Source of the DNA: Vicia villosa
Lineage: Eukaryota; Streptophyta; Magnoliopsida; Fabales; Fabaceae
Direction of reading: 5' to 3'
Assembly: GCF_029867415.1 (NCBI RefSeq)
Contig: NC_081185.1
Coordinates: 34,163,766 to 34,227,765, forward strand
Length of the DNA: 64,000 bases
Position numbers and translations under genes: made by a program. Positions 1 to 64,000 of this stretch are shown one piece after another. The stretch's first letter is position 1, and each line of letters begins with the position of its first letter. The notes under the pieces are model-generated. The model ran no database searches and had not been told where the DNA came from. It saw only the letters and a program-made list of their open reading frames with translations.

Positions 1-3000
1 AAATCTCAAGAACAAATGAAGATCAAAGCAAGAGTGAAGAATCTCCTCTCTCATTGATCATCAAATTCAAATCTCTCTCTCTCTCTCTCTCCCCCAAGGC
101 TAGGGCGCGTCACTCTCCCTCTCTCATACCTTGGATTTCGTTCGTGTTCGCGTTCGTGTTCATCCGATCTCATTCTCGTCGCTTGATCCGGTAAATTCAC
201 TACAAACCTTGCTAGATCATTGATTTTGTTGCTTAATTTGACATTGATCATGATAATTTTTGATTGCGGATGATGGATCTATGATAATTGATGATGATAA
301 TTGTTTGTTGATTGAATGATTCATGTTGATCTTGATTAGTTGATTGAATTTGAGATTTACCGGTGCATAGTTGTTGATGATATATTGATAATGCTCTATG
401 AATTAAATATATGCACACAAAGTGTTTGATGATTTGATTATGAGAATTGTGATGATTTGATAATATTGAGTTGTTGTGAATTAAGGTGCATGTGGATGAA
501 TTTTAGAAGTAGGACTTGTTTGGTTCAATTTTAGAATGTGAATTTCAACTTAAGCATGATAATTGGTGTTGACATGAGAGGTTATAACCATGAGCATGAT
601 GCTGAATTTTTGAGGTTGATTCTTGTTGTTGATGTGCTTGATGATAATGATTGAAGTTGAATATACTTGGTGCACAAATGTGAGTTTAATGTGGAGAATT
701 GTAGTGATTACATTTTTGAAAATCATGATTCTATGTTATCTTTACTCTTGCCAATAATATAATTTGATGTGTCAATTTCCATGAGCCATTTCTTGGTGTT
801 TATGTGTGATTTCTACGAGTTGTTGGGGCTGTTTTAAAGGTAACATAATGCAGAATTTTCTTGGCTTTGTATTCGTGTTGCATTTCATTATTTCCAACTC
901 ATAAAAACATAGTTTTTTGAAGGATTTTTGTCTAAACTTTGTTGTGTTGTTTGTTTGTTAATTCTAAGTGATAGTAGAGTTTTCTTGTGTGTTAATAAAT
1001 GTCTCTAAGTGCTGGAACTTGCTGCTATACCATGCTATTTGCTTTCTTTCCGAATTTTTTCATAACGCGCGCGGTGTGTCGGCTTTACTTCAAAATGTCA
1101 TAACTCTTGAACCGTGTTGAATTTTTGCGAATGTGAATAATGTTTCTTGAGTAGAATAATGCTTCCGGAGCTGATGGTGAGGTTTATTTTCGGTTTCGGC
1201 TGACTTTTTTTTATCGTTTTCGCTACTGCCTGATTTCGGAAATCGTGCTTCCGAGCCGATTTAATAAATTCCGACTCCATATTTGAGTTATTTGGCACGT
1301 TTCTAGCTTACCATAAAATTTTGGCTTAATTCTGACGAGTTTAGTTTTCACCGTTTTAAGCCGGTTTCGCCGTTTCGGTGTATCGTTGTGCATGTAAATA
1401 CTTGTTTTGACTTTCGTAGTTTCGGTATACATATTTGATTTGCTTTTGAATATTATCCCATGTTTCTTCTTGTTTGCTTTCGCTACGTTTTCATTCTCTA
1501 TTCCGTTATCCATTTCCGGTTTAGCTTATCATTCAAATAATGCAATTCCGATTGCGATATGTTGTTATCTCTAACTTGTGTGCTAGTGTGCAAGGTATTT
1601 GGATAGTCACCGATCGAAGCTCATTGCTTGAGTGTTCCGCTTCATTTGCGAGACAAAGTTTCATTCACTCGTGTCGTGTTCTCATCCTGGAGACACGTTT
1701 CTATTACTTTATATCTGCTTGTTTGGATTGCTTGTTCCTCTTGCAGGTGTATTGTGATTATGCTCGACGCGCTTGTCGACCTTTGTGTGCTTTCATTGCT
1801 AATCGGTGTGCTGACTATTTGCTTTTGCTTTGCTAGCTTACTCGCGGGATTTTTAGTTTCCTTGCTCTCGTCGCTACAGTTTATGGATCATCACCCGTTT
1901 GGTATTGATCCCGTTTCATTTTATTTTTTCTCGCACTTTATTGCTTTCTCGCATCATCCTTTAACATGAGAAGTAGGACTTAGACATGCATCTGGCCAAG
2001 CCCTCGAAGGAGGCTCTGTTTTTGTTGGTGTGTTTACATTTTGCGGCAGGGAGTCACGGTGTAATAAGTCCTATATGGCACTCCGTTAAGTCCTATTGGA
2101 AGGCATGCGGAAAGGGTTAGCAATCAACCCCCGCCCAGTCTCATCGAGTTCGTTCGGTATGCGCACGCTACGCGTCGCTTGCTTCCAAACCAACACAAGA
2201 TCTTATTATCGAGTATGTCAGGAAAAGGGTTCATGTAGCCGGACCCCCGCCTTTCCTATAGCTCTGGTCGCTCGACGTTGATGCTCGGTGTACGCACGCA
2301 CCGTTTTCCTTTCCGATCCGTGACGGCTTAGTCGCTGAGAGGGACCCGCTCCTCTTGTCTATGGCCCGATCATTATCACGAGGTCTAATGCTTGGTTGAC
2401 TCGGGTGATTCGCTCCCCTTGGCTATGGCGGGACTGCTTTTCTACCACTCGGCCAGTGCCGTTGGTTTGTTTGCTTTATGAGCGGAGCTCGTTTGTGTGA
2501 TACTCTTGTTTGCTTTCATTTTCCCCATAGGTTGCTAGTTTAGTTTAGACTTGTACCCTTTATATGATAATATTAGGTAGCAAGCTTTCCCCCTTAGTTT
2601 AGGTTTTCCTCATGCATTCTTTAAAACACAAACCATACTCTTTGATTTTTCTTTTTTTAAGAGCTTGTTATTTCCACTCCATTCCCAAGCATAAGTCTCC
2701 CAAGGTCGAGCAGCGGAGTGTGAATGTAACTCGTTCACCTAAAAAATACAAAACAAACAGAAACTAGTTAGCCGAGCTATGGTACCTCTGATTCCTCAAA
2801 AAGGATACGTAGGCAGCGGGGTAGGGCCCGTGCGAGTATAACTCTTTCTTTTCCCTACATTCTGCATTCATTTTAGTCCAGATTTGCGTAGATTTGTTAC
2901 ACACCTATAGTTTTAGACACAAGCGTGGATACCATCAAGTACGATGGGCGCGGGGGGTGCTAGCACCTTCCCCTCGCGTAACTGACTCCCTTACCCTTTT

Positions 3001-3105
3001 TCTCTGGTCGTGAGACCGTTGTTTTGTTTTATGGTTTGCTGGCATTCCCTTCCTTTTCAGGATAAATATGTTAGTGGCGACTCTGTTAATATTTGCGGTA
3101 GCGAC
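1..3105 (+). mobile_element. Tat/Ogre-type LTR, 3' part (5' end outside window)
   Basis: No credible gene is present; the short open frames here lack family features. The right end (2940-3105) matches, in order, the 3' part of the LTR at 36074-37258: a 'CATCAAGTACGATGG' block, the GGGGTGCTAGCACCTTCC block, and TGGCGACTCTG at 3075-3085, ending ...GCGACA. A block at 2045-2300 (CGGTGTAATAAGTCC, then CCGTTAAGTCC, then CATCGAGTT) is homologous to the reverse complement of 63200-63500. A CT microsatellite lies at 71-92. The primer-binding site expected just after 3105 is missing, because the sequence changes to a copia LTR there. The 5' LTR terminus is not in the window, so this LTR is at least 3.1 kb long. 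Confidence 0.7.
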
Positions 3106-3425
3106 ACATACATCACAGACTGTGATATAGCTTTTTAAGAAGCAATCTGTTAACACGTTAAAGTTGTAATCTTGAAATTGTAATACCTTGAGAAAACCGG
3201 ATTGTGGTTGTTCTTGAGAGGACTTAGACAGTTATTTAAGTGACTTTGTAATCAAATTTTGATTAGTAGATTAAGACCTCGTAAGAGAGAGGCGAAATCA
3301 CCTTAACAGGATGGACTGGAGTAGTTTGAGTTCAAATGAACCAGGATAACTGAACGTGTCTTTTCTTGATTTAATTTTTTTTAAAATCCAATCCAACCCC
3401 CCTTTTTGTGTTTTTTGTTACTTCA
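3106..3425 (+). repeat. Truncated 5' LTR of the SIRE-like element
   Basis: Matches 10776-11092 almost base for base from CATACATCACAGACTG onward. Homology stops abruptly at 3105, where the Tat/Ogre-type LTR ends, so about 700 bp of this LTR are missing. Confidence 0.88.
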
Positions 3426-3499
3426 ATTGGCATAAGAGCGCCTGGTTCTAGGTGCAAACACTTAATCGTGTCAGAAAAAAATCCTAGTAGAAAAACACT

Positions 3500-5314
3500 A
3501 TGGCGGAACCAGTTAAAAACAACAACAATGATAACTATGATAATAAAGACAAAATCAGTGGCAGACCACCAATGTTCGATGGAGAGAATTTCGATTACTG
3601 GAAAGACAGAATCGAGAGTTTTTTTCTACCTCATGACACTGATCTTTGGGATATGGTAATGGATGGTTACAAACATCCGGTAAATGAAAGTGGTCAAAAG
3701 ATTGAAAGAAAGAGTATGTCTAATCAACAGAAGAAGGACTTCAAAAATCATCACAAGGCATGAACAATACTTAGTGCTATTTCACACACAGAGTATGAAA
3801 AGATCACAAACAGATACTCTGCAAAGAATATATTTGATTCTCTGAGAATGACGCATGAAGGAAACTCCCAAGTCAAAGAGACCAAAGCCCTTGCACTCAT
3901 TCAGAAGTACAAAGCCTTCAAAATGGAAGAAGATGAAACAGTCGAGGCAATGTTCTCAAGGTTTCAAATTCTGGTTGCTGGGATGAAAGTTCTGGACAAA
4001 GGATACTCAACAGTTGATCATGTAAAGAAAATCATCAGAAGCTTTCCGAAGAAATGGAGACCCATGGTCACAGCCTTAAAGATTGCTAAGAACCTGAATG
4101 AGATATCTCTTGAAGAACTTATCAGCTCCCTGAGAAGTCACGAGATAGAACTTGAAGAAGATGAACCCCAGAAGAAAGGTAAGTCTCTTGCTCTTAAATC
4201 TAATAATAAATTTAAAACTAACGCCTTTCAGGCAGAAGAAGAAAGCTTTAGAGGATCCTCATCAAAAGAAGATGAACTATCTGTTCTCTCCAGAAGGGTC
4301 CAACAACTATGGAAGCACAAACAAAAGAACTTTAGAAACTCTAGAAGATCAAACGATTACTCTGGATCATCTTCTGGACACAGAAGTCCTAAAAGCAAGG
4401 AGATTTTTTGTTATGAATGCAAAGAACGTGGTCACTATAAAAGCGACTATCCTAAACTACAAAGGGAAAAGCCAAAGAAGAGCTTCAACAAAGATAAGAA
4501 GAAAAGTCTTATGGCTACATGGGACGATTCAGAATCTTCTGAAGCAAAATCCAAATCAGAAGATGAACATGCCAACATCGCCTTGATGGCCAGTATATCA
4601 AGTGATGCTAGCTCATCAGAATCAGAATTTGACTAAGAAGAAGAAGAGGTATTCTCTAACTTTTCTAGATCTCAATTAGAAGATAGTTTAGCAGAAATTC
4701 TTGAAAAATATCAGAAACTTCAAATCAAATATAAGAACCTGAAACATGGTCTAGTATCTGATGCTGAAGAATCTAGGAAGCTAAAAGCAGAAAACTCTGA
4801 GTTAAAAGAAAACCTTTTTAAACTAAAAACTAAAAACTTGGTTATTAAAAACGAGTTACTACAAACTTAGAAAGATTCTGACTCAGAAGCTTCAACTAGT
4901 TCTGATAGTATCATAAAACAATATGATCACAGTTTTCAAAAATTTCTAGCTAAAAGCATAGATCGAAGTAAGATGGCTTCAATGATATATGAAGTTATTA
5001 GAAACGCTAGAAACGGTATAGGATATGTGAAACCAAGAGGAGAAGAACCATATCAACCTAAGCATGTTGATGATATGGTCATAAAAATCACACCTATAAA
5101 ATCACACCTCCAATATGGTCACACACATGATATAAAATATACTAGAAACTCTTATTCTACAAACTCGCTTGAGAAATCTAAAATCAATAAGAATTTAGTA
5201 AAATCTAACAAACAAGGACCCAGAAAGATATGGGTACGTAAGGATAAAATCATCTATGTTGCAGATGTCCTTAAAAGCAAGGTTGAGACACCAGTCATTG
5301 TACCTGGACTCTAG
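3500..5314 (+). pseudogene. gag: gag of SIRE-like copia element (broken)
   Basis: The frame opens with MAEPVKNNNN at 3500 and reads FDGENFDYWKDRIESF, typical of copia gag N-termini. In-frame stops lie at 3761-3763, 4634-4636, 4868-4870 and 5312-5314, all in one reading frame, so the decay is mostly point mutation. The zinc knuckle near 4410-4455 reads CYECKERGHYKSDY: the last Cys of the CX2CX4HX4C finger is Tyr. A Lys/Glu-rich segment with heptad character follows at 4660-4860. The start at 3500 is chosen because it is the first ATG after the primer site and begins the gag homology. Confidence 0.85.
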
Positions 5315-5693
5315 ATGCTCTCGACACATGACGAGAAGAAAGCATATGGTCCAAAGTCTGGAACTTAAAGCTGGAGGTTACGTAGGGTTCAAAGGCAATC
5401 GAAAAGGAAAAATCATTGGCTCTAGAACTATTGTTAACGGTACACTTCCTTCTATATCTAATGTTCTGTTAGTAGATGGATTAATGCATAACTTGTTATC
5501 CATAAGTCAATTAAGTGATAGCGGTTATGACATTATCTTTAATAAAAAATCCTGTAAAGCAATTAGTCAGAAAGATGGAAATGTCCTCTTTAATGGTAAG
5601 AGAAAGAACAAAATTTATAAGATAAAACTTTCTGAATTGAAAAGTCAGAATGTAAAATGCCTTATGTCTGTTAACGATGAGCAATGGGTCTGA
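5256..5693 (+). pseudogene. Aspartic protease / pre-integrase region of SIRE-like element
   Basis: This frame differs from that of gag. It contains LDSRCSRHMTRRKHM near 5306, where the DSG active-site triad of copia proteases has become DSR, so catalysis should be lost. Downstream, LLSISQLSDSGYDIIFNK (about 5493-5546) is the usual sequence between protease and integrase. A TGA at 5691-5693 interrupts the frame just before the integrase zinc region. Confidence 0.8.
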
Positions 5694-6770
5694 CATAGAA
5701 GATTGGGGCATATTAGTATGAGAAGAATATCTCAGATTAACAAACTCAATCTTGTCAGAGGACTTCCAAATTTGAAGTTTAGCTCAGATGCTCTGTGTGA
5801 AGCATGTCAGAAAGGCAAGTTTGTAAAACCTTCTTTTAAGTCTAAAAATGTTGTTTCTACCTCTAGACCATTAGAACTTCTACACATAGATTTGTTTGGA
5901 CCAGTGAAAACTGCATCAATCAGCGGTAAAAAGTATGGATTAGTGGTCGTAGATGACTGTAGCATATGGGCATGGGTAAAGTTCTTAAGACACAAGGATG
6001 TGTCACAATGTGTGTTCTCTGTTTTCTGCAACCAAGTTCAGAATGAAAAGGAGTTTAGAATTGTAAAAGTCAGAAGTGATCATGGTGGGGAGTTTGAAAA
6101 CAGATGTTTTAAAAAATTCTTCAATGAAAATGGCATTTCTCATGATTTCTCTTGTCCTAGAACTCCTTAACAAAACTAAGTTGTAGAACGCAAGAACCGA
6201 ACTCTACAAGAAATAGCCAAAACCATGATCAATGAAACTAACATTGCTAAACACTTCTGGGCAGAAGCAGTTAACACAACATGCTATATTCAGAATAGAA
6301 TCTCTATAAGAACTATTCTAGAAAAGACTCCTTAGGAATTGTGGAAGAACAGAAAGCCCAACATTTCATATTTTCATCCATTTGGATGTATCTGCTCTGT
6401 TTTAAACACCAAAGATCATCTGAACAAGTTTGATTCTAAGGCACAAAAGTGTTTTATGTTAGGATACTCTGAACGCTCAAAAGGCTATAGAGTATATAAC
6501 ACTGAAACACGAATTGTGGAAGAATCCATTAATTTAAGGTTTGATGATAAGCTTGACCTTCAGAAGTCAAAGCAGTGTGAATCTCTTGCAGATATAGAAG
6601 TCGAAATTGCAGGTACTGAAGTCAGAACCTCTCAAAATGAAAGATCAGAAGTTAAAACAAACATAGAAGAAGACAGTACAAGTGTTCCAACAACTTCTGA
6701 AAAACCATTCAGAAAAGACATTCCAGAAGTATCTCAGCATATCTTGAAGACAAGATTCTGGGAAAGATAG
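5694..6770 (+). pseudogene. Integrase region of SIRE-like element (broken)
   Basis: The zinc-binding region (LGHISMRRI then CEACQKGKF) is followed by the catalytic core with HIDLFGP near 5884, VVVDD near 5945 and RSDHGGEFEN near 6073. Stops in the same frame fall at 6168-6170, 6177-6179 and 6333-6335. The C-terminal part (6339-6770) reads HPFGCICSVLNTKDHLNKFDSKAQKCFMLGY and then an acidic linker. It once joined cDNA to chromosomal DNA but is now inactive. Confidence 0.82.
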
Positions 6771-8371
6771 ATGATCCAATCAGAACAAGATCTTCTTTCA
6801 GAAATACTGAAGAGTCTCTTATGGGATTAGTATCTCTGATTGAACCTACTTCCATCGACGAAGCTGTCATAGACAATGATTGGATACCTGCAATGCAAGA
6901 CAAACTAAGTCAATTTACCAAAAATGATGTATGGGATATATAGTTCCTAAACCCAAAGGCTTCAATATCATTGGAACAAAATGGGTTTTCCGAAATAAGC
7001 TAAATGAACAAGGAGAAATAGTAAAAAACAAAGCACAACTGTTTACACAAGGTTATAGTCAGCAAGAAGGGATATACTATACAAAAACCTTTGCTCCAGT
7101 CACCAGGTTAGAATCTATCAGACTTTTAATTTCTTTTGATGTAAATAATGGCATAACTCTATATCAGATGGATGTAAAAAGTGCATTTCTAAATGGTTAT
7201 ATTGATGAAGAAGTATATGTACACCAACCCCCTGGTTTTGAAGATTCAAAACATCCAAAGTTTGATTACAAACTCAAGAAACCGTTATACGGTTTAAAAC
7301 AAGCTCCTAGAGCTTGGTATGAAAGACTAAGTAACTTTCTCTTAGAAAATGGCTTTACCAAATGAAAGGTGGACACGAATTTATTCTGTAAATTATTTAA
7401 AAATGACATTCATATTTGTCAAATATATGTGGATGATATAATCTTTGGATCTACTAAAGCCTCTCCGGGCAAAGAATTTGCTAAGAATATGCAGGCAGAA
7501 TTTGAAATGAGTATGATATGTGAGCTCAAGTTCTTTCTGGGAATCCAAATCAATCAAACTCCAAAAGGTACTTACATACATCAAACCAAGTATGTTAAAT
7601 AACTTCTGAAGAAATTTGATATGTCAGAAGTAAGCCAGCCAAAACTCCTATGCATCCAACATGCATTCTGGAAAAGGAAGAAGTAAGTAAGAAAGTAGAA
7701 CAGAAGTTCCACATAGGTATGATTGGTTCTCTCTTATACTTAACTACTTCAAGACCTAATATTCTATATAGTGTCTGTCATTGTGCCAGATTTCAATCAG
7801 ATCCTAGAGAATCTCACTTAACAACAATTAAGCAAATTTTCAAGTATCTGAAAGGTACTACTAATCTTGGTCTTTGCTATAGTAAATTCAATGAAAAAAA
7901 ATTAGTAGGTTACTGCGATGCTGATTTTGCTGGGGATAGAATAGAAAGAAAAGTACTTTTGGAAGCTTCCAGTTTCTAGGAGATAACCTAATCTCATGGT
8001 CCAGTAAAATACAATCCATTGTTGCGCTATAAACTACTGAAGCCGAATACATTGCTGCAGCTGGATGTAGTACTTAGATGCTCTGGATGAAGAATCAACT
8101 TGAAGTCTTTAACATATAAGAGAGTAACATTCCTATCCTCTGTGATAATACTTCTGCTATCTGTCTTTCTAAGAATCCTATTTTACATTCTAGGGCTAAA
8201 CATGTAGAAATAAAACATCACTTCATTAGGGACTATACTCAGAAGGGGATTCTATCTTTAAAATTTATCGATACAGACCATCAATGGGCTGATATCTTTA
8301 CAAAACTCCTTGTTGAAGATAGGTTTAATTTCATTTTGAAGAATATCAGTATAAAATTATGTCCTGAATGA
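6771..8371 (+). pseudogene. Reverse transcriptase and RNase H of SIRE-like element (broken)
   Basis: Reverse transcriptase is recognisable by KWVFRNKLNEQGEIVKNKAQ (about 6980), FAPVTRLESIRLL, MDVKSAFLNGYIDEEVYV (about 7168) and the catalytic YVDDIIFGS near 7426. It is split into segments 6931-7365, 7369-7602 and 7650-7979 by stops and shifts. RNase H continues as CDADFAGDR, then TTEAEYIAAAGCST near 8036, CDNTSAICLSKNPI, and KHVEIKHHFIRDY, ending in TGA at 8369-8371. The catalytic aspartates of the polymerase survive although the frame does not. Confidence 0.85.
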
Positions 8372-8939
8372 AAATGAAATTTTTTATATGATTACTCTTA
8401 AGAATTTTGGCTGCCTAATTTTTTTGTGAACATCTGAACAATTGCTTTTCTTAAGTCAGAAGGCAAATTATCTCAGAAACTTTCCAGAAGATCTGGAAAA
8501 TGCTCTAGTTAGAACATGCATTTCACTATATCAATAGGTGTCAACCCTAAACGTCAGATCACCTTCTGAGGTTGAACACGTGTTCAGAATCTGAAAAGCT
8601 GAAACGTTTGAATTTATGCATTAAGGCTCGAGTCACATGGTAACTGTTCTTAAGATTTTTTGCGCTATCCCTCTGTTAAAAATCATTATGTTTCTCTTTA
8701 TTTTTTGCTTGTTTTCGATGGGCTATGTTCTTATTCTTTCTCCCCCTACTCTCTCCTAGCATCTATTCTCCTGACTTTAGGTGCCTTGAAAATCTTGCTT
8801 ATTAATACTCTTGTTTCTAAATCTTTTCGTCCGTTATTTTTTCTTTGCTATTTATATCTGTCATATCTGAAAGTTTTTCTCAATTCCTCTGTCTTCATCT
8901 CCGTTGGTTTCTTTCGTCCTGTAGAAATTCCTTCTTTCC
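8372..8939 (+). other. Spacer between RNase H and the extra ORF
   Basis: I see no convincing gene. It is AT-rich and contains repeated 'TCAGAA' motifs common in SIRE-type elements. Open frames here run into the extra ORF without any family match. Confidence 0.5.
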
Positions 8940-9656
8940 ATGACTACTCAAACCTTTAAGGGAAATACAAATAAGCTTGAGGTAATTTGTGAGAATCGCC
9001 TCAGTCTTGAAATTGTTATTGATCATTTCAACACATGTTTAGAAAAACAAGGTTGGGCTGGGTATACTGCTATTCTTCGTGGTCCCATTTTTCTTAAAAT
9101 TGTAAAAACTTTCTTGATTCATGCATCTGTTAGCAATGATGAAAATCGCATCACTTCTATAATTCATGGTATTCCCTTTGTCATCACTCAATCCACCATT
9201 GCTAAAACTATTGAGTGTCCCTCTAATCCTGCCTCTGCTAATCATGCAAACTTTGATTTCTGGAACGCCACCATTGTTCCAAATAATCTTAGCATTTCCT
9301 CTAGGTGTGCTCTCAACAATCCAGATACTCAGAAACCCTTTGCTAAAATCTGGTTTAGGTTTATTCTAACCAACTTGCATCCTCGTGGTGACTTTCTCAA
9401 TGTTGTGTCCTCAAGGGATCAGTTTCTCATTCACCATCTTCAAAAAGGGTTCCCAGTATATCTGCCAGCTATCATTTTCAATCATCTGAAGGAATTCATT
9501 TTGGCTTCCAGAACCGGCCACAACTTCTTCATTCCTTATGGGCGTGTTCTATCCGCTTTATTTGAAACTACTGAGGTCATTAAAATCTTTCACAGAGCAA
9601 ATTTTTCAAATGAAGATGTTTTGGTTGATGAAAGCTGTGATGTTTTTTATTTCTAG
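8940..9656 (+). CDS. Extra 3' ORF of SIRE-like element (env-like / plant transposon-protein type), 238 aa
   Basis: An uninterrupted 238-codon frame starts at ATG 8940 (MTTQTFKGNTNKLEV) and stops at 9654-9656. SIRE/Maximus elements often carry an extra ORF after RNase H, historically called envelope-like. The order of motifs here (a KIVKTFLIHASV segment, HGIPFVITQSTIAKTIECP, WFRFILTNLHPRGDF, then RTGHNFFIPYGRVLSALFE) resembles the 'putative plant transposon protein' domain family. No signal peptide or clear membrane segment is visible, so a true envelope role is not supported. It is intact while gag and pol around it carry many stops. A translated start further downstream is unlikely, since homology-like sequence begins near the N-terminus. 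Function unknown. Confidence 0.62.
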   Translation: MTTQTFKGNTNKLEVICENRLSLEIVIDHFNTCLEKQGWAGYTAILRGPIFLKIVKTFLIHASVSNDENRITSIIHGIPFVITQSTIAKTIECPSNPASANHANFDFWNATIVPNNLSISSRCALNNPDTQKPFAKIWFRFILTNLHPRGDFLNVVSSRDQFLIHHLQKGFPVYLPAIIFNHLKEFILASRTGHNFFIPYGRVLSALFETTEVIKIFHRANFSNEDVLVDESCDVFYF

Positions 9657-10065
9657 CAAGTGTCTTTGTAATTTTTTTCCCTGTTTTCTTGTATTCCCGG
9701 GCTATTTTCAATAAAGTCTATGTTTTCTTTTAGTATCTTTTTGATTATTGACAAAAAGGGGGAGAAACGTGAAATATTTTGAATCATAACAGTTCACCGG
9801 GACTAAATCTCAAACATTTTAATATAACATAAAATGTCTCTTACTTGTTGTAAAGAACAGGAAAAGATCTACTCGAAGGAAATCTTAAAAGCTCCATCAG
9901 AACTTCCATACAAAGCTATCAGAATTTCCTAAAGACTTCATTCAGGGAAGTATTAATATTACTTGAGTATTCAACTCGGGGGGGGGGGGGGACTATATTT
10001 AAATTATGTTCTTATTTATTTCTTCAAAATATCTGAGTTTTTGTCATCATATAAAAGGGGGAGAT
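9657..10065 (+). other. 3' untranslated region of SIRE-like element with two polypurine tracts
   Basis: No gene. Two polypurine tracts are visible: AAAAAGGGGGAGAAA near 9751-9765 and AAAAGGGGGAGATT at 10053-10066, the second abutting the 3' LTR. A pure G run of about 13 lies at 9979-9991. An AATAAA signal occurs near 9709. Confidence 0.75.
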
Positions 10066-11092
10066 TATTAGAACAAAGTTTGATTCTACATCCTAGTAAT
10101 AGTTTTGATGATAACAAATACATAATTTTTAATAAGAACAAATATGCACTCTAATCGTTTGATTAAATATGCAGAAGCTCTAAAGCACTCTATGAAGAAA
10201 ACAAAGTTATAAAAGTGATTTCTCAGAAGCAGAAAGCTGCATTGAAGAAAGTTTACAAGAACAAGAAGTTCTAAGAAATTGAAGGAACTTTATAAGAACA
10301 AGAAGTTCTAGAGATTGAAAGAAGTTTACAAGAACAAGAAGTTCTGAAACTAATCAAGAAGTTCTCAAACTCTTATACTAAGACGCTTCACAATCACCAA
10401 AGAAAGCTGCATCTTACACTCTGACAATAACATTATGAAATTCCTTTGACAATAACATTATGAAATTCCTTTAAGTGGATTTAATACACTGATCAGAAGG
10501 TCCTATGCGCATTAAAGTCATTATTACATGATCAATTAGTAACGGACCGAAACTTTATTGTTACGGACATAATCATTATTTTTGGAAAGGACTTAAATCA
10601 CAGTATATCAACCTTCCAAAACAAAGATGTGTGTCTCTCAACGGATCTAAAGCTCCTCAATATAAAGAAGACACTATTGAAGAATTCGATACAACACTCA
10701 CGCACGAGAAACAAAAGAGCGCTCACATTATTTTCATATTTGTTATCTTTTAACACTATTGTGCTTAATTATTGTGCATACATCACAGACTGTGATATAG
10801 TTTTTTAAGAAGCAATCTGTTAACACGTTAAAGTTGTAATATTGAAATTGTAATACCTTGAGAAAACCGGGTTTTGGTCGTTCTTAAAATGACTTAGATA
10901 GTTGTTTAAGTGACTTTGTAATCAAATTTTGATTAGTGGATTAAGACCTCGTAAGAGAGAGGCGAAATCACCTTAGTAGAGTGGACTGGAGTAGTTTGAA
11001 TTAAAAGAACCAGAATAACCAAACATATCTTTTCTTGATTTAAGTTTTTTTTAAAACTCAATCCAACCTCTTATTGTGTTTTTATTTAGATA
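10066..11092 (+). repeat. 3' LTR of the SIRE-like element (~1.03 kb)
   Basis: It starts TATTAGAACAAAG directly after the polypurine tract; the canonical TG terminus is mutated to TA. The related minus-strand LTR at 51867 starts TGTTAGAACAAG and shares GTTTTGATGATAACAAA further in. Inside are three ~52-bp direct repeats (about 10236-10370) built on AGAACAAGAAGTTCT, a perfect 5-bp inverted repeat, and a tandem duplication of GACAATAACATTATGAAATT (10422-10472). The last ~317 bp equal 3106-3425. Confidence 0.82.
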
Positions 11093-11763
11093 CTTATAGC
11101 ACATATTAGTGACTACACATAGAACTATTGAAAATTTGATGTGATGAACCCTGGACCTCTCATAACTCAGTAAAAAAGATATCGTTAAATAATTAGTATG
11201 ATACAAATAAACTATTTAAAGGAATGTGAAATATATTTAAATTAGAAGAGAAAAAAAGTTGTATTTTTGGACACTTCAAAATGATGATGAGTTTGACTGA
11301 ATACTTTGATAAAACAAAGGTACAGAGGAGACAAGAAAAAGGGATGATCTTATCAACTTGCAGTCTTCAGCCCCACATGTGCTGAAATTAAGAGATATTG
11401 TTGAGGAGCTGAATCCAAATAAAAGATATATATAAAAAATTCAATTTGCATTCAATATTGAATCATCCTCATATTAACCATCATTGCAGCCAAAAAAAAA
11501 TGCAGAAATAAGTAAAAGTGGCACTGTTGTATACATTACTATAGCATTTTATTGCTTGAGAAGTTATAAACATAGGGTAGTTTATAAGACGTGATTATAC
11601 GTAGGTAACTGCAACACTTCTAATAGAACGTGTGTCAGGTGTTCAACACGTGTCAGCATCAGACATCAATATGATATTGACACATGGAATTACATCAATC
11701 ATTAGTGCAGTTGACGTGTCTGTGTCTAATGTATGGATCAGTGCTTAATAGATAATTTATTTT
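11093..11763. other. Region downstream of the MYB gene
   Basis: No gene seen. The segment 11600-11750 is enriched in ACGTGTCAG/GACACATGG-like words (ACGTGT at 11640-11665, GACGTGTCTGTGTC near 11713). This resembles decayed hAT-type MITEs of legumes, but I cannot define termini. The 3' untranslated region of the MYB gene should begin just below 11764. Confidence 0.4.
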
Positions 11764-13128
11764 CTATTTTTCGAAAAAAGAAATATCTTGATCAAGGGGA
11801 TTGAAGGCATCCCATGAGAGAATGGAATCCATATTATCAACCCATTGGTGTAATGAATCATGTTGAAAGTAGGAGGATTCATCAATAGAAATATGGCTAG
11901 TAGTAGTATCATCCAAAGAGATAGAAGAACTAGAAACAGAATTAGTAGTAGTACTAATGTTGGTGTCTTGGCTTATCCATGTGCCCCAGTCCAAAGTTGA
12001 ACATAGCATTTCAAACTTGTTTAAAAGTTCATCACTATCATCCCAAACCACTTTGTTTTCTTCTCTTTTCATTTCTGTTTTTGTGCCATCACTATCCAAA
12101 GATTTAATATTCTCCACATATTCTGAATCATTCACTTGTTGGTTAATTTTGTCTTTGTCATCATAATTATCAGTTTGTTGCTTTTGCTCAATTGGTTTGA
12201 GGTTCATAGAATCCAAACCAAGGAATTTTAGCTTCTTCTTGATTCTTGTGTTCCAATGGTTCTTAATTTCATTGTCTGTTCTTCCAGGAAAATGCGAAGC
12301 AATTTTTGACCACCTGCAAAAGTGCAATACAAAGATTCAGAGCCTTCTTTGAGCGCGTGTAAAATGAGCTACTGTACAAGGTCTAAAATTTGTCACAGAT
12401 AAATTATACTTAAATAAGGTTTCATAAAATAGTTGTCAGAGTCAAATCATGAATTCCGTTTGTTTTGACATAGTTACACTTAAACTGTAATTAGTCGACA
12501 CAGAATTTCCAAAAACTTAAAGGCTGAATTTAGAAAATGATTGTAATTTGTAGGATTAATAGTAGTTTGTCCCCTGTAATATGAGCGTGTTTCGGTTTAC
12601 CCCTATCGTGCTAAAGGCAGATTTTGACAACGGTTTTTTTTGAAAAAACCGTTGCCAAAAAGTAGGAAGGAAAGAAAAGCAAAATTCGCTAATATTACAG
12701 GAATAAATTACTATTAATCCTAATTTGTAATTGCAATTTAAAACTATACAGAGTGTAATGAAATTTTAGAAAGCATATAGTATACCTGTTACCAAGACGT
12801 GCATGAAGTTGAATAATTTGATCCTCTTCCATTTCAGTAAACCCACCTCTCTTAAGGTCCGGCCTAAGATAATTAATCCATCTCAATCTACAACTTTTTC
12901 CGCATCTTAAAAGACCTTCACAAAAATACACCAACTTAATTAAAAACAAAAACTTATCAATCAACCTGAAAAACAACTTTAATAAAAAAATTTACCTGCA
13001 AGTTTAGGAACCACTCTCCAACAATGAATCCCATTATTAAGGATAAAACTCACAAGCTTATGATCTTCCTCAATAGTCCATGGTCCTCTCTTCAAACCAA
13101 CCTTATCACAACATGGTTGTCTTCCCAT
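11764..13128 (-). CDS. R2R3-MYB transcription factor, 270 aa, three exons
   Basis: Exons on the minus strand are 13128-12996, 12915-12786 and 12313-11764 (133+130+550 nt). All introns are GT-AG, with phases 1 and 2, the classic positions for plant R2R3-MYB genes. The protein starts [21 protein letters not shown]2 has W17, W37 and W57; R3 has F70, W89 and W108, as expected. The DNA-binding core includes [20 protein letters not shown] and [20 protein letters not shown]. It acts in the nucleus on MYB-recognition DNA sites. The C-terminal ~150 residues are acidic and Ser/Thr-rich and end [16 protein letters not shown], compatible with activation. The N-terminus resembles the Arabidopsis MYB40/MYB85/MYB20 group, but I would not name an orthologue. 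No stop, frameshift or lost key residue is seen. It is the only clear host gene in the window. Confidence 0.9.
12553..12720. mobile_element. Mutator-type MITE in intron 2 of the MYB gene
   Basis: The 168-bp element has ~30-bp terminal inverted repeats (12553-12582 and 12692-12720), beginning GGATTAATAGTAGTTTGTCC on the left. The right copy, reverse complemented, begins GGATTAATAGTAATTTATTC. Both end in TGTAATAT. The 9-bp direct repeat TAATTTGTA flanks it at 12544-12552 and 12721-12729, the length made by Mutator-like transposases. A central 12-bp perfect stem (CAACGGTTTTTT at 12628-12639 with its complement at 12643-12654) has a 3-nt loop. It encodes nothing. Confidence 0.88.
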
Positions 13129-14631
13129 TTTCTAGAATCTAGTTGAAAATATCACATGTGTAATGAGATTGAAAAAATGTGACTTTAATAGAACCTTGAA
13201 ACTCAAGCAAAGATGCTGCCAGTTCATATAAACATTTAAATAAAAGCATTATGTCGTTAAGGGGGGAGATTAATGATTGGTCGGAAAGCACTTTTAGTTG
13301 AAAGCTATTAAAATAAAAAGCATGGAAGGTTTTGTTTGTCATTATAAAAAAATGTTGGTCACTACTAACCCTTTCTTGTTATAAAGAGTCCACTTAAATG
13401 ATGAAAATAAAGTACTTATAGAGGGGAATGAACTTAAACGCTCGTTGACAATTAATTTGATTATTTTTGTCACCAAAATCTTCTTTTATTTGTACAATTT
13501 TTTTTAATAATTTTATAATAAGATTAAAATATTGAGTTTGATGAGATTCCATGGACCCTTAAAAGCTGGCCAGTTTTGTCATAGCAGGCAACCTCTAAAA
13601 ATTTCATCTTTAACATAGATGCCTTCCCCATTTATGCCTATATGTGTTCAAATTCCTACCATGGATTGGAAACTTGATATCAATTAAGTGATTAAGTTGG
13701 TGGTTAATATACAACATGGAAAAAGTATACTCAAATATTAAAATAAAATGTGCATTGAACTTGGATAGGGACAGTAATAGGTTTGAATTAGAAAGGATGA
13801 GCCATGTTTTAGGTGACAGATCATTGTAATATTTAATTAAATGCACATAGTTGGATTACTAAAAATATTTGATTTTAGAAGTCTTATGAGTGATGATTTG
13901 TTATTAATTGATTATGTGAAAAGTTTTACATTGAATGTGATTGAAAATTTAATCTCTTGTATTGTTTTACTATGCAAAGTATTCAAGTTGATTTTGTCTT
14001 GATTTGTACCGGCACGGATGGACATCGGAATACTTAGCAGGCCATCTTATGTGGTTTTAATATGAGGAGACTTTGAAAGTTGAAACCCAATAATCACAAT
14101 TCAGGTTAAAATTTAACTCTAGTTTTGTCTTAATATCTTTACATTAAAAAAAATAATTTAAAATTGAAAGGTTAAATCGCGTAAGTTGATGTGTGGAGAC
14201 AAATAATAATGACTACTATAATAAATGGTTTTCAGTAAGAATAAAATCTCCATGCAATAAGACAACAATTTAAGTAGTTAAGAGAAGATAAAAGACAAGA
14301 AACACAATAACTTATTTATCCAATTTAATCAAACGATCAACTCTAAGGGAGAGAAAATCTATCCGATTCACTATATTTGTAAGGGTTATTACAAAAAATT
14401 ATAAATCAAGTACAAGAAAATAATCACCTAAGTTCTCTAGAGCATACTCTATTTTCTACCCAAGTGTTTCACACACTCTCTAACTCTATATATCCATATG
14501 AGCATAGGGTATTTAGAAGTGTTTTTGAACCCCCCTTAAATATCTCCAAGGATTTTCCACATTCCAAAAACACTTTTAAAGATTTACCCATCTCTCTCTA
14601 AGATTAGCCCTAAGATTCCCAAACATTATCA
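13129..14631. other. Upstream region of the MYB gene and flanking AT-rich DNA
   Basis: No gene is visible. The first ~400 bp contain the candidate TATA element, and the remainder is AT-rich. The segment 14200-14631 contains CACAATAACTTATTTATCCA and AATCAAACGATCAACTC, wording common in Tork-type copia LTRs, but it does not align with the LTR at 14632-14979 and has no clear ends. Confidence 0.45.
13414..13420 (-). promoter_or_regulatory. Candidate TATA box of the MYB gene
   Basis: On the minus strand the sequence reads CTCTATAAGTAC about 290 bp before the ATG at 13128, which would give a ~255-nt 5' leader. Position and sequence are plausible; no other evidence supports it. Confidence 0.3.
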
Positions 14632-14979
14632 GGATTGGTTATAATTGATTTACTATTCAGTTACTCAATAACAGTTCAAAGATTACAAGTGAACAACAAC
14701 AACCAACCTATCTCAACAACTTGAGAGAACTAGTCTATTTATAGACTACTAAGGTAACTTAAGCTACAAGCTAACTTAAACAATTGGGCTAAACAAACAT
14801 ACCTAATTTGATATGCTAATAATCCTAGCATTTCGACTACTGAATGCTTAAGCGTACTTCGACTACAGCATGTTGGGGCTTCGACATCAGCATGTGAACA
14901 AACTTCGAAAACATTCTTAATTTCTCTCAAACCAAGAAGCTACGTTTGTCGAGACTAGAGTTTGATCCAAAATCTCATA
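14632..14979 (-). repeat. Partial 3' LTR of the Tork-like relic
   Basis: Aligns with 53620-53976 (shared 'CTAGTCTATTTATAGACTAC', 'CTTAAGCTACAAGCTAACTT', 'GAAGCTACGTTTGTCGAGAC'), ending ATCTCATA. The outer ~90 bp of the LTR are absent or unrecognisable. Confidence 0.8.
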
Positions 14980-15855
14980 AATCTTCACCTTAGAACAAAC
15001 TCTACAAACATCAAGGAAACAAACTAGCTTTCTTCATGCAGCTTTCTCAACTGCATACAGTGAAAAAATTTGCAGCTTAACAATGTCTTGATGATCATAT
15101 CAACATAAGTATCTTCAGTCAAAACCTTCAGCATTTGGACTTCTCCACGCTCGATTATTTCTATGGCAAAATGCAGGCTTCATCAATGTGCTTGGTTTGC
15201 TCATTATAGGCTAAATTCTTTGAGAGATGTATCGCACTTTTGTTGTCACATTTAACAGTGATTGCTCGACCTTGAACTTTTAGCTCATTAGCAAAACCTT
15301 CAAGCCATAATACTTCTTTCACAACTTCAATAAGGACATTATATTCGATTTCAGTGGTTAACAAGGCAACAACCTTCTGAAGTGTTACTTCCCAACAGAT
15401 TAATGTGCCAAACATAGTGAAAATATATCCAGAAAAAGATTTTTTTAATCCATACAACCTGCATAATCAAAGTCAACAAATCCTTTGATTTCTACTTTGC
15501 TATCATCATCATAGGCTCCACCATAAATCAATACACTGCTCAGAGACCAACTTATGTACCTTATTTTCCAGTGCACCTTTCTAAGATTCACCATATACAT
15601 ACTTACAAGGCTCACTGCATATGTTATGTCTGGCCTCGTACAGACTATGACATACATCAAAGAACCTATTATACTAGCATATGGAATGCTATTCATATAG
15701 GCTCTTTCAACTTGAGTATTAGGACTTTGAGTCGTACTTAACTTGAATTAAGGATTTGTTGGTATTACAACAGGCTTTGAGTTCAACATACCAAATATTT
15801 CAAAAAAATTCTTCACGTATGTATCTTGAAATAAGCATAATCTTGACTGCTTTCT
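14980..15855 (-). pseudogene. RNase H / RT end of the Tork-like relic
   Basis: On the minus strand the fragments 15445-15696 and 15161-15457 read MNSIPYASIIGSLMYVIVCT, then FVDFDYAGCMD, then VVALLTTEIEYNVLIEV and VKCDNKSAIHLSKN. These match, with substitutions, the RNase H part of the 466-residue frame at 54861-56261. The piece ends at 15855, where homology passes directly into the interior of an Ogre-like LTR. Confidence 0.8.
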
Positions 15856-18787
15856 TTTTGAACTAGGGTTTTGAATTTCTTGGTGAAAAAGGATAAATCA
15901 AGGTCTCCAATGGATTTAATATGATTACTTATGTTTCAAACTATCCCTCTGACAAAACTCAAGCTCTAATTCATAAGATTGCTCAGTCAATTGCTCAGAT
16001 AGTCAACAGTCGACTAGTTTGACCTAAAAGTCAACTGTGGTCAAAGTACAAGCAAAATTCCCGATTTTTTGTCAACATCCTTATTTTGAAGTAACATTCA
16101 TCATTTGATCAAGGGTTGATCATGATTCATCAAGAAAAGTTCAGAAATTAACAAAACTCAGTTTCTAAATTAGGGTTTTTGACCTAAAAGTCAACTGAAC
16201 TTTGACCAGCCATAACTCTCACATGGTACATCAAAAATTTCTCAACCAAAGCCTACTTTGAAGGAAATTGAATTCTCTACAACTTTGTCTCTAATTCCAA
16301 GGCAAAAAATGCTTCATTTAAGAGATATGGTCCAAAATATTACAGGTCCTATTTGAAAGTCAACCAAAAGCAGTTTTTTGTCAAAGCCCATATCATCAAG
16401 ATAAAATCTCCAAATGGGAAAAAGGTTCCAAAGTGGCTTGTAAAGGATATCTTGAGATTTCCAAAAAGTTCCAAAACACCTTCATAGGATAAAAATTGAA
16501 GGAATTATGCATTGATGAAGTCGGTCAATATTCAAGAGATGCACAAAAACCTAATTGAGTAATTTTGGATTTTTGAACCAATGGGCCTAGGTGTTCATTG
16601 CAATCTCCTCTTGAGGTAATTTAGGGTAAGCCTTAATCAATACATGATCTCCATGCAACGAAAATATCATATTATGCATGTTCATATTCATACAATATGT
16701 TAGTTTTCGTTTTCCATTATAATGTGTGTGCCAATCGATTTTGATGTTGCTAACGTGTTTTTGGTGGAGTATTGAATAGGTTTGATTCATAGTAGGGGTA
16801 CTTCGAGCATAGATTTAAAAATCACCATGGCTAGGGCTCACAAAGCTAAGCTTTCGTTCTTGTACTTACAACCCTTTTCAGATCCCATCGACCGTGCCAT
16901 TGGACTCAGAACTCCCTAATTATTATATCTGGGCCGTTAGATTGTGTAGTTCATTTGATTTTTGATGGTTTTAAAGGTGCATAATTATTCATGGCGAAAT
17001 CCGCAGCAGATTCCGTAGGAGAATCCGCAGGTATCGTGGTTGAAGAAGATGAATAGGAACAAGGCCCTTTGACCAAGTGACATGGCGCGTGGGATGTTTC
17101 TGGTTCGTCAGTCAACGAACGGATGGGGTCTACGTCGATTCACTGCTGACTTTTCCATTAAAGCGCTGATGATGTACTTATTGCACGTTGACGAATCCAA
17201 TGACAACTAATGAAACCAGCTCAGTTGGCAACCAAGGGAGCGCTTGTGACCATGAAGGCCTAGGTTTATTTAATCCTTAATTTCTATTTAAAACAATTAA
17301 TTAAAATAGGTTAACTAATTATTAGGTTAAATTAATTAATTAGGATTCATTCATAATTTTTTTAATTTAATTTGACAATTAAATTTAATTTTTAATCGTT
17401 AGATAATTAGGTTTTATATTGAATTAAGTTTAATATTTTAATTAATTGGTTTAATTAGGTTAAATTAATTAGATAACTAGGATTTAAACATTTTTTAGAT
17501 TTAATTAATAATCATTAGAATTAGGGTTTTCATTATTAACTTCAAATTCAAATCTTCGTTAAATTCTCTTCTTTTCATCCTCACTTCTCGATCCCCCGAT
17601 TTTGTTCATATTTGATTATTATCATGTAATTGTTTCGAGGTTGTAATAGTAATTAAGATCATTATTTCCGTATTTTATTATTCTTCGTAGTTTTTATTAT
17701 GTAAATGCTAAGGTTTGTAATAGTTAATTAGGATTTTATTTTCCGCATATTTTTATGTAACTGCCCCAAAGCCATGTAATAGTTGTAGGTTTACTTTCTG
17801 CTTTTATTTTCCGCATTCCCCGGGTTTTTTTGGCTATGATTCCCCCACCCGAATCCTTGTAATAGCGTAGAATTTAATTACCGCACTTTAAATTTCTGTA
17901 TGATATTAACTGTGTAGTTAGTAAATAGGGAGTGGCAAGATAAAAATTGAACATAACTCACCTTATACAAGATAAAATATTCGAACTGAATCACATGATT
18001 GTTGTACCCACACACCTTTAGGGTAACCTCTTTTGTTACCTGTTTCCTTTCGATTCAAAAATAGTCAAGTCCCTCGAATACGAGTATACCTAACCAAATG
18101 TCACTCTTAGTTCATAAATCATCATAAGATCATAGTCCCTTCGATGTTGCCTTAACAAAAAAAATGATCTTGTCCCTCGATGTTGCCTCGGTTAAATGAT
18201 GATTGTCCCAATTGCTAAGGTATCCTCATTGTTGCCTAAATGACTATTATATCCTTCCCTAAATACTACCTACCCTCTTTATGGTAGGGACAGTCTTATG
18301 GCAAACGATAATTCTGATGACCCTTTTCAAATCCAATGAAAGGACTACCTGCACTCTTTATGGTATGGATAGCCCTTTCCCACTAAAGTTTTAAAAAATA
18401 GAAAATCTTAACTTAAGGGTAATTGCTTTTAATTTCTTGCTCTTTTTCAAATTCAAATCAATATCTTTTCCCACTTCTTTTCAAATCAAATTCAAAAAGA
18501 CTACGCTTATTTACAAGCTAAAGTTCTTATTCAAACATTTTCTTATTCACACACTACGCTTCAAACATTTTGAAAATAAAAGTGAGCTAAGCAATTAAGA
18601 GCCCATGGATAACCATGGATATAAAGGGTGCTTACACCTTCCCTTTGTATGACTTACCCCCCGAACTCAATTTCTTTTAAAAGGTCGTTTTCTGTTCTTT
18701 TTGCCTTTCCAATTGGATAAAATAAAAGTCGGTGGCGACTCTTGTTATCCGCAACATTTTAAAAGTCAGTTCTCCCACTGTATTATA
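15856..18787 (+). repeat. 5' LTR of the outer Ogre-like element (truncated)
   Basis: Collinear with 45708-49331. It lacks the first ~100 bp (including TGTCATACCCC), about 600 bp corresponding to 46445-47045, and ~65 bp including the tRNA-like B box near 47735-47810. It ends TATTATA, where the 3' copy ends TATTACA. Confidence 0.85.
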
Positions 18788-19371
18788 GAACTTGCGATTT
18801 TGCTAGGGATTACTTAAAAAAGGCGTTACCTTAAAGTTTAGGATTCACTTTAAATGTTTTCAATTGTTTGTATTGTTTGCTTTATATTTGTGGGCCTGTT
18901 TGGGTTTACTTGTGTGAAAGATCCTAACCCGGATCTGAGTACCTTAGGTAAATGGCATGAGACCAAGGAGACTGCACGGCGTATACTGCTGTGGTTGATA
19001 TGGTGGCCATCATTAGTGTGACACATTGGTTTGTCCTGGTGTTCCTTGGGATCCGACTTGAGGAAACACTTGGCTGCTGCGTGGTGTCATTAAGCACTTA
19101 TTTTCCCTTAGAACCCTAGTTGAACTTGACTTTGGCCTATTAGGAAGTAGCGAGATGGCTGGCTTTGGTTCTGACTGAAGTTGGTTGATACTCGAAGCTA
19201 CACTCATATGGACTGGACTTTCAGGACGTTTTCGGTCGGTGATTCGATTACTGAACTGAAATAGTGCCTTCGAGAAAGGTCAATGATATGAGCCCCCTGG
19301 AACCCGATCTTTATCTATGACAGGTTGAACCAACTAAACTTCAGTGGGGAGGGTACTTACCTATAGACTTC
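18788..19371 (+). other. Leader of the outer element, left of the minus-strand insertion
   Basis: Non-coding. It contains the decayed primer site (18792-18809) and then a segment (GGCGTTACCTTAAAGTTTAG) matching the leader of the minus-strand element next to its own primer site. It stops at the duplicated ACTTC (19367-19371) and resumes at 33710. Confidence 0.75.
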
Positions 19372-22300
19372 TGTAATACGGTGAACTGACTTTTTATCGA
19401 TCGAAATGTCGCGGTAAGCAAGAGTCGCCACCGACTTTTATTTTATCCAAACAAATTCGGAAAGGCAAAAAGAAACAGAAAAAAACCTTTTTAAGGAAAT
19501 CTAAGTTCGGGGGGTAATTTATGCGAAGGGAAGGTGTAAGGCACCCTTTGCATCCATGGTTTTCCATGGGCTCTTAATTGCTTTGCTTGCTCGTTTGTTT
19601 TTTTTAAAAAAGGTAGATGAAAGAAAAAAGTGGACTTTAGCTCGTAAATGAGCGTAGCCAGTTTTCGAAGAATTGTGAGAAAGAATATTAAAGATGAGAA
19701 TTGCAAGGCAATTAGGGGCAATTACCTTAAACTCAGATGATAGGTCTCTTTTTAGCCTTTCAGAATGAAAGGGTCTATCCTTGCCATAAGAGGGCAGGAA
19801 GCCTTTCGTTTGGAGGTTGAAGGGTCGTCGAAGCATCCTTTTCCATGAGACTGTCCCATGCCATAAGAGGGCAGGTAGTCTAAGGCAAGGATCAAAATAA
19901 GCCTTATTCGTAGGCAGCCAGAAGATACCTCAGCCTTTTTCCGTAGGCAACTTCCGAGGGTCGAGGTCATATTTGTGTATCGAAGGCAGCATCATTTAGG
20001 GTCGTATGACCTTTAGTATTCGAGGCAGCATGGCTGAGGTATCTTCGAATCCGAGGGACGTGGCTTATTCTGCAAAAATACGAAAGCGACAGGCAACAGG
20101 CAACAGGCAACAGGGGGGTTACCCAAAAGGGTGCGTGTGTGCAACAATCACGTGGTTATATTCAGATATTTATCTTTTAATTAGTTATTCTAGTTCAATT
20201 TAAGGCTTGCACTCCCTAAGATTACTAACCACGCAGTATATAATAACATAAAGCAATAAAGGGGGCGGGAAATTGTAACCAGCGGATCCCTTATCAGGGT
20301 TGACACAAGTAATAAAAGGCATAAAATAATAAAAAAAAATAGGGCTCAGGGTCACCAATAACGTAGCTTTGGCAATCGACAACCCTGAAAAAGATGGTAA
20401 ATAAAAGTTGGGTGAATGTATGGCTAATTCGAAGGTTGGCAGGGTTAACCAGAAAATAAAGAGTAAATAAATAAAATAAATAACAATTAATAATTAAATA
20501 AGCGAGGCTACTTAGCTTTGGTTCGATTTGATCTGATATGGTTGCTTGGCGCTTTTAGGGTTGACCCTGAAAGGCAAGGCAGAAAAGGGGGTGAATGCAA
20601 AACAAACCCTAATTTAAAATAAACCAAACAGAAAGTTAAATTAAATTAAGTAAAATACTTAACTTTGGGCTTTTGAATCAGGCGCGTATTCGGAGTGAAC
20701 CATGTCGATAACCCTGAAAAGGGAAAAAATATTTTCAGTGTATTGGGATGTTCGTTAAAGAGTCTGATTAAGTATAGATCAAAATAAGAGAACATAAACG
20801 ATTTAATTAATTATTGGTCTTACGACCTAATTAATTAAATCAGGATGAAATAATTTAATCGAGAATAAAAATATTTTTTGCGAAATTTTTGGAATTTTAA
20901 TGAATTAAATATGAATTTTAAAAGATATATACATAAAATATTTAATTAACAAAAATAATATAAACCTAGTAATCATTATAAATAAATAAATAAACAAAAT
21001 AAATGGTAAATATAATATAAGTAAATGTATAATATTAAGAAAATATAATAAATATAAAAAAGGGTTTTAGAAAATATATAGTTTTTTATAGAAATAAATA
21101 AAAAGAAAAGAAAAAAAGAAATAAAAAAATAAATACGTAAAACATATATATATAAAAAAATATAAATGAAAAAAGATTGTATAATAAAAAAAATTAGAAA
21201 CTTAGCTGAATGATCCTGTGTGGCTCACCCAAGGAGGTCCATGGTGCGCCAGCTTGCCCAGGAGCGTTGGATCCAAAGATGGGATGATCGAACGGCTTGA
21301 GGAGCGAAGGCGCATGGAAAGCCATACGTCTTGATGTACCGGATCGCTGGATGTTTGAAATCCCTGCGCGCGCGTGTCCCACCAATGGGCAGAGGACACG
21401 TACTTCGTCTTCTTCAACTAATTTTCAGAACACGACTTTTCACACCGCTTGCCCAAGATGCGTTGTAAAATGCCTATCTTTTTATACCTGCATTTCAACG
21501 AATACAAGAAAAAAGCAACAAAAATTTGGCGCGATGCCACGAATCGATTCGTCTCTTCCATACGAATCCAATGATACCTGTCTCATGGCCTAATTCGTGC
21601 TAAATCGAAAAGCCCTAATTTAAACCCTAAAAACTCGTTCATGGTGAACCATGGCTATTGCGTCCAAAAACCAAATTAAAACTCCAGAAACGTTAATAAC
21701 ATCATGACAAACATAACCATGCGTTTAAATCTGGTTAATGATGCTTCAATGATCAGATTCGACATAAAACTTAAATCGGCCAAAGAATGACTTACAGTGA
21801 TTCGTTCTTGATGATTCGGAGCCCTGGCACGACTGGGAAAGCTTCCTTGATGGTCCTGGGATGTGTTGCAATCGACAAAACCTCTTGAATTTATCTCTAA
21901 TTCAAAATTGGAATCTGAATTTTTATGACCTTTTGCACTCGGATTTTGGACTCTATGGCTGCCAAAAACGTCACCCTAGGGATCTGCAATTGTTTGGTAC
22001 TTATAGAGGATGAATTAGGGCAACTAAAATTGAATAAAATCTTTTTCAATCTTTGATTTGCATATTGAGAAAATATGATTTGTTAAAGTTTCTAACTTTG
22101 GTCCAAAATCCAATTTTCCCAACCAATTAGCCTTAGCACGAATTTGCAATAATTGTAGGATATATTTGATGATTAATGATGATTGGAACATAGGCATAAA
22201 TCATATCTTTTGTATTTTTTTTATTTTTCATAATTAATTCATGATTTTAAATGATTAAAATCACAAAATAATTAATAAAAAATAATATAAAATATGAAAG

Positions 22301-23155
22301 TGTGATTTGGGGGGCGTGCATGGGCTTGTAATGGAGATTGAGTGAAGAAATCATAGGCCCATTTGGAAAATTTTGGATTTTGAACCTTTCCTTTTCACAT
22401 TTTTTTTCTCAAAAATAGTCCAACTTTGACAAGGTGTATTTCTCTCAATTCTTGAGGTATGGAAGTGTTTTTGGACTTTTTGGAAACCTTAGAGAGTCCT
22501 CTAACCAATGTCTTTGGTCCTATATTAAAATCATTTTCCATTCTCATTTTATGACCTTTTGAAAAAAATGTCTTTTTGTTGACTTTTGAAAAGGACCTAT
22601 AATGTATGAAGCCATATCTCTTAAACCATTGACCTATGTACTCTGATTCTTGGACCATTGGATAGAGGAATGAATTCTCTTCAAAATGAGCTTTGGTGGG
22701 AATTTTTCTGATGAAGTATGAATATTTGGTGAATTTTCAAAGTTTGATTGATTTTTTTCAGCTCATGCCCAAAATAGTAACTTTTGACTTTTGACTTTTC
22801 TGATCTTTCCTTGTATCATCATGATCAACACTTGATCAAATGATGATTTTAGGGTTATGAGGATGTTGTTGACCAAATATCTTGAGTTTTGACTGTATAT
22901 TGACTTGAAATGACTGTTGACCTAATCAGGATTTGAGGGACTCAATTTGCTCTGTTTGACTTGAAACTTTACATGGAGATTCTTTGGGATGTTGGTGACC
23001 CTATGGAACCACCTTGAGTCATTGATTTAATGATTTTCCATTGAATTAGTCAAACCCTAATTCAGAGCTTTTGTACTGGAGAGTGTGTTTTGGAGCTTTG
23101 TGTTTTGATTTGATTGTGTATGGAAAATAGCATGGGCAAATTTTGGGGTATGACA
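19372..23155 (-). repeat. 3' LTR of the young Ogre-like element (3784 bp)
   Basis: Read on the minus strand it begins TGTCATACCCCAAAATTTG (at 23155) and ends CCGTATTACA (at 19372). A very AT-rich stretch (20740-21190) sits beside a GC-rich island (21200-21600). A CAGGCAA heptamer is repeated three times at 20090-20112. AGAGTCGCCA at 19421-19430 is a copy of half the primer site. It carries no believable gene; the 98-residue frame at 21297-21593 recurs identically in the other LTR. Confidence 0.92.
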
Positions 23156-23168
23156 GCTGCCCCTGTTC
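23156..23168 (-). other. Polypurine tract of the young Ogre-like element
   Basis: Minus strand GAACAGGGGCAGC directly precedes the LTR start TGTCATACCCC. The outer element has the near-identical GAACAGGGGCAAC at 45594-45606. Confidence 0.85.
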
Positions 23169-26100
23169 AATTATCTTAAACCTGAAGATGTAGAGTGGTC
23201 TGTATGCCAGTCGGTATCTGAAGGTTGGAGATGATTGAACACAAGAATACCAAGAAATTTGCCCTATTTGAAGTAGGGACTTTTGTCGGAGATGGGCTTG
23301 TAGATGCCATCTGATAGTTGTTAGAGTGTAGATTGTTACGCAATTTCTGCTTTTGCTGTCTTCCCTCTTTTGAATGTTGAGGAACCGTCAAAGGTATCGA
23401 CTCAAATCTGTGTTGGGTTATTTAAGGAACCGTCAAAGGTATCGACTTAAATTCGAAGCATATTGTTGAGGCACCGTCAAAGGTATCGACTCAGATATGT
23501 GGATAGATTGTATAAGGAACCGTCAAAGGTATCGACTTAAATTCGAAGCATATTGTTGAGGCACCGTCAAAGGTATCGACTCAGATATGCGGATAGATTG
23601 TATAAGGAACCGTCAAAGGTGTCGACTTATATCTGAAGTATGTCGTTAAGGAACCGTCAAAGGTGTCGACTTAACTCTTGATGTGGGTTGTTAAGGAACC
23701 GTCAAAGGTATCGACTTAACTCTGCAGCATATCATTGAGGCACCGTCAAAGGTATCGACTCAGATATGTAGATAGATTGTATAAGGAACCGTCAAAGGTG
23801 TCGACTTATATCTGAAGTGTGTCGTTAAGGAACCGTCAAAGGTGTCGACTTAACTCTTGACATATTAAGGAACCGTCAAAGGTATCGACTTAATACTTGA
23901 AAATAGATTGTTAAGGAACCGTCAAAGGTGTCGACTTAACTCTTGTAAATGGAGATAGTGGTATCCTGAAAAGTAGAGGTTAGTTTTCTTTACGCCATGT
24001 CATGATGCATGCAATGTGTTTGTGTGACGGGATTCTCAAAATAAATGAGGACCTCGTATGTTATGTATGCGATTGTCGCGCTGTTTTATGTATTATGTAT
24101 GAACGTGTATGCAATTGTATGAATATGTTTATGACATGTGATATGTGAATATGATTCATGTTGTCTTGATTGAGAAAATAAATCTCTGTATCTTTGAAGA
24201 TGTTCAGCTGGGGATTTACGGTTTCTGCTTGGGGATGATCAGTAATTTGATGTACCCTGATTTAGAGATATAAATGGACCATGTTGAAGAGGAGCGACTT
24301 GTTGGAGAAATAATAGTGTCGAAGATGTAAACTCTGTTGGGGAGTCATGTCTTTGTCGGGACGAGAGTATTTGAAGGTATCTTCTTAGTGATTACTCTGT
24401 GGGGATATGATCTTGCGAAATCAGTTTTGTGGGAAGACGTGGATGTCTTGAATGTTGCCCCCAGTATTATAGTACCTACCACTCCTGGGTTTAATTAGGA
24501 CATGCCACTGAATGTTGATCAAGATGTCAAACTGGACTTGCATAGATTTGCCCCTGCTAGTAGGAACTTTGGAAAGATTCGCCTCGCGAGGGCTTTATGA
24601 GATGTACACTATGGGCGATATGCCCCCAGTAATCATAGGCTCAAGACAGTGTCCCATGTTGATTGGGGAGTAGCTTTAGATATACTTGGATGTATGCCCC
24701 TGATTGTTCGAGCATCCATGAGAGATTCTCGGAATCATGACTTGATTGCCCCAGATTGATCGGGAAATAGTATGAAACCCACTTGGGATATATGCCTTTG
24801 ACTGTTTGTCATTTGAGAGATTCTTGGAATCTTGACTTGATTGCCTCAGATTGATTGGGCAAAACATGTCATGCCCCTTGTATACGTAAGAGACATGGCT
24901 TCTTAGAGTGATTTTGTTTGTCGGGATAACTTTCAGTCATTAGCCATACCCTGTGCAAATTTATTCTGATGCTAACATTTGAAATTACGTAGCAGAATAT
25001 GTTTAATAATGAATTCATGAGATGCAATGCATACGTTTGTCTTGAGTTTTAAAAAAACATTAAAACAAGAGATGTAAAAGCGTGATATTTGTAAAACATG
25101 CTATTTTTTGTAGAAGCGAAATATCCACTCAGCATTTTAGTAGACCTTAAGGAGTCGGGATACCTTTTTGGTGAAAGTATGCTTTCGAACTAATCATGCT
25201 TCAGTTAGGACTTTCAAGGGTTGTAACATGGCTTGGTTCACGGTTTTAAGAAACAAAAGATAAAGGCTCAAAGTTTATTTATACCCATCCCCTTCTTCGT
25301 GATGTTCTTCATTCCTAAGCTCAGTTGGTTCGACTTATGCATTCAGGTTCCAAGAGACTTTTGGATTTGCGCCTTTGATAATGTTGATGGTTTGCAAACA
25401 AAGAGAACTTTTGAGATGGCAGTCACTTCTTCCTTTTGGTAGTCACAACTTTGAGTTGTTCAAGAATTTATTGACTTCTCTCTTTTTTTTTTTTTTGATA
25501 TCCCTAACTTTTGCATGAACTGTCTCTTTTGAGCTTACAGTCAGCGGGACGCCTTGATTTTTGCCTAAGTCTTCTTTTTGATTTTTGACTTAGCAGGCTT
25601 TTCTTTGTATATATGTTTTTTCATTTCCTTTCTTTTTGAAAAATACTGACTGCCTTGCTTAAGGATTGATGAACCATCATTGGCTTTTGATTGACATCTC
25701 CAACACTTATTTGATGTGCGCGGATGGACGCTTGTGATTGAAACCTTTGTTGAAAGGTGTACTGAATGATTCTCTTAAAATAGAATGCACAGCCAAATTA
25801 ACTGAGAATTACCCTGCCCCAGGTTATGACCAAGGGTTTTAATTAGTACAAGAAAGAAACTTCTACTCCTTAGGCTCAAAGGGGTTGACGAGGGATTATC
25901 ATCCTTATATCTCCACTGTTTAGGAATTGAAACAATGCCTGTACATCGTCAGCATAGTCTGTTCAAAAGCATACTATATGAGGTTGCGGTATCGTTCTCG
26001 TCATCCTCCCTTAAAAGGCTTACAGCTTAGCAGGAGTTGAGTATCACAAAACATATGCAGAGTAACGACATAATTTAAAAAGAGTGATAGCGAAATAATT

Positions 26101-26243
26101 TATTCAAGACAAACATATGCAATGCACTGATGATGATTATTAAAACAAATAATGTCTATCATAATTGGAGTGTTTAAACAAACAGAATAGAAATTGCAAA
26201 TGAAAGTAAATCTAATGACCTAAAAAGTTCATCCTTCTAGGTA
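23169..26243 (-). other. Non-coding 3' region of the young Ogre-like element
   Basis: No open frame longer than ~70 codons and no polymerase motif. The stretch 25850-26215 is homologous, on the opposite strand, to 35690-36060 of the outer element and to 38330-38530 of the short nested element. A GTACAGGCATTGTTTCAA-containing block is identical in all three. It holds the tandem array 23377-23940. Confidence 0.78.
23377..23940 (-). repeat. Tandem array A: 13 units with covarying inverted arms
   Basis: The core GAACCGTCAAAGGTATCGA (variants GCACC.., ..GTGTCGA) occurs 13 times about every 44 bp. Flanking arms pair within each unit but differ between units: TTGAG/CTCAA, ATTTAAG/CTTAAAT, TATAAG/CTTATA, GTTAAG/CTTAAC and TATTAAG/CTTAATA. 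An inner ACC/GGT pair is present in every core. Confidence 0.92.
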
Positions 26244-27431
26244 TTAATCAATCTTTTTGTGATTAGGCATAGGAGTAGTGATCACCACAGGAGTCTTGGG
26301 ATGATAGAATTCAATTTCACCAGCATCGATCATGTCTTGAATCTTGTTCTTCAATGGCCAACAATCATTCGTATCATGCCCAGGGCTATTGGAGTGATAT
26401 GCGCACCTCGCATTGGGCTTGTAGCTAGGGGCGGAAGTGTTAGGCTTTACAGGAGGATCCCTTAAAGTAATCAAGTTCTCTCTCAGCAAATGTTGTAATG
26501 CCTGAGCCAGTGACATGTTGATCTTTGTAAACTGACGTTTAGATGTATCTGACTTGCGTCTTTGTTGCGGAGCTAGTGTAGAGGTCAGAACTGTCCCCAT
26601 AGATTGGTTATGTTCATCGTGATCTTTCTGGTCGTACACAGTGTGAGGTTTCTCAGGAGAGTGGCAGTCAATGGTCTTGTCATCGATTAAGTCTTGGATC
26701 TTATTCTTCAGTGTCCAACAGTTATTAGTGTCATGTCCAGGACTATCAGAGTGATACGCACACCTTGCATTAGGATTATAACGAGAAGAGGAAGTACTAG
26801 GATTCCTCGGAGGATCCTTCAAAGTGATTAGCCCTTTCTTCAGCAATTGTTGCAACGCTTCGGCCAGAGTCATATTGATCTTTGCGAATTGGCGCTTAGG
26901 TGTATCTGACTTGTGTCTTTGTTGTTGAACTGGTGTTGAGATTAGAATTGTCCCCACAGATTGGTTGGGTTCATTGTGACCTTTCCGATTGTACCCAGTA
27001 TTGGCCATATGAGGTTTCTCAGGTGAATTGAAGTCAATGATTTTGCAATCAATGAGGTCTTGGATCATGTGCTTCAACGGTCCACAATCCTCTGTATCAT
27101 GACCAGGACTGTTTGAATGATAAGCACATCTTGCATGGTACTTGTACCCAGGAACGGGATTAGTAGGAAGTGAATATGGAGGCAATAGAGTTATCAAGTT
27201 CTGATTGAGCAGTTGTTGCAGAGCTTGAGACAGCGGCATATGTAATGGAGTAAATGACCGCTTAGGCTTGGATCTCTGATTATCTTGACCACCTTGATAC
27301 TTATATTGATTCTTCTCCTTCTCGATCAGAAGTGCCTTCAATTCTTCTTGCCCCTTGGCCAAGTGAAAGATTACTTTTTGGAACTGGTTATTCTGAGCCT
27401 GAAGATTTTTGACAGATTGTTCGAGATCCAT
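26244..27431 (-). CDS. Gag-derived ORF with triplicated zinc-binding module and no capsid domain, 395 aa
   Basis: An intact frame runs from ATG at 27431 to 26244. It opens MDLEQSVKNLQAQN, the same leader as the capsid-containing gag at 34299. The Retrotrans_gag-type capsid sequence of that gag is absent. Instead a ~120-residue unit is repeated three times (about residues 57-135, 179-256, 298-375). Each has a MxLxxALQxLL helix, a CAYHSxSPGHDTxxC zinc-type motif (Cys/His at 102/105/111/116, 224/227/233/238, 343/346/352/357) and an IQDxID segment. In Ogre-type gags this motif occurs once and probably binds nucleic acid. ORF1 lies 267 bp upstream. The frame is undamaged in a very young element, suggesting it is still useful, perhaps for RNA binding or for association with another element's Gag. 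That role is inference. Confidence 0.85.
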   Translation of the reverse strand: MDLEQSVKNLQAQNNQFQKVIFHLAKGQEELKALLIEKEKNQYKYQGGQDNQRSKPKRSFTPLHMPLSQALQQLLNQNLITLLPPYSLPTNPVPGYKYHARCAYHSNSPGHDTEDCGPLKHMIQDLIDCKIIDFNSPEKPHMANTGYNRKGHNEPNQSVGTILISTPVQQQRHKSDTPKRQFAKINMTLAEALQQLLKKGLITLKDPPRNPSTSSSRYNPNARCAYHSDSPGHDTNNCWTLKNKIQDLIDDKTIDCHSPEKPHTVYDQKDHDEHNQSMGTVLTSTLAPQQRRKSDTSKRQFTKINMSLAQALQHLLRENLITLRDPPVKPNTSAPSYKPNARCAYHSNSPGHDTNDCWPLKNKIQDMIDAGEIEFYHPKTPVVITTPMPNHKKID

Positions 27432-27698
27432 CTTTCTTACTGAAATAAACAGCGGAAAGATGAGGCATTTGTTTTTATGAAACCTGTGATGCGATGTTTA
27501 TGAATGCATGATTATGCATATGCAATGATCTCAAGGAGTTAAAGGCCTTTTAACACATTTAAAAGAAAAGAAAAGTAGAAGCAAAAATAAATAAATTATT
27601 TTAAATAAAAACCAGTGTATTATATGTTTTTTTTTTTACTATTATTTTTTGAAGTTACATTAAAGAAATACTAAATAATAAATAAAATATAAAAAGAA
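27432..27698 (-). other. Spacer between ORF1 and the gag-derived ORF
   Basis: Non-coding, AT-rich, with a T/A run near 27630. Nothing else is recognised. Confidence 0.6.
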
Positions 27699-29159
27699 TC
27701 ATTCTTCAAGTCGGCGCTTTCTCTTTAATCCTCTGATTTCCTCTTTATGGGCTTTGACCATCTCGTTCTTTTCTTGAATAAGCCTATCAATCTCTAGCTC
27801 CCATGATTGTATCTGATCAGGTGAGATGAAGTCTTCAATCTTCCACTTGCGAGAGAAATAGTCAAGCATACTATCTCGTTCTTTAGCATTAGCCACTAAT
27901 ACTGCTTTTTCCGCTTCAACCTTTTGTAGACGCTTCTCAAGATCAGCCTTTTCTTGTCTTAAATTAGCAACGGTGGTAGCAAGGTCTTCGTTTGGAGCGG
28001 GTACATAAGGCTCCAACTCTATGTGAACCTCGGGAGGAGTGATCCTCGGAACAACGGGTGTGTCAGATGGATGTGGTATGCCAAACTCGACGACTCGGTC
28101 ATAAATCCATTTAAAGTAAAGATCTGAAGGAGTATCGATCCTCATCCCCAATTCTCTTGCACCCACCTTTTTTACTTCATACCAAGCTTTAATGAAGCGA
28201 TTCTTCTTTTCAGTTGTATCTGAACCATAGTCAAAATTTTCCGCACTAAGATATATGGAGCGAGGCTTATCTTTCAAAGCAAAACCAAACTGATGTCGAG
28301 CAAGTATAGGGTTATAGGTAATTCCTCCATGGATGCCAAGAAGAGGCACATTAGGGAACTCTCCACAGCGGTCATATAACTGAACTCCCTCGAATTTCTT
28401 TGGATACCAAATGATGTCGTCGTATGAAAGCTCCATAATCCTTTGAATCCAAGTCAAACCTTCTTCATTCTTTATTGAGGATCGGGGTAAGTGAGAAATA
28501 AACCACCTATGTAAGAGAGGGATGCACCCTAGAACACAACCTCGTCTCTTTGTTACTCTAGCGTTGATGGAATGCAATAAATCACCAAGTAGAGTAGGAA
28601 CAGGATTCTTGCTAAGGAAGATTTTGATAGCAGCCCTATCAACAACTTTGTCGCAGCGGTGAAAAAGAACTTGTCCATATATCAACAGGGTTAGAACACT
28701 TTCCAAGGCATCCATGCTTAAAGCTTTAGCAAAGATCTTAGCTTTCTCGATCAAGAAATCCACAGGTATCCCAGAGTAGTCTCTTTTGTTGATCCAAACT
28801 TTGTTAATTTCTGATCTTGGTAGGTGTAGAGCAGCAGCAATGTCTTCCAACTTAGGACCTCCTTCCTCACCAGTGTAAGGGATTTGATCAGGTATGGGCA
28901 TGTCCATTATGTAAGAGAATTCTTCCAATGTAGGTACCAGTTGAAAATCTCTATAAGTGAAGCAATGGAGAAGAGGATCATAAAATTGCATCATAGAGTT
29001 GAGGAGAGCTTCATCCACTTTGGTTCGCATTAAACTCATCAGTTTGTTGAGAGATTCAGAAAGAACAAGAGAACCAGTAATATCATCACATAAGAGTCTT
29101 AATGCAGTAGGTACTTTCTTGAAGTTGAGGAAGAAAGGTTTCCTGATTAGGATTCCCAT
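27699..29159 (-). CDS. Ogre-type ORF1 protein, 486 aa (plant mobile domain-like, DUF7745-type)
   Basis: An intact frame from ATG at 29159 to TGA at 27699-27701. Ogre elements are known for an extra ORF1 between the 5' LTR and gag, and this one is in that place and orientation, ~700 bp after the primer site. The first ~380 residues resemble the plant mobile domain-like DUF7745 type (FTYRDFQLVPTLEEFSYIMD, LLHRWFISHLPRSS, IHGGITYNPILARHQFGF). The last ~95 residues form a charged coiled coil (LRQEKADLEKRLQKVEAEKA), ending in basic RGLKRKRRLEE. The ORF1 function is unknown in the family. No stop or frameshift is seen. The start is the first ATG of the domain-bearing frame; upstream is leader sequence. 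Confidence 0.85.
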   Translation of the reverse strand: MGILIRKPFFLNFKKVPTALRLLCDDITGSLVLSESLNKLMSLMRTKVDEALLNSMMQFYDPLLHCFTYRDFQLVPTLEEFSYIMDMPIPDQIPYTGEEGGPKLEDIAAALHLPRSEINKVWINKRDYSGIPVDFLIEKAKIFAKALSMDALESVLTLLIYGQVLFHRCDKVVDRAAIKIFLSKNPVPTLLGDLLHSINARVTKRRGCVLGCIPLLHRWFISHLPRSSIKNEEGLTWIQRIMELSYDDIIWYPKKFEGVQLYDRCGEFPNVPLLGIHGGITYNPILARHQFGFALKDKPRSIYLSAENFDYGSDTTEKKNRFIKAWYEVKKVGARELGMRIDTPSDLYFKWIYDRVVEFGIPHPSDTPVVPRITPPEVHIELEPYVPAPNEDLATTVANLRQEKADLEKRLQKVEAEKAVLVANAKERDSMLDYFSRKWKIEDFISPDQIQSWELEIDRLIQEKNEMVKAHKEEIRGLKRKRRLEE

Positions 29160-29885
29160 TATTTAAATAACCTACAAAACAAATTATGGTTAAAAGACCT
29201 TTTTCTCCTTGAGATGAGTTAGCCATGTCATGAATGCATGTATGCATGATGCATCACAGAAAAACAAATCCATACAAGTCACACAATTTTTGGCTTAAGG
29301 CTTGCATGGAGTTTAGATCAGGTGTCCTTCCCAAGGGCATTTCTATGGATAAGGAGATTTCAGCAACAGGTTCTACAAGTTATCCAGAATTGTAAGCCCT
29401 TCTAAAGCTCCCTCGGACATGATGCATTTGCACCATGCAATGATACTTTGAGAAAGAACCTATCTGAATTGTAGCATCGGGTAGCGACTAGTCCTTAACA
29501 TTTGTCAAGGGTAGTCCCCCCACTACGTTCCTAAAGGCCAGGATGGGTTAAGGGTAACTAAAGGTCCTTGAGCTCCGGCGCACCCACAGACACATACATA
29601 GACCTCCCTCATTTGAGAAAGGTGTGCATATGCTACGGAGTCCTAACTCAAGCGTGAACTTCATATTGACTCATCTCCCACATATGTGAAAGAGGCCTCC
29701 ATGATTATGCCACTCCTAAACTTAGGTGTTCTTGAATCCGGGAATAGAATTCGTCCTTCAATTTTCCCAAAACGCCCCTGAAAAATAAAACAAACAAAAC
29801 AAACAATAGAAAACATTTAAGTGAATCCTAAACTTTTAAGGTAACCCCTCTTTTATCGGAAAGTCCCCAGCAGAGTCGCCAGTTC
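29160..29885 (-). other. 5' leader and primer-binding site of the young Ogre-like element
   Basis: Non-coding. On the minus strand the Arg-type primer site TGGCGACTCTGCTGGGGA occupies 29881-29864, four bases after the LTR end (29886). The rest is leader to ORF1 at 29159. Confidence 0.88.
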
Positions 29886-32800
29886 TGTAATACGGTGAAC
29901 TGACTTTTTATCGATCGAAATGTCGCGGTAAGCAAGAGTCGCCACCGACTTTTATTTTATCCAAACAAATTCGGAAAGGCAAAAAGAAACAGAAAAAACC
30001 TTTTTAAGGAAATCTAAGTTCGGGGGGTAATTTATGCGAAGGGAAGGTTTAAGGCACCCTTTGCATCCATGGTTTTCCATGGGCTCTTAATTGCTTTGCT
30101 TGCTCGTTTGTTTTTTTTAAAAAAGGTAGATGAAAGAAAAAAGTGGACTTTAGCTCGTAAATGAGCGTAGCCAGTTTTCGAAGAATTGTGAGAAAGAATA
30201 TTAAAGATGAGCATTGCAAGGCAATTAGGGGCAATTACCTTAAACTCAGATGATAGGTCTCTTTTTAGCCTTTCGGAATGAAAGGGTCTATCCTTGCCAT
30301 AAGAGGGCAGGAAGCCTTTCGTTTGGAGGTTGAAGGGTCGTCGAAGCATCCTTTGCCATGAGACTGTCCCATGCCATAAGAGGGCAGGTAGTCTAAGGCA
30401 AGGATCAGAATAAGCCTTATTCGTAGGCAGCCAGAAGATACCTCAGCCTTTTTCCGTAGGCAACTTCCGAGGGTCGAGGTCATATTTGTGTATCGAAGGC
30501 AGCATCATTTAGGGTCGTATGACCTTTAGTATTCGAGGCAGCATGGCTGAGGTATCTTCGAATCCGAGGGACGTGGCTTATTCTGCAAAAATACGAAAGC
30601 GACAGGCAACAGGCAACAGGCAACAGGCAACAGGCAACAGGGGGGTTACCCAAAAGGGTGCGTGTGTGCAACAATCACGTGGTTATATTCAGATATTTAT
30701 CTTTTAATTAGTTATTCTAGTTCAATTTAAGGCTTGCACTCCCTAAGATTACTAACCACGCAGTATATAATAACATAAAGCAATAAAGGGGGCGGGAAAT
30801 TGTAACCAGCGGATCCCTTATCAGGGTTGACACAAGTAATAAAAGGCATAAAATAATAAAAAAAAATAGGGCTCAGGGTCACCAATAACGTAGCTTTGGC
30901 AATCGACAACCCTGAAAAAGATGGTAAATAAAAGTTGGGTGAATGTATGGCTAATTCGAAGGTTGGCAGGGTTAACCAGAAAATAAAGAGTAAATAAATA
31001 AAATAAATAACAATTAATAATTAAATAAGCGAGGCTACTTAGCTTTGGTTCGATTTGATCTGATATGGTTGCTTGGCGCTTTTAGGGTTGACCCTGAAAG
31101 GCAAGGCAGAAAAGGGGGTGAATGCAAAACAAACCCTAATTTAAAATAAACCAAACAGAAAGTTAAATTAAATTAAGTAAAATACTTAACTTTGGGCTTT
31201 TGAATCAGGCGCGTATTCGGAGTGAACCATGTCGATAACCCTGAAAAGGGAAAAAATATTTTCAGTGTATTGGGATGTTCGTTAAAGAGTCTGATTAAGT
31301 ATAGATCAAAATAAGAGAACATAAACGATTTAATTAATTATTGGTCTTACGACCTAATTAATTAAATCAGGATGAAATAATTTAATCGAGAATAAAAATA
31401 TTTTTTGCGAAATTTTTGGAATTTTAATGAATTAAATATGAATTTTAAAAGATATATACATAAAATATTTAATTAACAAAAATAATATAAACCTAGTAAT
31501 CATTATAAATAAATAAATAAACAAAATAAATGGTAAATATAATATAAGTAAATGTATAATATTAAGAAAATATAATAAATATAAAAAAGGGTTTTAGAAA
31601 ATATATAGTTTTTTATAGAAATAAATAAAAAGAAAAGAAAAAAAGAAATAAAAAAATAAATACGTAAAACATATATATATAAAAAAATATAAATGAAAAA
31701 AGATTGTATAATAAAAAAAATTAGAAACTTAGCTGAATGATCCTGTGTGGCTCACCCAAGGAGGTCCATGGTGCGCCAGCTTGCCCAGGAGCGTTGGATC
31801 CAAAGATGGGATGATCGAACGGCTTGAGGAGCGAAGGCGCATGGAAAGCCATACGTCTTGATGTACCGGATCGCTGGATGTTTGAAATCCCTGCGCGCGC
31901 GTGTCCCACCAATGGGCAGAGGACACGTACTTCGTCTTCTTCAACTAATTTTCAGAACACGACTTTTCACACCGCTTGCCCAAGATGCGTTGTAAAATGC
32001 CTATCTTTTTATACCTGCATTTCAACGAATACAAGAAAAAAGCAACAAAAATTTGGCGCGATGCCACGAATCGATTCGTCTCTTCCATACGAATCCAATG
32101 ATACCTGTCTCATGGCCTAATTCGTGCTAAATCGAAAAGCCCTAATTTAAACCCTAAAAACTCGTTCATGGTGAACCATGGCTATTGCGTCCAGAAACCA
32201 AATTAAAACTCCAGAAACGTTAATAACATCATGACAAACATAACCATGCGTTTAAATCTGGTTAATGATGCTTCAATGATCAGATTCGACATAAAACTTA
32301 AATCGGCCAAAGAATGACTTACAGTGATTCGTTCTTGATGATTCGGAGCCCTGGCACGACTGGGAAAGCTTCCTTGATGGTCCTGGGATGTGTTGCAATC
32401 GACAAAACCTCTTGAATTTATCTCTAATTCAAAATTGGAATCTGAATTTTTATGACCTTTTGCACTCGGATTTTGGACTCTATGGCTGCCAAAAACGTCA
32501 CCCTAGGGATCTGCAATTGTTTGGTACTTATAGAGGATGAATTAGGGCAACTAAAATTGAATAAAATCTTTTTCAATCTTTGATTTGCATATTGAGAAAA
32601 TATGATTTGTTAAAGTTTCTAACTTTGGTCCAAAATCCAATTTTCCCAACCAATTAGCCTTAGCACGAATTTGCAATAATTGTAGGATATATTTGATGAT
32701 TAATGATGATTGGAACATAGGCATAAATCATATCTTTTGTATTTTTTTATTTTTCATAATTAATTCATGATTTTAAATGATTAAAATCACAAAATAATTA

Positions 32801-33704
32801 ATAAAAAATAATATAAAATATGAAAGTGTGATTTGGGGGGCGTGCATGGGCTTGTAATGGAGATTGAGTGAAGAAATCATAGGCCCATTTGGAAAATTTT
32901 GGATTTTGAACCTTTCCTTTTCACATTTTTTTCTCAAAAATAGTCCAACTTTGACAAGGTGTATTTCTCTCAATTCTTGAGGTATGGAAGTGTTTTTGGA
33001 CTTTTTGGAAACCTTAGAGAGTCCTCTAACCAATGTCTTTGGTCCTATATCAAAATAATTTTCCATTCTCATTTTATGACCTTTTGAAAAAAATGTCTTT
33101 TTGTTGACTTTTGAAAAGGACCTATAATGTATGAAGCCATATCTCTTAAACCATTGACCTATGGGCTCTGATTCTTGGACCATTGGATAGAGGAATGAAT
33201 TCTCTTCAAAATGAGCTTTGGTGGGAATTTTTCTGATGAAGTATGAATATTTGGTGAATTTTCAAAGTTTGATTGATTTTTTTCAGCTCATGCCCAAAAT
33301 AGTAACTTTTGACTTTTGACTTTTCTGATCTTTCCTTGTATCATCATGATCAACACTTGATCAAATGATGATTTTAGGGTTATGAGGATGTTGTTGACCA
33401 AATATCTTGAGTTTTGACTGTATATTGACTTGAAATGACTGTTTTGCCCTTGAGAGTCGACTGTTGACCTAATCAGGATTTGAGGGACTCAATTTGCTCT
33501 GTTTGACTTGAAACTTTACATGGAGATTCTTTGGGATGTTGGTGACCCTATGGAACCACCTTGAGTCATTGATTTAATGATTTTCCATTGAATTAGTCAA
33601 ACCCTAATTCAGAGCTTTTGTACTGGAGAGTGTGTTTTGGAGCTTTGTGTTTTGATTTGATTTTGTGTATGGAAAATAGCATGGGCAAATTTTGGGGTAT
33701 GACA
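29886..33704 (-). repeat. 5' LTR of the young Ogre-like element (3819 bp)
   Basis: Nearly identical to 19372-23155. It is 35 bp longer, which I can account for: two extra CAGGCAA heptamers (+14, five against three copies at 30602-30636), a 22-bp segment between two GACTGTT repeats near 33437-33466, +2 near 33661, and -3 from homopolymer runs. AGAGTCGCCA at 29935-29944 repeats half the primer site inside the LTR. Confidence 0.93.
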
Positions 33705-34298
33705 ACTTCACGCAAGCCTTTAAACCTAAAGACACTTGTGTGACTTGCTTGTGTGATCTACTAACCCTTCGATTTCCTTGCATTTGTAGGACTTACTCGT
33801 CCTTGTTACCTTATGCTTTACCTAATGCATTACATTCGCATGACATCATGACATCATAACATATCATATTAACTAACCCTTTCAAGGATCTTAGGGATTT
33901 AGGACGCACAATTTTAGGTGATCTTATCAAGGACTGAATTCCTATCACGGGGCAAGAGGATTTATTTTCCTCTAGCCACACGTCTTCCAATTCAGAGACA
34001 CATTACCTATCAAGGGGAAAGAGGACTTATTTTCCTCTAGCCATATGCTTTCAACTTCAGAAGTATAAGTATCCCGAATCAGAGGCAATGACCCACTCGA
34101 TATGGTGAGCTTGATTCTCAAAGAAGGACGTTCCAAGACGAAAGTCAGAGTTCTTCAGACAAGGATGCGACACAATCTAATGTTGCTAACTAAATTCCTT
34201 AAAGATCCTTGAAAACATTGCATTTGCATTCATAACATCGCATAACAGGTTTCCTACCACGGGTTTCTCATATTCACTCGTTGTTTATTTCAGCATAG
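33705..34298 (+). other. Leader of the outer element, right of the insertion
   Basis: Non-coding. It begins with the duplicated ACTTC and contains a near-duplicate pair (ACCTATCAAGGGGAAAGAGG near 34011 and CTATCACGGGGCAAGAGG near 33945), each followed by TTATTTTCCTCTAGCCA. No ORF1 frame is present, unlike the minus-strand element. Confidence 0.65.
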
Positions 34299-35684
34299 AT
34301 GGATCTCGAACAATCAGTCAAAGACCTTCAAGCCCAAAATGCTGAGTTCTAAGCCCTGATTCTGAACTTAGCCAAGGGGCAAGACGAGCTAAAAACCCTC
34401 TTGACCAAGAAAGAGAAAAAGCCTAGAAGATTTGTGGGTGTCCCTAACATGGGGAGAAGATTTCGAGGTCCACTTAAGAAAGCTGATGAAGTCAAGGTTT
34501 CTAAAGAGGACGACAATGAACAAGACGATGATGCTAGTGTCAAAACTGATGCAAAAAGCAACCACGATTCTGTCAAGCCCTCTGAGGAAGAAGAGGACTA
34601 CTACTATGAGGCCGAACATCCTGATGACAAATACAAGTTGCTGGAAGAACGTATGATAGCCATGGAAACTCAGAAGGTACCTGGGCTAGATTTTGAAGCA
34701 CTAGGACTCATCTCAGGGGTTGTCATTCCTCCGAAATTCAAGATTCTGACCTTTGCTAAGTATGATGGAGTCTCGTGTCCTAAACTGCACTTAAAGTCCT
34801 ATGTGAGGAAGATTCAGTCTCACACTATTGACAAGAAGCTTTGGATCCACTTCTTCCAAGAAAACTTAGGTGGAACCCAACTCGAGTGGTACTACCAACT
34901 GGAAGGTACCAACATTCATACCTGGGAAGATTTGGCAACTTCTTTCTACAAGCAATACCAATATAATGATGATCTAGCACCGACTCGCATGCAACTACAA
35001 AGCATGTCTATAGGACCGAAAGAAAGTTTTAAGGAATATGCTCAAAAATGGAGAGACCTGGCTGGAAGAGTGCAACCTCCTTTAGCTGACAGAGAGTTGG
35101 TCGACATGTTTATGAGTACACTGACTGGTCCTTTCTATAGTCATCTGCTGGGAAGCTCATCATCTGGTTTCACTGATTTGATACTAACTGGAGAACGCGT
35201 AGAAAGCGGAATCCGAAGTGGTAAGATTCAAGTGGCTACTTCATCTGGTGCTACAAAAAAGCCATATAATGGGAAGAAAGAAGTCAATGATGTGTATAAC
35301 CAGAAAAGTCGTAATGAACACAACCTATCAGTTGGGGAAGTTCCACAACAACGACACAAGCCAGATGCACCTAAGCGTCAATTCACCAAAATTAACATGT
35401 CATTAGATCAGGCGCTGCAATATCTGTTAAAAGTAGGAATGATTACTGTGAGGGATCCTCCTCAACACATCAACACTTCCTCTGCTAAGCACAACCCAAA
35501 CGTGCGATGTGCCTATCATTCCAATAGTCCCGGGCACGACACCAATAACTGTTGGGCACTAAAGATTAAGATCCAAGACATGATCGATGCTGGTGAAATC
35601 GAGTTTGACCCTCTTGCGACCCCTAACGTGATCATTGCTCCCATGCCTAATCACAACAAGATTGCTAATGTTGTGGATGGCTAG
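34299..35684 (+). pseudogene. gag: Gag of the outer Tat/Ogre-like element, one early stop
   Basis: The ATG at 34299 begins MDLEQSVKDLQAQNAEF, then TAA at 34350-34352, after which the same frame stays open to 35684 (an internal ATG at 34401 gives 427 residues). The capsid part (Retrotrans_gag type) is clear: PPKFKILTFAKYDGVSCPKL, HFFQENLGGTQLEWYYQLEG and KWRDLAGRVQPPLADRELVD. It is followed by one NMSLDQALQYLL helix and a single CAYHSNSPGHDTNNC zinc-type motif with IQDMIDAGEIEF. It would form the virus-like particle shell. No protease follows. A shortened protein from 34401 could still contain the whole capsid; whether it is made is unknown. Confidence 0.85.
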
Positions 35685-36073
35685 AAGGATAGAATTTTAA
35701 GATCATTTGATTTACTTTCATTCGCAATTTCTTTTCTGTTTGTTTAAACATTTGACTCATGATAGACATTATATGTTTTAATAATCATCATCAGTTCATT
35801 GCATATGTTTGTCTTGAATAAATCATTTCTTTATCATTCATTTAAATTGTGTCTTTACTTTGTTTATGTTTTGTGATATTTAACTCCTATCAAGCTGTAA
35901 GCCTTTTGAGGGAGGGTGACGAAAACGATACCGCAACTTCTTACAGTATGCTTTTGAACGGAATATGCTGACGATGTACAGGCATTGTTTCAATTCCTAA
36001 ACAGTGGAGATATAATGATGTTAATCCCTAGTCAACCCCTTTAAGCCTAAGGAGTAGAAGTTTTCTTTCACGT
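35685..36073 (+). other. Post-gag non-coding backbone of the outer element, first part
   Basis: Homologous to 25850-26215 (opposite strand) and 38330-38530. It carries the shared GATGTACAGGCATTGTTTCA block at 35973 and ends at the CACGT duplicated by the nested insertion. Confidence 0.75.
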
Positions 36074-37258
36074 TGTCGCACCCCAATTTTTGACCTACAA
36101 TATTTCATTCATTTTGTCAAATCACATTCATGTCTCATGCGCATTCATCATTCATTCATCGCATCGTTGCATATCGACTTTCATCAAAATCAACAAAAAC
36201 AACTTATATTTCACATATTTTTAGTCAAGTTACTTTGTTATCGAACTTTTTTTACTTTTTTACTTTCCATAGATTTTAGTTTTTTACCATCATCATTTTA
36301 AATACAAATTAGTTTTAGACTTAGTTTGATTAATTTTCATTTTTTAATATTACTTTATTTATTTATTTTATATTTTATTATTATTATTATTAAGTTCCCT
36401 TTTAAAAAAAAAAGTAGTATATTAAACAAATAAAGGTCCTTTTTATTAAATTGAGGCCCATGTACACTTTTGTTTTTAAGCCCATTACACAAAAAAAATT
36501 TAGTACAGAAAATTAAAAAAGGTCAAACAAATTTTTGTCTTCTTTCTTCCTCTCTCCCACGCCTCTGCAATCTCTATGCTACCCTGCATTGCTGCCAACC
36601 CTGCTCATGGCCAAAAAACAACTGCTACCTGTTGCCATAACAGTCCAAACATGCTGCCAAAACCTGTACAGATAAACCAAAATTTGCATAGAAATGGATC
36701 ATACAAAAACCTGCAAAACAAAAGCACCATATCAGTTCCACATTAGTTCAAATCTCATCCAATTTTCCCCCCAAAACCCCACAAATTCCTCTATAAAAAG
36801 AGAACAAAGACAGCATCAGGAGGGGAGACACACGGAAACCAAACCACATAGAGGGACGAAAAAGAAAAACTCAGAAAAAAAACTCTATATCTTCATCATC
36901 TCTTCACTCCAAACTATGTTTCCACCATAAAACCTTCATCATACATTCATTCCAATCACCAACCGACCTTTATCATCACCATTACAAACTCACAAACTCC
37001 CTGCATAAACTCAAACACGAAACTAACTAAATGGGTCCCATCGAGTACGATGGAGGTGAGGGGTGCTAATACCTTCCCCTTGCTTAACCGACTCCCGAAC
37101 CCTAATTTGGTTACGAAGACCGTCTTATCCATTTCTTTTTATTCGTGGGTTTTATCGATATTTTCCCTTTCCTTTCTTGGAATAAATAAAGTTCGGTGGC
37201 GACTCTGTTGTACTTCGAATGCGCGAAAGCGCGTCGAGTCACATTTTTACCGCTACCA
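36074..37258 (+). repeat. 5' LTR of the short element
   Basis: Starts TGTCGCACCCC. U5-like features near the end: TGGCGACTCTG at 37197-37207 (half primer-site copy) and a GCGC-GAAA-GCGC hairpin at 37221-37232 enclosed by TCGA/TCGA. The 78-residue frame at 36694-36930 is repeated in the other LTR and lacks gene features. A TATAAAAAG box sits at about 36790-36800. Confidence 0.9.
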
Positions 37259-40200
37259 TTTTTGAAAGTGGCGACTCTGCTGGGGAAATCCTAAGAGAGT
37301 CAACCCTAGTTTAGTTTGTTATATGTTTGAGTGTTTACTTTTGTTTGTTTATTCTTGTGTTTTTTATGTTTATGTTCTTTATATTTATTCTTGTACTATT
37401 TATGTTTCTTTACTCTTGCTTTATCGCTTTTATTTTATTTCTGTATATACTCAATTGGGGATATGGGGATGATATTTGAGTGAAGCTCTCAACCCGAGCT
37501 TTTGAAAAACAAGAGAAAAACATAAGTTAGGAGGTGGTTGTGTAGTGCTAGTCCCCAAGGTGAACACCTTGAATGGCTAATACGAGAACCCCACTTGGAG
37601 GAGACTTAGTCATGAAATTTGTCATAAGATGGTTCACCCATCGCATGGCAGAAATCTGATTTCGTCGCTAACTCCAAGGACCTTTAGAACCCGTTCCATC
37701 TATGGTGATGTAGACATCTCTACTATCAAAAACCTTAGAGCTAACCTTGTGAGGGGATTCTTGGGTAAAATAATATAGAACTATCCTATTATAAGAAGCT
37801 TTCCTCAGTAGGTTCTTTTATCCATTTACATTTATCATTTTAATTCAGTCTTTGTATATCATCATGTTGCATTCCATATCATATGACATTGCATCATTCC
37901 CGCATGTAAAAAAAAAAAAATCACGCATCTGCATTCATGCATTCAAGCTGTCAATAAAAGACTCATTCCGTCTGTCTTCATCCTCAAGTGGTCTGTCAAC
38001 CGTTAAGTTGATTCCTCAACACATTGAAATGGAGACATGATTCAGAAGATTAAGGAAGAACTTCAACAAGGCCAATATTTGTTAATAGTAGAAGTTATCT
38101 AGTTGAAGAGTCAATATATCAGACATGACAGATCATCCTCGCCACTGATTATTTCACTAGGCCTTGTTTCTTTCTGTTTACAATTTCCTTGTTTTGTTTT
38201 GTGTACTGCATTAAATTTTGTTTGTTTCTGAATGTTTGATTTTAATGAAATGAGCGTTGCATATTTGAATCAATCCATTTACATCCATTGTGTGTTTCTT
38301 TATGCTTTATCTTTCAAAAAAAAAAAACAAAAATATATCTCTTGTTCTTTTTCATTATGCAAAGATTGGAGGGAGGATGATGACAACAAAATACCCAAGT
38401 TGTTGAATTATATGCTTTCAAATAGAACTTTGCTGATGATGTACAGGCATTGTTTCAATCCCCAAACACTGGAGAAATAAGGAAGTTAATCCCTAGTCAA
38501 ACCCCTTTGAGCCTTCGAAGTTGGAGTTTCTTTTTTTAAACGAAAAAACCGCAGTTTTAACCTGGGGCAGGGTAGTTCTCAGTTAACTTACCTGTGCATT
38601 CAAATTCAAGATAATCATTAAGTACACTTTTCAATAAGGGTTTCGATCAAAAGTGACCAAGATGGTTATCATTAATCATTTTCAAGGGAGTCACTATCTT
38701 TCAAATACAAAAAATATTTTAAAAAGAGCCCGCTAAGTCAAAACCTACGAAGGAGACTTAGGCAAAATTGGGGCATCCCGCTGACTGTAATCCTAAAAAG
38801 AAACAGTTCAGGCAAAAGTTAGGGATATAAAGCAAAAAAGAGAAGTCAATAAATTCCTTGAACGACCACAAAATATTGTGACTATCAAATGGAAGAAGTG
38901 ACTGCCATCTCAGAGATTCCCTTGGTCCTTAAACCATCATCATTATCATAGGTGTAAGTCCAAAAACCTCTTGGAACCTGAATGCATAATTTGAATTAAC
39001 TGAGCGTAGGATTGGAGATCATCACGAAGAATGGGGTGGGTACAAATATACTTTGAGCCTATATCCTTTGTTTCTAAAACCGTGAACCAAACCACGTTAC
39101 AACCTTCAAAAGACCTAATTGAAGCTAGGTTTATTTTGAAAGCATGCTACAACAAGGTTGCGTTAACCTGACTCCTGAATATCTTTGCAAATTGTTTGTT
39201 TTACCGTACCTTTTGCTTTATCCATCACTTCGAATGTCTAGACCATTGTGTTTGGACCTTTGATTCATTTTCTTTATATCATCCAATAAATGATTTTGAT
39301 TTCAAAATATGCTTTGAGCGTTGCATTAAAATTACCATTTTTGAATGAACATTTTATTTGCAAGTACTCATCTTTTGGGAAATTCAAACAGTCAAGAGAC
39401 TTGATCAGTGATCCTATCAGGGGGCACGTCACTTCAAGATTGTATTTTTCAAGACTTATACTGGGGGCAAGTCTTCCCAACTTTCATTTCAAGGAATGAA
39501 GCAACGATCAAGTAACAATCAGCCAGTCAGGGGCATTCTTCTCTAACGATCCCCAAGCAGTTTAGCAGTCCTTCTCAGAAGGAGCATCGATGTTACAAAA
39601 CCATGTTGGCAATGTGCTTGTGTTGAGGAATCAGAATTCCCATCTTCCCTCACAAAAGAGTCTACCTCAGCTCTCATAACTGATTGCATTACATTCATCA
39701 TTCACATATCATGCATAGAAAATTCAAAAATCATGCATCTAAACAAAATTCATACTCATTTACACCTTACCTTGAGATCTAAGTCCAACTCACTTGGCAT
39801 TTACCAAAGCAATTCCGTCTTACATTCATTAGTACATTAGCTGATAATGTCAACTCTTTGTTATATTCATCAGTACATTAGCTGATGTCAATCGCCACTT
39901 GTTGTTATCATTAGTACATTAACTGATAATATGCACTTTCGTTTCCCGTCATTAGTACATTAGCTGATGCAGGACTTTCATCAGTACATTAGCTGATATC
40001 AGATGTCTCCTATTTTCTCTCGTCAGTACATTAGCCGATGATTGATCATGGTTGCTTCCTCCTTATCAGTACACTAGCTGGTATAGGACTTCTCTTCGTC
40101 AGTACATTAACTGACGTGAGCCTCTTTCTTCTTTCCTTATCAGTACATTAACTGGTATAGGATTTCCTTTCGTCAGTACATTAGCTGATGACAATTCCCT

Positions 40201-40752
40201 CTTGTTTCCCTCATCAGTACATTAACTGATGCAGGTCGATTTGTTTCGCATCTTCAGTACATTAACTGATGATATAATCGTTTTTCCTTCTTTAGTACAT
40301 TAACTAAAGTCGTGTATCCTTTTCATCTTTTATCAGTACATTAGTTGATAAGAGATCTCATTTCCATCTTTAGTACATTAGCTAAAGTCGATGGTCTTCT
40401 TTGCCTTTACCAGTACATTAGCTGATATGGGTCGTTGTTTTCATCCAAAGCCAATAATTGGACGTCACAATCCATAATAAGGTGTTTTTCTCCGTCTAAT
40501 GCCACCCTTAGACGTTCCTACTATCGTTTTACCCAGAGTTTTATCTCTCATTTCCAGGTTTCTCCATCATTAGTTTGTCTCCTATGACACTAGTTCCCCA
40601 CAGAGTTCAACATATGTCTCATATCATATTGCATTCAAAATAACAAAAAGGCTCATGCATTGCATTTCATTTGCATATGAAAGACAAAAATTGTGTACTT
40701 TGTATTTAAGTCTCTTCATATCTTCAATAGAAGAAACTTAAATAGGGGCATC
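37259..40752 (+). other. Non-coding interior of the short element
   Basis: The primer site lies at 37269-37286. A leader follows, then backbone homologous to the other Ogre-like elements (block GATGTACAGGCATTGTTTCA at 38439; CCCGCTGACTGTAA near 38778; AAACCGTGAACCAA near 39079). The 16-unit array is at 39828-40428. Short A runs occur at 37910 and 38316. No protein domain is seen in any frame. Confidence 0.8.
39828..40428 (+). repeat. Tandem array B: 16 units with covarying inverted arms
   Basis: The core TACATTA(G/A) is repeated 16 times with ~40-bp average spacing. Arms change together: CATCAG/CTGATG, CGTCAG/CTGACG, CTTTAG/CTAAAG, TATCAG/CTGGTA (G-T wobble), ATTAG/CTGAT (wobble) and TTATCAG/TTGATAA (wobble). 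Units near 40021, 40254 and 40410 have one mismatch. Confidence 0.92.
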
Positions 40753-41936
40753 TGTCGCACCCCAATTTTTGACCTACAATATTTCATTCATTTTGTCAAA
40801 TCACATTCATGTCTCATGCGCATTCATCATTCATTCATCGCATCGTTGCATATCGACTTTCATCAAAATCAACAAAAACAACTTATATTTCACATATTTT
40901 TAGTCAAGTTACTTTGTTATCGAACTTTTTTTACTTTTTTACTTTCCATAGATTTTAGTTTTTTACCATCATCATTTTAAATACAAATTAGTTTTAGACT
41001 TAGTTTGATTAATTTTCATTTTTTAATATTACTTTATTTATTTATTTTATATTTTATTATTATTATTATTAAGTTCCCTTTTAAAAAAAAAAAGTAGTAT
41101 ATTAAACAAATAAAGGTCCTTTTTATTAAATTGAGGCCCATGTACACTTTTGTTTTTAAGCCCATTACACAAAAAAATTTAGTACAGAAAATTAAAAAAG
41201 GTCAAACAAATTTTTGTCTTCTTTCTTCCTCTCTCCCACGCCTCTGCAATCTCTATGCTACCCTGCATTGCTGCCAACCCTGCTCATGGCCAAAAAACAA
41301 CTGCTACCTGTTGCCATAACAGTCCAAACATGCTGCCAAAACCTGTACAGATAAACCAAAATTTGCATAGAAATGGATCATACAAAAACCTGCAAAACAA
41401 AAGCACCATATCAGTTCCACATTAGTTCAAATCTCATCCAATTTTCCCCCCAAAACCCCACAAATTCCTCTATAAAAAGAGAACAAAGACAGCATCAGGA
41501 GGGGAGACACACGGAAACCAAACCACATAGAGGGACGAAAAAGAAAAACTCAGAAAAAAAACTCTATATCTTCATCATCTCTTCACTCCAAACTATGTTT
41601 CCACCATAAAACCTTCATCATACATTCATTCCAATCACCAACCGACCTTTATCATCACCATTACAAACTCACAAACTCCCTGCATAAACTCAAACACGAA
41701 ACTAACTAAATGGGTCCCATCGAGTACGATGGAGGTGAGGGGTGCTAATACCTTCCCCTTGCTTAACCGACTCCTGAACCCTAATTTGGTTACGAAGACC
41801 GTCTTATCCATTTCTTTTTATTCGTGGGTTTTATCGATATTTTCCCTTTTCTTTCTTGGAATAAATAAAGTTCGGTGGCGACTCTGTTGTACTTCGAATG
41901 CGCGAAAGCGCGTCGAGTCACATTTTTACCGCTACA
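40753..41936 (+). repeat. 3' LTR of the short element
   Basis: 1184 bp, starting TGTCGCACCCC and ending CGCTACA. The half primer-site copy is at 41876-41886. The differences from 36074-37258 that I can see are two or three substitutions (for example CTCCTGAACC against CTCCCGAACC) and A-run length changes. Confidence 0.92.
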
Positions 41937-43588
41937 CACGTGCAAATTGAAAACTTGATCATAACCTGGGGCATGGTAGTTACTCAATTAACTCAATTAT
42001 ATCAGTCGTTGTTTACACAAATAGTGATGGATTCCCGTAACCATTAAGTCAGACAGTCAATATCCACAAAAAAAAAGAAGAAAACTATTAAGTCAAAACC
42101 TATGAAGGAGACTTATCAAAAATTGAAATATCCCGCTGATTGTAACCTCAAAATAAACAATTCAGGCAAAAGTTAGAGATAACAAAGTCAAAAAAGAGGT
42201 TGCTAAAAAATCCTCGACAAAAGAAAATATTACAAAAAGGATGACTGTCTATCCAAATAAACTTTCGGTGCTTTAACCATCATCAAATGTGAGTGTTACG
42301 ACTTCAAGCTCTGCTAGGACTTAAACGCAAAGTTAACTGAACATAGGATCGGAGATCATCACGAAGATTGGGATGGGTACAAATAAACTTTGAGCCATTA
42401 TCCTTTGTTTCTTAAACCGTGAACCAAGCCACGTTACAACCCTTGACAGTCCTAACTGATGCATGGTTAGTTCGAAAGCATACTGTCACCAAAAGGGTAT
42501 CCTGACTCCTTAAGGTTTGCCATAAATACTGAGTCGATATCACGTTCTTACAAATATCACGCTTTTACATCTTCTGTTTCAATGTTTTTTGTTTTTGTTT
42601 TGTTTCAAAAACTCAAGACAGACATATGCATTGCATCTCATGAATTCATTATTAAACATATTCTGCTACATAATTTCAAGTGTTAGCAACAGGAAGAATC
42701 TGCACAGGGTATGAATAATGACTAACAGTTATCCCGACAGACAAAATCACTTCAGAAGCAACATCTCCTACAAGGGGCATGACATGTTTGTCCAATCAAT
42801 CTGGGGCAATCAGGATAAGATTCAAAGAATTTCTCAAAGAACGGCAAATAATCAGGGGCATTTTCCTCAGTCTATGAGTACTAGGGGCATCAACCATAGT
42901 ACACATCTCCTAAAGTCATCACGAGGCGAATCTCTTCAAATTCCCTACTAGCAGGGGCAAAGCTGTGCAAGGCAGGTTTGACACTTCGACCAACACACAT
43001 TGGTGTGTCCCAATCAATACATGTCCAGGAATGGCAGTTACTATAATACTGGGGGCAATGTTCAAGGTATCCATGTCTTCCCACAGCGCCGGTTTTACAA
43101 GATCATGTCCCCACAATGTAATCATCAAGTAGCTATCTCCAATCCCTCCTCCAACAGGGTCTATTCATCTCTCTTATCCCTAGTCAGGGTACATCAAGAT
43201 CAATCATTCAAACTGCTCTCATCCCCAAGCAGAAATCATAAATCCCCAACTGAGCATCCTCGAGTGTGAAGCGGGAGTTCCTACTAAAACGGAAGAATTG
43301 TACTCTGTATTCTCCATAACAGCCAGGGATTTATTTTCCCCGCCAGACTATTCTATGATCTACTGTCATCGTTGACAACATGTTGCATACATACATCATT
43401 CATAATCAATCATTACATAAATACATACCATGCATCATGGCATTGCATGCTGCAACTTTATTTTTCAGGTAAGTTCCCAAGCGGACGAATATCATCAAAC
43501 AACTTATTGACTCTAACAATAAGATTTTCTTCTCCAAAAGCAATCCAGACAAATATTCGTTCTGATAACCATTGCTATCAAATTCCCA

Positions 43589-45093
43589 TCACATTAGTTC
43601 CCTGGCAGTGAAATATCACATTAGTCCCTTGGCAGTGAATTATCGTATTAGTCCCTTGGCAATGATATGATACATCAGTCCCCTGGCAGTAATCCAAACC
43701 CTTCTTATCATGTTAGTCCCCTGGCGGTGATCAGTTGGTCCTCATCATATTAGTCCCCTGACAGTAACCAGAATGTACTCCTATCATGTTAGTCCCCTGG
43801 CGATGATATACAACTACGACTTATTACATTGGTCTCCGAGCAGTATTAAGTTATCTCCCTATCATATTAGTCCCCTGGCAATGTGATCAGTGCATTTTGA
43901 TGCACGTTCTTCCATGTTTGTACTCAAGCATTTCTTCGGTTTGTTTTATTTATTTTTATGTTTTAATATGTTTTTATATTTTATTTTATTTTTGCACTTA
44001 ATTGTTTTTCGTATTAATTTTTCAGCATTAGCAGTCTGCACGGAAACGATCATATCTGGAGTTCCAGGAGTCCGATTGAGGCGTTCTAATAATCGACGGA
44101 AAGCTAAGAGAAAGAGCTACAATTCTTATGTTGGAGTCGAAGTCAGATTCGGAACTCATATTTTCCAGAATTGCGTTTGAAGTTGCAGCACTAGTTTTAG
44201 TTAAGTTTCGGGTCAATTAGTTTTGGGCCTGGGTCGTATGTTTGACCCAGTTGGATAGTAAAACGGGTTGTACTCTTTCCCCTTAGGGTAGCAGCCGGGG
44301 TGCTGTAGCAATCATCTTCCATTCACGAAATTTTCCAAGCTTTTGACGATCCTGTAATGGAGAACTAATCCTAAGGGCTAATCTGCCGAATTCGAATTCC
44401 ACAAAACTTTGAGGTTATTATTACTTTCAATTTAATTCAGTTCCTTTCCAATTTGTTATATGATTTCGTTTGCTTAATTCGTTCTTATAGAATATATTGG
44501 ATTTAATTCGATTGATGCATGTTCCTTACTTTAATCGCGTTTAAACTTAGCTTATTCGTTAATTCGCGCTATCGATAACCGTTTGCTTAATTCGGTGAAC
44601 CGTTTGCTTAATTCGGTGATTAGGAACATAACTCGTGTAGTATTGTCGACGCTTGTTTCATCAATATTGCAATCGAATAGGAATTGGTTCCGCTTAGGGA
44701 ATTGAAATTGTAATAATCAATGATAAGTTGGAAGTAGAACCGGTAGATTAACCTGTTATAATCACTTATTTCAAAACAGCTTATTTTCAGAATCACTTTT
44801 GATAATCATTTTTTTCGACCAAACCAAACCCCCCCTAAATCGATTTACCTTTGGTTAATAATCAACGAGAATCCTTGTGATACGATACGCGAGTCACTTG
44901 TCGCTTTCTACGGTTTTTTTCAAAACTACTCGTTTTTGATCCGCGCGCGACAGCGGATCACAATGATATCTACATCAGTCCCCTGGAAGTAATCGAAATC
45001 CTTTTCATCATGTTAGTCCCATGGCGGTGATCAGTTGGTCCTTATCATATCAGTCCCCTGGCAATGATATCTACATCAGTCCCCCGACAGTAA
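43589..45093 (+). repeat. Tandem array C: 13 units with inverted arms, split by a solo LTR
   Basis: The core (A/G)TTAGTCCCCTGGCA (15 nt, with variants ATCAGTCCCC..) is flanked by TCAC/GTGA, TATCAT/ATGATA, ATCGT/ATGAT (wobble), ATCAT/GTGAT (wobble) or TAC/GTA arms. Two of 13 units pair poorly (43745 and 43824). The unit at 43863-43883 is completed after the solo LTR at 44961. Confidence 0.82.
43884..44960 (+). mobile_element. Solo LTR (1077 bp) with 5-bp target duplication CAATG
   Basis: It begins TGATCAGTGCATTTTGATGC and ends AGCGGATCA, with CAATG at 43879-43883 and 44961-44965. Removing it and one CAATG restores a unit of array C identical to the one at 45053-45070. The subterminal TGATC/GATCA ends are complementary. 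I see no gene, and the lineage is not identified. The strand follows the TG...CA reading and could be the reverse. Confidence 0.88.
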
Positions 45094-45103
45094 TCAAAAA
45101 TCC

Positions 45104-45292
45104 TAGATCTAAATCCATCATCACAAACGGTGGAGACGATCATTTTCTCAAGATCTAAATCAGTTTACTACACACGGTGCTGAGACGATCGACAATACAA
45201 GATCTAAATCAATTTACTACTCATGGTGCTGAGACAATCGACAATACAAGATCTAAATCAGTTATTGCGAATGGTGCTAACACTATCAATCT
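45104..45292 (+). repeat. Four ~49-bp direct repeats
   Basis: Units start AGATCTAAATC at about 45106, 45152, 45200 and 45249. They share GGTGCTGAGAC(G/A)ATCGACAATAC in the middle units. They lie just upstream of the 3' LTR. Confidence 0.8.
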
Positions 45293-45606
45293 CCAAAAAT
45301 AGATGGCATCTACAAGCCAATCTCCAACAAATACTTCTCAATACATCGAGCTCAGATACAGACTAATGTACGACTTATTCTTACTTTCGTATTATCAAAT
45401 CCAGATGGCATCTTTAAGCCCATCCTCGATAAATTTAAGTCAACATCTGAATGGCATCTTTAAGCTCATCTCTGGCAAAAAGACCCTGCATCATCAACGA
45501 CAAATTTCTCGGTATTCTAGTGTTCAATCCTCTTCCACCTTCAGATTCCGATTGGCCTACAAACCACTCTACATCCTCAGGTTTAAGAAGATTGAACAGG
45601 GGCAAC

Positions 45607-48600
45607 TGTCATACCCCAAAATTTGCCCATCATATTTTTATTGTTAAGCTCATTTGAAAATCAAAGCTCCAAGACTTGATTGAATACACACTCTCCTAAT
45701 CAAAGGCTTTTGAACTAGGGTTTTGAATTTCTTGGTGAAAAAGGATAAATCAAGGTCTCCAATGGATTGCATATGAATCCTTATGTTTCAAACTATTCCC
45801 CTGACAAAACTCAAGCTCTAATTCATAAGATTGCTCAGTCAATTGCTCAGATAGTCAACAGTCGACTAGTTTGACCTAAAAGTCAACTGTGGTCAAAGTA
45901 CAATCAAAATTCCCGATTTTTTGTCAACATCTTTATTTTGAAGTAACATTCATCATTTGATCAAGGGTTGATCATGATTCATCAAGAAAAGTTCAGAAAT
46001 TAACAAAACTCAAAGTTTCTAAATTAGGGTTTTTGACCTAAAAGTCAACTGAACTTTGACCAGCCATAACTCTCACATGGTACATCAAAAATTTCTCAAC
46101 CAAAGCCTACTTTGAAGGAAATTTAATTCTCTACAACTTTGTCTCTCTAATTCCAAGGCCAAAAATGCTTCATTTAAGAGATATGGTCCAAAACATTACA
46201 GGTCTTATTTGAAAGTCAACCAAAAGCAGTTTTTTGTTAAAGCCCATATCATCAAGATAAAATCTCCAAATGGGAAAAAGGTTCCAAAGTGGCTTGTAGA
46301 GGATATCTTGAGATTTCCCAAAAGTCCCAGAACACCTTCATAGGATTAAAATTGAAGGAATTATGCATTGATGAAGTTGGTCAATATTCAAGAGATGCAC
46401 AAAAACCTAATTGTGTAATTTTGGATTTTTGAACCAATGGGCCTAAGTTTTGGATTCCAAGCATACATGTGATCCATAAAAGGGCCTATAAAACCATTTT
46501 TTATTTTTGGAATTTTTTATTTCTATTTATTTGAATTTTATTCATTTAAAATGCAAATAAATTAAGTAAAAAACAAAAAATAATGAATTAAATTATGGGG
46601 CTTTATTTTGGATCATATAAAGGCCCAAGAAACACAAAGATAACCATTGAATTTCGTTGGGGAGGAGTTTGGATTTTATTTTATTTATTTTTTGATTTTT
46701 TATTCAAATTAAATCAAGGAAAAATAAAATAAAATCAAGTTGGTATATGATTTGATTTTTTCAATCATAAAGTCACTCTTGGAACTCAAGTAAATCAAAT
46801 ATTTTGATTTAAATAAGATTAAATCAATTATAGAAAGGTTTCATGTTTATTTTTCAATCAAATTTTCTTCAAATTTTCTCTCACAAATCTTGTGATTCAA
46901 ATCTATATTTCCAACCCTAATCCTTTCCTCTATATAAGCATAACATCTTCAGCCTCTTAGAGACGGAAAACCCTAGCCTCCATAACTCCATTCAAACTTT
47001 ATTTTTTTCAAGAAAGATTGCAATTTGATATCTCAAGTTCCAGCCACTATCAATCTTAGGTGTTCATTGCAATCTCCTCCTGAGGTAATTTAGGGTAAGC
47101 CTTAATCAATACATGATCTCCATGCAACGAAAATATCATATTATGCATGTTCATATTCATACAATATGTTAGTTTTCGTTTTCCATTATAATGCGCGTGC
47201 TAATCGATTTTGATGCTGCTAACGTGTTTTTGGTGGAGTATATAACATGTTTGATTCATAGTACGGGTACTTCGAGTATAGATTAAAAAATCACCATGGC
47301 TAGGGCTCACAAAGCTAAGCTTTCGTTCTTGTACTTACATCCCTTTTCAGATCCCATCGACCGTGCCATTGGACTCAGAACTCCCTAATTACTATATCTG
47401 GGCCGTTAGATTGTGTAGTTCATTTGATTTTTGCAGGTTTTAAAGGTGCAGAATTATTCATGGCAAAATCCGCAGCAAAAGCCGCAGCAGATTCCGTAGG
47501 AGAATCCGCGGGTATCGTGGTTGAAGAAGATGAACAAGAACAAGGCCCTTTGACCAAGTGACATGGCGCGTGGGATGTTTCTGGTTCGTCAATCAACGAA
47601 CGGATGGGGTCCACGTCGATTCACTGCGGACTTTTCCATTAAAGCGCTGATGATGTACTTATTGCACGTTGACGAATCCAATGACAACTAACGAAACCAG
47701 CTCAGTTGGCAACCAAAGGAGCGCTTGTGACCATGAAGGCCTGGGTTCGAACCCAGCGCCCTTTACTTCTTTTTATGGTTTTTTTTCTCCCATTCTTCTT
47801 CTTTTTTTCTTGTTTTATTTAATCCTTAATTTCTTTTTAAAATAATTAATTAAAATAGGTTAACTAATTATGTTAAATTAATTTATTAGGATTCATTCAT
47901 GATTTTTTTATTTAATTTGACAATTAAATTTAATTAATAATTGTTAGATAATTAGGTTTTATATTGAATTAAGTTTAATATTTTAATTAATTAGTTTAAT
48001 TAGGTTAAATTAATTAGATAATTAGGATTTAAACATTTTTTTAGATTTAATTAATAATCATTAGAATTAGGGTTTTCATTATTAACTTCAAATTTAAATC
48101 TTCGTTAAATTCTCTTCTTTTGATCCCCACTTCTCGATCCCCCGATTTTGTCCGTATTTTCTTATTATCATGTAATTGTTTCGAGGTTGTAATAGTAATT
48201 AGGATCTTTAGTTCCGTATTTTATTATTCTTCATAGTTTTATTATGTAACTGCTAAGGTTTGTAATAGTTAATTAGGATTTTATTTTCCGCATATTTTTA
48301 TGTAACTGCCCCAAAGCCATGTAATAGTTGTAGGTTTACTTTCTGCTTTGATTTTCTGCATTCCCCGGGTTTTTTTGGCTATGTATCCCCCACCCGAAGC
48401 CTTGTAATAGCGTAGAATTTAATTACCGCACTTTAAATTTCTGTATGATATTAACTGCGTAGTTAGTAAATAGGGAGTGGCAAGATAAAAATTGAACATA
48501 ACTCACCTTATACAAGATAAAATATTCGAACTGAATCACATGATTGTTGCACCCACACACCTTTAGGGTAACCTCTTTTGTTACCTGTTGCCTTTCGATT

Positions 48601-49331
48601 CAAAAATAGTCAAGTCCCTCGAATACGAGGATACCTAAGCAAATGTCGCTCTTAGTTCATAAATCATCATAAGATCATAGTCCCTTCGATGTTGCCTTAA
48701 CAAAAAAAATGATCTTGTCCCTCGATGTTGCCTCGGTTAAATGATGATTGTCCCAATTGCTAAGGTATCCTCATTGTTGCCTAAATGACTATTATATCCT
48801 TCCCTAAATACTACCTACCCTCTTTATGGTAGGGACAGTCTTATGGCAAACGATAATTCTGATGACCCTTTTTAAATCCAATGAAAGGACTACCTGCGCT
48901 CTTTATGGTATGGATAGCCCTTTCCCACTAAAGTCTTAAAAAATAGAAAATCTTAACTTAAGGGTAATTGCTTTTAATTTCTTGCTCTTTTTCAAATTCA
49001 AATCAATATCTTTTCCCACTTCTTTTCAAATCAAATTCAAAAAGACTACGCTTATTTACAAGCTAAAGTTCTTATTCAAACATTTTCTTATTCACGCACT
49101 ACGCTTCAAACATTTTGAAAATAAAAGTGAGCTAAGCAATTAAGAGCCCATGGATAACCATGGATACAAAGGGTGCTTACACCTTCCCTTTGTATGACTT
49201 ACCCCCGAACTCAATTTCTTTTAAAAGGTCTTTTTCTGTTCTTTTTGCCTTTCTAATTGGATAAAATAAAAGTCGGTGGCGACTCTTGTTATCCGCAACA
49301 TTTTAAAAGTCAGTTCTCCTACCGTATTACA
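45607..49331 (+). repeat. 3' LTR of the outer Ogre-like element (3725 bp)
   Basis: It begins TGTCATACCCCAAAATTTGC after the polypurine tract and ends ACCGTATTACA. It has the half primer-site copy TGGCGACTCT at 49277-49286 and a tRNA-like module at 47698-47757. It is the complete version of 15856-18787, retaining ~600 bp (46445-47045) that the 5' copy lacks. By eye the two copies differ at a few percent of sites, so this element is older than its inserts. Confidence 0.88.
47698..47757 (+). other. tRNA-like module (A and B boxes) inside an LTR
   Basis: CAGCTCAGTTGG (47698-47709) fits a pol III A box and GGTTCGAACCC (47744-47754) fits a B box. CTGGG/CCCAG could pair around the B box, one nucleotide short of a normal T arm. 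The acceptor stem is not formed, so it is not a tRNA gene. Confidence 0.55.
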
Positions 49332-49940
49332 CCAACATTTCCGCGTATCCCTTCTATGTCACTCTTTCAATTCCTTTCTTAACCTTGAAAATCTACTTAC
49401 ATATGACTAATCTAGCCCTTACAAGTTTCTCGTTCAGCTTCAAAGTGTTATTATCATGAAGATATTTCATCTCATCATCCATGACTTTTAGTCATTCATT
49501 CTTATTTCGTCTCCTTATAGCTTCCTTGTAGTATCTAGGTTCTTCATCAAGAACTCCACTTGCATAGATTAAGGGAAAGGCTATGAGATCCGCATAACCA
49601 AGTTTGTGAGGTTACTTAATGACTCTTCTCGGCATGTATCTAGTTAGCAAGTAGTCAATATCAGTCTCTTCATCTTCATCAGCAATTTGGACTTCTTCTT
49701 CGACTTCATCTGGGTTATGCACTTCAACATCACTATGCTCCACCTCAACATGAATTTCTTCCTATTCCAACTATTCTTATGATATTTCTGCATTTTGACT
49801 AGCATCATTAGTTTTCTTGAATGCCATTTATGCTTCATTTAAAAATACATATCAACTTGTGATACACCTCTTGTGACCTGGCTTTAGGCACCATAGCTTA
49901 TAAGCTTTGACACCTTCAGGGTACCCCATGAACAACCAAC
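49332..49940 (-). pseudogene. Linker / RT-start fragment of the Tork-like relic
   Basis: Collinear on the minus strand with 56255-56825 (shared TCATCTCATCATCCATG and GTGACCTGG blocks). Frames are broken. It lies between the outer element's 3' LTR and the SIRE-like LTR remnant. Confidence 0.75.
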
Positions 49941-51867
49941 CTGTTGTGACTAACCCTGCATAGCAAACCATTATGACTAACTTATGATGATGAACCGTTC
50001 AGGGATCCTAGCAGGATCTAACGTTCATCTATCTTCTAGAGATTTTAGGTATGCTTCCTAACCAAGCATATTTTCTCCCATTCTTAAGTACATTTATTTA
50101 CGACACTCTGACTGACTTCTGGTGCCTAAACATCCTATCAGAAGTTTCCTAAGATATAACATACTACAAGCAACAACTCTATGTGTTTTACAATTAATAA
50201 CCAGAATAATATATAGTCTTGTGTTCTTCTATTCTTGAACTTCTGGATGAGATCTTCTTCATTTTCTGATAAGCATATTAAGAGACAACACTCTTGTGTT
50301 GAAGGCTTCTTGTCATGATCTTCATCTTCAAATCTTCTTAAGTTGATTTAAAGCAACAGCTCTATTGTTGATTGCTTCTGATTTGATCTGCACTTCTTCT
50401 TTCTCCCAAGAAGATTTAGAGCAGCAGCTCTATGTTAATTGCTTCTTGTGGTCTGGTCTTCTCTTATCTGAGTAAGGAGATTAGAGTTTCAGATCTTGAA
50501 ATTAATTCCTTCTTGTAAGACCATCTTCTTCTCATCTACTTAAGCATATATGGAGCATCAGCTCTCATCTAGATTGCTTCTCGTGAGTAGATCTTCATCT
50601 TCTTCTTGACTCCTGATCATAAAGCTTGTTATAGTTGATAACACATTTAATGATCATAAGCAAACATGAAACACTTCTTCGAGAAACAACTCAGTGTATT
50701 CAGTTTCTCAAGTCATTCAATGTGAACAATGTATGCATTGATCAAGTATCAGTGAACTTCTCATAACTCTAGTGGAGAATACTGCTTAACAGCAGAGATT
50801 TCTTCTTTTCTTATATTAGGCATATGGTTAGTGTATCACAACAATGTGGATTATCACTTACCGTGTTGCCTCTTATGGAACTTCTGATGCATGGTTTCTC
50901 GAAGATTCTTATCTGCTTTCCATGGTTAGCTTCTTTTACTAATTTTCTCTCAAGATCTCTCATTTTTCTGCTCTCTGTAGATGTATCCTAGATACACACT
51001 TTGATGCTCATTCTAGATGCATAATTAAGTTGCATACCTAGACACATACCAGAATGCATACCTTCAAGTCTGAAGCTTTGATCTATTTATAGAGCTTGGT
51101 ATGTTACCGTCGGAATCTAGCCGTTGAGACTTGTTTGAATATTGCTTTTAAATGCTTCGTCTAGATTGAGCCTTTTGTGCCAAGTGTTGTTCTTGGTAGA
51201 GACTTATCCTTAACTTGATGATGGCGTGTCTCTTTTGATTAAGCTTGTCTTTCCAATGCGCTGCATGTGGGTTTCTTCTTCTTTTCACCTTAGGAGTTGT
51301 TCCATTTAATGTTGCAACCATTTTGCTTATGATGACGTTTCTAACGGCTCTTCCTTAGATTCTAAGCTCTTTATATTTTACTTAATTTATGTGCTGAGCT
51401 GTAGCTTCTTCATTGGTTCACAAGTGACTCTTTTGTTTGTATATTATATGTCACTGTATCATAGTCTTCAGAACTCGTAGCTTCAGAACTTCTGATCTTT
51501 ATATTTGCGTGATCTTCATTGTTTATTTCCTTGCAGCTTCTAATGTACTTTCTGATTGAGACTGTTGTATGTAGACCTTGATATTTCTTCTCTTGCTTAT
51601 TGCTTTTCTTGCTTCTGATCTGTGGTCTTATGCTTGCTTGACATATTATTGATCAGAACATTTGATGTCTCGGCTTTAGTTAATCTTCTGAATGTTTGGT
51701 TCTTCTTTCATGTCTGATTCAGTTCCTGTGATTCTGATGCAACATGTATAAGCATAAATTCTGCATACTAAATGAAACCATTAGTAATAAAATTGTTACT
51801 CACAAAATATATGTTCGTTATCATCAAAACCAGATTCTAAACATAGATTCTCAATCTTGTTCTAACA
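49940..51867 (-). mobile_element. SIRE/Maximus-like LTR remnant inserted in the Tork-like relic
   Basis: On the minus strand it starts TGTTAGAACAAGATTGAG at 51867 and soon reads GGTTTTGATGATAAC, matching the LTR start at 10066-10120. The rest is rich in TTCTGAT/ATCAGAA words. Its other end, near 49940, is placed only by where relic homology stops; no target duplication is found, so it is probably rearranged. Degenerate ~85-bp repeats at 50285-50600 contain small hairpins. No gene is seen. Confidence 0.62.
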
Positions 51868-53535
51868 TAGACTTCTTTAAGGCATTCGAGGGACATCTAT
51901 TTATCAGATATGTTGTTGTTAAGACAGCCTCAACCCGAAACACCTTCAATCTATCACTAACCAACATGCATATAAATCTTTCCCAATTGGTTCAATTAAA
52001 CCTTTCAGCGAAAACATTTTTCCGGGGAGTATCTGCAGTAGTTTTGTACAATGTAATATCAAACACAACACAATAGTGGTCAAATGCCTCATTGCAAAAT
52101 TCAAGACTATTGTCTGTTATCAACCTCTTGACTTTCTTTCTAGTTTGGTTTTCGACCAGAGTCTTCCAACTTTTGAAATTTTCAAAAGTTTCATTCTTAG
52201 TTTTCTGAATGAATGCCCATTACTTTCTTGAATAATCATCAAAAGATCAACATGGATATAATCAAGGGATCCTTGTTTTATTTGTTTACCTTTGTTAAAC
52301 TTCACCCTATAGGATTTACCAAATACCTAAGGTTCACAAACTTCAAATTTTTTTGACCTTGTCTCCACATAGTAGATTTTGTTTCGACAATTTGACCAGG
52401 ACTCTTTCACTGACATGGCCAAGTCTGTTGTGCCATAGATCAGTCTTCGACAGAAGTTTTGTGGACACCATATTTTCTGAATCATTTACTACCTCAACCT
52501 CAAGGGTATACATGCCTTTCCTTTTGATGCCTCTTGAGACTTCCTTCAACCCCTTTATTACCCTTAAGATACCTTTCTCTCCTTTGAAAACATATCCTTT
52601 CTTGTCTAATTCACCAAGAGAAATCAAATTTCTCCTTAGATTAGGTACATACCTTTCTTTCCTTTTTTGTTTCCTAGCCATGCTGATCCACCATCTTGAT
52701 CACAAAATTTCTCAAACACATCTTTGTTTGGAGTCATGTGCCAAATGCAACCTGAATCCGATATCCATTCCTTGCAGGAATTGCTGCTTGAAATCCAAGA
52801 TCCAAGATCCATTACTTGCAGGAATTGCTGCTAAAAATCATCTTGCACAATGGGTGCATTACTATTATCCTTACCACCATGACTGTTCTGTCGATCATGG
52901 CAAACCTTTCATGTGTGACCCTCCTTCTAACACCGATAACCCCTAATTGAAGAAGTATCACCACCATAAGATTTCGACTAACTTTTACCCTTATTCTTTT
53001 AAAACTTACCATCTTTCTTTGATAATTTTCCCTTAATGGACAAAGCTTCACCAATAGACGATGGTTTATGCTCCTTCCTCTCGTTCAAGTCCTTTGAGTA
53101 CAAGGTAGACTGAACTCCTTCAAAGGTCAAGGAATCTCTTCCATATAAGAGAGTTTCTTTGAAGTGAGTATGAAAACATGATAAAGTACACATCAACAAC
53201 AATGCTTGATCTTCATCATCGATTTTGACATTGATATTTTCAAGATCAAGAATAATCTTGTTGAATATATCCAACTCCTCAGCCAAGACTTTGTCTTCAC
53301 TCATCTTGAATGAATACCGAGCTTACTATGAACTTTCTCTCCCATCATTGTTTTCTCCTTCTCCGTTAGCACAACTTCTATGGTTGTGGCTCTCTTCAAT
53401 GCTTCTTGCAAACCCTCCTGAACCAGTAGGGCTTACATCTTCAAGCACCACAAACTGAAATCATTCACACCAATGAATTTCTCAATCTCATTCTTCGTTG
53501 ACGACATCTTCTTCTCCGTGCTCATCGCAACAGTT
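51868..53535 (-). pseudogene. Gag-protease-integrase of the Tork-like relic
   Basis: Minus-strand pieces 52999-53304 (DIFNKIILDLENINVKIDDE, ETLLYGRDSLTFEGVQS), 52812-53054, 52343-52681 (YVPNLRRNLISLGELDKKGY, WHNRLGHVSERVLVKLSKQN) and 52120-52305 correspond to gag, the knuckle/protease part, the pre-integrase region and integrase. Frame breaks separate them. The start codon near 53526 is ATG (MSTEK), where the 54-59 kb element has GTG. Confidence 0.8.
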
Positions 53536-53976
53536 TGTTGTAACACAGTGCTGTCAAGAACAACCCAAAACTATGAGAAAGATTGATTTTCTTGAATAAA
53601 GATAAGAAACCCTATTAGGTTTTTCATAAAGGGAATAAAATCAGATTGGCTATAACTATTTTACTATTCACTTACTCAATAAGGGTTCTAAGATTAGAAG
53701 TGAATTGCAATAACCAACCTCTCTCAACAATCTGAGAAAACTAGTCTATTTATAGACTACTATGCTAACTTAAGCTACAAGCTAACTTAAACAAACATGA
53801 CCAATTTAATATGCTAAAAATCCTAGTATTTCGTCTACTGCATACTTGAGCGTACTTCGACTACTACATGTAGGACTTTGACATCAGCATGTAAACAGAC
53901 TTCAACATCATGCTTAATCACTGTCGAACAAAGAAGCTACCTTTGTCGAGACTAGAATTAGATCCAAAATATCACA
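53536..53976 (-). repeat. 5' LTR of the Tork-like relic (441 bp)
   Basis: On the plus strand it starts TGTTGTAACACAG and ends ATATCACA. It aligns through most of its length with 54329-54817 and 58845-59325, with many substitutions. Confidence 0.82.
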
Positions 53977-54323
53977 TATCCCATTTGCTTTCGAATGTTC
54001 CTCTAAATGTCCTTGCTTTTGAGTTTTGAAACCCTTTAGCCTCATTCAAAGCACAACACTTAAGGTTTGTAATCGATACATTAACAAGTGTATTAATATT
54101 ACATGTACTAATATCGGGAAATCCAAAAATGTCGATACCAAGGATTGTGTTATATTATATGGTACATATTTTAGTTCAATTGAACCAAAAGATATTTAGG
54201 GAGTTTTAGATTGGTTGTTTGCAAAAGGTAAAATCAAAATAATATTAATAGAGTATAAAATTGTACGAGAAAAGCATGCTAGGGATGAAAGTTTGATCTT
54301 AACTACTTTTGTTAACCTAAATT
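53977..54323. other. Unassigned spacer between two copia elements
   Basis: AT-rich, with no gene and no repeat match I can see elsewhere in the window. Confidence 0.5.
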
Positions 54324-54328
54324 GACCT

Positions 54329-54817
54329 TGTTGTGAAAACGATACCAATAACAAAGTATAATAGGGAATTAGAGAGGAGAAGAAGAATACAATAATTGGT
54401 TATAACTGTTATTCTTTTACTTTCTCTTAAAACAAGATTACAAGTTTACAAGAATAACAAATAACCTCTCTCACCCTAAATTAGGATTTGCAGCTTAGCA
54501 ATGATTAGAGACTAGTATGTTATTTATAATAAAACCTAATATACTAACTAATGGGCTTTTTCAGCAAGGCCCATTACACAAGCCAACTTAATAAACAAGC
54601 TAACTTAACAAATTAGGGTTTAAACACTAAAACCTAATTTAACATGCTAACAACCCTAGCATCTTCGACATCTGCATGCTAGACCCATCTTCGACTACAG
54701 CATGCACACTTCGACACCAGCATGTGAACAACCTTCGACTTCATGCTTAACTCTGTCGAACTGTCGAACCAAGAAGCTACCCTTCGACCATACTAGAGTT
54801 CGATCCAATATCTCACA
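54329..54817 (-). repeat. 3' LTR of the Tork-like element
   Basis: On the plus strand it reads TGTTGTGAAAACGATACC ... ATCCAATATCTCACA. An 8-bp duplication GTCGAACT near 54762, absent from the other LTR, explains the length difference. Confidence 0.92.
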
Positions 54818-54860
54818 AATCTCCACCTTGGATCTAGCTCTACTAAATCAAGGGAACAAA

Positions 54861-56261
54861 CTAGCTTTCTTCATGCAGCTTTATCAACTGCATACAGTGG
54901 AAAAACTTGCAACTCGGCAATGTCTTGGTGATCATATCAGCAGCACTGTCTTCAGTCGAAACCTTGAGCACTTGGACTTCTCCACGCTGGATTACTCCTC
55001 TGACGAAATGCAACCTCACATCAATGTGCTTAGTTCGCTCATGATAGGCTGAATTCTTCGACAAGTGTATTGCACTCTGACTATCACATTTAACAGTGAT
55101 ACCTCGACCTTGAAGTTTCAGCTCCTTCGCAAAAGCTTCAAGCCACAATGCTTCTTTCACAGCTTCAGTTAGGGTAATATACTCCGCTTCAGTGGTTGAT
55201 AGAGCAACAACATTCTGAAGTGTTGCTTTCCAACTAATTGCAGTGCCAAACATAGTGAAAACATATCCAAAAATAGATTTCCTGGAATCCATACAACCTG
55301 CATAATCAGAGTCGACATATCCTTCTATTACTGCTTTACTATCTTCACCCAAGGCTCCACCATAAATTAGGACTCTGTTTAGAGACCCATTTATGTACCT
55401 TAAAATCCACTTCAATGCTTGCCAGTGAGCCTTTCCAGGATTTGCCATGTACCTGCTTACAAGACTTACTGCATATGTTATGTCGGGTCTAGTACAAACC
55501 ATAGCATACATCAAAGAACCAACTATATTAGCATACAAAATGATATTCATATAGGCTCTTTCAACATCAGTACTAAGACACTGATCAATACTCAGCTTGA
55601 ATTGAGGGTTTGTTGGAGTCACAACTGGCTTTGAATTCGACATACCAATTTTTTTGATAATCTTTCGCAGATATTCCTCTTGAGATAAGCATAACTTTGA
55701 CTTCTTTCTATCTCTTTGAATGTCAATTCCAAGAATCCTGGAAGCAGCTCCCAGATCCTTCATATCGAACTCCTTATTGAGTTCAGCCTTCACCCTCGTC
55801 ACATCTTCAACAGTGTTGCTTGCTATGAGAATATCATCCACATAAAGCAACAAAATAACAAATGAATTACCAGGTCGAAATATGAAGTAAACGCAGTGGT
55901 CGAACTGACTTCTAATGAAACTTATGTGTGCCATAAACTTGTCGAATCTCCTATTCCACTGTCGAGGAGATTGTTTCAGCCTATACAAAGATCTTTTTAA
56001 CTTGAACACACAATCTTCCTCCCCATTTTCGACATACCCTTCAGGTTGCCTCATCAGGATCGTTTCATCTAGATCACCATACAAGAAGGCAGTCTTCACA
56101 TCTATCTGTTCCAGTTTAAGATCGAACTGTGCCACCATGGCAAGCAACATTCGAATGGACCTATGCTTCACAACAGGAGAAAACACATCATTGAAGTCGA
56201 CACCTTTTTTCTGAGTGATACCCCTTGCAACTAACCTTGCCTTGTATCTGTTCGACGTCAC
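54861..56261 (-). CDS. Reverse transcriptase-RNase H frame of the Tork-like element, 466 aa, uninterrupted
   Basis: The frame contains RYKARLVARGITQKKGVDFN, FSPVVKHRSIRMLLAM, QIDVKTAFLYGDLDETILM, the catalytic YVDDILIAS (about 55832-55843), then RNase H: GYVDSDYAGCMDSRK, LSTTEAEYITLTEAV, VKCDSQSAIHLSKN and the end KTLPSCKFFHCMQLIKL. All catalytic acidic residues I can identify are present. It copies element RNA to DNA and degrades the RNA strand. It is the 3' part of a polyprotein; the preceding stop at 56292-56294 separates it, and the ATG at 56261 is just the first available Met, not a natural start. Expression would need readthrough. Confidence 0.85.
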   Translation of the reverse strand: MTSNRYKARLVARGITQKKGVDFNDVFSPVVKHRSIRMLLAMVAQFDLKLEQIDVKTAFLYGDLDETILMRQPEGYVENGEEDCVFKLKRSLYRLKQSPRQWNRRFDKFMAHISFIRSQFDHCVYFIFRPGNSFVILLLYVDDILIASNTVEDVTRVKAELNKEFDMKDLGAASRILGIDIQRDRKKSKLCLSQEEYLRKIIKKIGMSNSKPVVTPTNPQFKLSIDQCLSTDVERAYMNIILYANIVGSLMYAMVCTRPDITYAVSLVSRYMANPGKAHWQALKWILRYINGSLNRVLIYGGALGEDSKAVIEGYVDSDYAGCMDSRKSIFGYVFTMFGTAISWKATLQNVVALSTTEAEYITLTEAVKEALWLEAFAKELKLQGRGITVKCDSQSAIHLSKNSAYHERTKHIDVRLHFVRGVIQRGEVQVLKVSTEDSAADMITKTLPSCKFFHCMQLIKLHEES

Positions 56262-56291
56262 TCCTTCAATTCCTTCCTTAACTTTGAAAAT

Positions 56292-56723
56292 CTATTTACA
56301 GTTGACTAACCTTGCCCCTACAGGTTTCTTGATCAGTTCCCAAGTATGATTATCATGAAGAGATTTCATCTCATCATCCATGGCCTTCAGCCATTCAGTC
56401 TTATTTCGACTCCTCATAACTTCCTTGTAGTCTCTAGGTTCTTCGTCTAGAACCTCACTTGCAGAGATTAAGGCATAAGCTATAAGATCTGCATATCCAA
56501 GTCTTTGAGGTGGCTTGATGGCTCTTCTCGACCTATCTCTTAACAATAGGTAGTCATCGACAGTTTCCTCATCCTCAGCATCTTCTGCTTCTTCTTCAAC
56601 TTCATCTGGGATATGCAATTCAGCATCAACATGCTCCACCTCAAAAGGAATCTCTACCTGTTCCAGCTCTTCGTCAGATGTTTCTGTACTTCGACCAACA
56701 TCATCAGTTTTCTTAAAAGCCAT
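56292..56723 (-). pseudogene. Integrase-RT linker of the Tork-like element
   Basis: An acidic linker (VDAELHIPDEVEEEAEDAED) followed by RRAIKPPQRLGYADLIAYAL and WLKAMDDEMKSLHDNHTWEL, the usual start of copia reverse transcriptase. It is bounded by in-frame stops at 56724-56726 and 56292-56294. Confidence 0.8.
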
Positions 56724-56786
56724 TTAAGCTTCATTGAAAACTACATCTCGACTGGTGATACACCTCCTGTGACCTGGATCTAGGCA

Positions 56787-57682
56787 TCATAGCCTATAAG
56801 CTTTGACTCCTTCAGGGTATCCCATGAACATGCATTTCAAAGCTCTAGGTTCGACCTTGTCTTGCCTAATATGAGCATAGGCTACGCAGCCAAATACTCT
56901 CAGTTTGTCGAGATCTGGTGGATGTCCCGACCAAACTTCTTCAGATGTCTTCATATCTAACGTTATCAAAGGACATCTGTTTATCAGATATGTTGCTGTC
57001 GAAACAGCCTCAGCCCAGAACACCTTCTTTAACCCAGCACTAGTCAACATACATCTGACTCTCTCCAAAATAGTTCGATTAAACCTTTTAGCCAAACCAT
57101 TTTGTTGTGGAGTACCTGTAGTAGTTTTGTGCCTTGCAATACCAGAGGCAACACAAAACTGTCGAATGCCTCATTGCAAAATTCAAGGCCATTGTCGGTT
57201 CTCAACCTCTTGACCTTTCTGCCAGTCTGATTTTCAACCAAAGTCTTCCAACTTTTGAAATTCTCAAAAGTTTCATCCTTAGTCTTCTGGATGAATACCC
57301 ATAATTTTTTGGAATAATCATCAACTATGGATAGAAAATACCTCGCCCCAGAATGTGATGCACACCTTGCAGGCCCCCAAAGATCAGCATGGATGTAGTC
57401 AAGGGATCCATGTGTTCTTTGTTTGCCTTTGTTGAACTTCACTCTGCAAGATTTTCCAAGTACACAGGGTTCACAAAACTCCAGCTTTTCGACTTTGTCT
57501 CCACCAAGCAGATTTTGTTTCCCTAATTCGACCAGACCCCTTTCACTGACATGGCCCAATCTCATGTGCCATATTTCTGTCTTCGACAATGGTTTCGTGG
57601 ATGCAACATTTGTCGAACCACTTACAACTTCAGCCTCAAGGGTATACAAGTCTTGTTTCTTCACGCCTCTCACGACTTCCTT
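56787..57682 (-). pseudogene. Integrase of the Tork-like element (frameshifted)
   Basis: Zinc region WHMRLGHVSERGLVELGKQN with CEPCVLGKS, then the catalytic core: HADLWGPAR, SIVDDYSKKLWVF and RTDNGLEFCNEAF. The frame shifts near 57160. The C-terminal part continues in the frame of 56787-57095 (NRTILERVRCMLTSAGLKKV, FGCVAYAHIRQDKVEPRALK), with a stop at 56787-56789. Confidence 0.85.
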
Positions 57683-58834
57683 CTAACCCTTCATGACTCT
57701 TAGGATACTTTTCTCTCCTTGGAAAACATATCCATTCTTGTCGAATTCACCAAGAGAAAGGAAATTTCTCTTCAAATCAGGGACATACCTGACTTCAGTC
57801 AACAACCTTATTGACTCATCATGGAGCTTGAATCTCACAGATCCAACACCTGCAATCTTGCAAGCCTTGTTGTTTCCCAGCAATACTGACCCACCATCTT
57901 GATCACATAATTCCTCGAACAAGTCTTTGTTTGGAGTCATGTGCCAAGAGCAACCTAAATCCAAAATCCACTCTCTTCTCGAGTCACTGCTTGAAACCAC
58001 AAGAACATCAGATGATTCAAAATCATCTTGAACAATGGCTGCATTTCCATTATCCTTACCTCCATGATCTTTCAGACATTCAGGGAACACCTTTCTTGTG
58101 TGACCCTCCTTCTTACAATGATAGCATCGAATGCCAGATGCTTCGCCACTGTAAGACTTCGACTGGCTTTTGCCCTTCTTGTCGAACTTACCATTCTTTC
58201 GCAAGAATTTTCCTTTAACGGCCAAACCTTCACCAATAGTCAAAGGTTTATGCTCCTTTCGTTCATTCAAGTCCTTAGAATACAAGGCTGATTGAACTTC
58301 TTCAAACGTCAGGGACTCCCTTCCATACAAGAGAGTTTCTTTGAAGTGAGCATGTGATCGAGGCAAAGCGCACAATAGTAACAGCGCTTGATCTTCATCA
58401 TCAATCTTTACATCGATATTTTCAATATCAAGAATTAGCTTGTTGAACATATCCAACTGCTTACCCAACACTTTGTCTTCAACCATCTTGAATTAATACA
58501 AAGCCTGCTTCAGGTAGAGTCGATTTACCAGCGATTTAGTCATATACAAACTTTCAAGTTTCGCCCATAACCCTGATGCCGTCGTCTCCTTTGATACCTG
58601 TCGTAGAACCTTATCACCAAGGCTCAACAGAATTGCGTTGTGTGCTTTCTCGATCATAGTTGTTTTCTCCGCTGCCGTTAATGCAGCATTCATGGATGCC
58701 TCCCCCTTCAACGCTTCCAAACAACCCTGCTGAACCAGTAGGGCTTTCATCTTCAAGCGCCACAGACCGAAATCATTCACTCCGATGAACTTTTCAATAT
58801 CATACTTTGTTGAAGGTATCTTCTCCACGCTCAC
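57683..58834 (-). pseudogene. gag: Gag-protease of the Tork-like element (two stops, lost key residues)
   Basis: The frame begins at a GTG (58834-58832) where the sister relic has ATG; the sequence is SVEKIPSTKYDIEKFIGVND, then LWRLKMKALLVQQGC. Stops lie at 58493-58495 and 57683-57685. The knuckle CYHCKKEGHTRKVF has Phe for its last zinc-binding Cys. The protease motif reads LDLGCSWHMT, with the catalytic DSG changed to DLG. Both functions should be lost even without the stops. Downstream RYVPDLKRNFLSLGEFDKNG is the usual protease-integrase junction. Confidence 0.86.
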
Positions 58835-58844
58835 CGCACCAATT

Positions 58845-59325
58845 TGTTGTGAAAAACGATACCAATAACAAAGTATAATAGGGAATTAGAGAGGAGAAGA
58901 AGAATACAAGAATTGGTTATAACTGCTATTCTTTTACTTTCTCTTAAAACAAGATTACAAGTTTACAAGAATAACAAATAACCTCTCTCACACTAAATTA
59001 GGATTTGCAGCTTAGCAATGATGAGAGACTAGTATGTTATTTATAATAAAACCTAATATACTAACTAATGGGCTTTTTCAGCAAGGCCCATTACACAAGC
59101 CAACTTAATAAACAAGCTAACTTAACAAATTAGGGTTTAAACACTAAAACCTAATTTAACATGCTAACAACCCTAGCATCTTCGACATCTGCATGCTAAC
59201 CCATCTTCGACTACAACTTGCACACTTCGACACCAGCATGTGAACAATCTTCAACTTCATGCTTAACTCTGTCGAACCAAGAAGCTACCCTTCGACCATA
59301 CTAGAGTTCGATCCAATATCTCACA
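58845..59325 (-). repeat. 5' LTR of the Tork-like element
   Basis: 481 bp, starting TGTTGTGAAAAACGATACC and ending ATCCAATATCTCACA on the plus strand; about 98% identical to 54329-54817 by eye. Confidence 0.92.
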
Positions 59326-59791
59326 GACCTCTTAACAACCAAACTTTATTCCTAATGATATCTGGTTCTCTAGATTATTTATTCCTACTTCTTTAGTGAA
59401 TAAACCTTTGAATTTTAAATTGATTCATATGGCTATTAGTTAATCATAGATAAAATTAAGCATGTAGTTATCAAATTGATATCAAGTGTTATCAATTGAA
59501 ATTGTTTTCTAATAGGTAACTGTAGAACATTTTACTATTGACCAGAGAGCAAAAAGCATTACGAATAGATAAAAATAAATCATAACAAAATAAAATATGA
59601 CTCATAAAAACTGCTTTTGTGTTTTTTTGTGTTTAAATAGAGTGGGAGGATGAGAAAAGGTTTTAAAAGCGAGCTCGATAATATATCGCATCTTAGGCCT
59701 ACATACCCCTTAAGTGCAATTGGGAAGTCAGGGCTTTTGTAGTTCCTCTTAAAAGGAAAATAAAGAGCCAAGTGGCAAAATCTTTTTGGGT

Positions 59792-60035
59792 GTTGAGCTT
59801 TAACAATACTCAACAGGGTTTTAAAATGTTAAGCTTTAACAATACTTAACAAGTTTTAAAAGGTGTCAAGCTTTAACAATACAAGGCTACGGTTTAATAA
59901 AAGAGGTTGGTTGAGCTTTAGCAATACAAAACAAAGGGTTGATTAAAAAGGGTTTGATTAAAAATGGTTGAGCTTTAACAATACAAAACCATTTTCAAAA
60001 CAAGTGGGGTGCAAAGCTATAACAATACTAAGCAC
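59792..60035. repeat. Tandem array D: six units with covarying arms
   Basis: Core CTTTAACAATA. Arms: GTTGAG/CTCAAC (59792-59814), GTTAAG/CTTAAC (59828-59850), AAAATGGTT/AACCATTTT around the unit near 59970, GTGC/GCAC (60009-60035). The unit near 59864 does not pair, and that near 59910 pairs only GTT/AAC. Confidence 0.8.
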
Positions 60036-60856
60036 AAAGTAAAAGAGTTTGGAAAAGAGATTGAGTACCTTGAAAATTTTAGTCAATACCATTCCCATTC
60101 CTTTTGATATTTAGTAAGAACTTAAGCAATCAATCATGAATACCTCAAGTGATGTGTGTGATAACATGTGTATCATAAGAGTAAACAAGTGAGCATAACA
60201 AAGATATCAATGTATAAGACTCAAATGTAAATAGGTTTAAGGACAAGAGAAAGTTTATACCTTTGGATCAATTCATATATGAATGAATATGATGGATGAA
60301 TAAGTATCTGATGTATGCAGGTTAGTAAACAAAATACATATGTACAAGGATAAAAATCAACAAGTATATGTATAAGTATAGATAAAGAGATCAAAGCAAA
60401 AAGTTATACCAACATGGTGAAGCTAAAGATCAAAAGAGTTTGAAATTAGGGTTTTGAAACACACCTAATCCTAATTGATTTTAAAATTGATTAAAAAACC
60501 AAACCCTAAAGGAAAGTTGGTTTAAGGGAACATAATATCATTAAGATGATTTTAACCTAGCCCTAATTAATTCACACAAATATATCAACAATTTATTTGG
60601 TGAAAAAAGTCAAAAGAAATGATTTGAAAAAGGGTTTTAAAACATATAAAAGACTTGTTTTTGATTTAATTTTAAAATGATCAAATAATAAATATTTTTG
60701 GATTTTTAAAATATATTCATAAAATAAACAAGTTAAATAAGAAGCATGAAAAAAAATCACTTAAAAATAAGTTGATTTTCTATCTTAATCAATTAATTAA
60801 ACTTGCAAAAGAAATAAAGGAAATTAGTGGTAAAAAAGAAGGGATTGCTGCCAATG

Positions 60857-60910
60857 GGGTTTGAACCCACGCCCTAACCTTTACAAGCTAAAACCTTAGC
60901 CACCGAGCCA
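60857..60910 (-). other. tRNA-like module 2
   Basis: On the minus strand, TGGCTCGGTGGC (60910-60899) is A-box-like and GGTTCAAACCC (60867-60857) is B-box-like. No complete cloverleaf can be drawn. Confidence 0.55.
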
Positions 60911-61012
60911 AGTGCTTGTGTGTGATCATAAGGGGCCTCCAGGAAATAATATATGAAGAGAAGTTCTAAGTGCTTAAAAAATGAAAATAATTCACAAAGT
61001 TGCAAAAGGGGT

Positions 61013-61072
61013 GGATCGAACCCCCGCCCTTGTATAGTAAAGCCTTAGAATGCGTGCTTGCCAACTGAACCA
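61013..61072 (-). other. tRNA-like module 3
   Basis: On the minus strand, TGGTTCAGTTGGC (61072-61060) is A-box-like and GGTTCGATCC (61022-61013) is B-box-like, 150 bp from module 2 in the same orientation. The GGGGG/CCCC arms around the B box can pair partly. Confidence 0.55.
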
Positions 61073-63148
61073 TAAAATTTAGTCAATTATGAAACACATT
61101 GCATTAAACTTAAAATAAAACAAGTCCATGAATTCAAAAATGAAACTTCATCTTTAACCTCACAACACTATGATTTTCAGGAAATTCATCAACATCAAAC
61201 CTCAACCATTTTTAAAAGTGTAAAAGGCAAACATGTTCGTAATTTAATCATGAACTCAACCATGTATCCCCCGTTCATTTATACTAACTATAACTCTTGC
61301 ATTTATGAGAAAACGCGAAGAACCCTAGAATTACAATTTCAAATTAAATGGTAACATGAACAATCAATCTCTAATACCTTAGGCTTTCATTCAGCATAAC
61401 AAAACTATCAATCTGTTATCAAGAAACGCAACAATTGGTGCTTAAATCATATAGTTCAAAGTTGAGTTTTATACCTTTGAAACTGGAGATCGAAACCTGG
61501 ATTAATGGAGGTCTGGAAGTGTTGTAATGATTTGGTTAGCTTCACTGAAATCCCAAGAAGCTATTGCAATGCTCACCTTGGATTGAGAGTGGCTGGATTC
61601 CTCTGTGGACCTCGACCTGCAATGATGAACAAGTGGGATATGGAGGTTTGGATTCAAGTATTTTAGTTGGATTCTAATGCATACAGAAGTGTCTATATGC
61701 TATATAGAAGAGTCTTAAGGTTCCATAACTTGTATTTGAAGCAATGTTGCAAGACATGGCTCCAATGCATAGTACAAGCATGCTTGGAGTGGTTGGATAT
61801 TTTAAACATGTTGTGTCTGAGCTTTAGGTTGAGTGTGTGCAGAAGGAACAAGTTGGGAGCTCAATGAGAGTGGACTTTGTGATTAAAGTTGGCTTTTTCA
61901 AAGTGGAAGTCTTGCCTTTAGTCTAGAAATGGAATGAATTATTGGACAATGCTTGAAACACTTGGTCCATAGCTCAAAAGTAAAATCATTTGATTATGGT
62001 GTCTAGAACAAGTTATAGGGTCTGCAAGCAAGGTTTATACAGATTTGATTCAAATTTTGAAACTTGGTTCTTCATGAAATGGCTTGAAAACAAGTGTTAT
62101 GGTGCCCTATTCACAAATTCATATCTCTTAGCTCAAGCATTGAAATCTTGTGCTAATGGTCTCTTCGGAAAGCTCAACACTCTTCAAATTTGGTCTTTGG
62201 TTCCCCTTCAGATTCATCTTGGATCTTGGTAAAAAATGTCCATGAAGTTAGGGAAAATTTAGGTTAAAACACTTAAAAAATTTCTAAGTCTTTTGTATGA
62301 TACTTCATGATCCCATAACTCTCAAATGATTCATTTTTTGGGTAAAAGTTATCTGTGACAAAGTTGTTGTATGGATCAAGATTTACAACTTTCATGTTGG
62401 AAGATTTTTGAGTTCTTTCTTGAATTTTGAAGTTACTTGCACATGAAGTTATGGCTAAAATACTTGAAAACACTTACAAATTTTTCAAGTCTTTGAACTT
62501 TCCAATTTTGACTTTTGTTGCCTTTTATTCTTGATTAATTTTCTTGATTTTTCTTGATCAAATGACTTCAATAATCATATGTTAATGATTTTTATCTTCA
62601 AAACTCCATAGTTGACCAAATTTCCCAAAAGTCAAAGGTAGTCTTGGATAATTGACTTTTTCCAGATGAATTGCTTTCTTGTGATTTTCAAGTGAATCTA
62701 GCTCTCCTCTTCAAATGAATGACATGAGTGGATCATAATAAGGCATTGGATATTCTTGAATCATGTTTTGAGCGATGGACCTATGTCTTGATTAAAATTC
62801 AACCCTCTATAGGAATTAGGTCAAAAACCCTAATTTGTGTGCCAGATGAAATTAGAAGTGGTTGATCTTGAATTGAGCCACATTTAGACTTGAATATTGA
62901 TGAGGGTAACCATTTGAGCATATGAGAATGCTTGAGCTTCTTTTGGGGCCTCAAAACCCTAATTGGCTGAGTCTCCTTGATCAGTCACATACCTTGGGAA
63001 ACAAGCAACAAGCAACAAGCAAGACACAAATCCTTTTTTGTATATTTGGGTTAGCAAATGATATATGGACAATGATGCTAATGATGATGATGACCACACT
63101 ATGCAAAAAATAATGTGGGACCTCAGGATCCAAAATTGGGGTACTATA

Positions 63149-64000
63149 TCGTGATATCATGTCACCAGGAAAATGACGGAAAAAAGGGAAAGTTAAAATC
63201 CTGCGCGCGTACACAAAGAATCAGCGTCAGGCGACGCGAGCTATATAAAACATAGGGGTCCGACTATAAGACCCTTCCACTTGCGTTAGCCAGGTCTTAG
63301 ACACCACTCGATAACAAGATCGGGGATGGTTCAAAAGCAATGGCGTGTAATGCGCGCTAAGTGAACAAACTCGATGAAAAGTGGCGAGGGTCGATTACGA
63401 ACCCTCTGCGCTTACCTACCATGAGGACTTAACGGTGTTTCCTACGAGAGGTCTTATGGCACCGCGACACCCACCCTTACTTGCATAAATATAAACACAC
63501 ACAAGCATGGCCTCAAAGCAAGGACTTACAGCTAATATATGCAAAATGAATGTCTACCCTACTTCTCATGGAAAAAGATGGTGCGGAAAGAGAATAAAAG
63601 AGAAACAAGAAACAATACCAAACTGATCGTAATCCGTAAATAACAACTATAAACAGAAATGGCGAGATCCGCACGCAAGCTAGCAACAAGCAACATAAAG
63701 CATCAGAGATCCGACAAGAGGCATATCATCAATACAACATAATGACGACGCGAAAATAAACCGCGTGTCGCAATTGGTGTGTGTGGCAAAACCTACGAAC
63801 AAGAATCGCAAATAGGCATAGCAAACATGTAACAAGAATACACGTGAAGTGTGTTAACAGGAATCACAATAAGCATGCGAACAGGAATCGCAAATTGGCA
63901 TAGAAAATATGTAACATGAATACATGTGGAGTGTGTTAACATGAATCACAAATAAGCATGTGAACATGAATCACAAATAGGCATAGCAGACATGTAACAG
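63149..64000 (-). mobile_element. LTR fragment homologous to the LTR at 1-3105, inverted
   Basis: Minus-strand 63500-63200 aligns collinearly with plus-strand 2040-2300 (CGGTG.AATAAG/CGGTGCCATAAG, CCGTTAAGTCCT, GGTTCG.AATCGACCC, CATCGAGTT, TTATCGAGT, GTGTACGC.CGCA). It contains array E and runs off the window. No gene seen. Confidence 0.65.
63795..64000. repeat. Tandem array E: seven or more units with covarying arms
   Basis: Core AACA(A/G/T)GAAT. Arms: TGCG/CGCA, TGTG/CACA, ATATGT/ACATGT, ACATGT/ACACGT (one mismatch), and TGTG-TT/CACA twice. Units occur in sets of three with a higher-order period of ~86 bp. It continues past the window end. Confidence 0.82.

Follow-up and report, generated by a model that had tools for sequence, protein, structure and literature searches.

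Do the short tandem repeats scattered through this 64,000-nucleotide stretch of Vicia villosa DNA (the window) share one rule of stem-loop pairing, and what would such a rule serve? An initial annotation had described five arrays, A to E, in each of which a constant core is flanked by arms that vary between units and remain complementary within a unit. We analyzed these arrays, the elements that carry them, and the corresponding 3' regions elsewhere in the genome.

Results

Arrays and host elements in the window

Direct reading gave 13 units in array A, 16 in B, 13 in C, 6 in D and 7 short AACANGAAT units in E. Array A (23377-23940, minus strand) forms 13 stem-loops around a core that reads CCGTCAAAGGTRTCGA on the plus strand; its stems are of the types TTAA, TTGA, ATAA and GTTA, and the sense of its element is the minus strand. 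Array B (39828-40428, plus strand) consists of 16 stem-loops with the loop TACATTAR and stems such as CATCAG/CTGATG, CGTCAG/CTGACG and CTTTAG/CTAAAG. Array C had been annotated as a single array at 43589-45093; its units are real but they form two pieces on the plus strand with about 1.07 kb of other sequence between them, namely nine stem-loops with the loop ATTAGTCCCCTGGCA and stems TCAC/GTGA, TCAT/ATGA and TAC/GTA (43589-43890), and four stem-loops at 44961-45099. Additional units of the type AGATCTAAATC...CGGTG are present in the 3' region of the C element (45149-45290, plus strand) and resemble by eye the cores of a family found at other loci (family 5). Array D (59792-60035, plus strand as read) is an ordered series of six stem-loops around GCTTTAACAATAC. 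It is part of a dispersed repeat with at least 42 matches, 40 having been scored of 1,840 first-look candidates. Array E (63795-64000, strand unassigned) is cut by the window end and presents AACANGAAT loops; its arms TGCG/CGCA, TGTG/CACA and ATGT/ACAT bear out the compensatory changes described initially. The four open reading frames near D and E had no Pfam match.

Folding of units with their own arms was compared with folding across units in 20,000 permutations, uncorrected for the relatedness of units. By this permutation, which ignores unit kinship, three of the five arrays individually exceeded the null: A (P=1.5e-4 on the plus and 5e-5 on the minus strand), B (P=1e-4 and 8.5e-4) and D (P=0.0023 and 0.0098). 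Complementarity within units, claimed for all five arrays, was thus supported for A, B and D; it was marginal for C under the same scheme (P=0.066 plus, 0.66 minus), and E, with four units of the longer core, had too few (P=0.29 on both strands). Examined one pair at a time, with the core picked by eye, C does follow the pattern: the third pair of its stems was Watson-Crick in 0.92 of own-arm and 0.51 of cross-unit combinations.

Arrays A, B and C occupy homologous 3' positions in three Ogre-like elements that are related to each other; in each, the array lies a short way upstream of the polypurine tract. Their placement between coding sequence and polypurine tract was correct, tracts being found at all three 3' junctions; the statement that the five arrays lie in different retroelements was too strong, as the elements of A, B and C are relatives. 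In the A element (minus strand), the polypurine tract and the start of the 3' LTR (TGTCATACCCC) lie at 23155-23170, and the backbone at 24371-29162 contains a DUF7745 reading frame (27702-29162) and a second one (26247-27497) with DNA similarity to the gag region at 34225-36069. The B element (plus strand) has a 5' LTR (36074-37257) and a 3' LTR (40753-41936) that are about 99.7% identical, flanked by the target-site duplication CACGT (36069-36073 and 41937-41941). Its polypurine tract lies at 40738-40752 and its primer binding site region (TGGCGACTCTGCTGGGGA) at 37258-37290; we take this site to be that for tRNA-Arg. A tRNA-Arg primer binding site and an extra ORF1 before gag are hallmarks of Ogre elements, and a sequence resembling such a site (B element) and the DUF7745 reading frame (A element) were seen in the window. 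The polypurine tract and the start of the 3' LTR of the C element are located at 45599-45620 (plus strand). A gag reading frame at 34353-35684 (plus strand; Retrotrans_gag, 4.2e-12) probably belongs to this element, which the B element would then have split at 36069; this link is based on the order of the backbone matches. Paired LTRs with a target-site duplication define the B element, and the A and C elements were seen at the 3' junction only. Integrase was found in none of these three elements. Scanning IMG/VR for the A core gave no relatives, and a scan for DUF7745 gave four stretches matching the pattern, of which none was confirmed and none proved a relative.

Arrays at polypurine tract/LTR junctions

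The tract/LTR junction pattern occurred at 16,867 genome sites and at none in the control. A sample of 60 junctions was examined; all are situated within the initial 8 Mb of contig C1, and some are near-copies of one another (e.g., L036/L037). Within this sample, the architecture seen in the window extended to other Ogre-like 3' regions: a repeat array was present at 55 junctions, and four of the other five had three to five hairpins of one kind. By eye, the cores fall into about 20 families; one C-type unit each was found in L053, L039, L045 and L059. Integrase was detected within 3 kb in 10 of the 60 loci. The domains preceding the array were RVT_3, Integrase_H2C2 and rve in L043 and L058, Integrase_H2C2 and rve in L037, rve in L078, and a partial rve scoring below the cut-off in L085. 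Taking gag from the window and the remainder from the junction loci, the order is of the Ty3/gypsy type, with gag, RNase H and, last, integrase. The provisional Ogre/Tat assignment is based on this order, the polypurine tract and the LTRs with target-site duplication. An Rfam search of the window and 10 loci returned nothing at gathering score.

Watson-Crick pairing was then compared with four fake pairing rules, using cores that were not chosen by eye; this control stands in for arrays outside Ogre-like elements. Conserved-loop hairpins with varying stems (score 2 or more) were obtained in 43 of the 60 loci under the Watson-Crick rule and in 2, 2, 6 and 4 loci under the fake rules, which supports the shared rule of a constant loop with variable complementary arms. 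Among 25 families, labelled by ourselves with families 0 and 6 merged and L052 set apart in the final test, Watson-Crick was strictly best in 18 (P=2.9e-8), tied in four (12, 15, 16 and 20) and not best in three (6, 19 and L052, labelled 26). It was strictly best in 17 families when one loop mismatch at most was permitted (P=2.7e-7), in 14 with a stem of 3 (P=7.6e-5) and in nine with a stem of 5 (P=0.047). A generic statistic, the maximum column covariation over all registers with wide flanks, failed: antiparallel beat parallel pairing in only 23 of 64 arrays, with 2 ties and a Wilcoxon P of 0.09 in the wrong direction. We think that it was dominated by misaligned far flanks and few units, since wide ungapped flanks give large chance values. 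A hairpin search permitting 4-nt loops gave noise.

Variants that persist among copies

The pattern of unit 15 of array B, with up to 3 mismatches, matched 71 genome sites and one in the control. Fifteen to 17 units were present in 51 of 57 B loci, and their order was the same in three printed copies and in the alignment. Majority pairs were standard at 90 of 96 positions across 52 distinct B arrays and at 51 of 55 over 11 copies of A. Stem variants of B kept pairing in 21 cases and broke it in 46 when confined to a single copy; shared variants kept it in 40 and broke it in 24 (P=4.5e-4). One-step changes behaved likewise (shared 34 kept, 23 broken; single 15 and 38), as did array D (single-copy 7 kept, 25 broken; shared 7 and 4; P=0.022). 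For B and D combined, shared variants retained pairing more often than single-copy ones with P=6.8e-6; array A alone gave no difference (2/6 v 3/3, P=0.58). Stable unit number and order, together with this preference for pairing, speak against hairpins as amplification substrate, one of the roles suggested earlier, being the main cause.

A phylogeny-aware check, as initially proposed, was carried out for B. The paired fraction was 0.919 as compared to 0.821±0.029 under the tree-aware null, which attained the observed fraction in 1 of 500 runs; the covariation score was reached in 5 and the number of double-change types in 25 of 500. Ten double substitutions fell on the same branch, of which eight keep the pair. 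Variants present in at least 5 copies came to 0.016 per site of the loop and 0.136 per site of the spacers; compared with singletons, this gave P=0.016. When variants of at least 2 copies were set against singletons across the 52 B copies, depletion was seen neither for the loop (P=0.45) nor for the hairpin as a whole (0.29; with a threshold of 5 copies, 0.32), though 17 copies gave 0.036. Constraint on the loop is moderately supported by these data.

Among one-step changes of B and D, G.U and A.C pairs occurred in ratios of 20:28 for single and 32:18 for shared variants (P=0.042; B alone, P=0.17), and among units in which a single pair of the four was imperfect the counts were 58 G.U v 33 A.C. 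Global folding revealed no sense preference; for nine arrays among 25 the sense strand was the more stable one, with a Wilcoxon P of 0.075 towards antisense. The G.U counts hint that the acting strand may be the sense RNA. Dimerisation by self-kissing loops, another role suggested initially, was not borne out, as none of 15 loop cores tested contains a 6-nt palindrome. The B element has no sense-strand AATGTA or TAATGTA site complementary to its own loop (expected 2.9 and 1.0).

Exchange of arrays between related elements

DNA of L058 through integrase is 92.7% identical to L043 and 90.5% to L053, and the loops differ. The integrase region is 97.7% identical in protein between related elements with different loops, and in the pairs L030/L028 and L049/L081 arrays differ between conserved flanks. 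Apparently, the array is a swappable cassette that turns over between elements; hence a near-identical integrase can accompany different loops. The core of A was found in L037, where integrase is present, and in L055 and L076, where no integrase match occurred within 3 kb and where 22 and 27 residues match the window reading frame 26247-27497 at the edge of the sequence examined. L053, with its single C-type unit, carries integrase.

Discussion

Most arrays examined are rows of hairpins with a constant loop and stems that change in matched pairs, as expected of recognised RNA parts; the structure itself is well supported. Compensatory change, the excess of pairing-keeping variants among those shared between copies (B and D) and the 3' position were all observed. 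The initial observation stands for the most part and applies more widely than had been stated, and the packaging role listed with it is a good candidate. The arrays would be RNA modules that act in cis from the 3' untranslated region of Ogre-like Ty3/gypsy elements, each presenting one loop throughout a row of 3 to about 30 short stem-loops, with selection acting on loop sequence and stem pairing and leaving stem letters and spacers free. Such a combination fits a protein that reads many stem-loops together. We tentatively favor, at somewhat less than even odds, a multivalent array in the sense RNA whose loop is read by a protein, most likely Gag, for packaging. The element's own Gag would read the loop at particle assembly, and non-autonomous elements, packaged in trans, would use the same signal. 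Several stem-loops with a common loop and free stem letters, as expected of a packaging signal, were indeed found. Related integrase-bearing elements that differ in loop are awkward for one Gag reading one loop. Possibly, with about a one-in-four chance in our judgement, the loop acts as an identity code that elements can swap: the Gag of each Ogre-like group would read its own loop, non-autonomous elements would copy the code, and template switching would move elements between packaging groups.

Rather unlikely, and to a similar degree, are two accounts that dispense with Gag. The arrays might recruit host proteins for RNA export, stability or translation and let unspliced Ogre RNA leave the nucleus; Ogre RNA is reportedly spliced in part, and the constitutive transport element (CTE) and the Rous sarcoma virus (RSV) direct repeats, which resemble the arrays in being cis-acting RNA with structure or repeats, are both located close to the 3' end. 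Were one invariant host protein the reader, the loop would be expected to stay the same across families, but about 20 core families were distinguished by eye, and Rfam gave no hit at gathering score in the window or the 10 loci searched. Alternatively, hairpin-templated correction of DNA or cDNA, by quasipalindrome repair or template switching during reverse transcription, could produce matched stems without RNA selection, as the eight pair-keeping double substitutions among ten in B and the absence of a folding preference for the sense strand would suggest. This process leaves the constrained loop unexplained; furthermore, one-step pairing-keeping changes, mainly to G.U, are commoner in shared variants of B and D, and the excess of G.U over A.C among these favors one strand.

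Improbable, though it would account for cassette exchange as well, is a role of the stem-loops as reverse-transcription or recombination aids, in which pauses or homology islands upstream of the polypurine tract help strand transfer. The arrays do adjoin this tract and differ between conserved flanks in L030/L028 and L049/L081, but pausing needs stems and not a conserved loop. Ordinary tandem repeats with chance hairpins, their covariation stemming from unit ancestry alone, are very improbable. The null result of the generic statistic (23 of 64) agrees with them, as does the composition of several families, which are few unit types copied many times. The fake rules, however, leave unit ancestry and hairpin geometry unchanged, yet their scores are much lower, and the pairing observed in B is almost never reached under the tree-aware null. 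The packaging array remains our preferred reading.

If the arrays are selected RNA stem-loops, the repeats would gain a concrete function, in packaging these abundant elements into particles or exporting their RNA, non-autonomous elements would have a reason for keeping a particular array, and satellites derived from arrays would begin as structured RNA. If the loop is an identity code, family-specific 3' repeats, long without assigned function, would be its visible trace.

Known systems offer partial parallels. Ty1 RNA has a kissing-loop dimerisation and packaging domain (PMC5454406), likewise a retrotransposon motif for packaging, but at the 5' end, whereas the arrays lie 3' and the 15 loop cores tested hold no 6-nt palindrome. 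The CTE of Mason-Pfizer monkey virus, an extended stem-loop that contains two internal loops, and the RSV direct repeats flanking src, which bind NXF1 and DDX5, recruit host export factors (PMC7551171); in the arrays, by contrast, the loop is replaced from one family to another. Closer are the packaging signals of single-stranded RNA viruses such as MS2 and STNV, where coat protein reads many stem-loops with one loop motif and varying primary sequence (PMC3662417). Those signals are dispersed; the arrays are clustered in the 3' untranslated region of a retrotransposon and their loop differs by family. Many plants are reported to have tandem repeats in Tat-lineage 3' regions, and those of Lathyrus sativus have given rise to expanded satellites in primary constrictions (PMC7004042); strand transfer between co-packaged copies was proposed for them (Macas 2009, quoted in PMC7004042). 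The hypervariable 3' repeats of Tat, Ogre and Retand elements are treated, where PMC11963269 deals with them, as repeats or satellite seeds with no function assigned. The word "hairpin" is absent from the main texts of both papers, and our literature search found no description of covarying stem-loop arrays in these elements. The arrays share with these repeats a family-specific position between coding region and 3' LTR (55 of 60 junctions). They differ from the repeats as published in that each unit forms a stem-loop whose loop is conserved while the stem covaries, and in that the B and D series are ordered and stable between copies.

Hairpin arrays and their host elements

Repeat units of all five tandem arrays (A–E) proposed in the initial annotation were found in the window. 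Each array had been described as a constant core with arms that vary between units and are complementary within a unit. Each left arm was joined to its own and to every other right arm, folded and permuted. In these permutations, which ignore kinship of units, own arms were clearly better than foreign arms in A, B, and D; array C was marginal (P = 0.066 on the plus strand, 0.66 on the minus strand) and E gave P = 0.29 with just four units scored. Array E is cut off at the window end, and array C is broken by about 1.07 kb of non-array sequence (43890–44960), where a T-rich stretch occurs along with, at 44577–44619, a perfect 21-bp tandem repeat. Array D forms part of a dispersed repeat about 1.3 kb long (59602–60911, and 1330–2662 of L088, a locus outside the window); ORFs tried near this repeat gave no Pfam matches.

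Self-comparison of the window revealed related backbone sequence at 24371–26011 (minus strand, A element), 38370–39179 and 42078–43142 (both plus strand). The B element, with LTRs at 36074–37257 and 40753–41936, shows a duplicated CACGT and has a polypurine tract; the 3' LTRs of the A and C elements start at 23155 (minus strand) and 45607, respectively. LTR starts, polypurine tract, and shared backbone thus place arrays A, B, and C 0.2–0.5 kb upstream of the polypurine tracts of three related elements. The window also contains a gag ORF and an ORF with DUF7745. Beside array C, the 3' region of the C element carries a second repeat of 49-bp units (45149–45290), by eye like the family 5 core; hence, arrays of two types can share a 3' region.

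Self-comparison also identified a 3.8 kb direct duplication (19369–23158 and 29883–33707, 98.6% identity). A Copia-type element with RVT_2, integrase, and gag domains and LTRs about 96% identical lies at 54328–59331 on the minus strand, and an ORF at 11764–12336 encodes a partial Myb DNA-binding domain.

Junction survey across the genome

The junction pattern GGGGCANCTGTCRYACCCCAA, marking the polypurine tract/3' LTR boundary, occurred at 8,472 + 8,395 sites in the 2.03 Gb genome, with 0 for the control; the window itself corresponds to C6:34163766-34227765. We surveyed 3 kb upstream of 60 among the first 62 junctions, two B-array sites being left out; all 60 come from the initial 8 Mb of C1, and some closely resemble one another as near-copies. 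In 55 of them a 9-mer was present at least four times, mostly 0.2–1.6 kb upstream of the junction. Four loci without such a 9-mer (L027, L044, L057, L078) contained three to five hairpins TTATCA..TGATAA or CTATCA..TGATAG; this type was also present in L031, and no such hairpins were found in L052, the fifth locus lacking a repeated 9-mer. Sorting by eye gave about 20 core families. Within 3 kb, tblastn detected integrase in 10/60 and gag-related fragments in 5/60 loci. Integrase domains lie upstream of the array in L043, L058, L037, and L078; L085 has a partial one with a score below the cut-off.

A generic register scan for covariation found nothing. A more sharply defined rule test counted units whose 6–24 nt loop is conserved and whose 4-bp stem pairs perfectly but is unlike the commonest one, under Watson-Crick pairing and under fake rules (A-C/G-T, A-G/C-T, identity, parallel Watson-Crick) that preserve ancestry and geometry of the units. 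A score of at least 2 was reached by 43/60 junction loci under Watson-Crick as compared to 2, 2, 6, and 4 under the fake rules. Watson-Crick outscored every fake rule in 18 of 25 families, with four ties and three families where it was not best (P = 2.9e-8); at other settings it did so in 17, 14, and 9 of 25. Examples are a CCT/AGG stem around ATTCAC with G-C or A-T as outer pair (L029), CAAC/GTTG versus CGAC/GTCG around CTCAGT (L069), CTTACC/GGTAAG versus CTTACT/AGTAAG (L045), and TACC/GGTA versus CACC/GGTG (L085).

Variation among copies of one array

Array B had 15–17 units in 13 and 14 units in two of the first 17 loci, and 15–17 units in 51 of 57 fetched loci. The 57 loci and the window, minus three arrays with fewer than 10 units and three identical ones, were aligned as 52 distinct arrays, in which 90/96 majority pairs were standard. 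Single-copy stem variants kept pairing in 21 and broke it in 46 cases; variants shared by at least two copies kept it in 40 and broke it in 24 (P = 4.5e-4). When the changes of each column were re-placed randomly on the tree, the paired fraction was 0.821 ± 0.029 as compared to 0.919 observed, a value reached in 1/500 runs; the covariation score was reached in 5/500 and the number of double-change types in 25/500. Variants in at least five copies amounted to 0.016 per site in loops versus 0.136 in spacers (P = 0.016 against singletons); among variants in at least two copies no loop depletion was found (P = 0.45). Stems and spacers of B did not differ (0.39, 0.88), and depletion over the whole hairpin was not significant with 52 arrays (0.29, 0.32), the earlier value with 17 copies being 0.036.

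In 23 copies of array D, 27/28 majority pairs were standard; kept and broken pairs numbered 7/25 among single-copy and 7/4 among shared variants (P = 0.022; combined with B, P = 6.8e-6). In 11 copies of array A, 51/55 majority pairs were standard, and the corresponding numbers, 2/6 versus 3/3 (P = 0.58), comprise too few changes to judge.

Cassette turnover

Locus L058 (loop TAACAC) matches two loci with loop GGCA, L043 (92.7% over 1,773 bp) and L053 (90.5% over 1,585 bp), through integrase and beyond; past the matched stretch up to the junction, no BLAST match longer than 60 bp was found at E 1e-20. The pairs L030/L028 and L049/L081 have upstream sequence and the last 157–159 bp in common, with a different array between. 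A single core also spans element types: the A core occurs in L037, which bears integrase, as well as in L055 and L076, where short gag-region fragments but no integrase match are present within 3 kb, and a C-type unit was found in integrase-bearing L053. Two or more loop types are present in the 3' regions of seven loci (L039, L045, L058, L059, L030, L046, L083).

Discussion

The analysis shows the hairpin structure of the arrays, an excess of pairing-keeping variants among shared changes, the position of the arrays, and their turnover. A constrained loop, a pair-constrained stem, and a free spacer, repeated many times over, would be the signature of a loop-reading protein, and one protein would bind several stem-loops at once. 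Loops are family-specific; hence, the partner would change with the element. Gag would be the obvious candidate reader and packaging the obvious candidate task, with the array acting as sense RNA. The main difficulty for a reading by Gag is that the loop differs between elements with near-identical integrase.

Sense RNA is the favored candidate for the acting strand. One-step changes in B and D gave G.U:A.C ratios of 20:28 in single-copy and 32:18 in shared variants (P = 0.042), D being read on the plus strand, which may not be its own orientation; B alone gave P = 0.17. Where a single pair of the four was imperfect, G.U and A.C units numbered 58 versus 33 (pooled P = 0.011; families 8 versus 3), nearly half of them from B. 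Folding energy showed no sense preference, with sense favored in 9/25 (P = 0.075 toward antisense).

The portions available of PMC11963269, PMC7004042, PMC4659654, PMC7551171, PMC3662417, and PMC5454406 state no hairpin rule for the repeats; Macas et al. 2009, known via quotation in PMC7004042, may mention one. "Ogre elements" and "stem-loop" co-occur in PMC4032725, and several papers contain both "Ogre" and "hairpin". The 3' tandem repeats of these elements as such were already described, as the available parts of PMC11963269 and PMC7004042 show.
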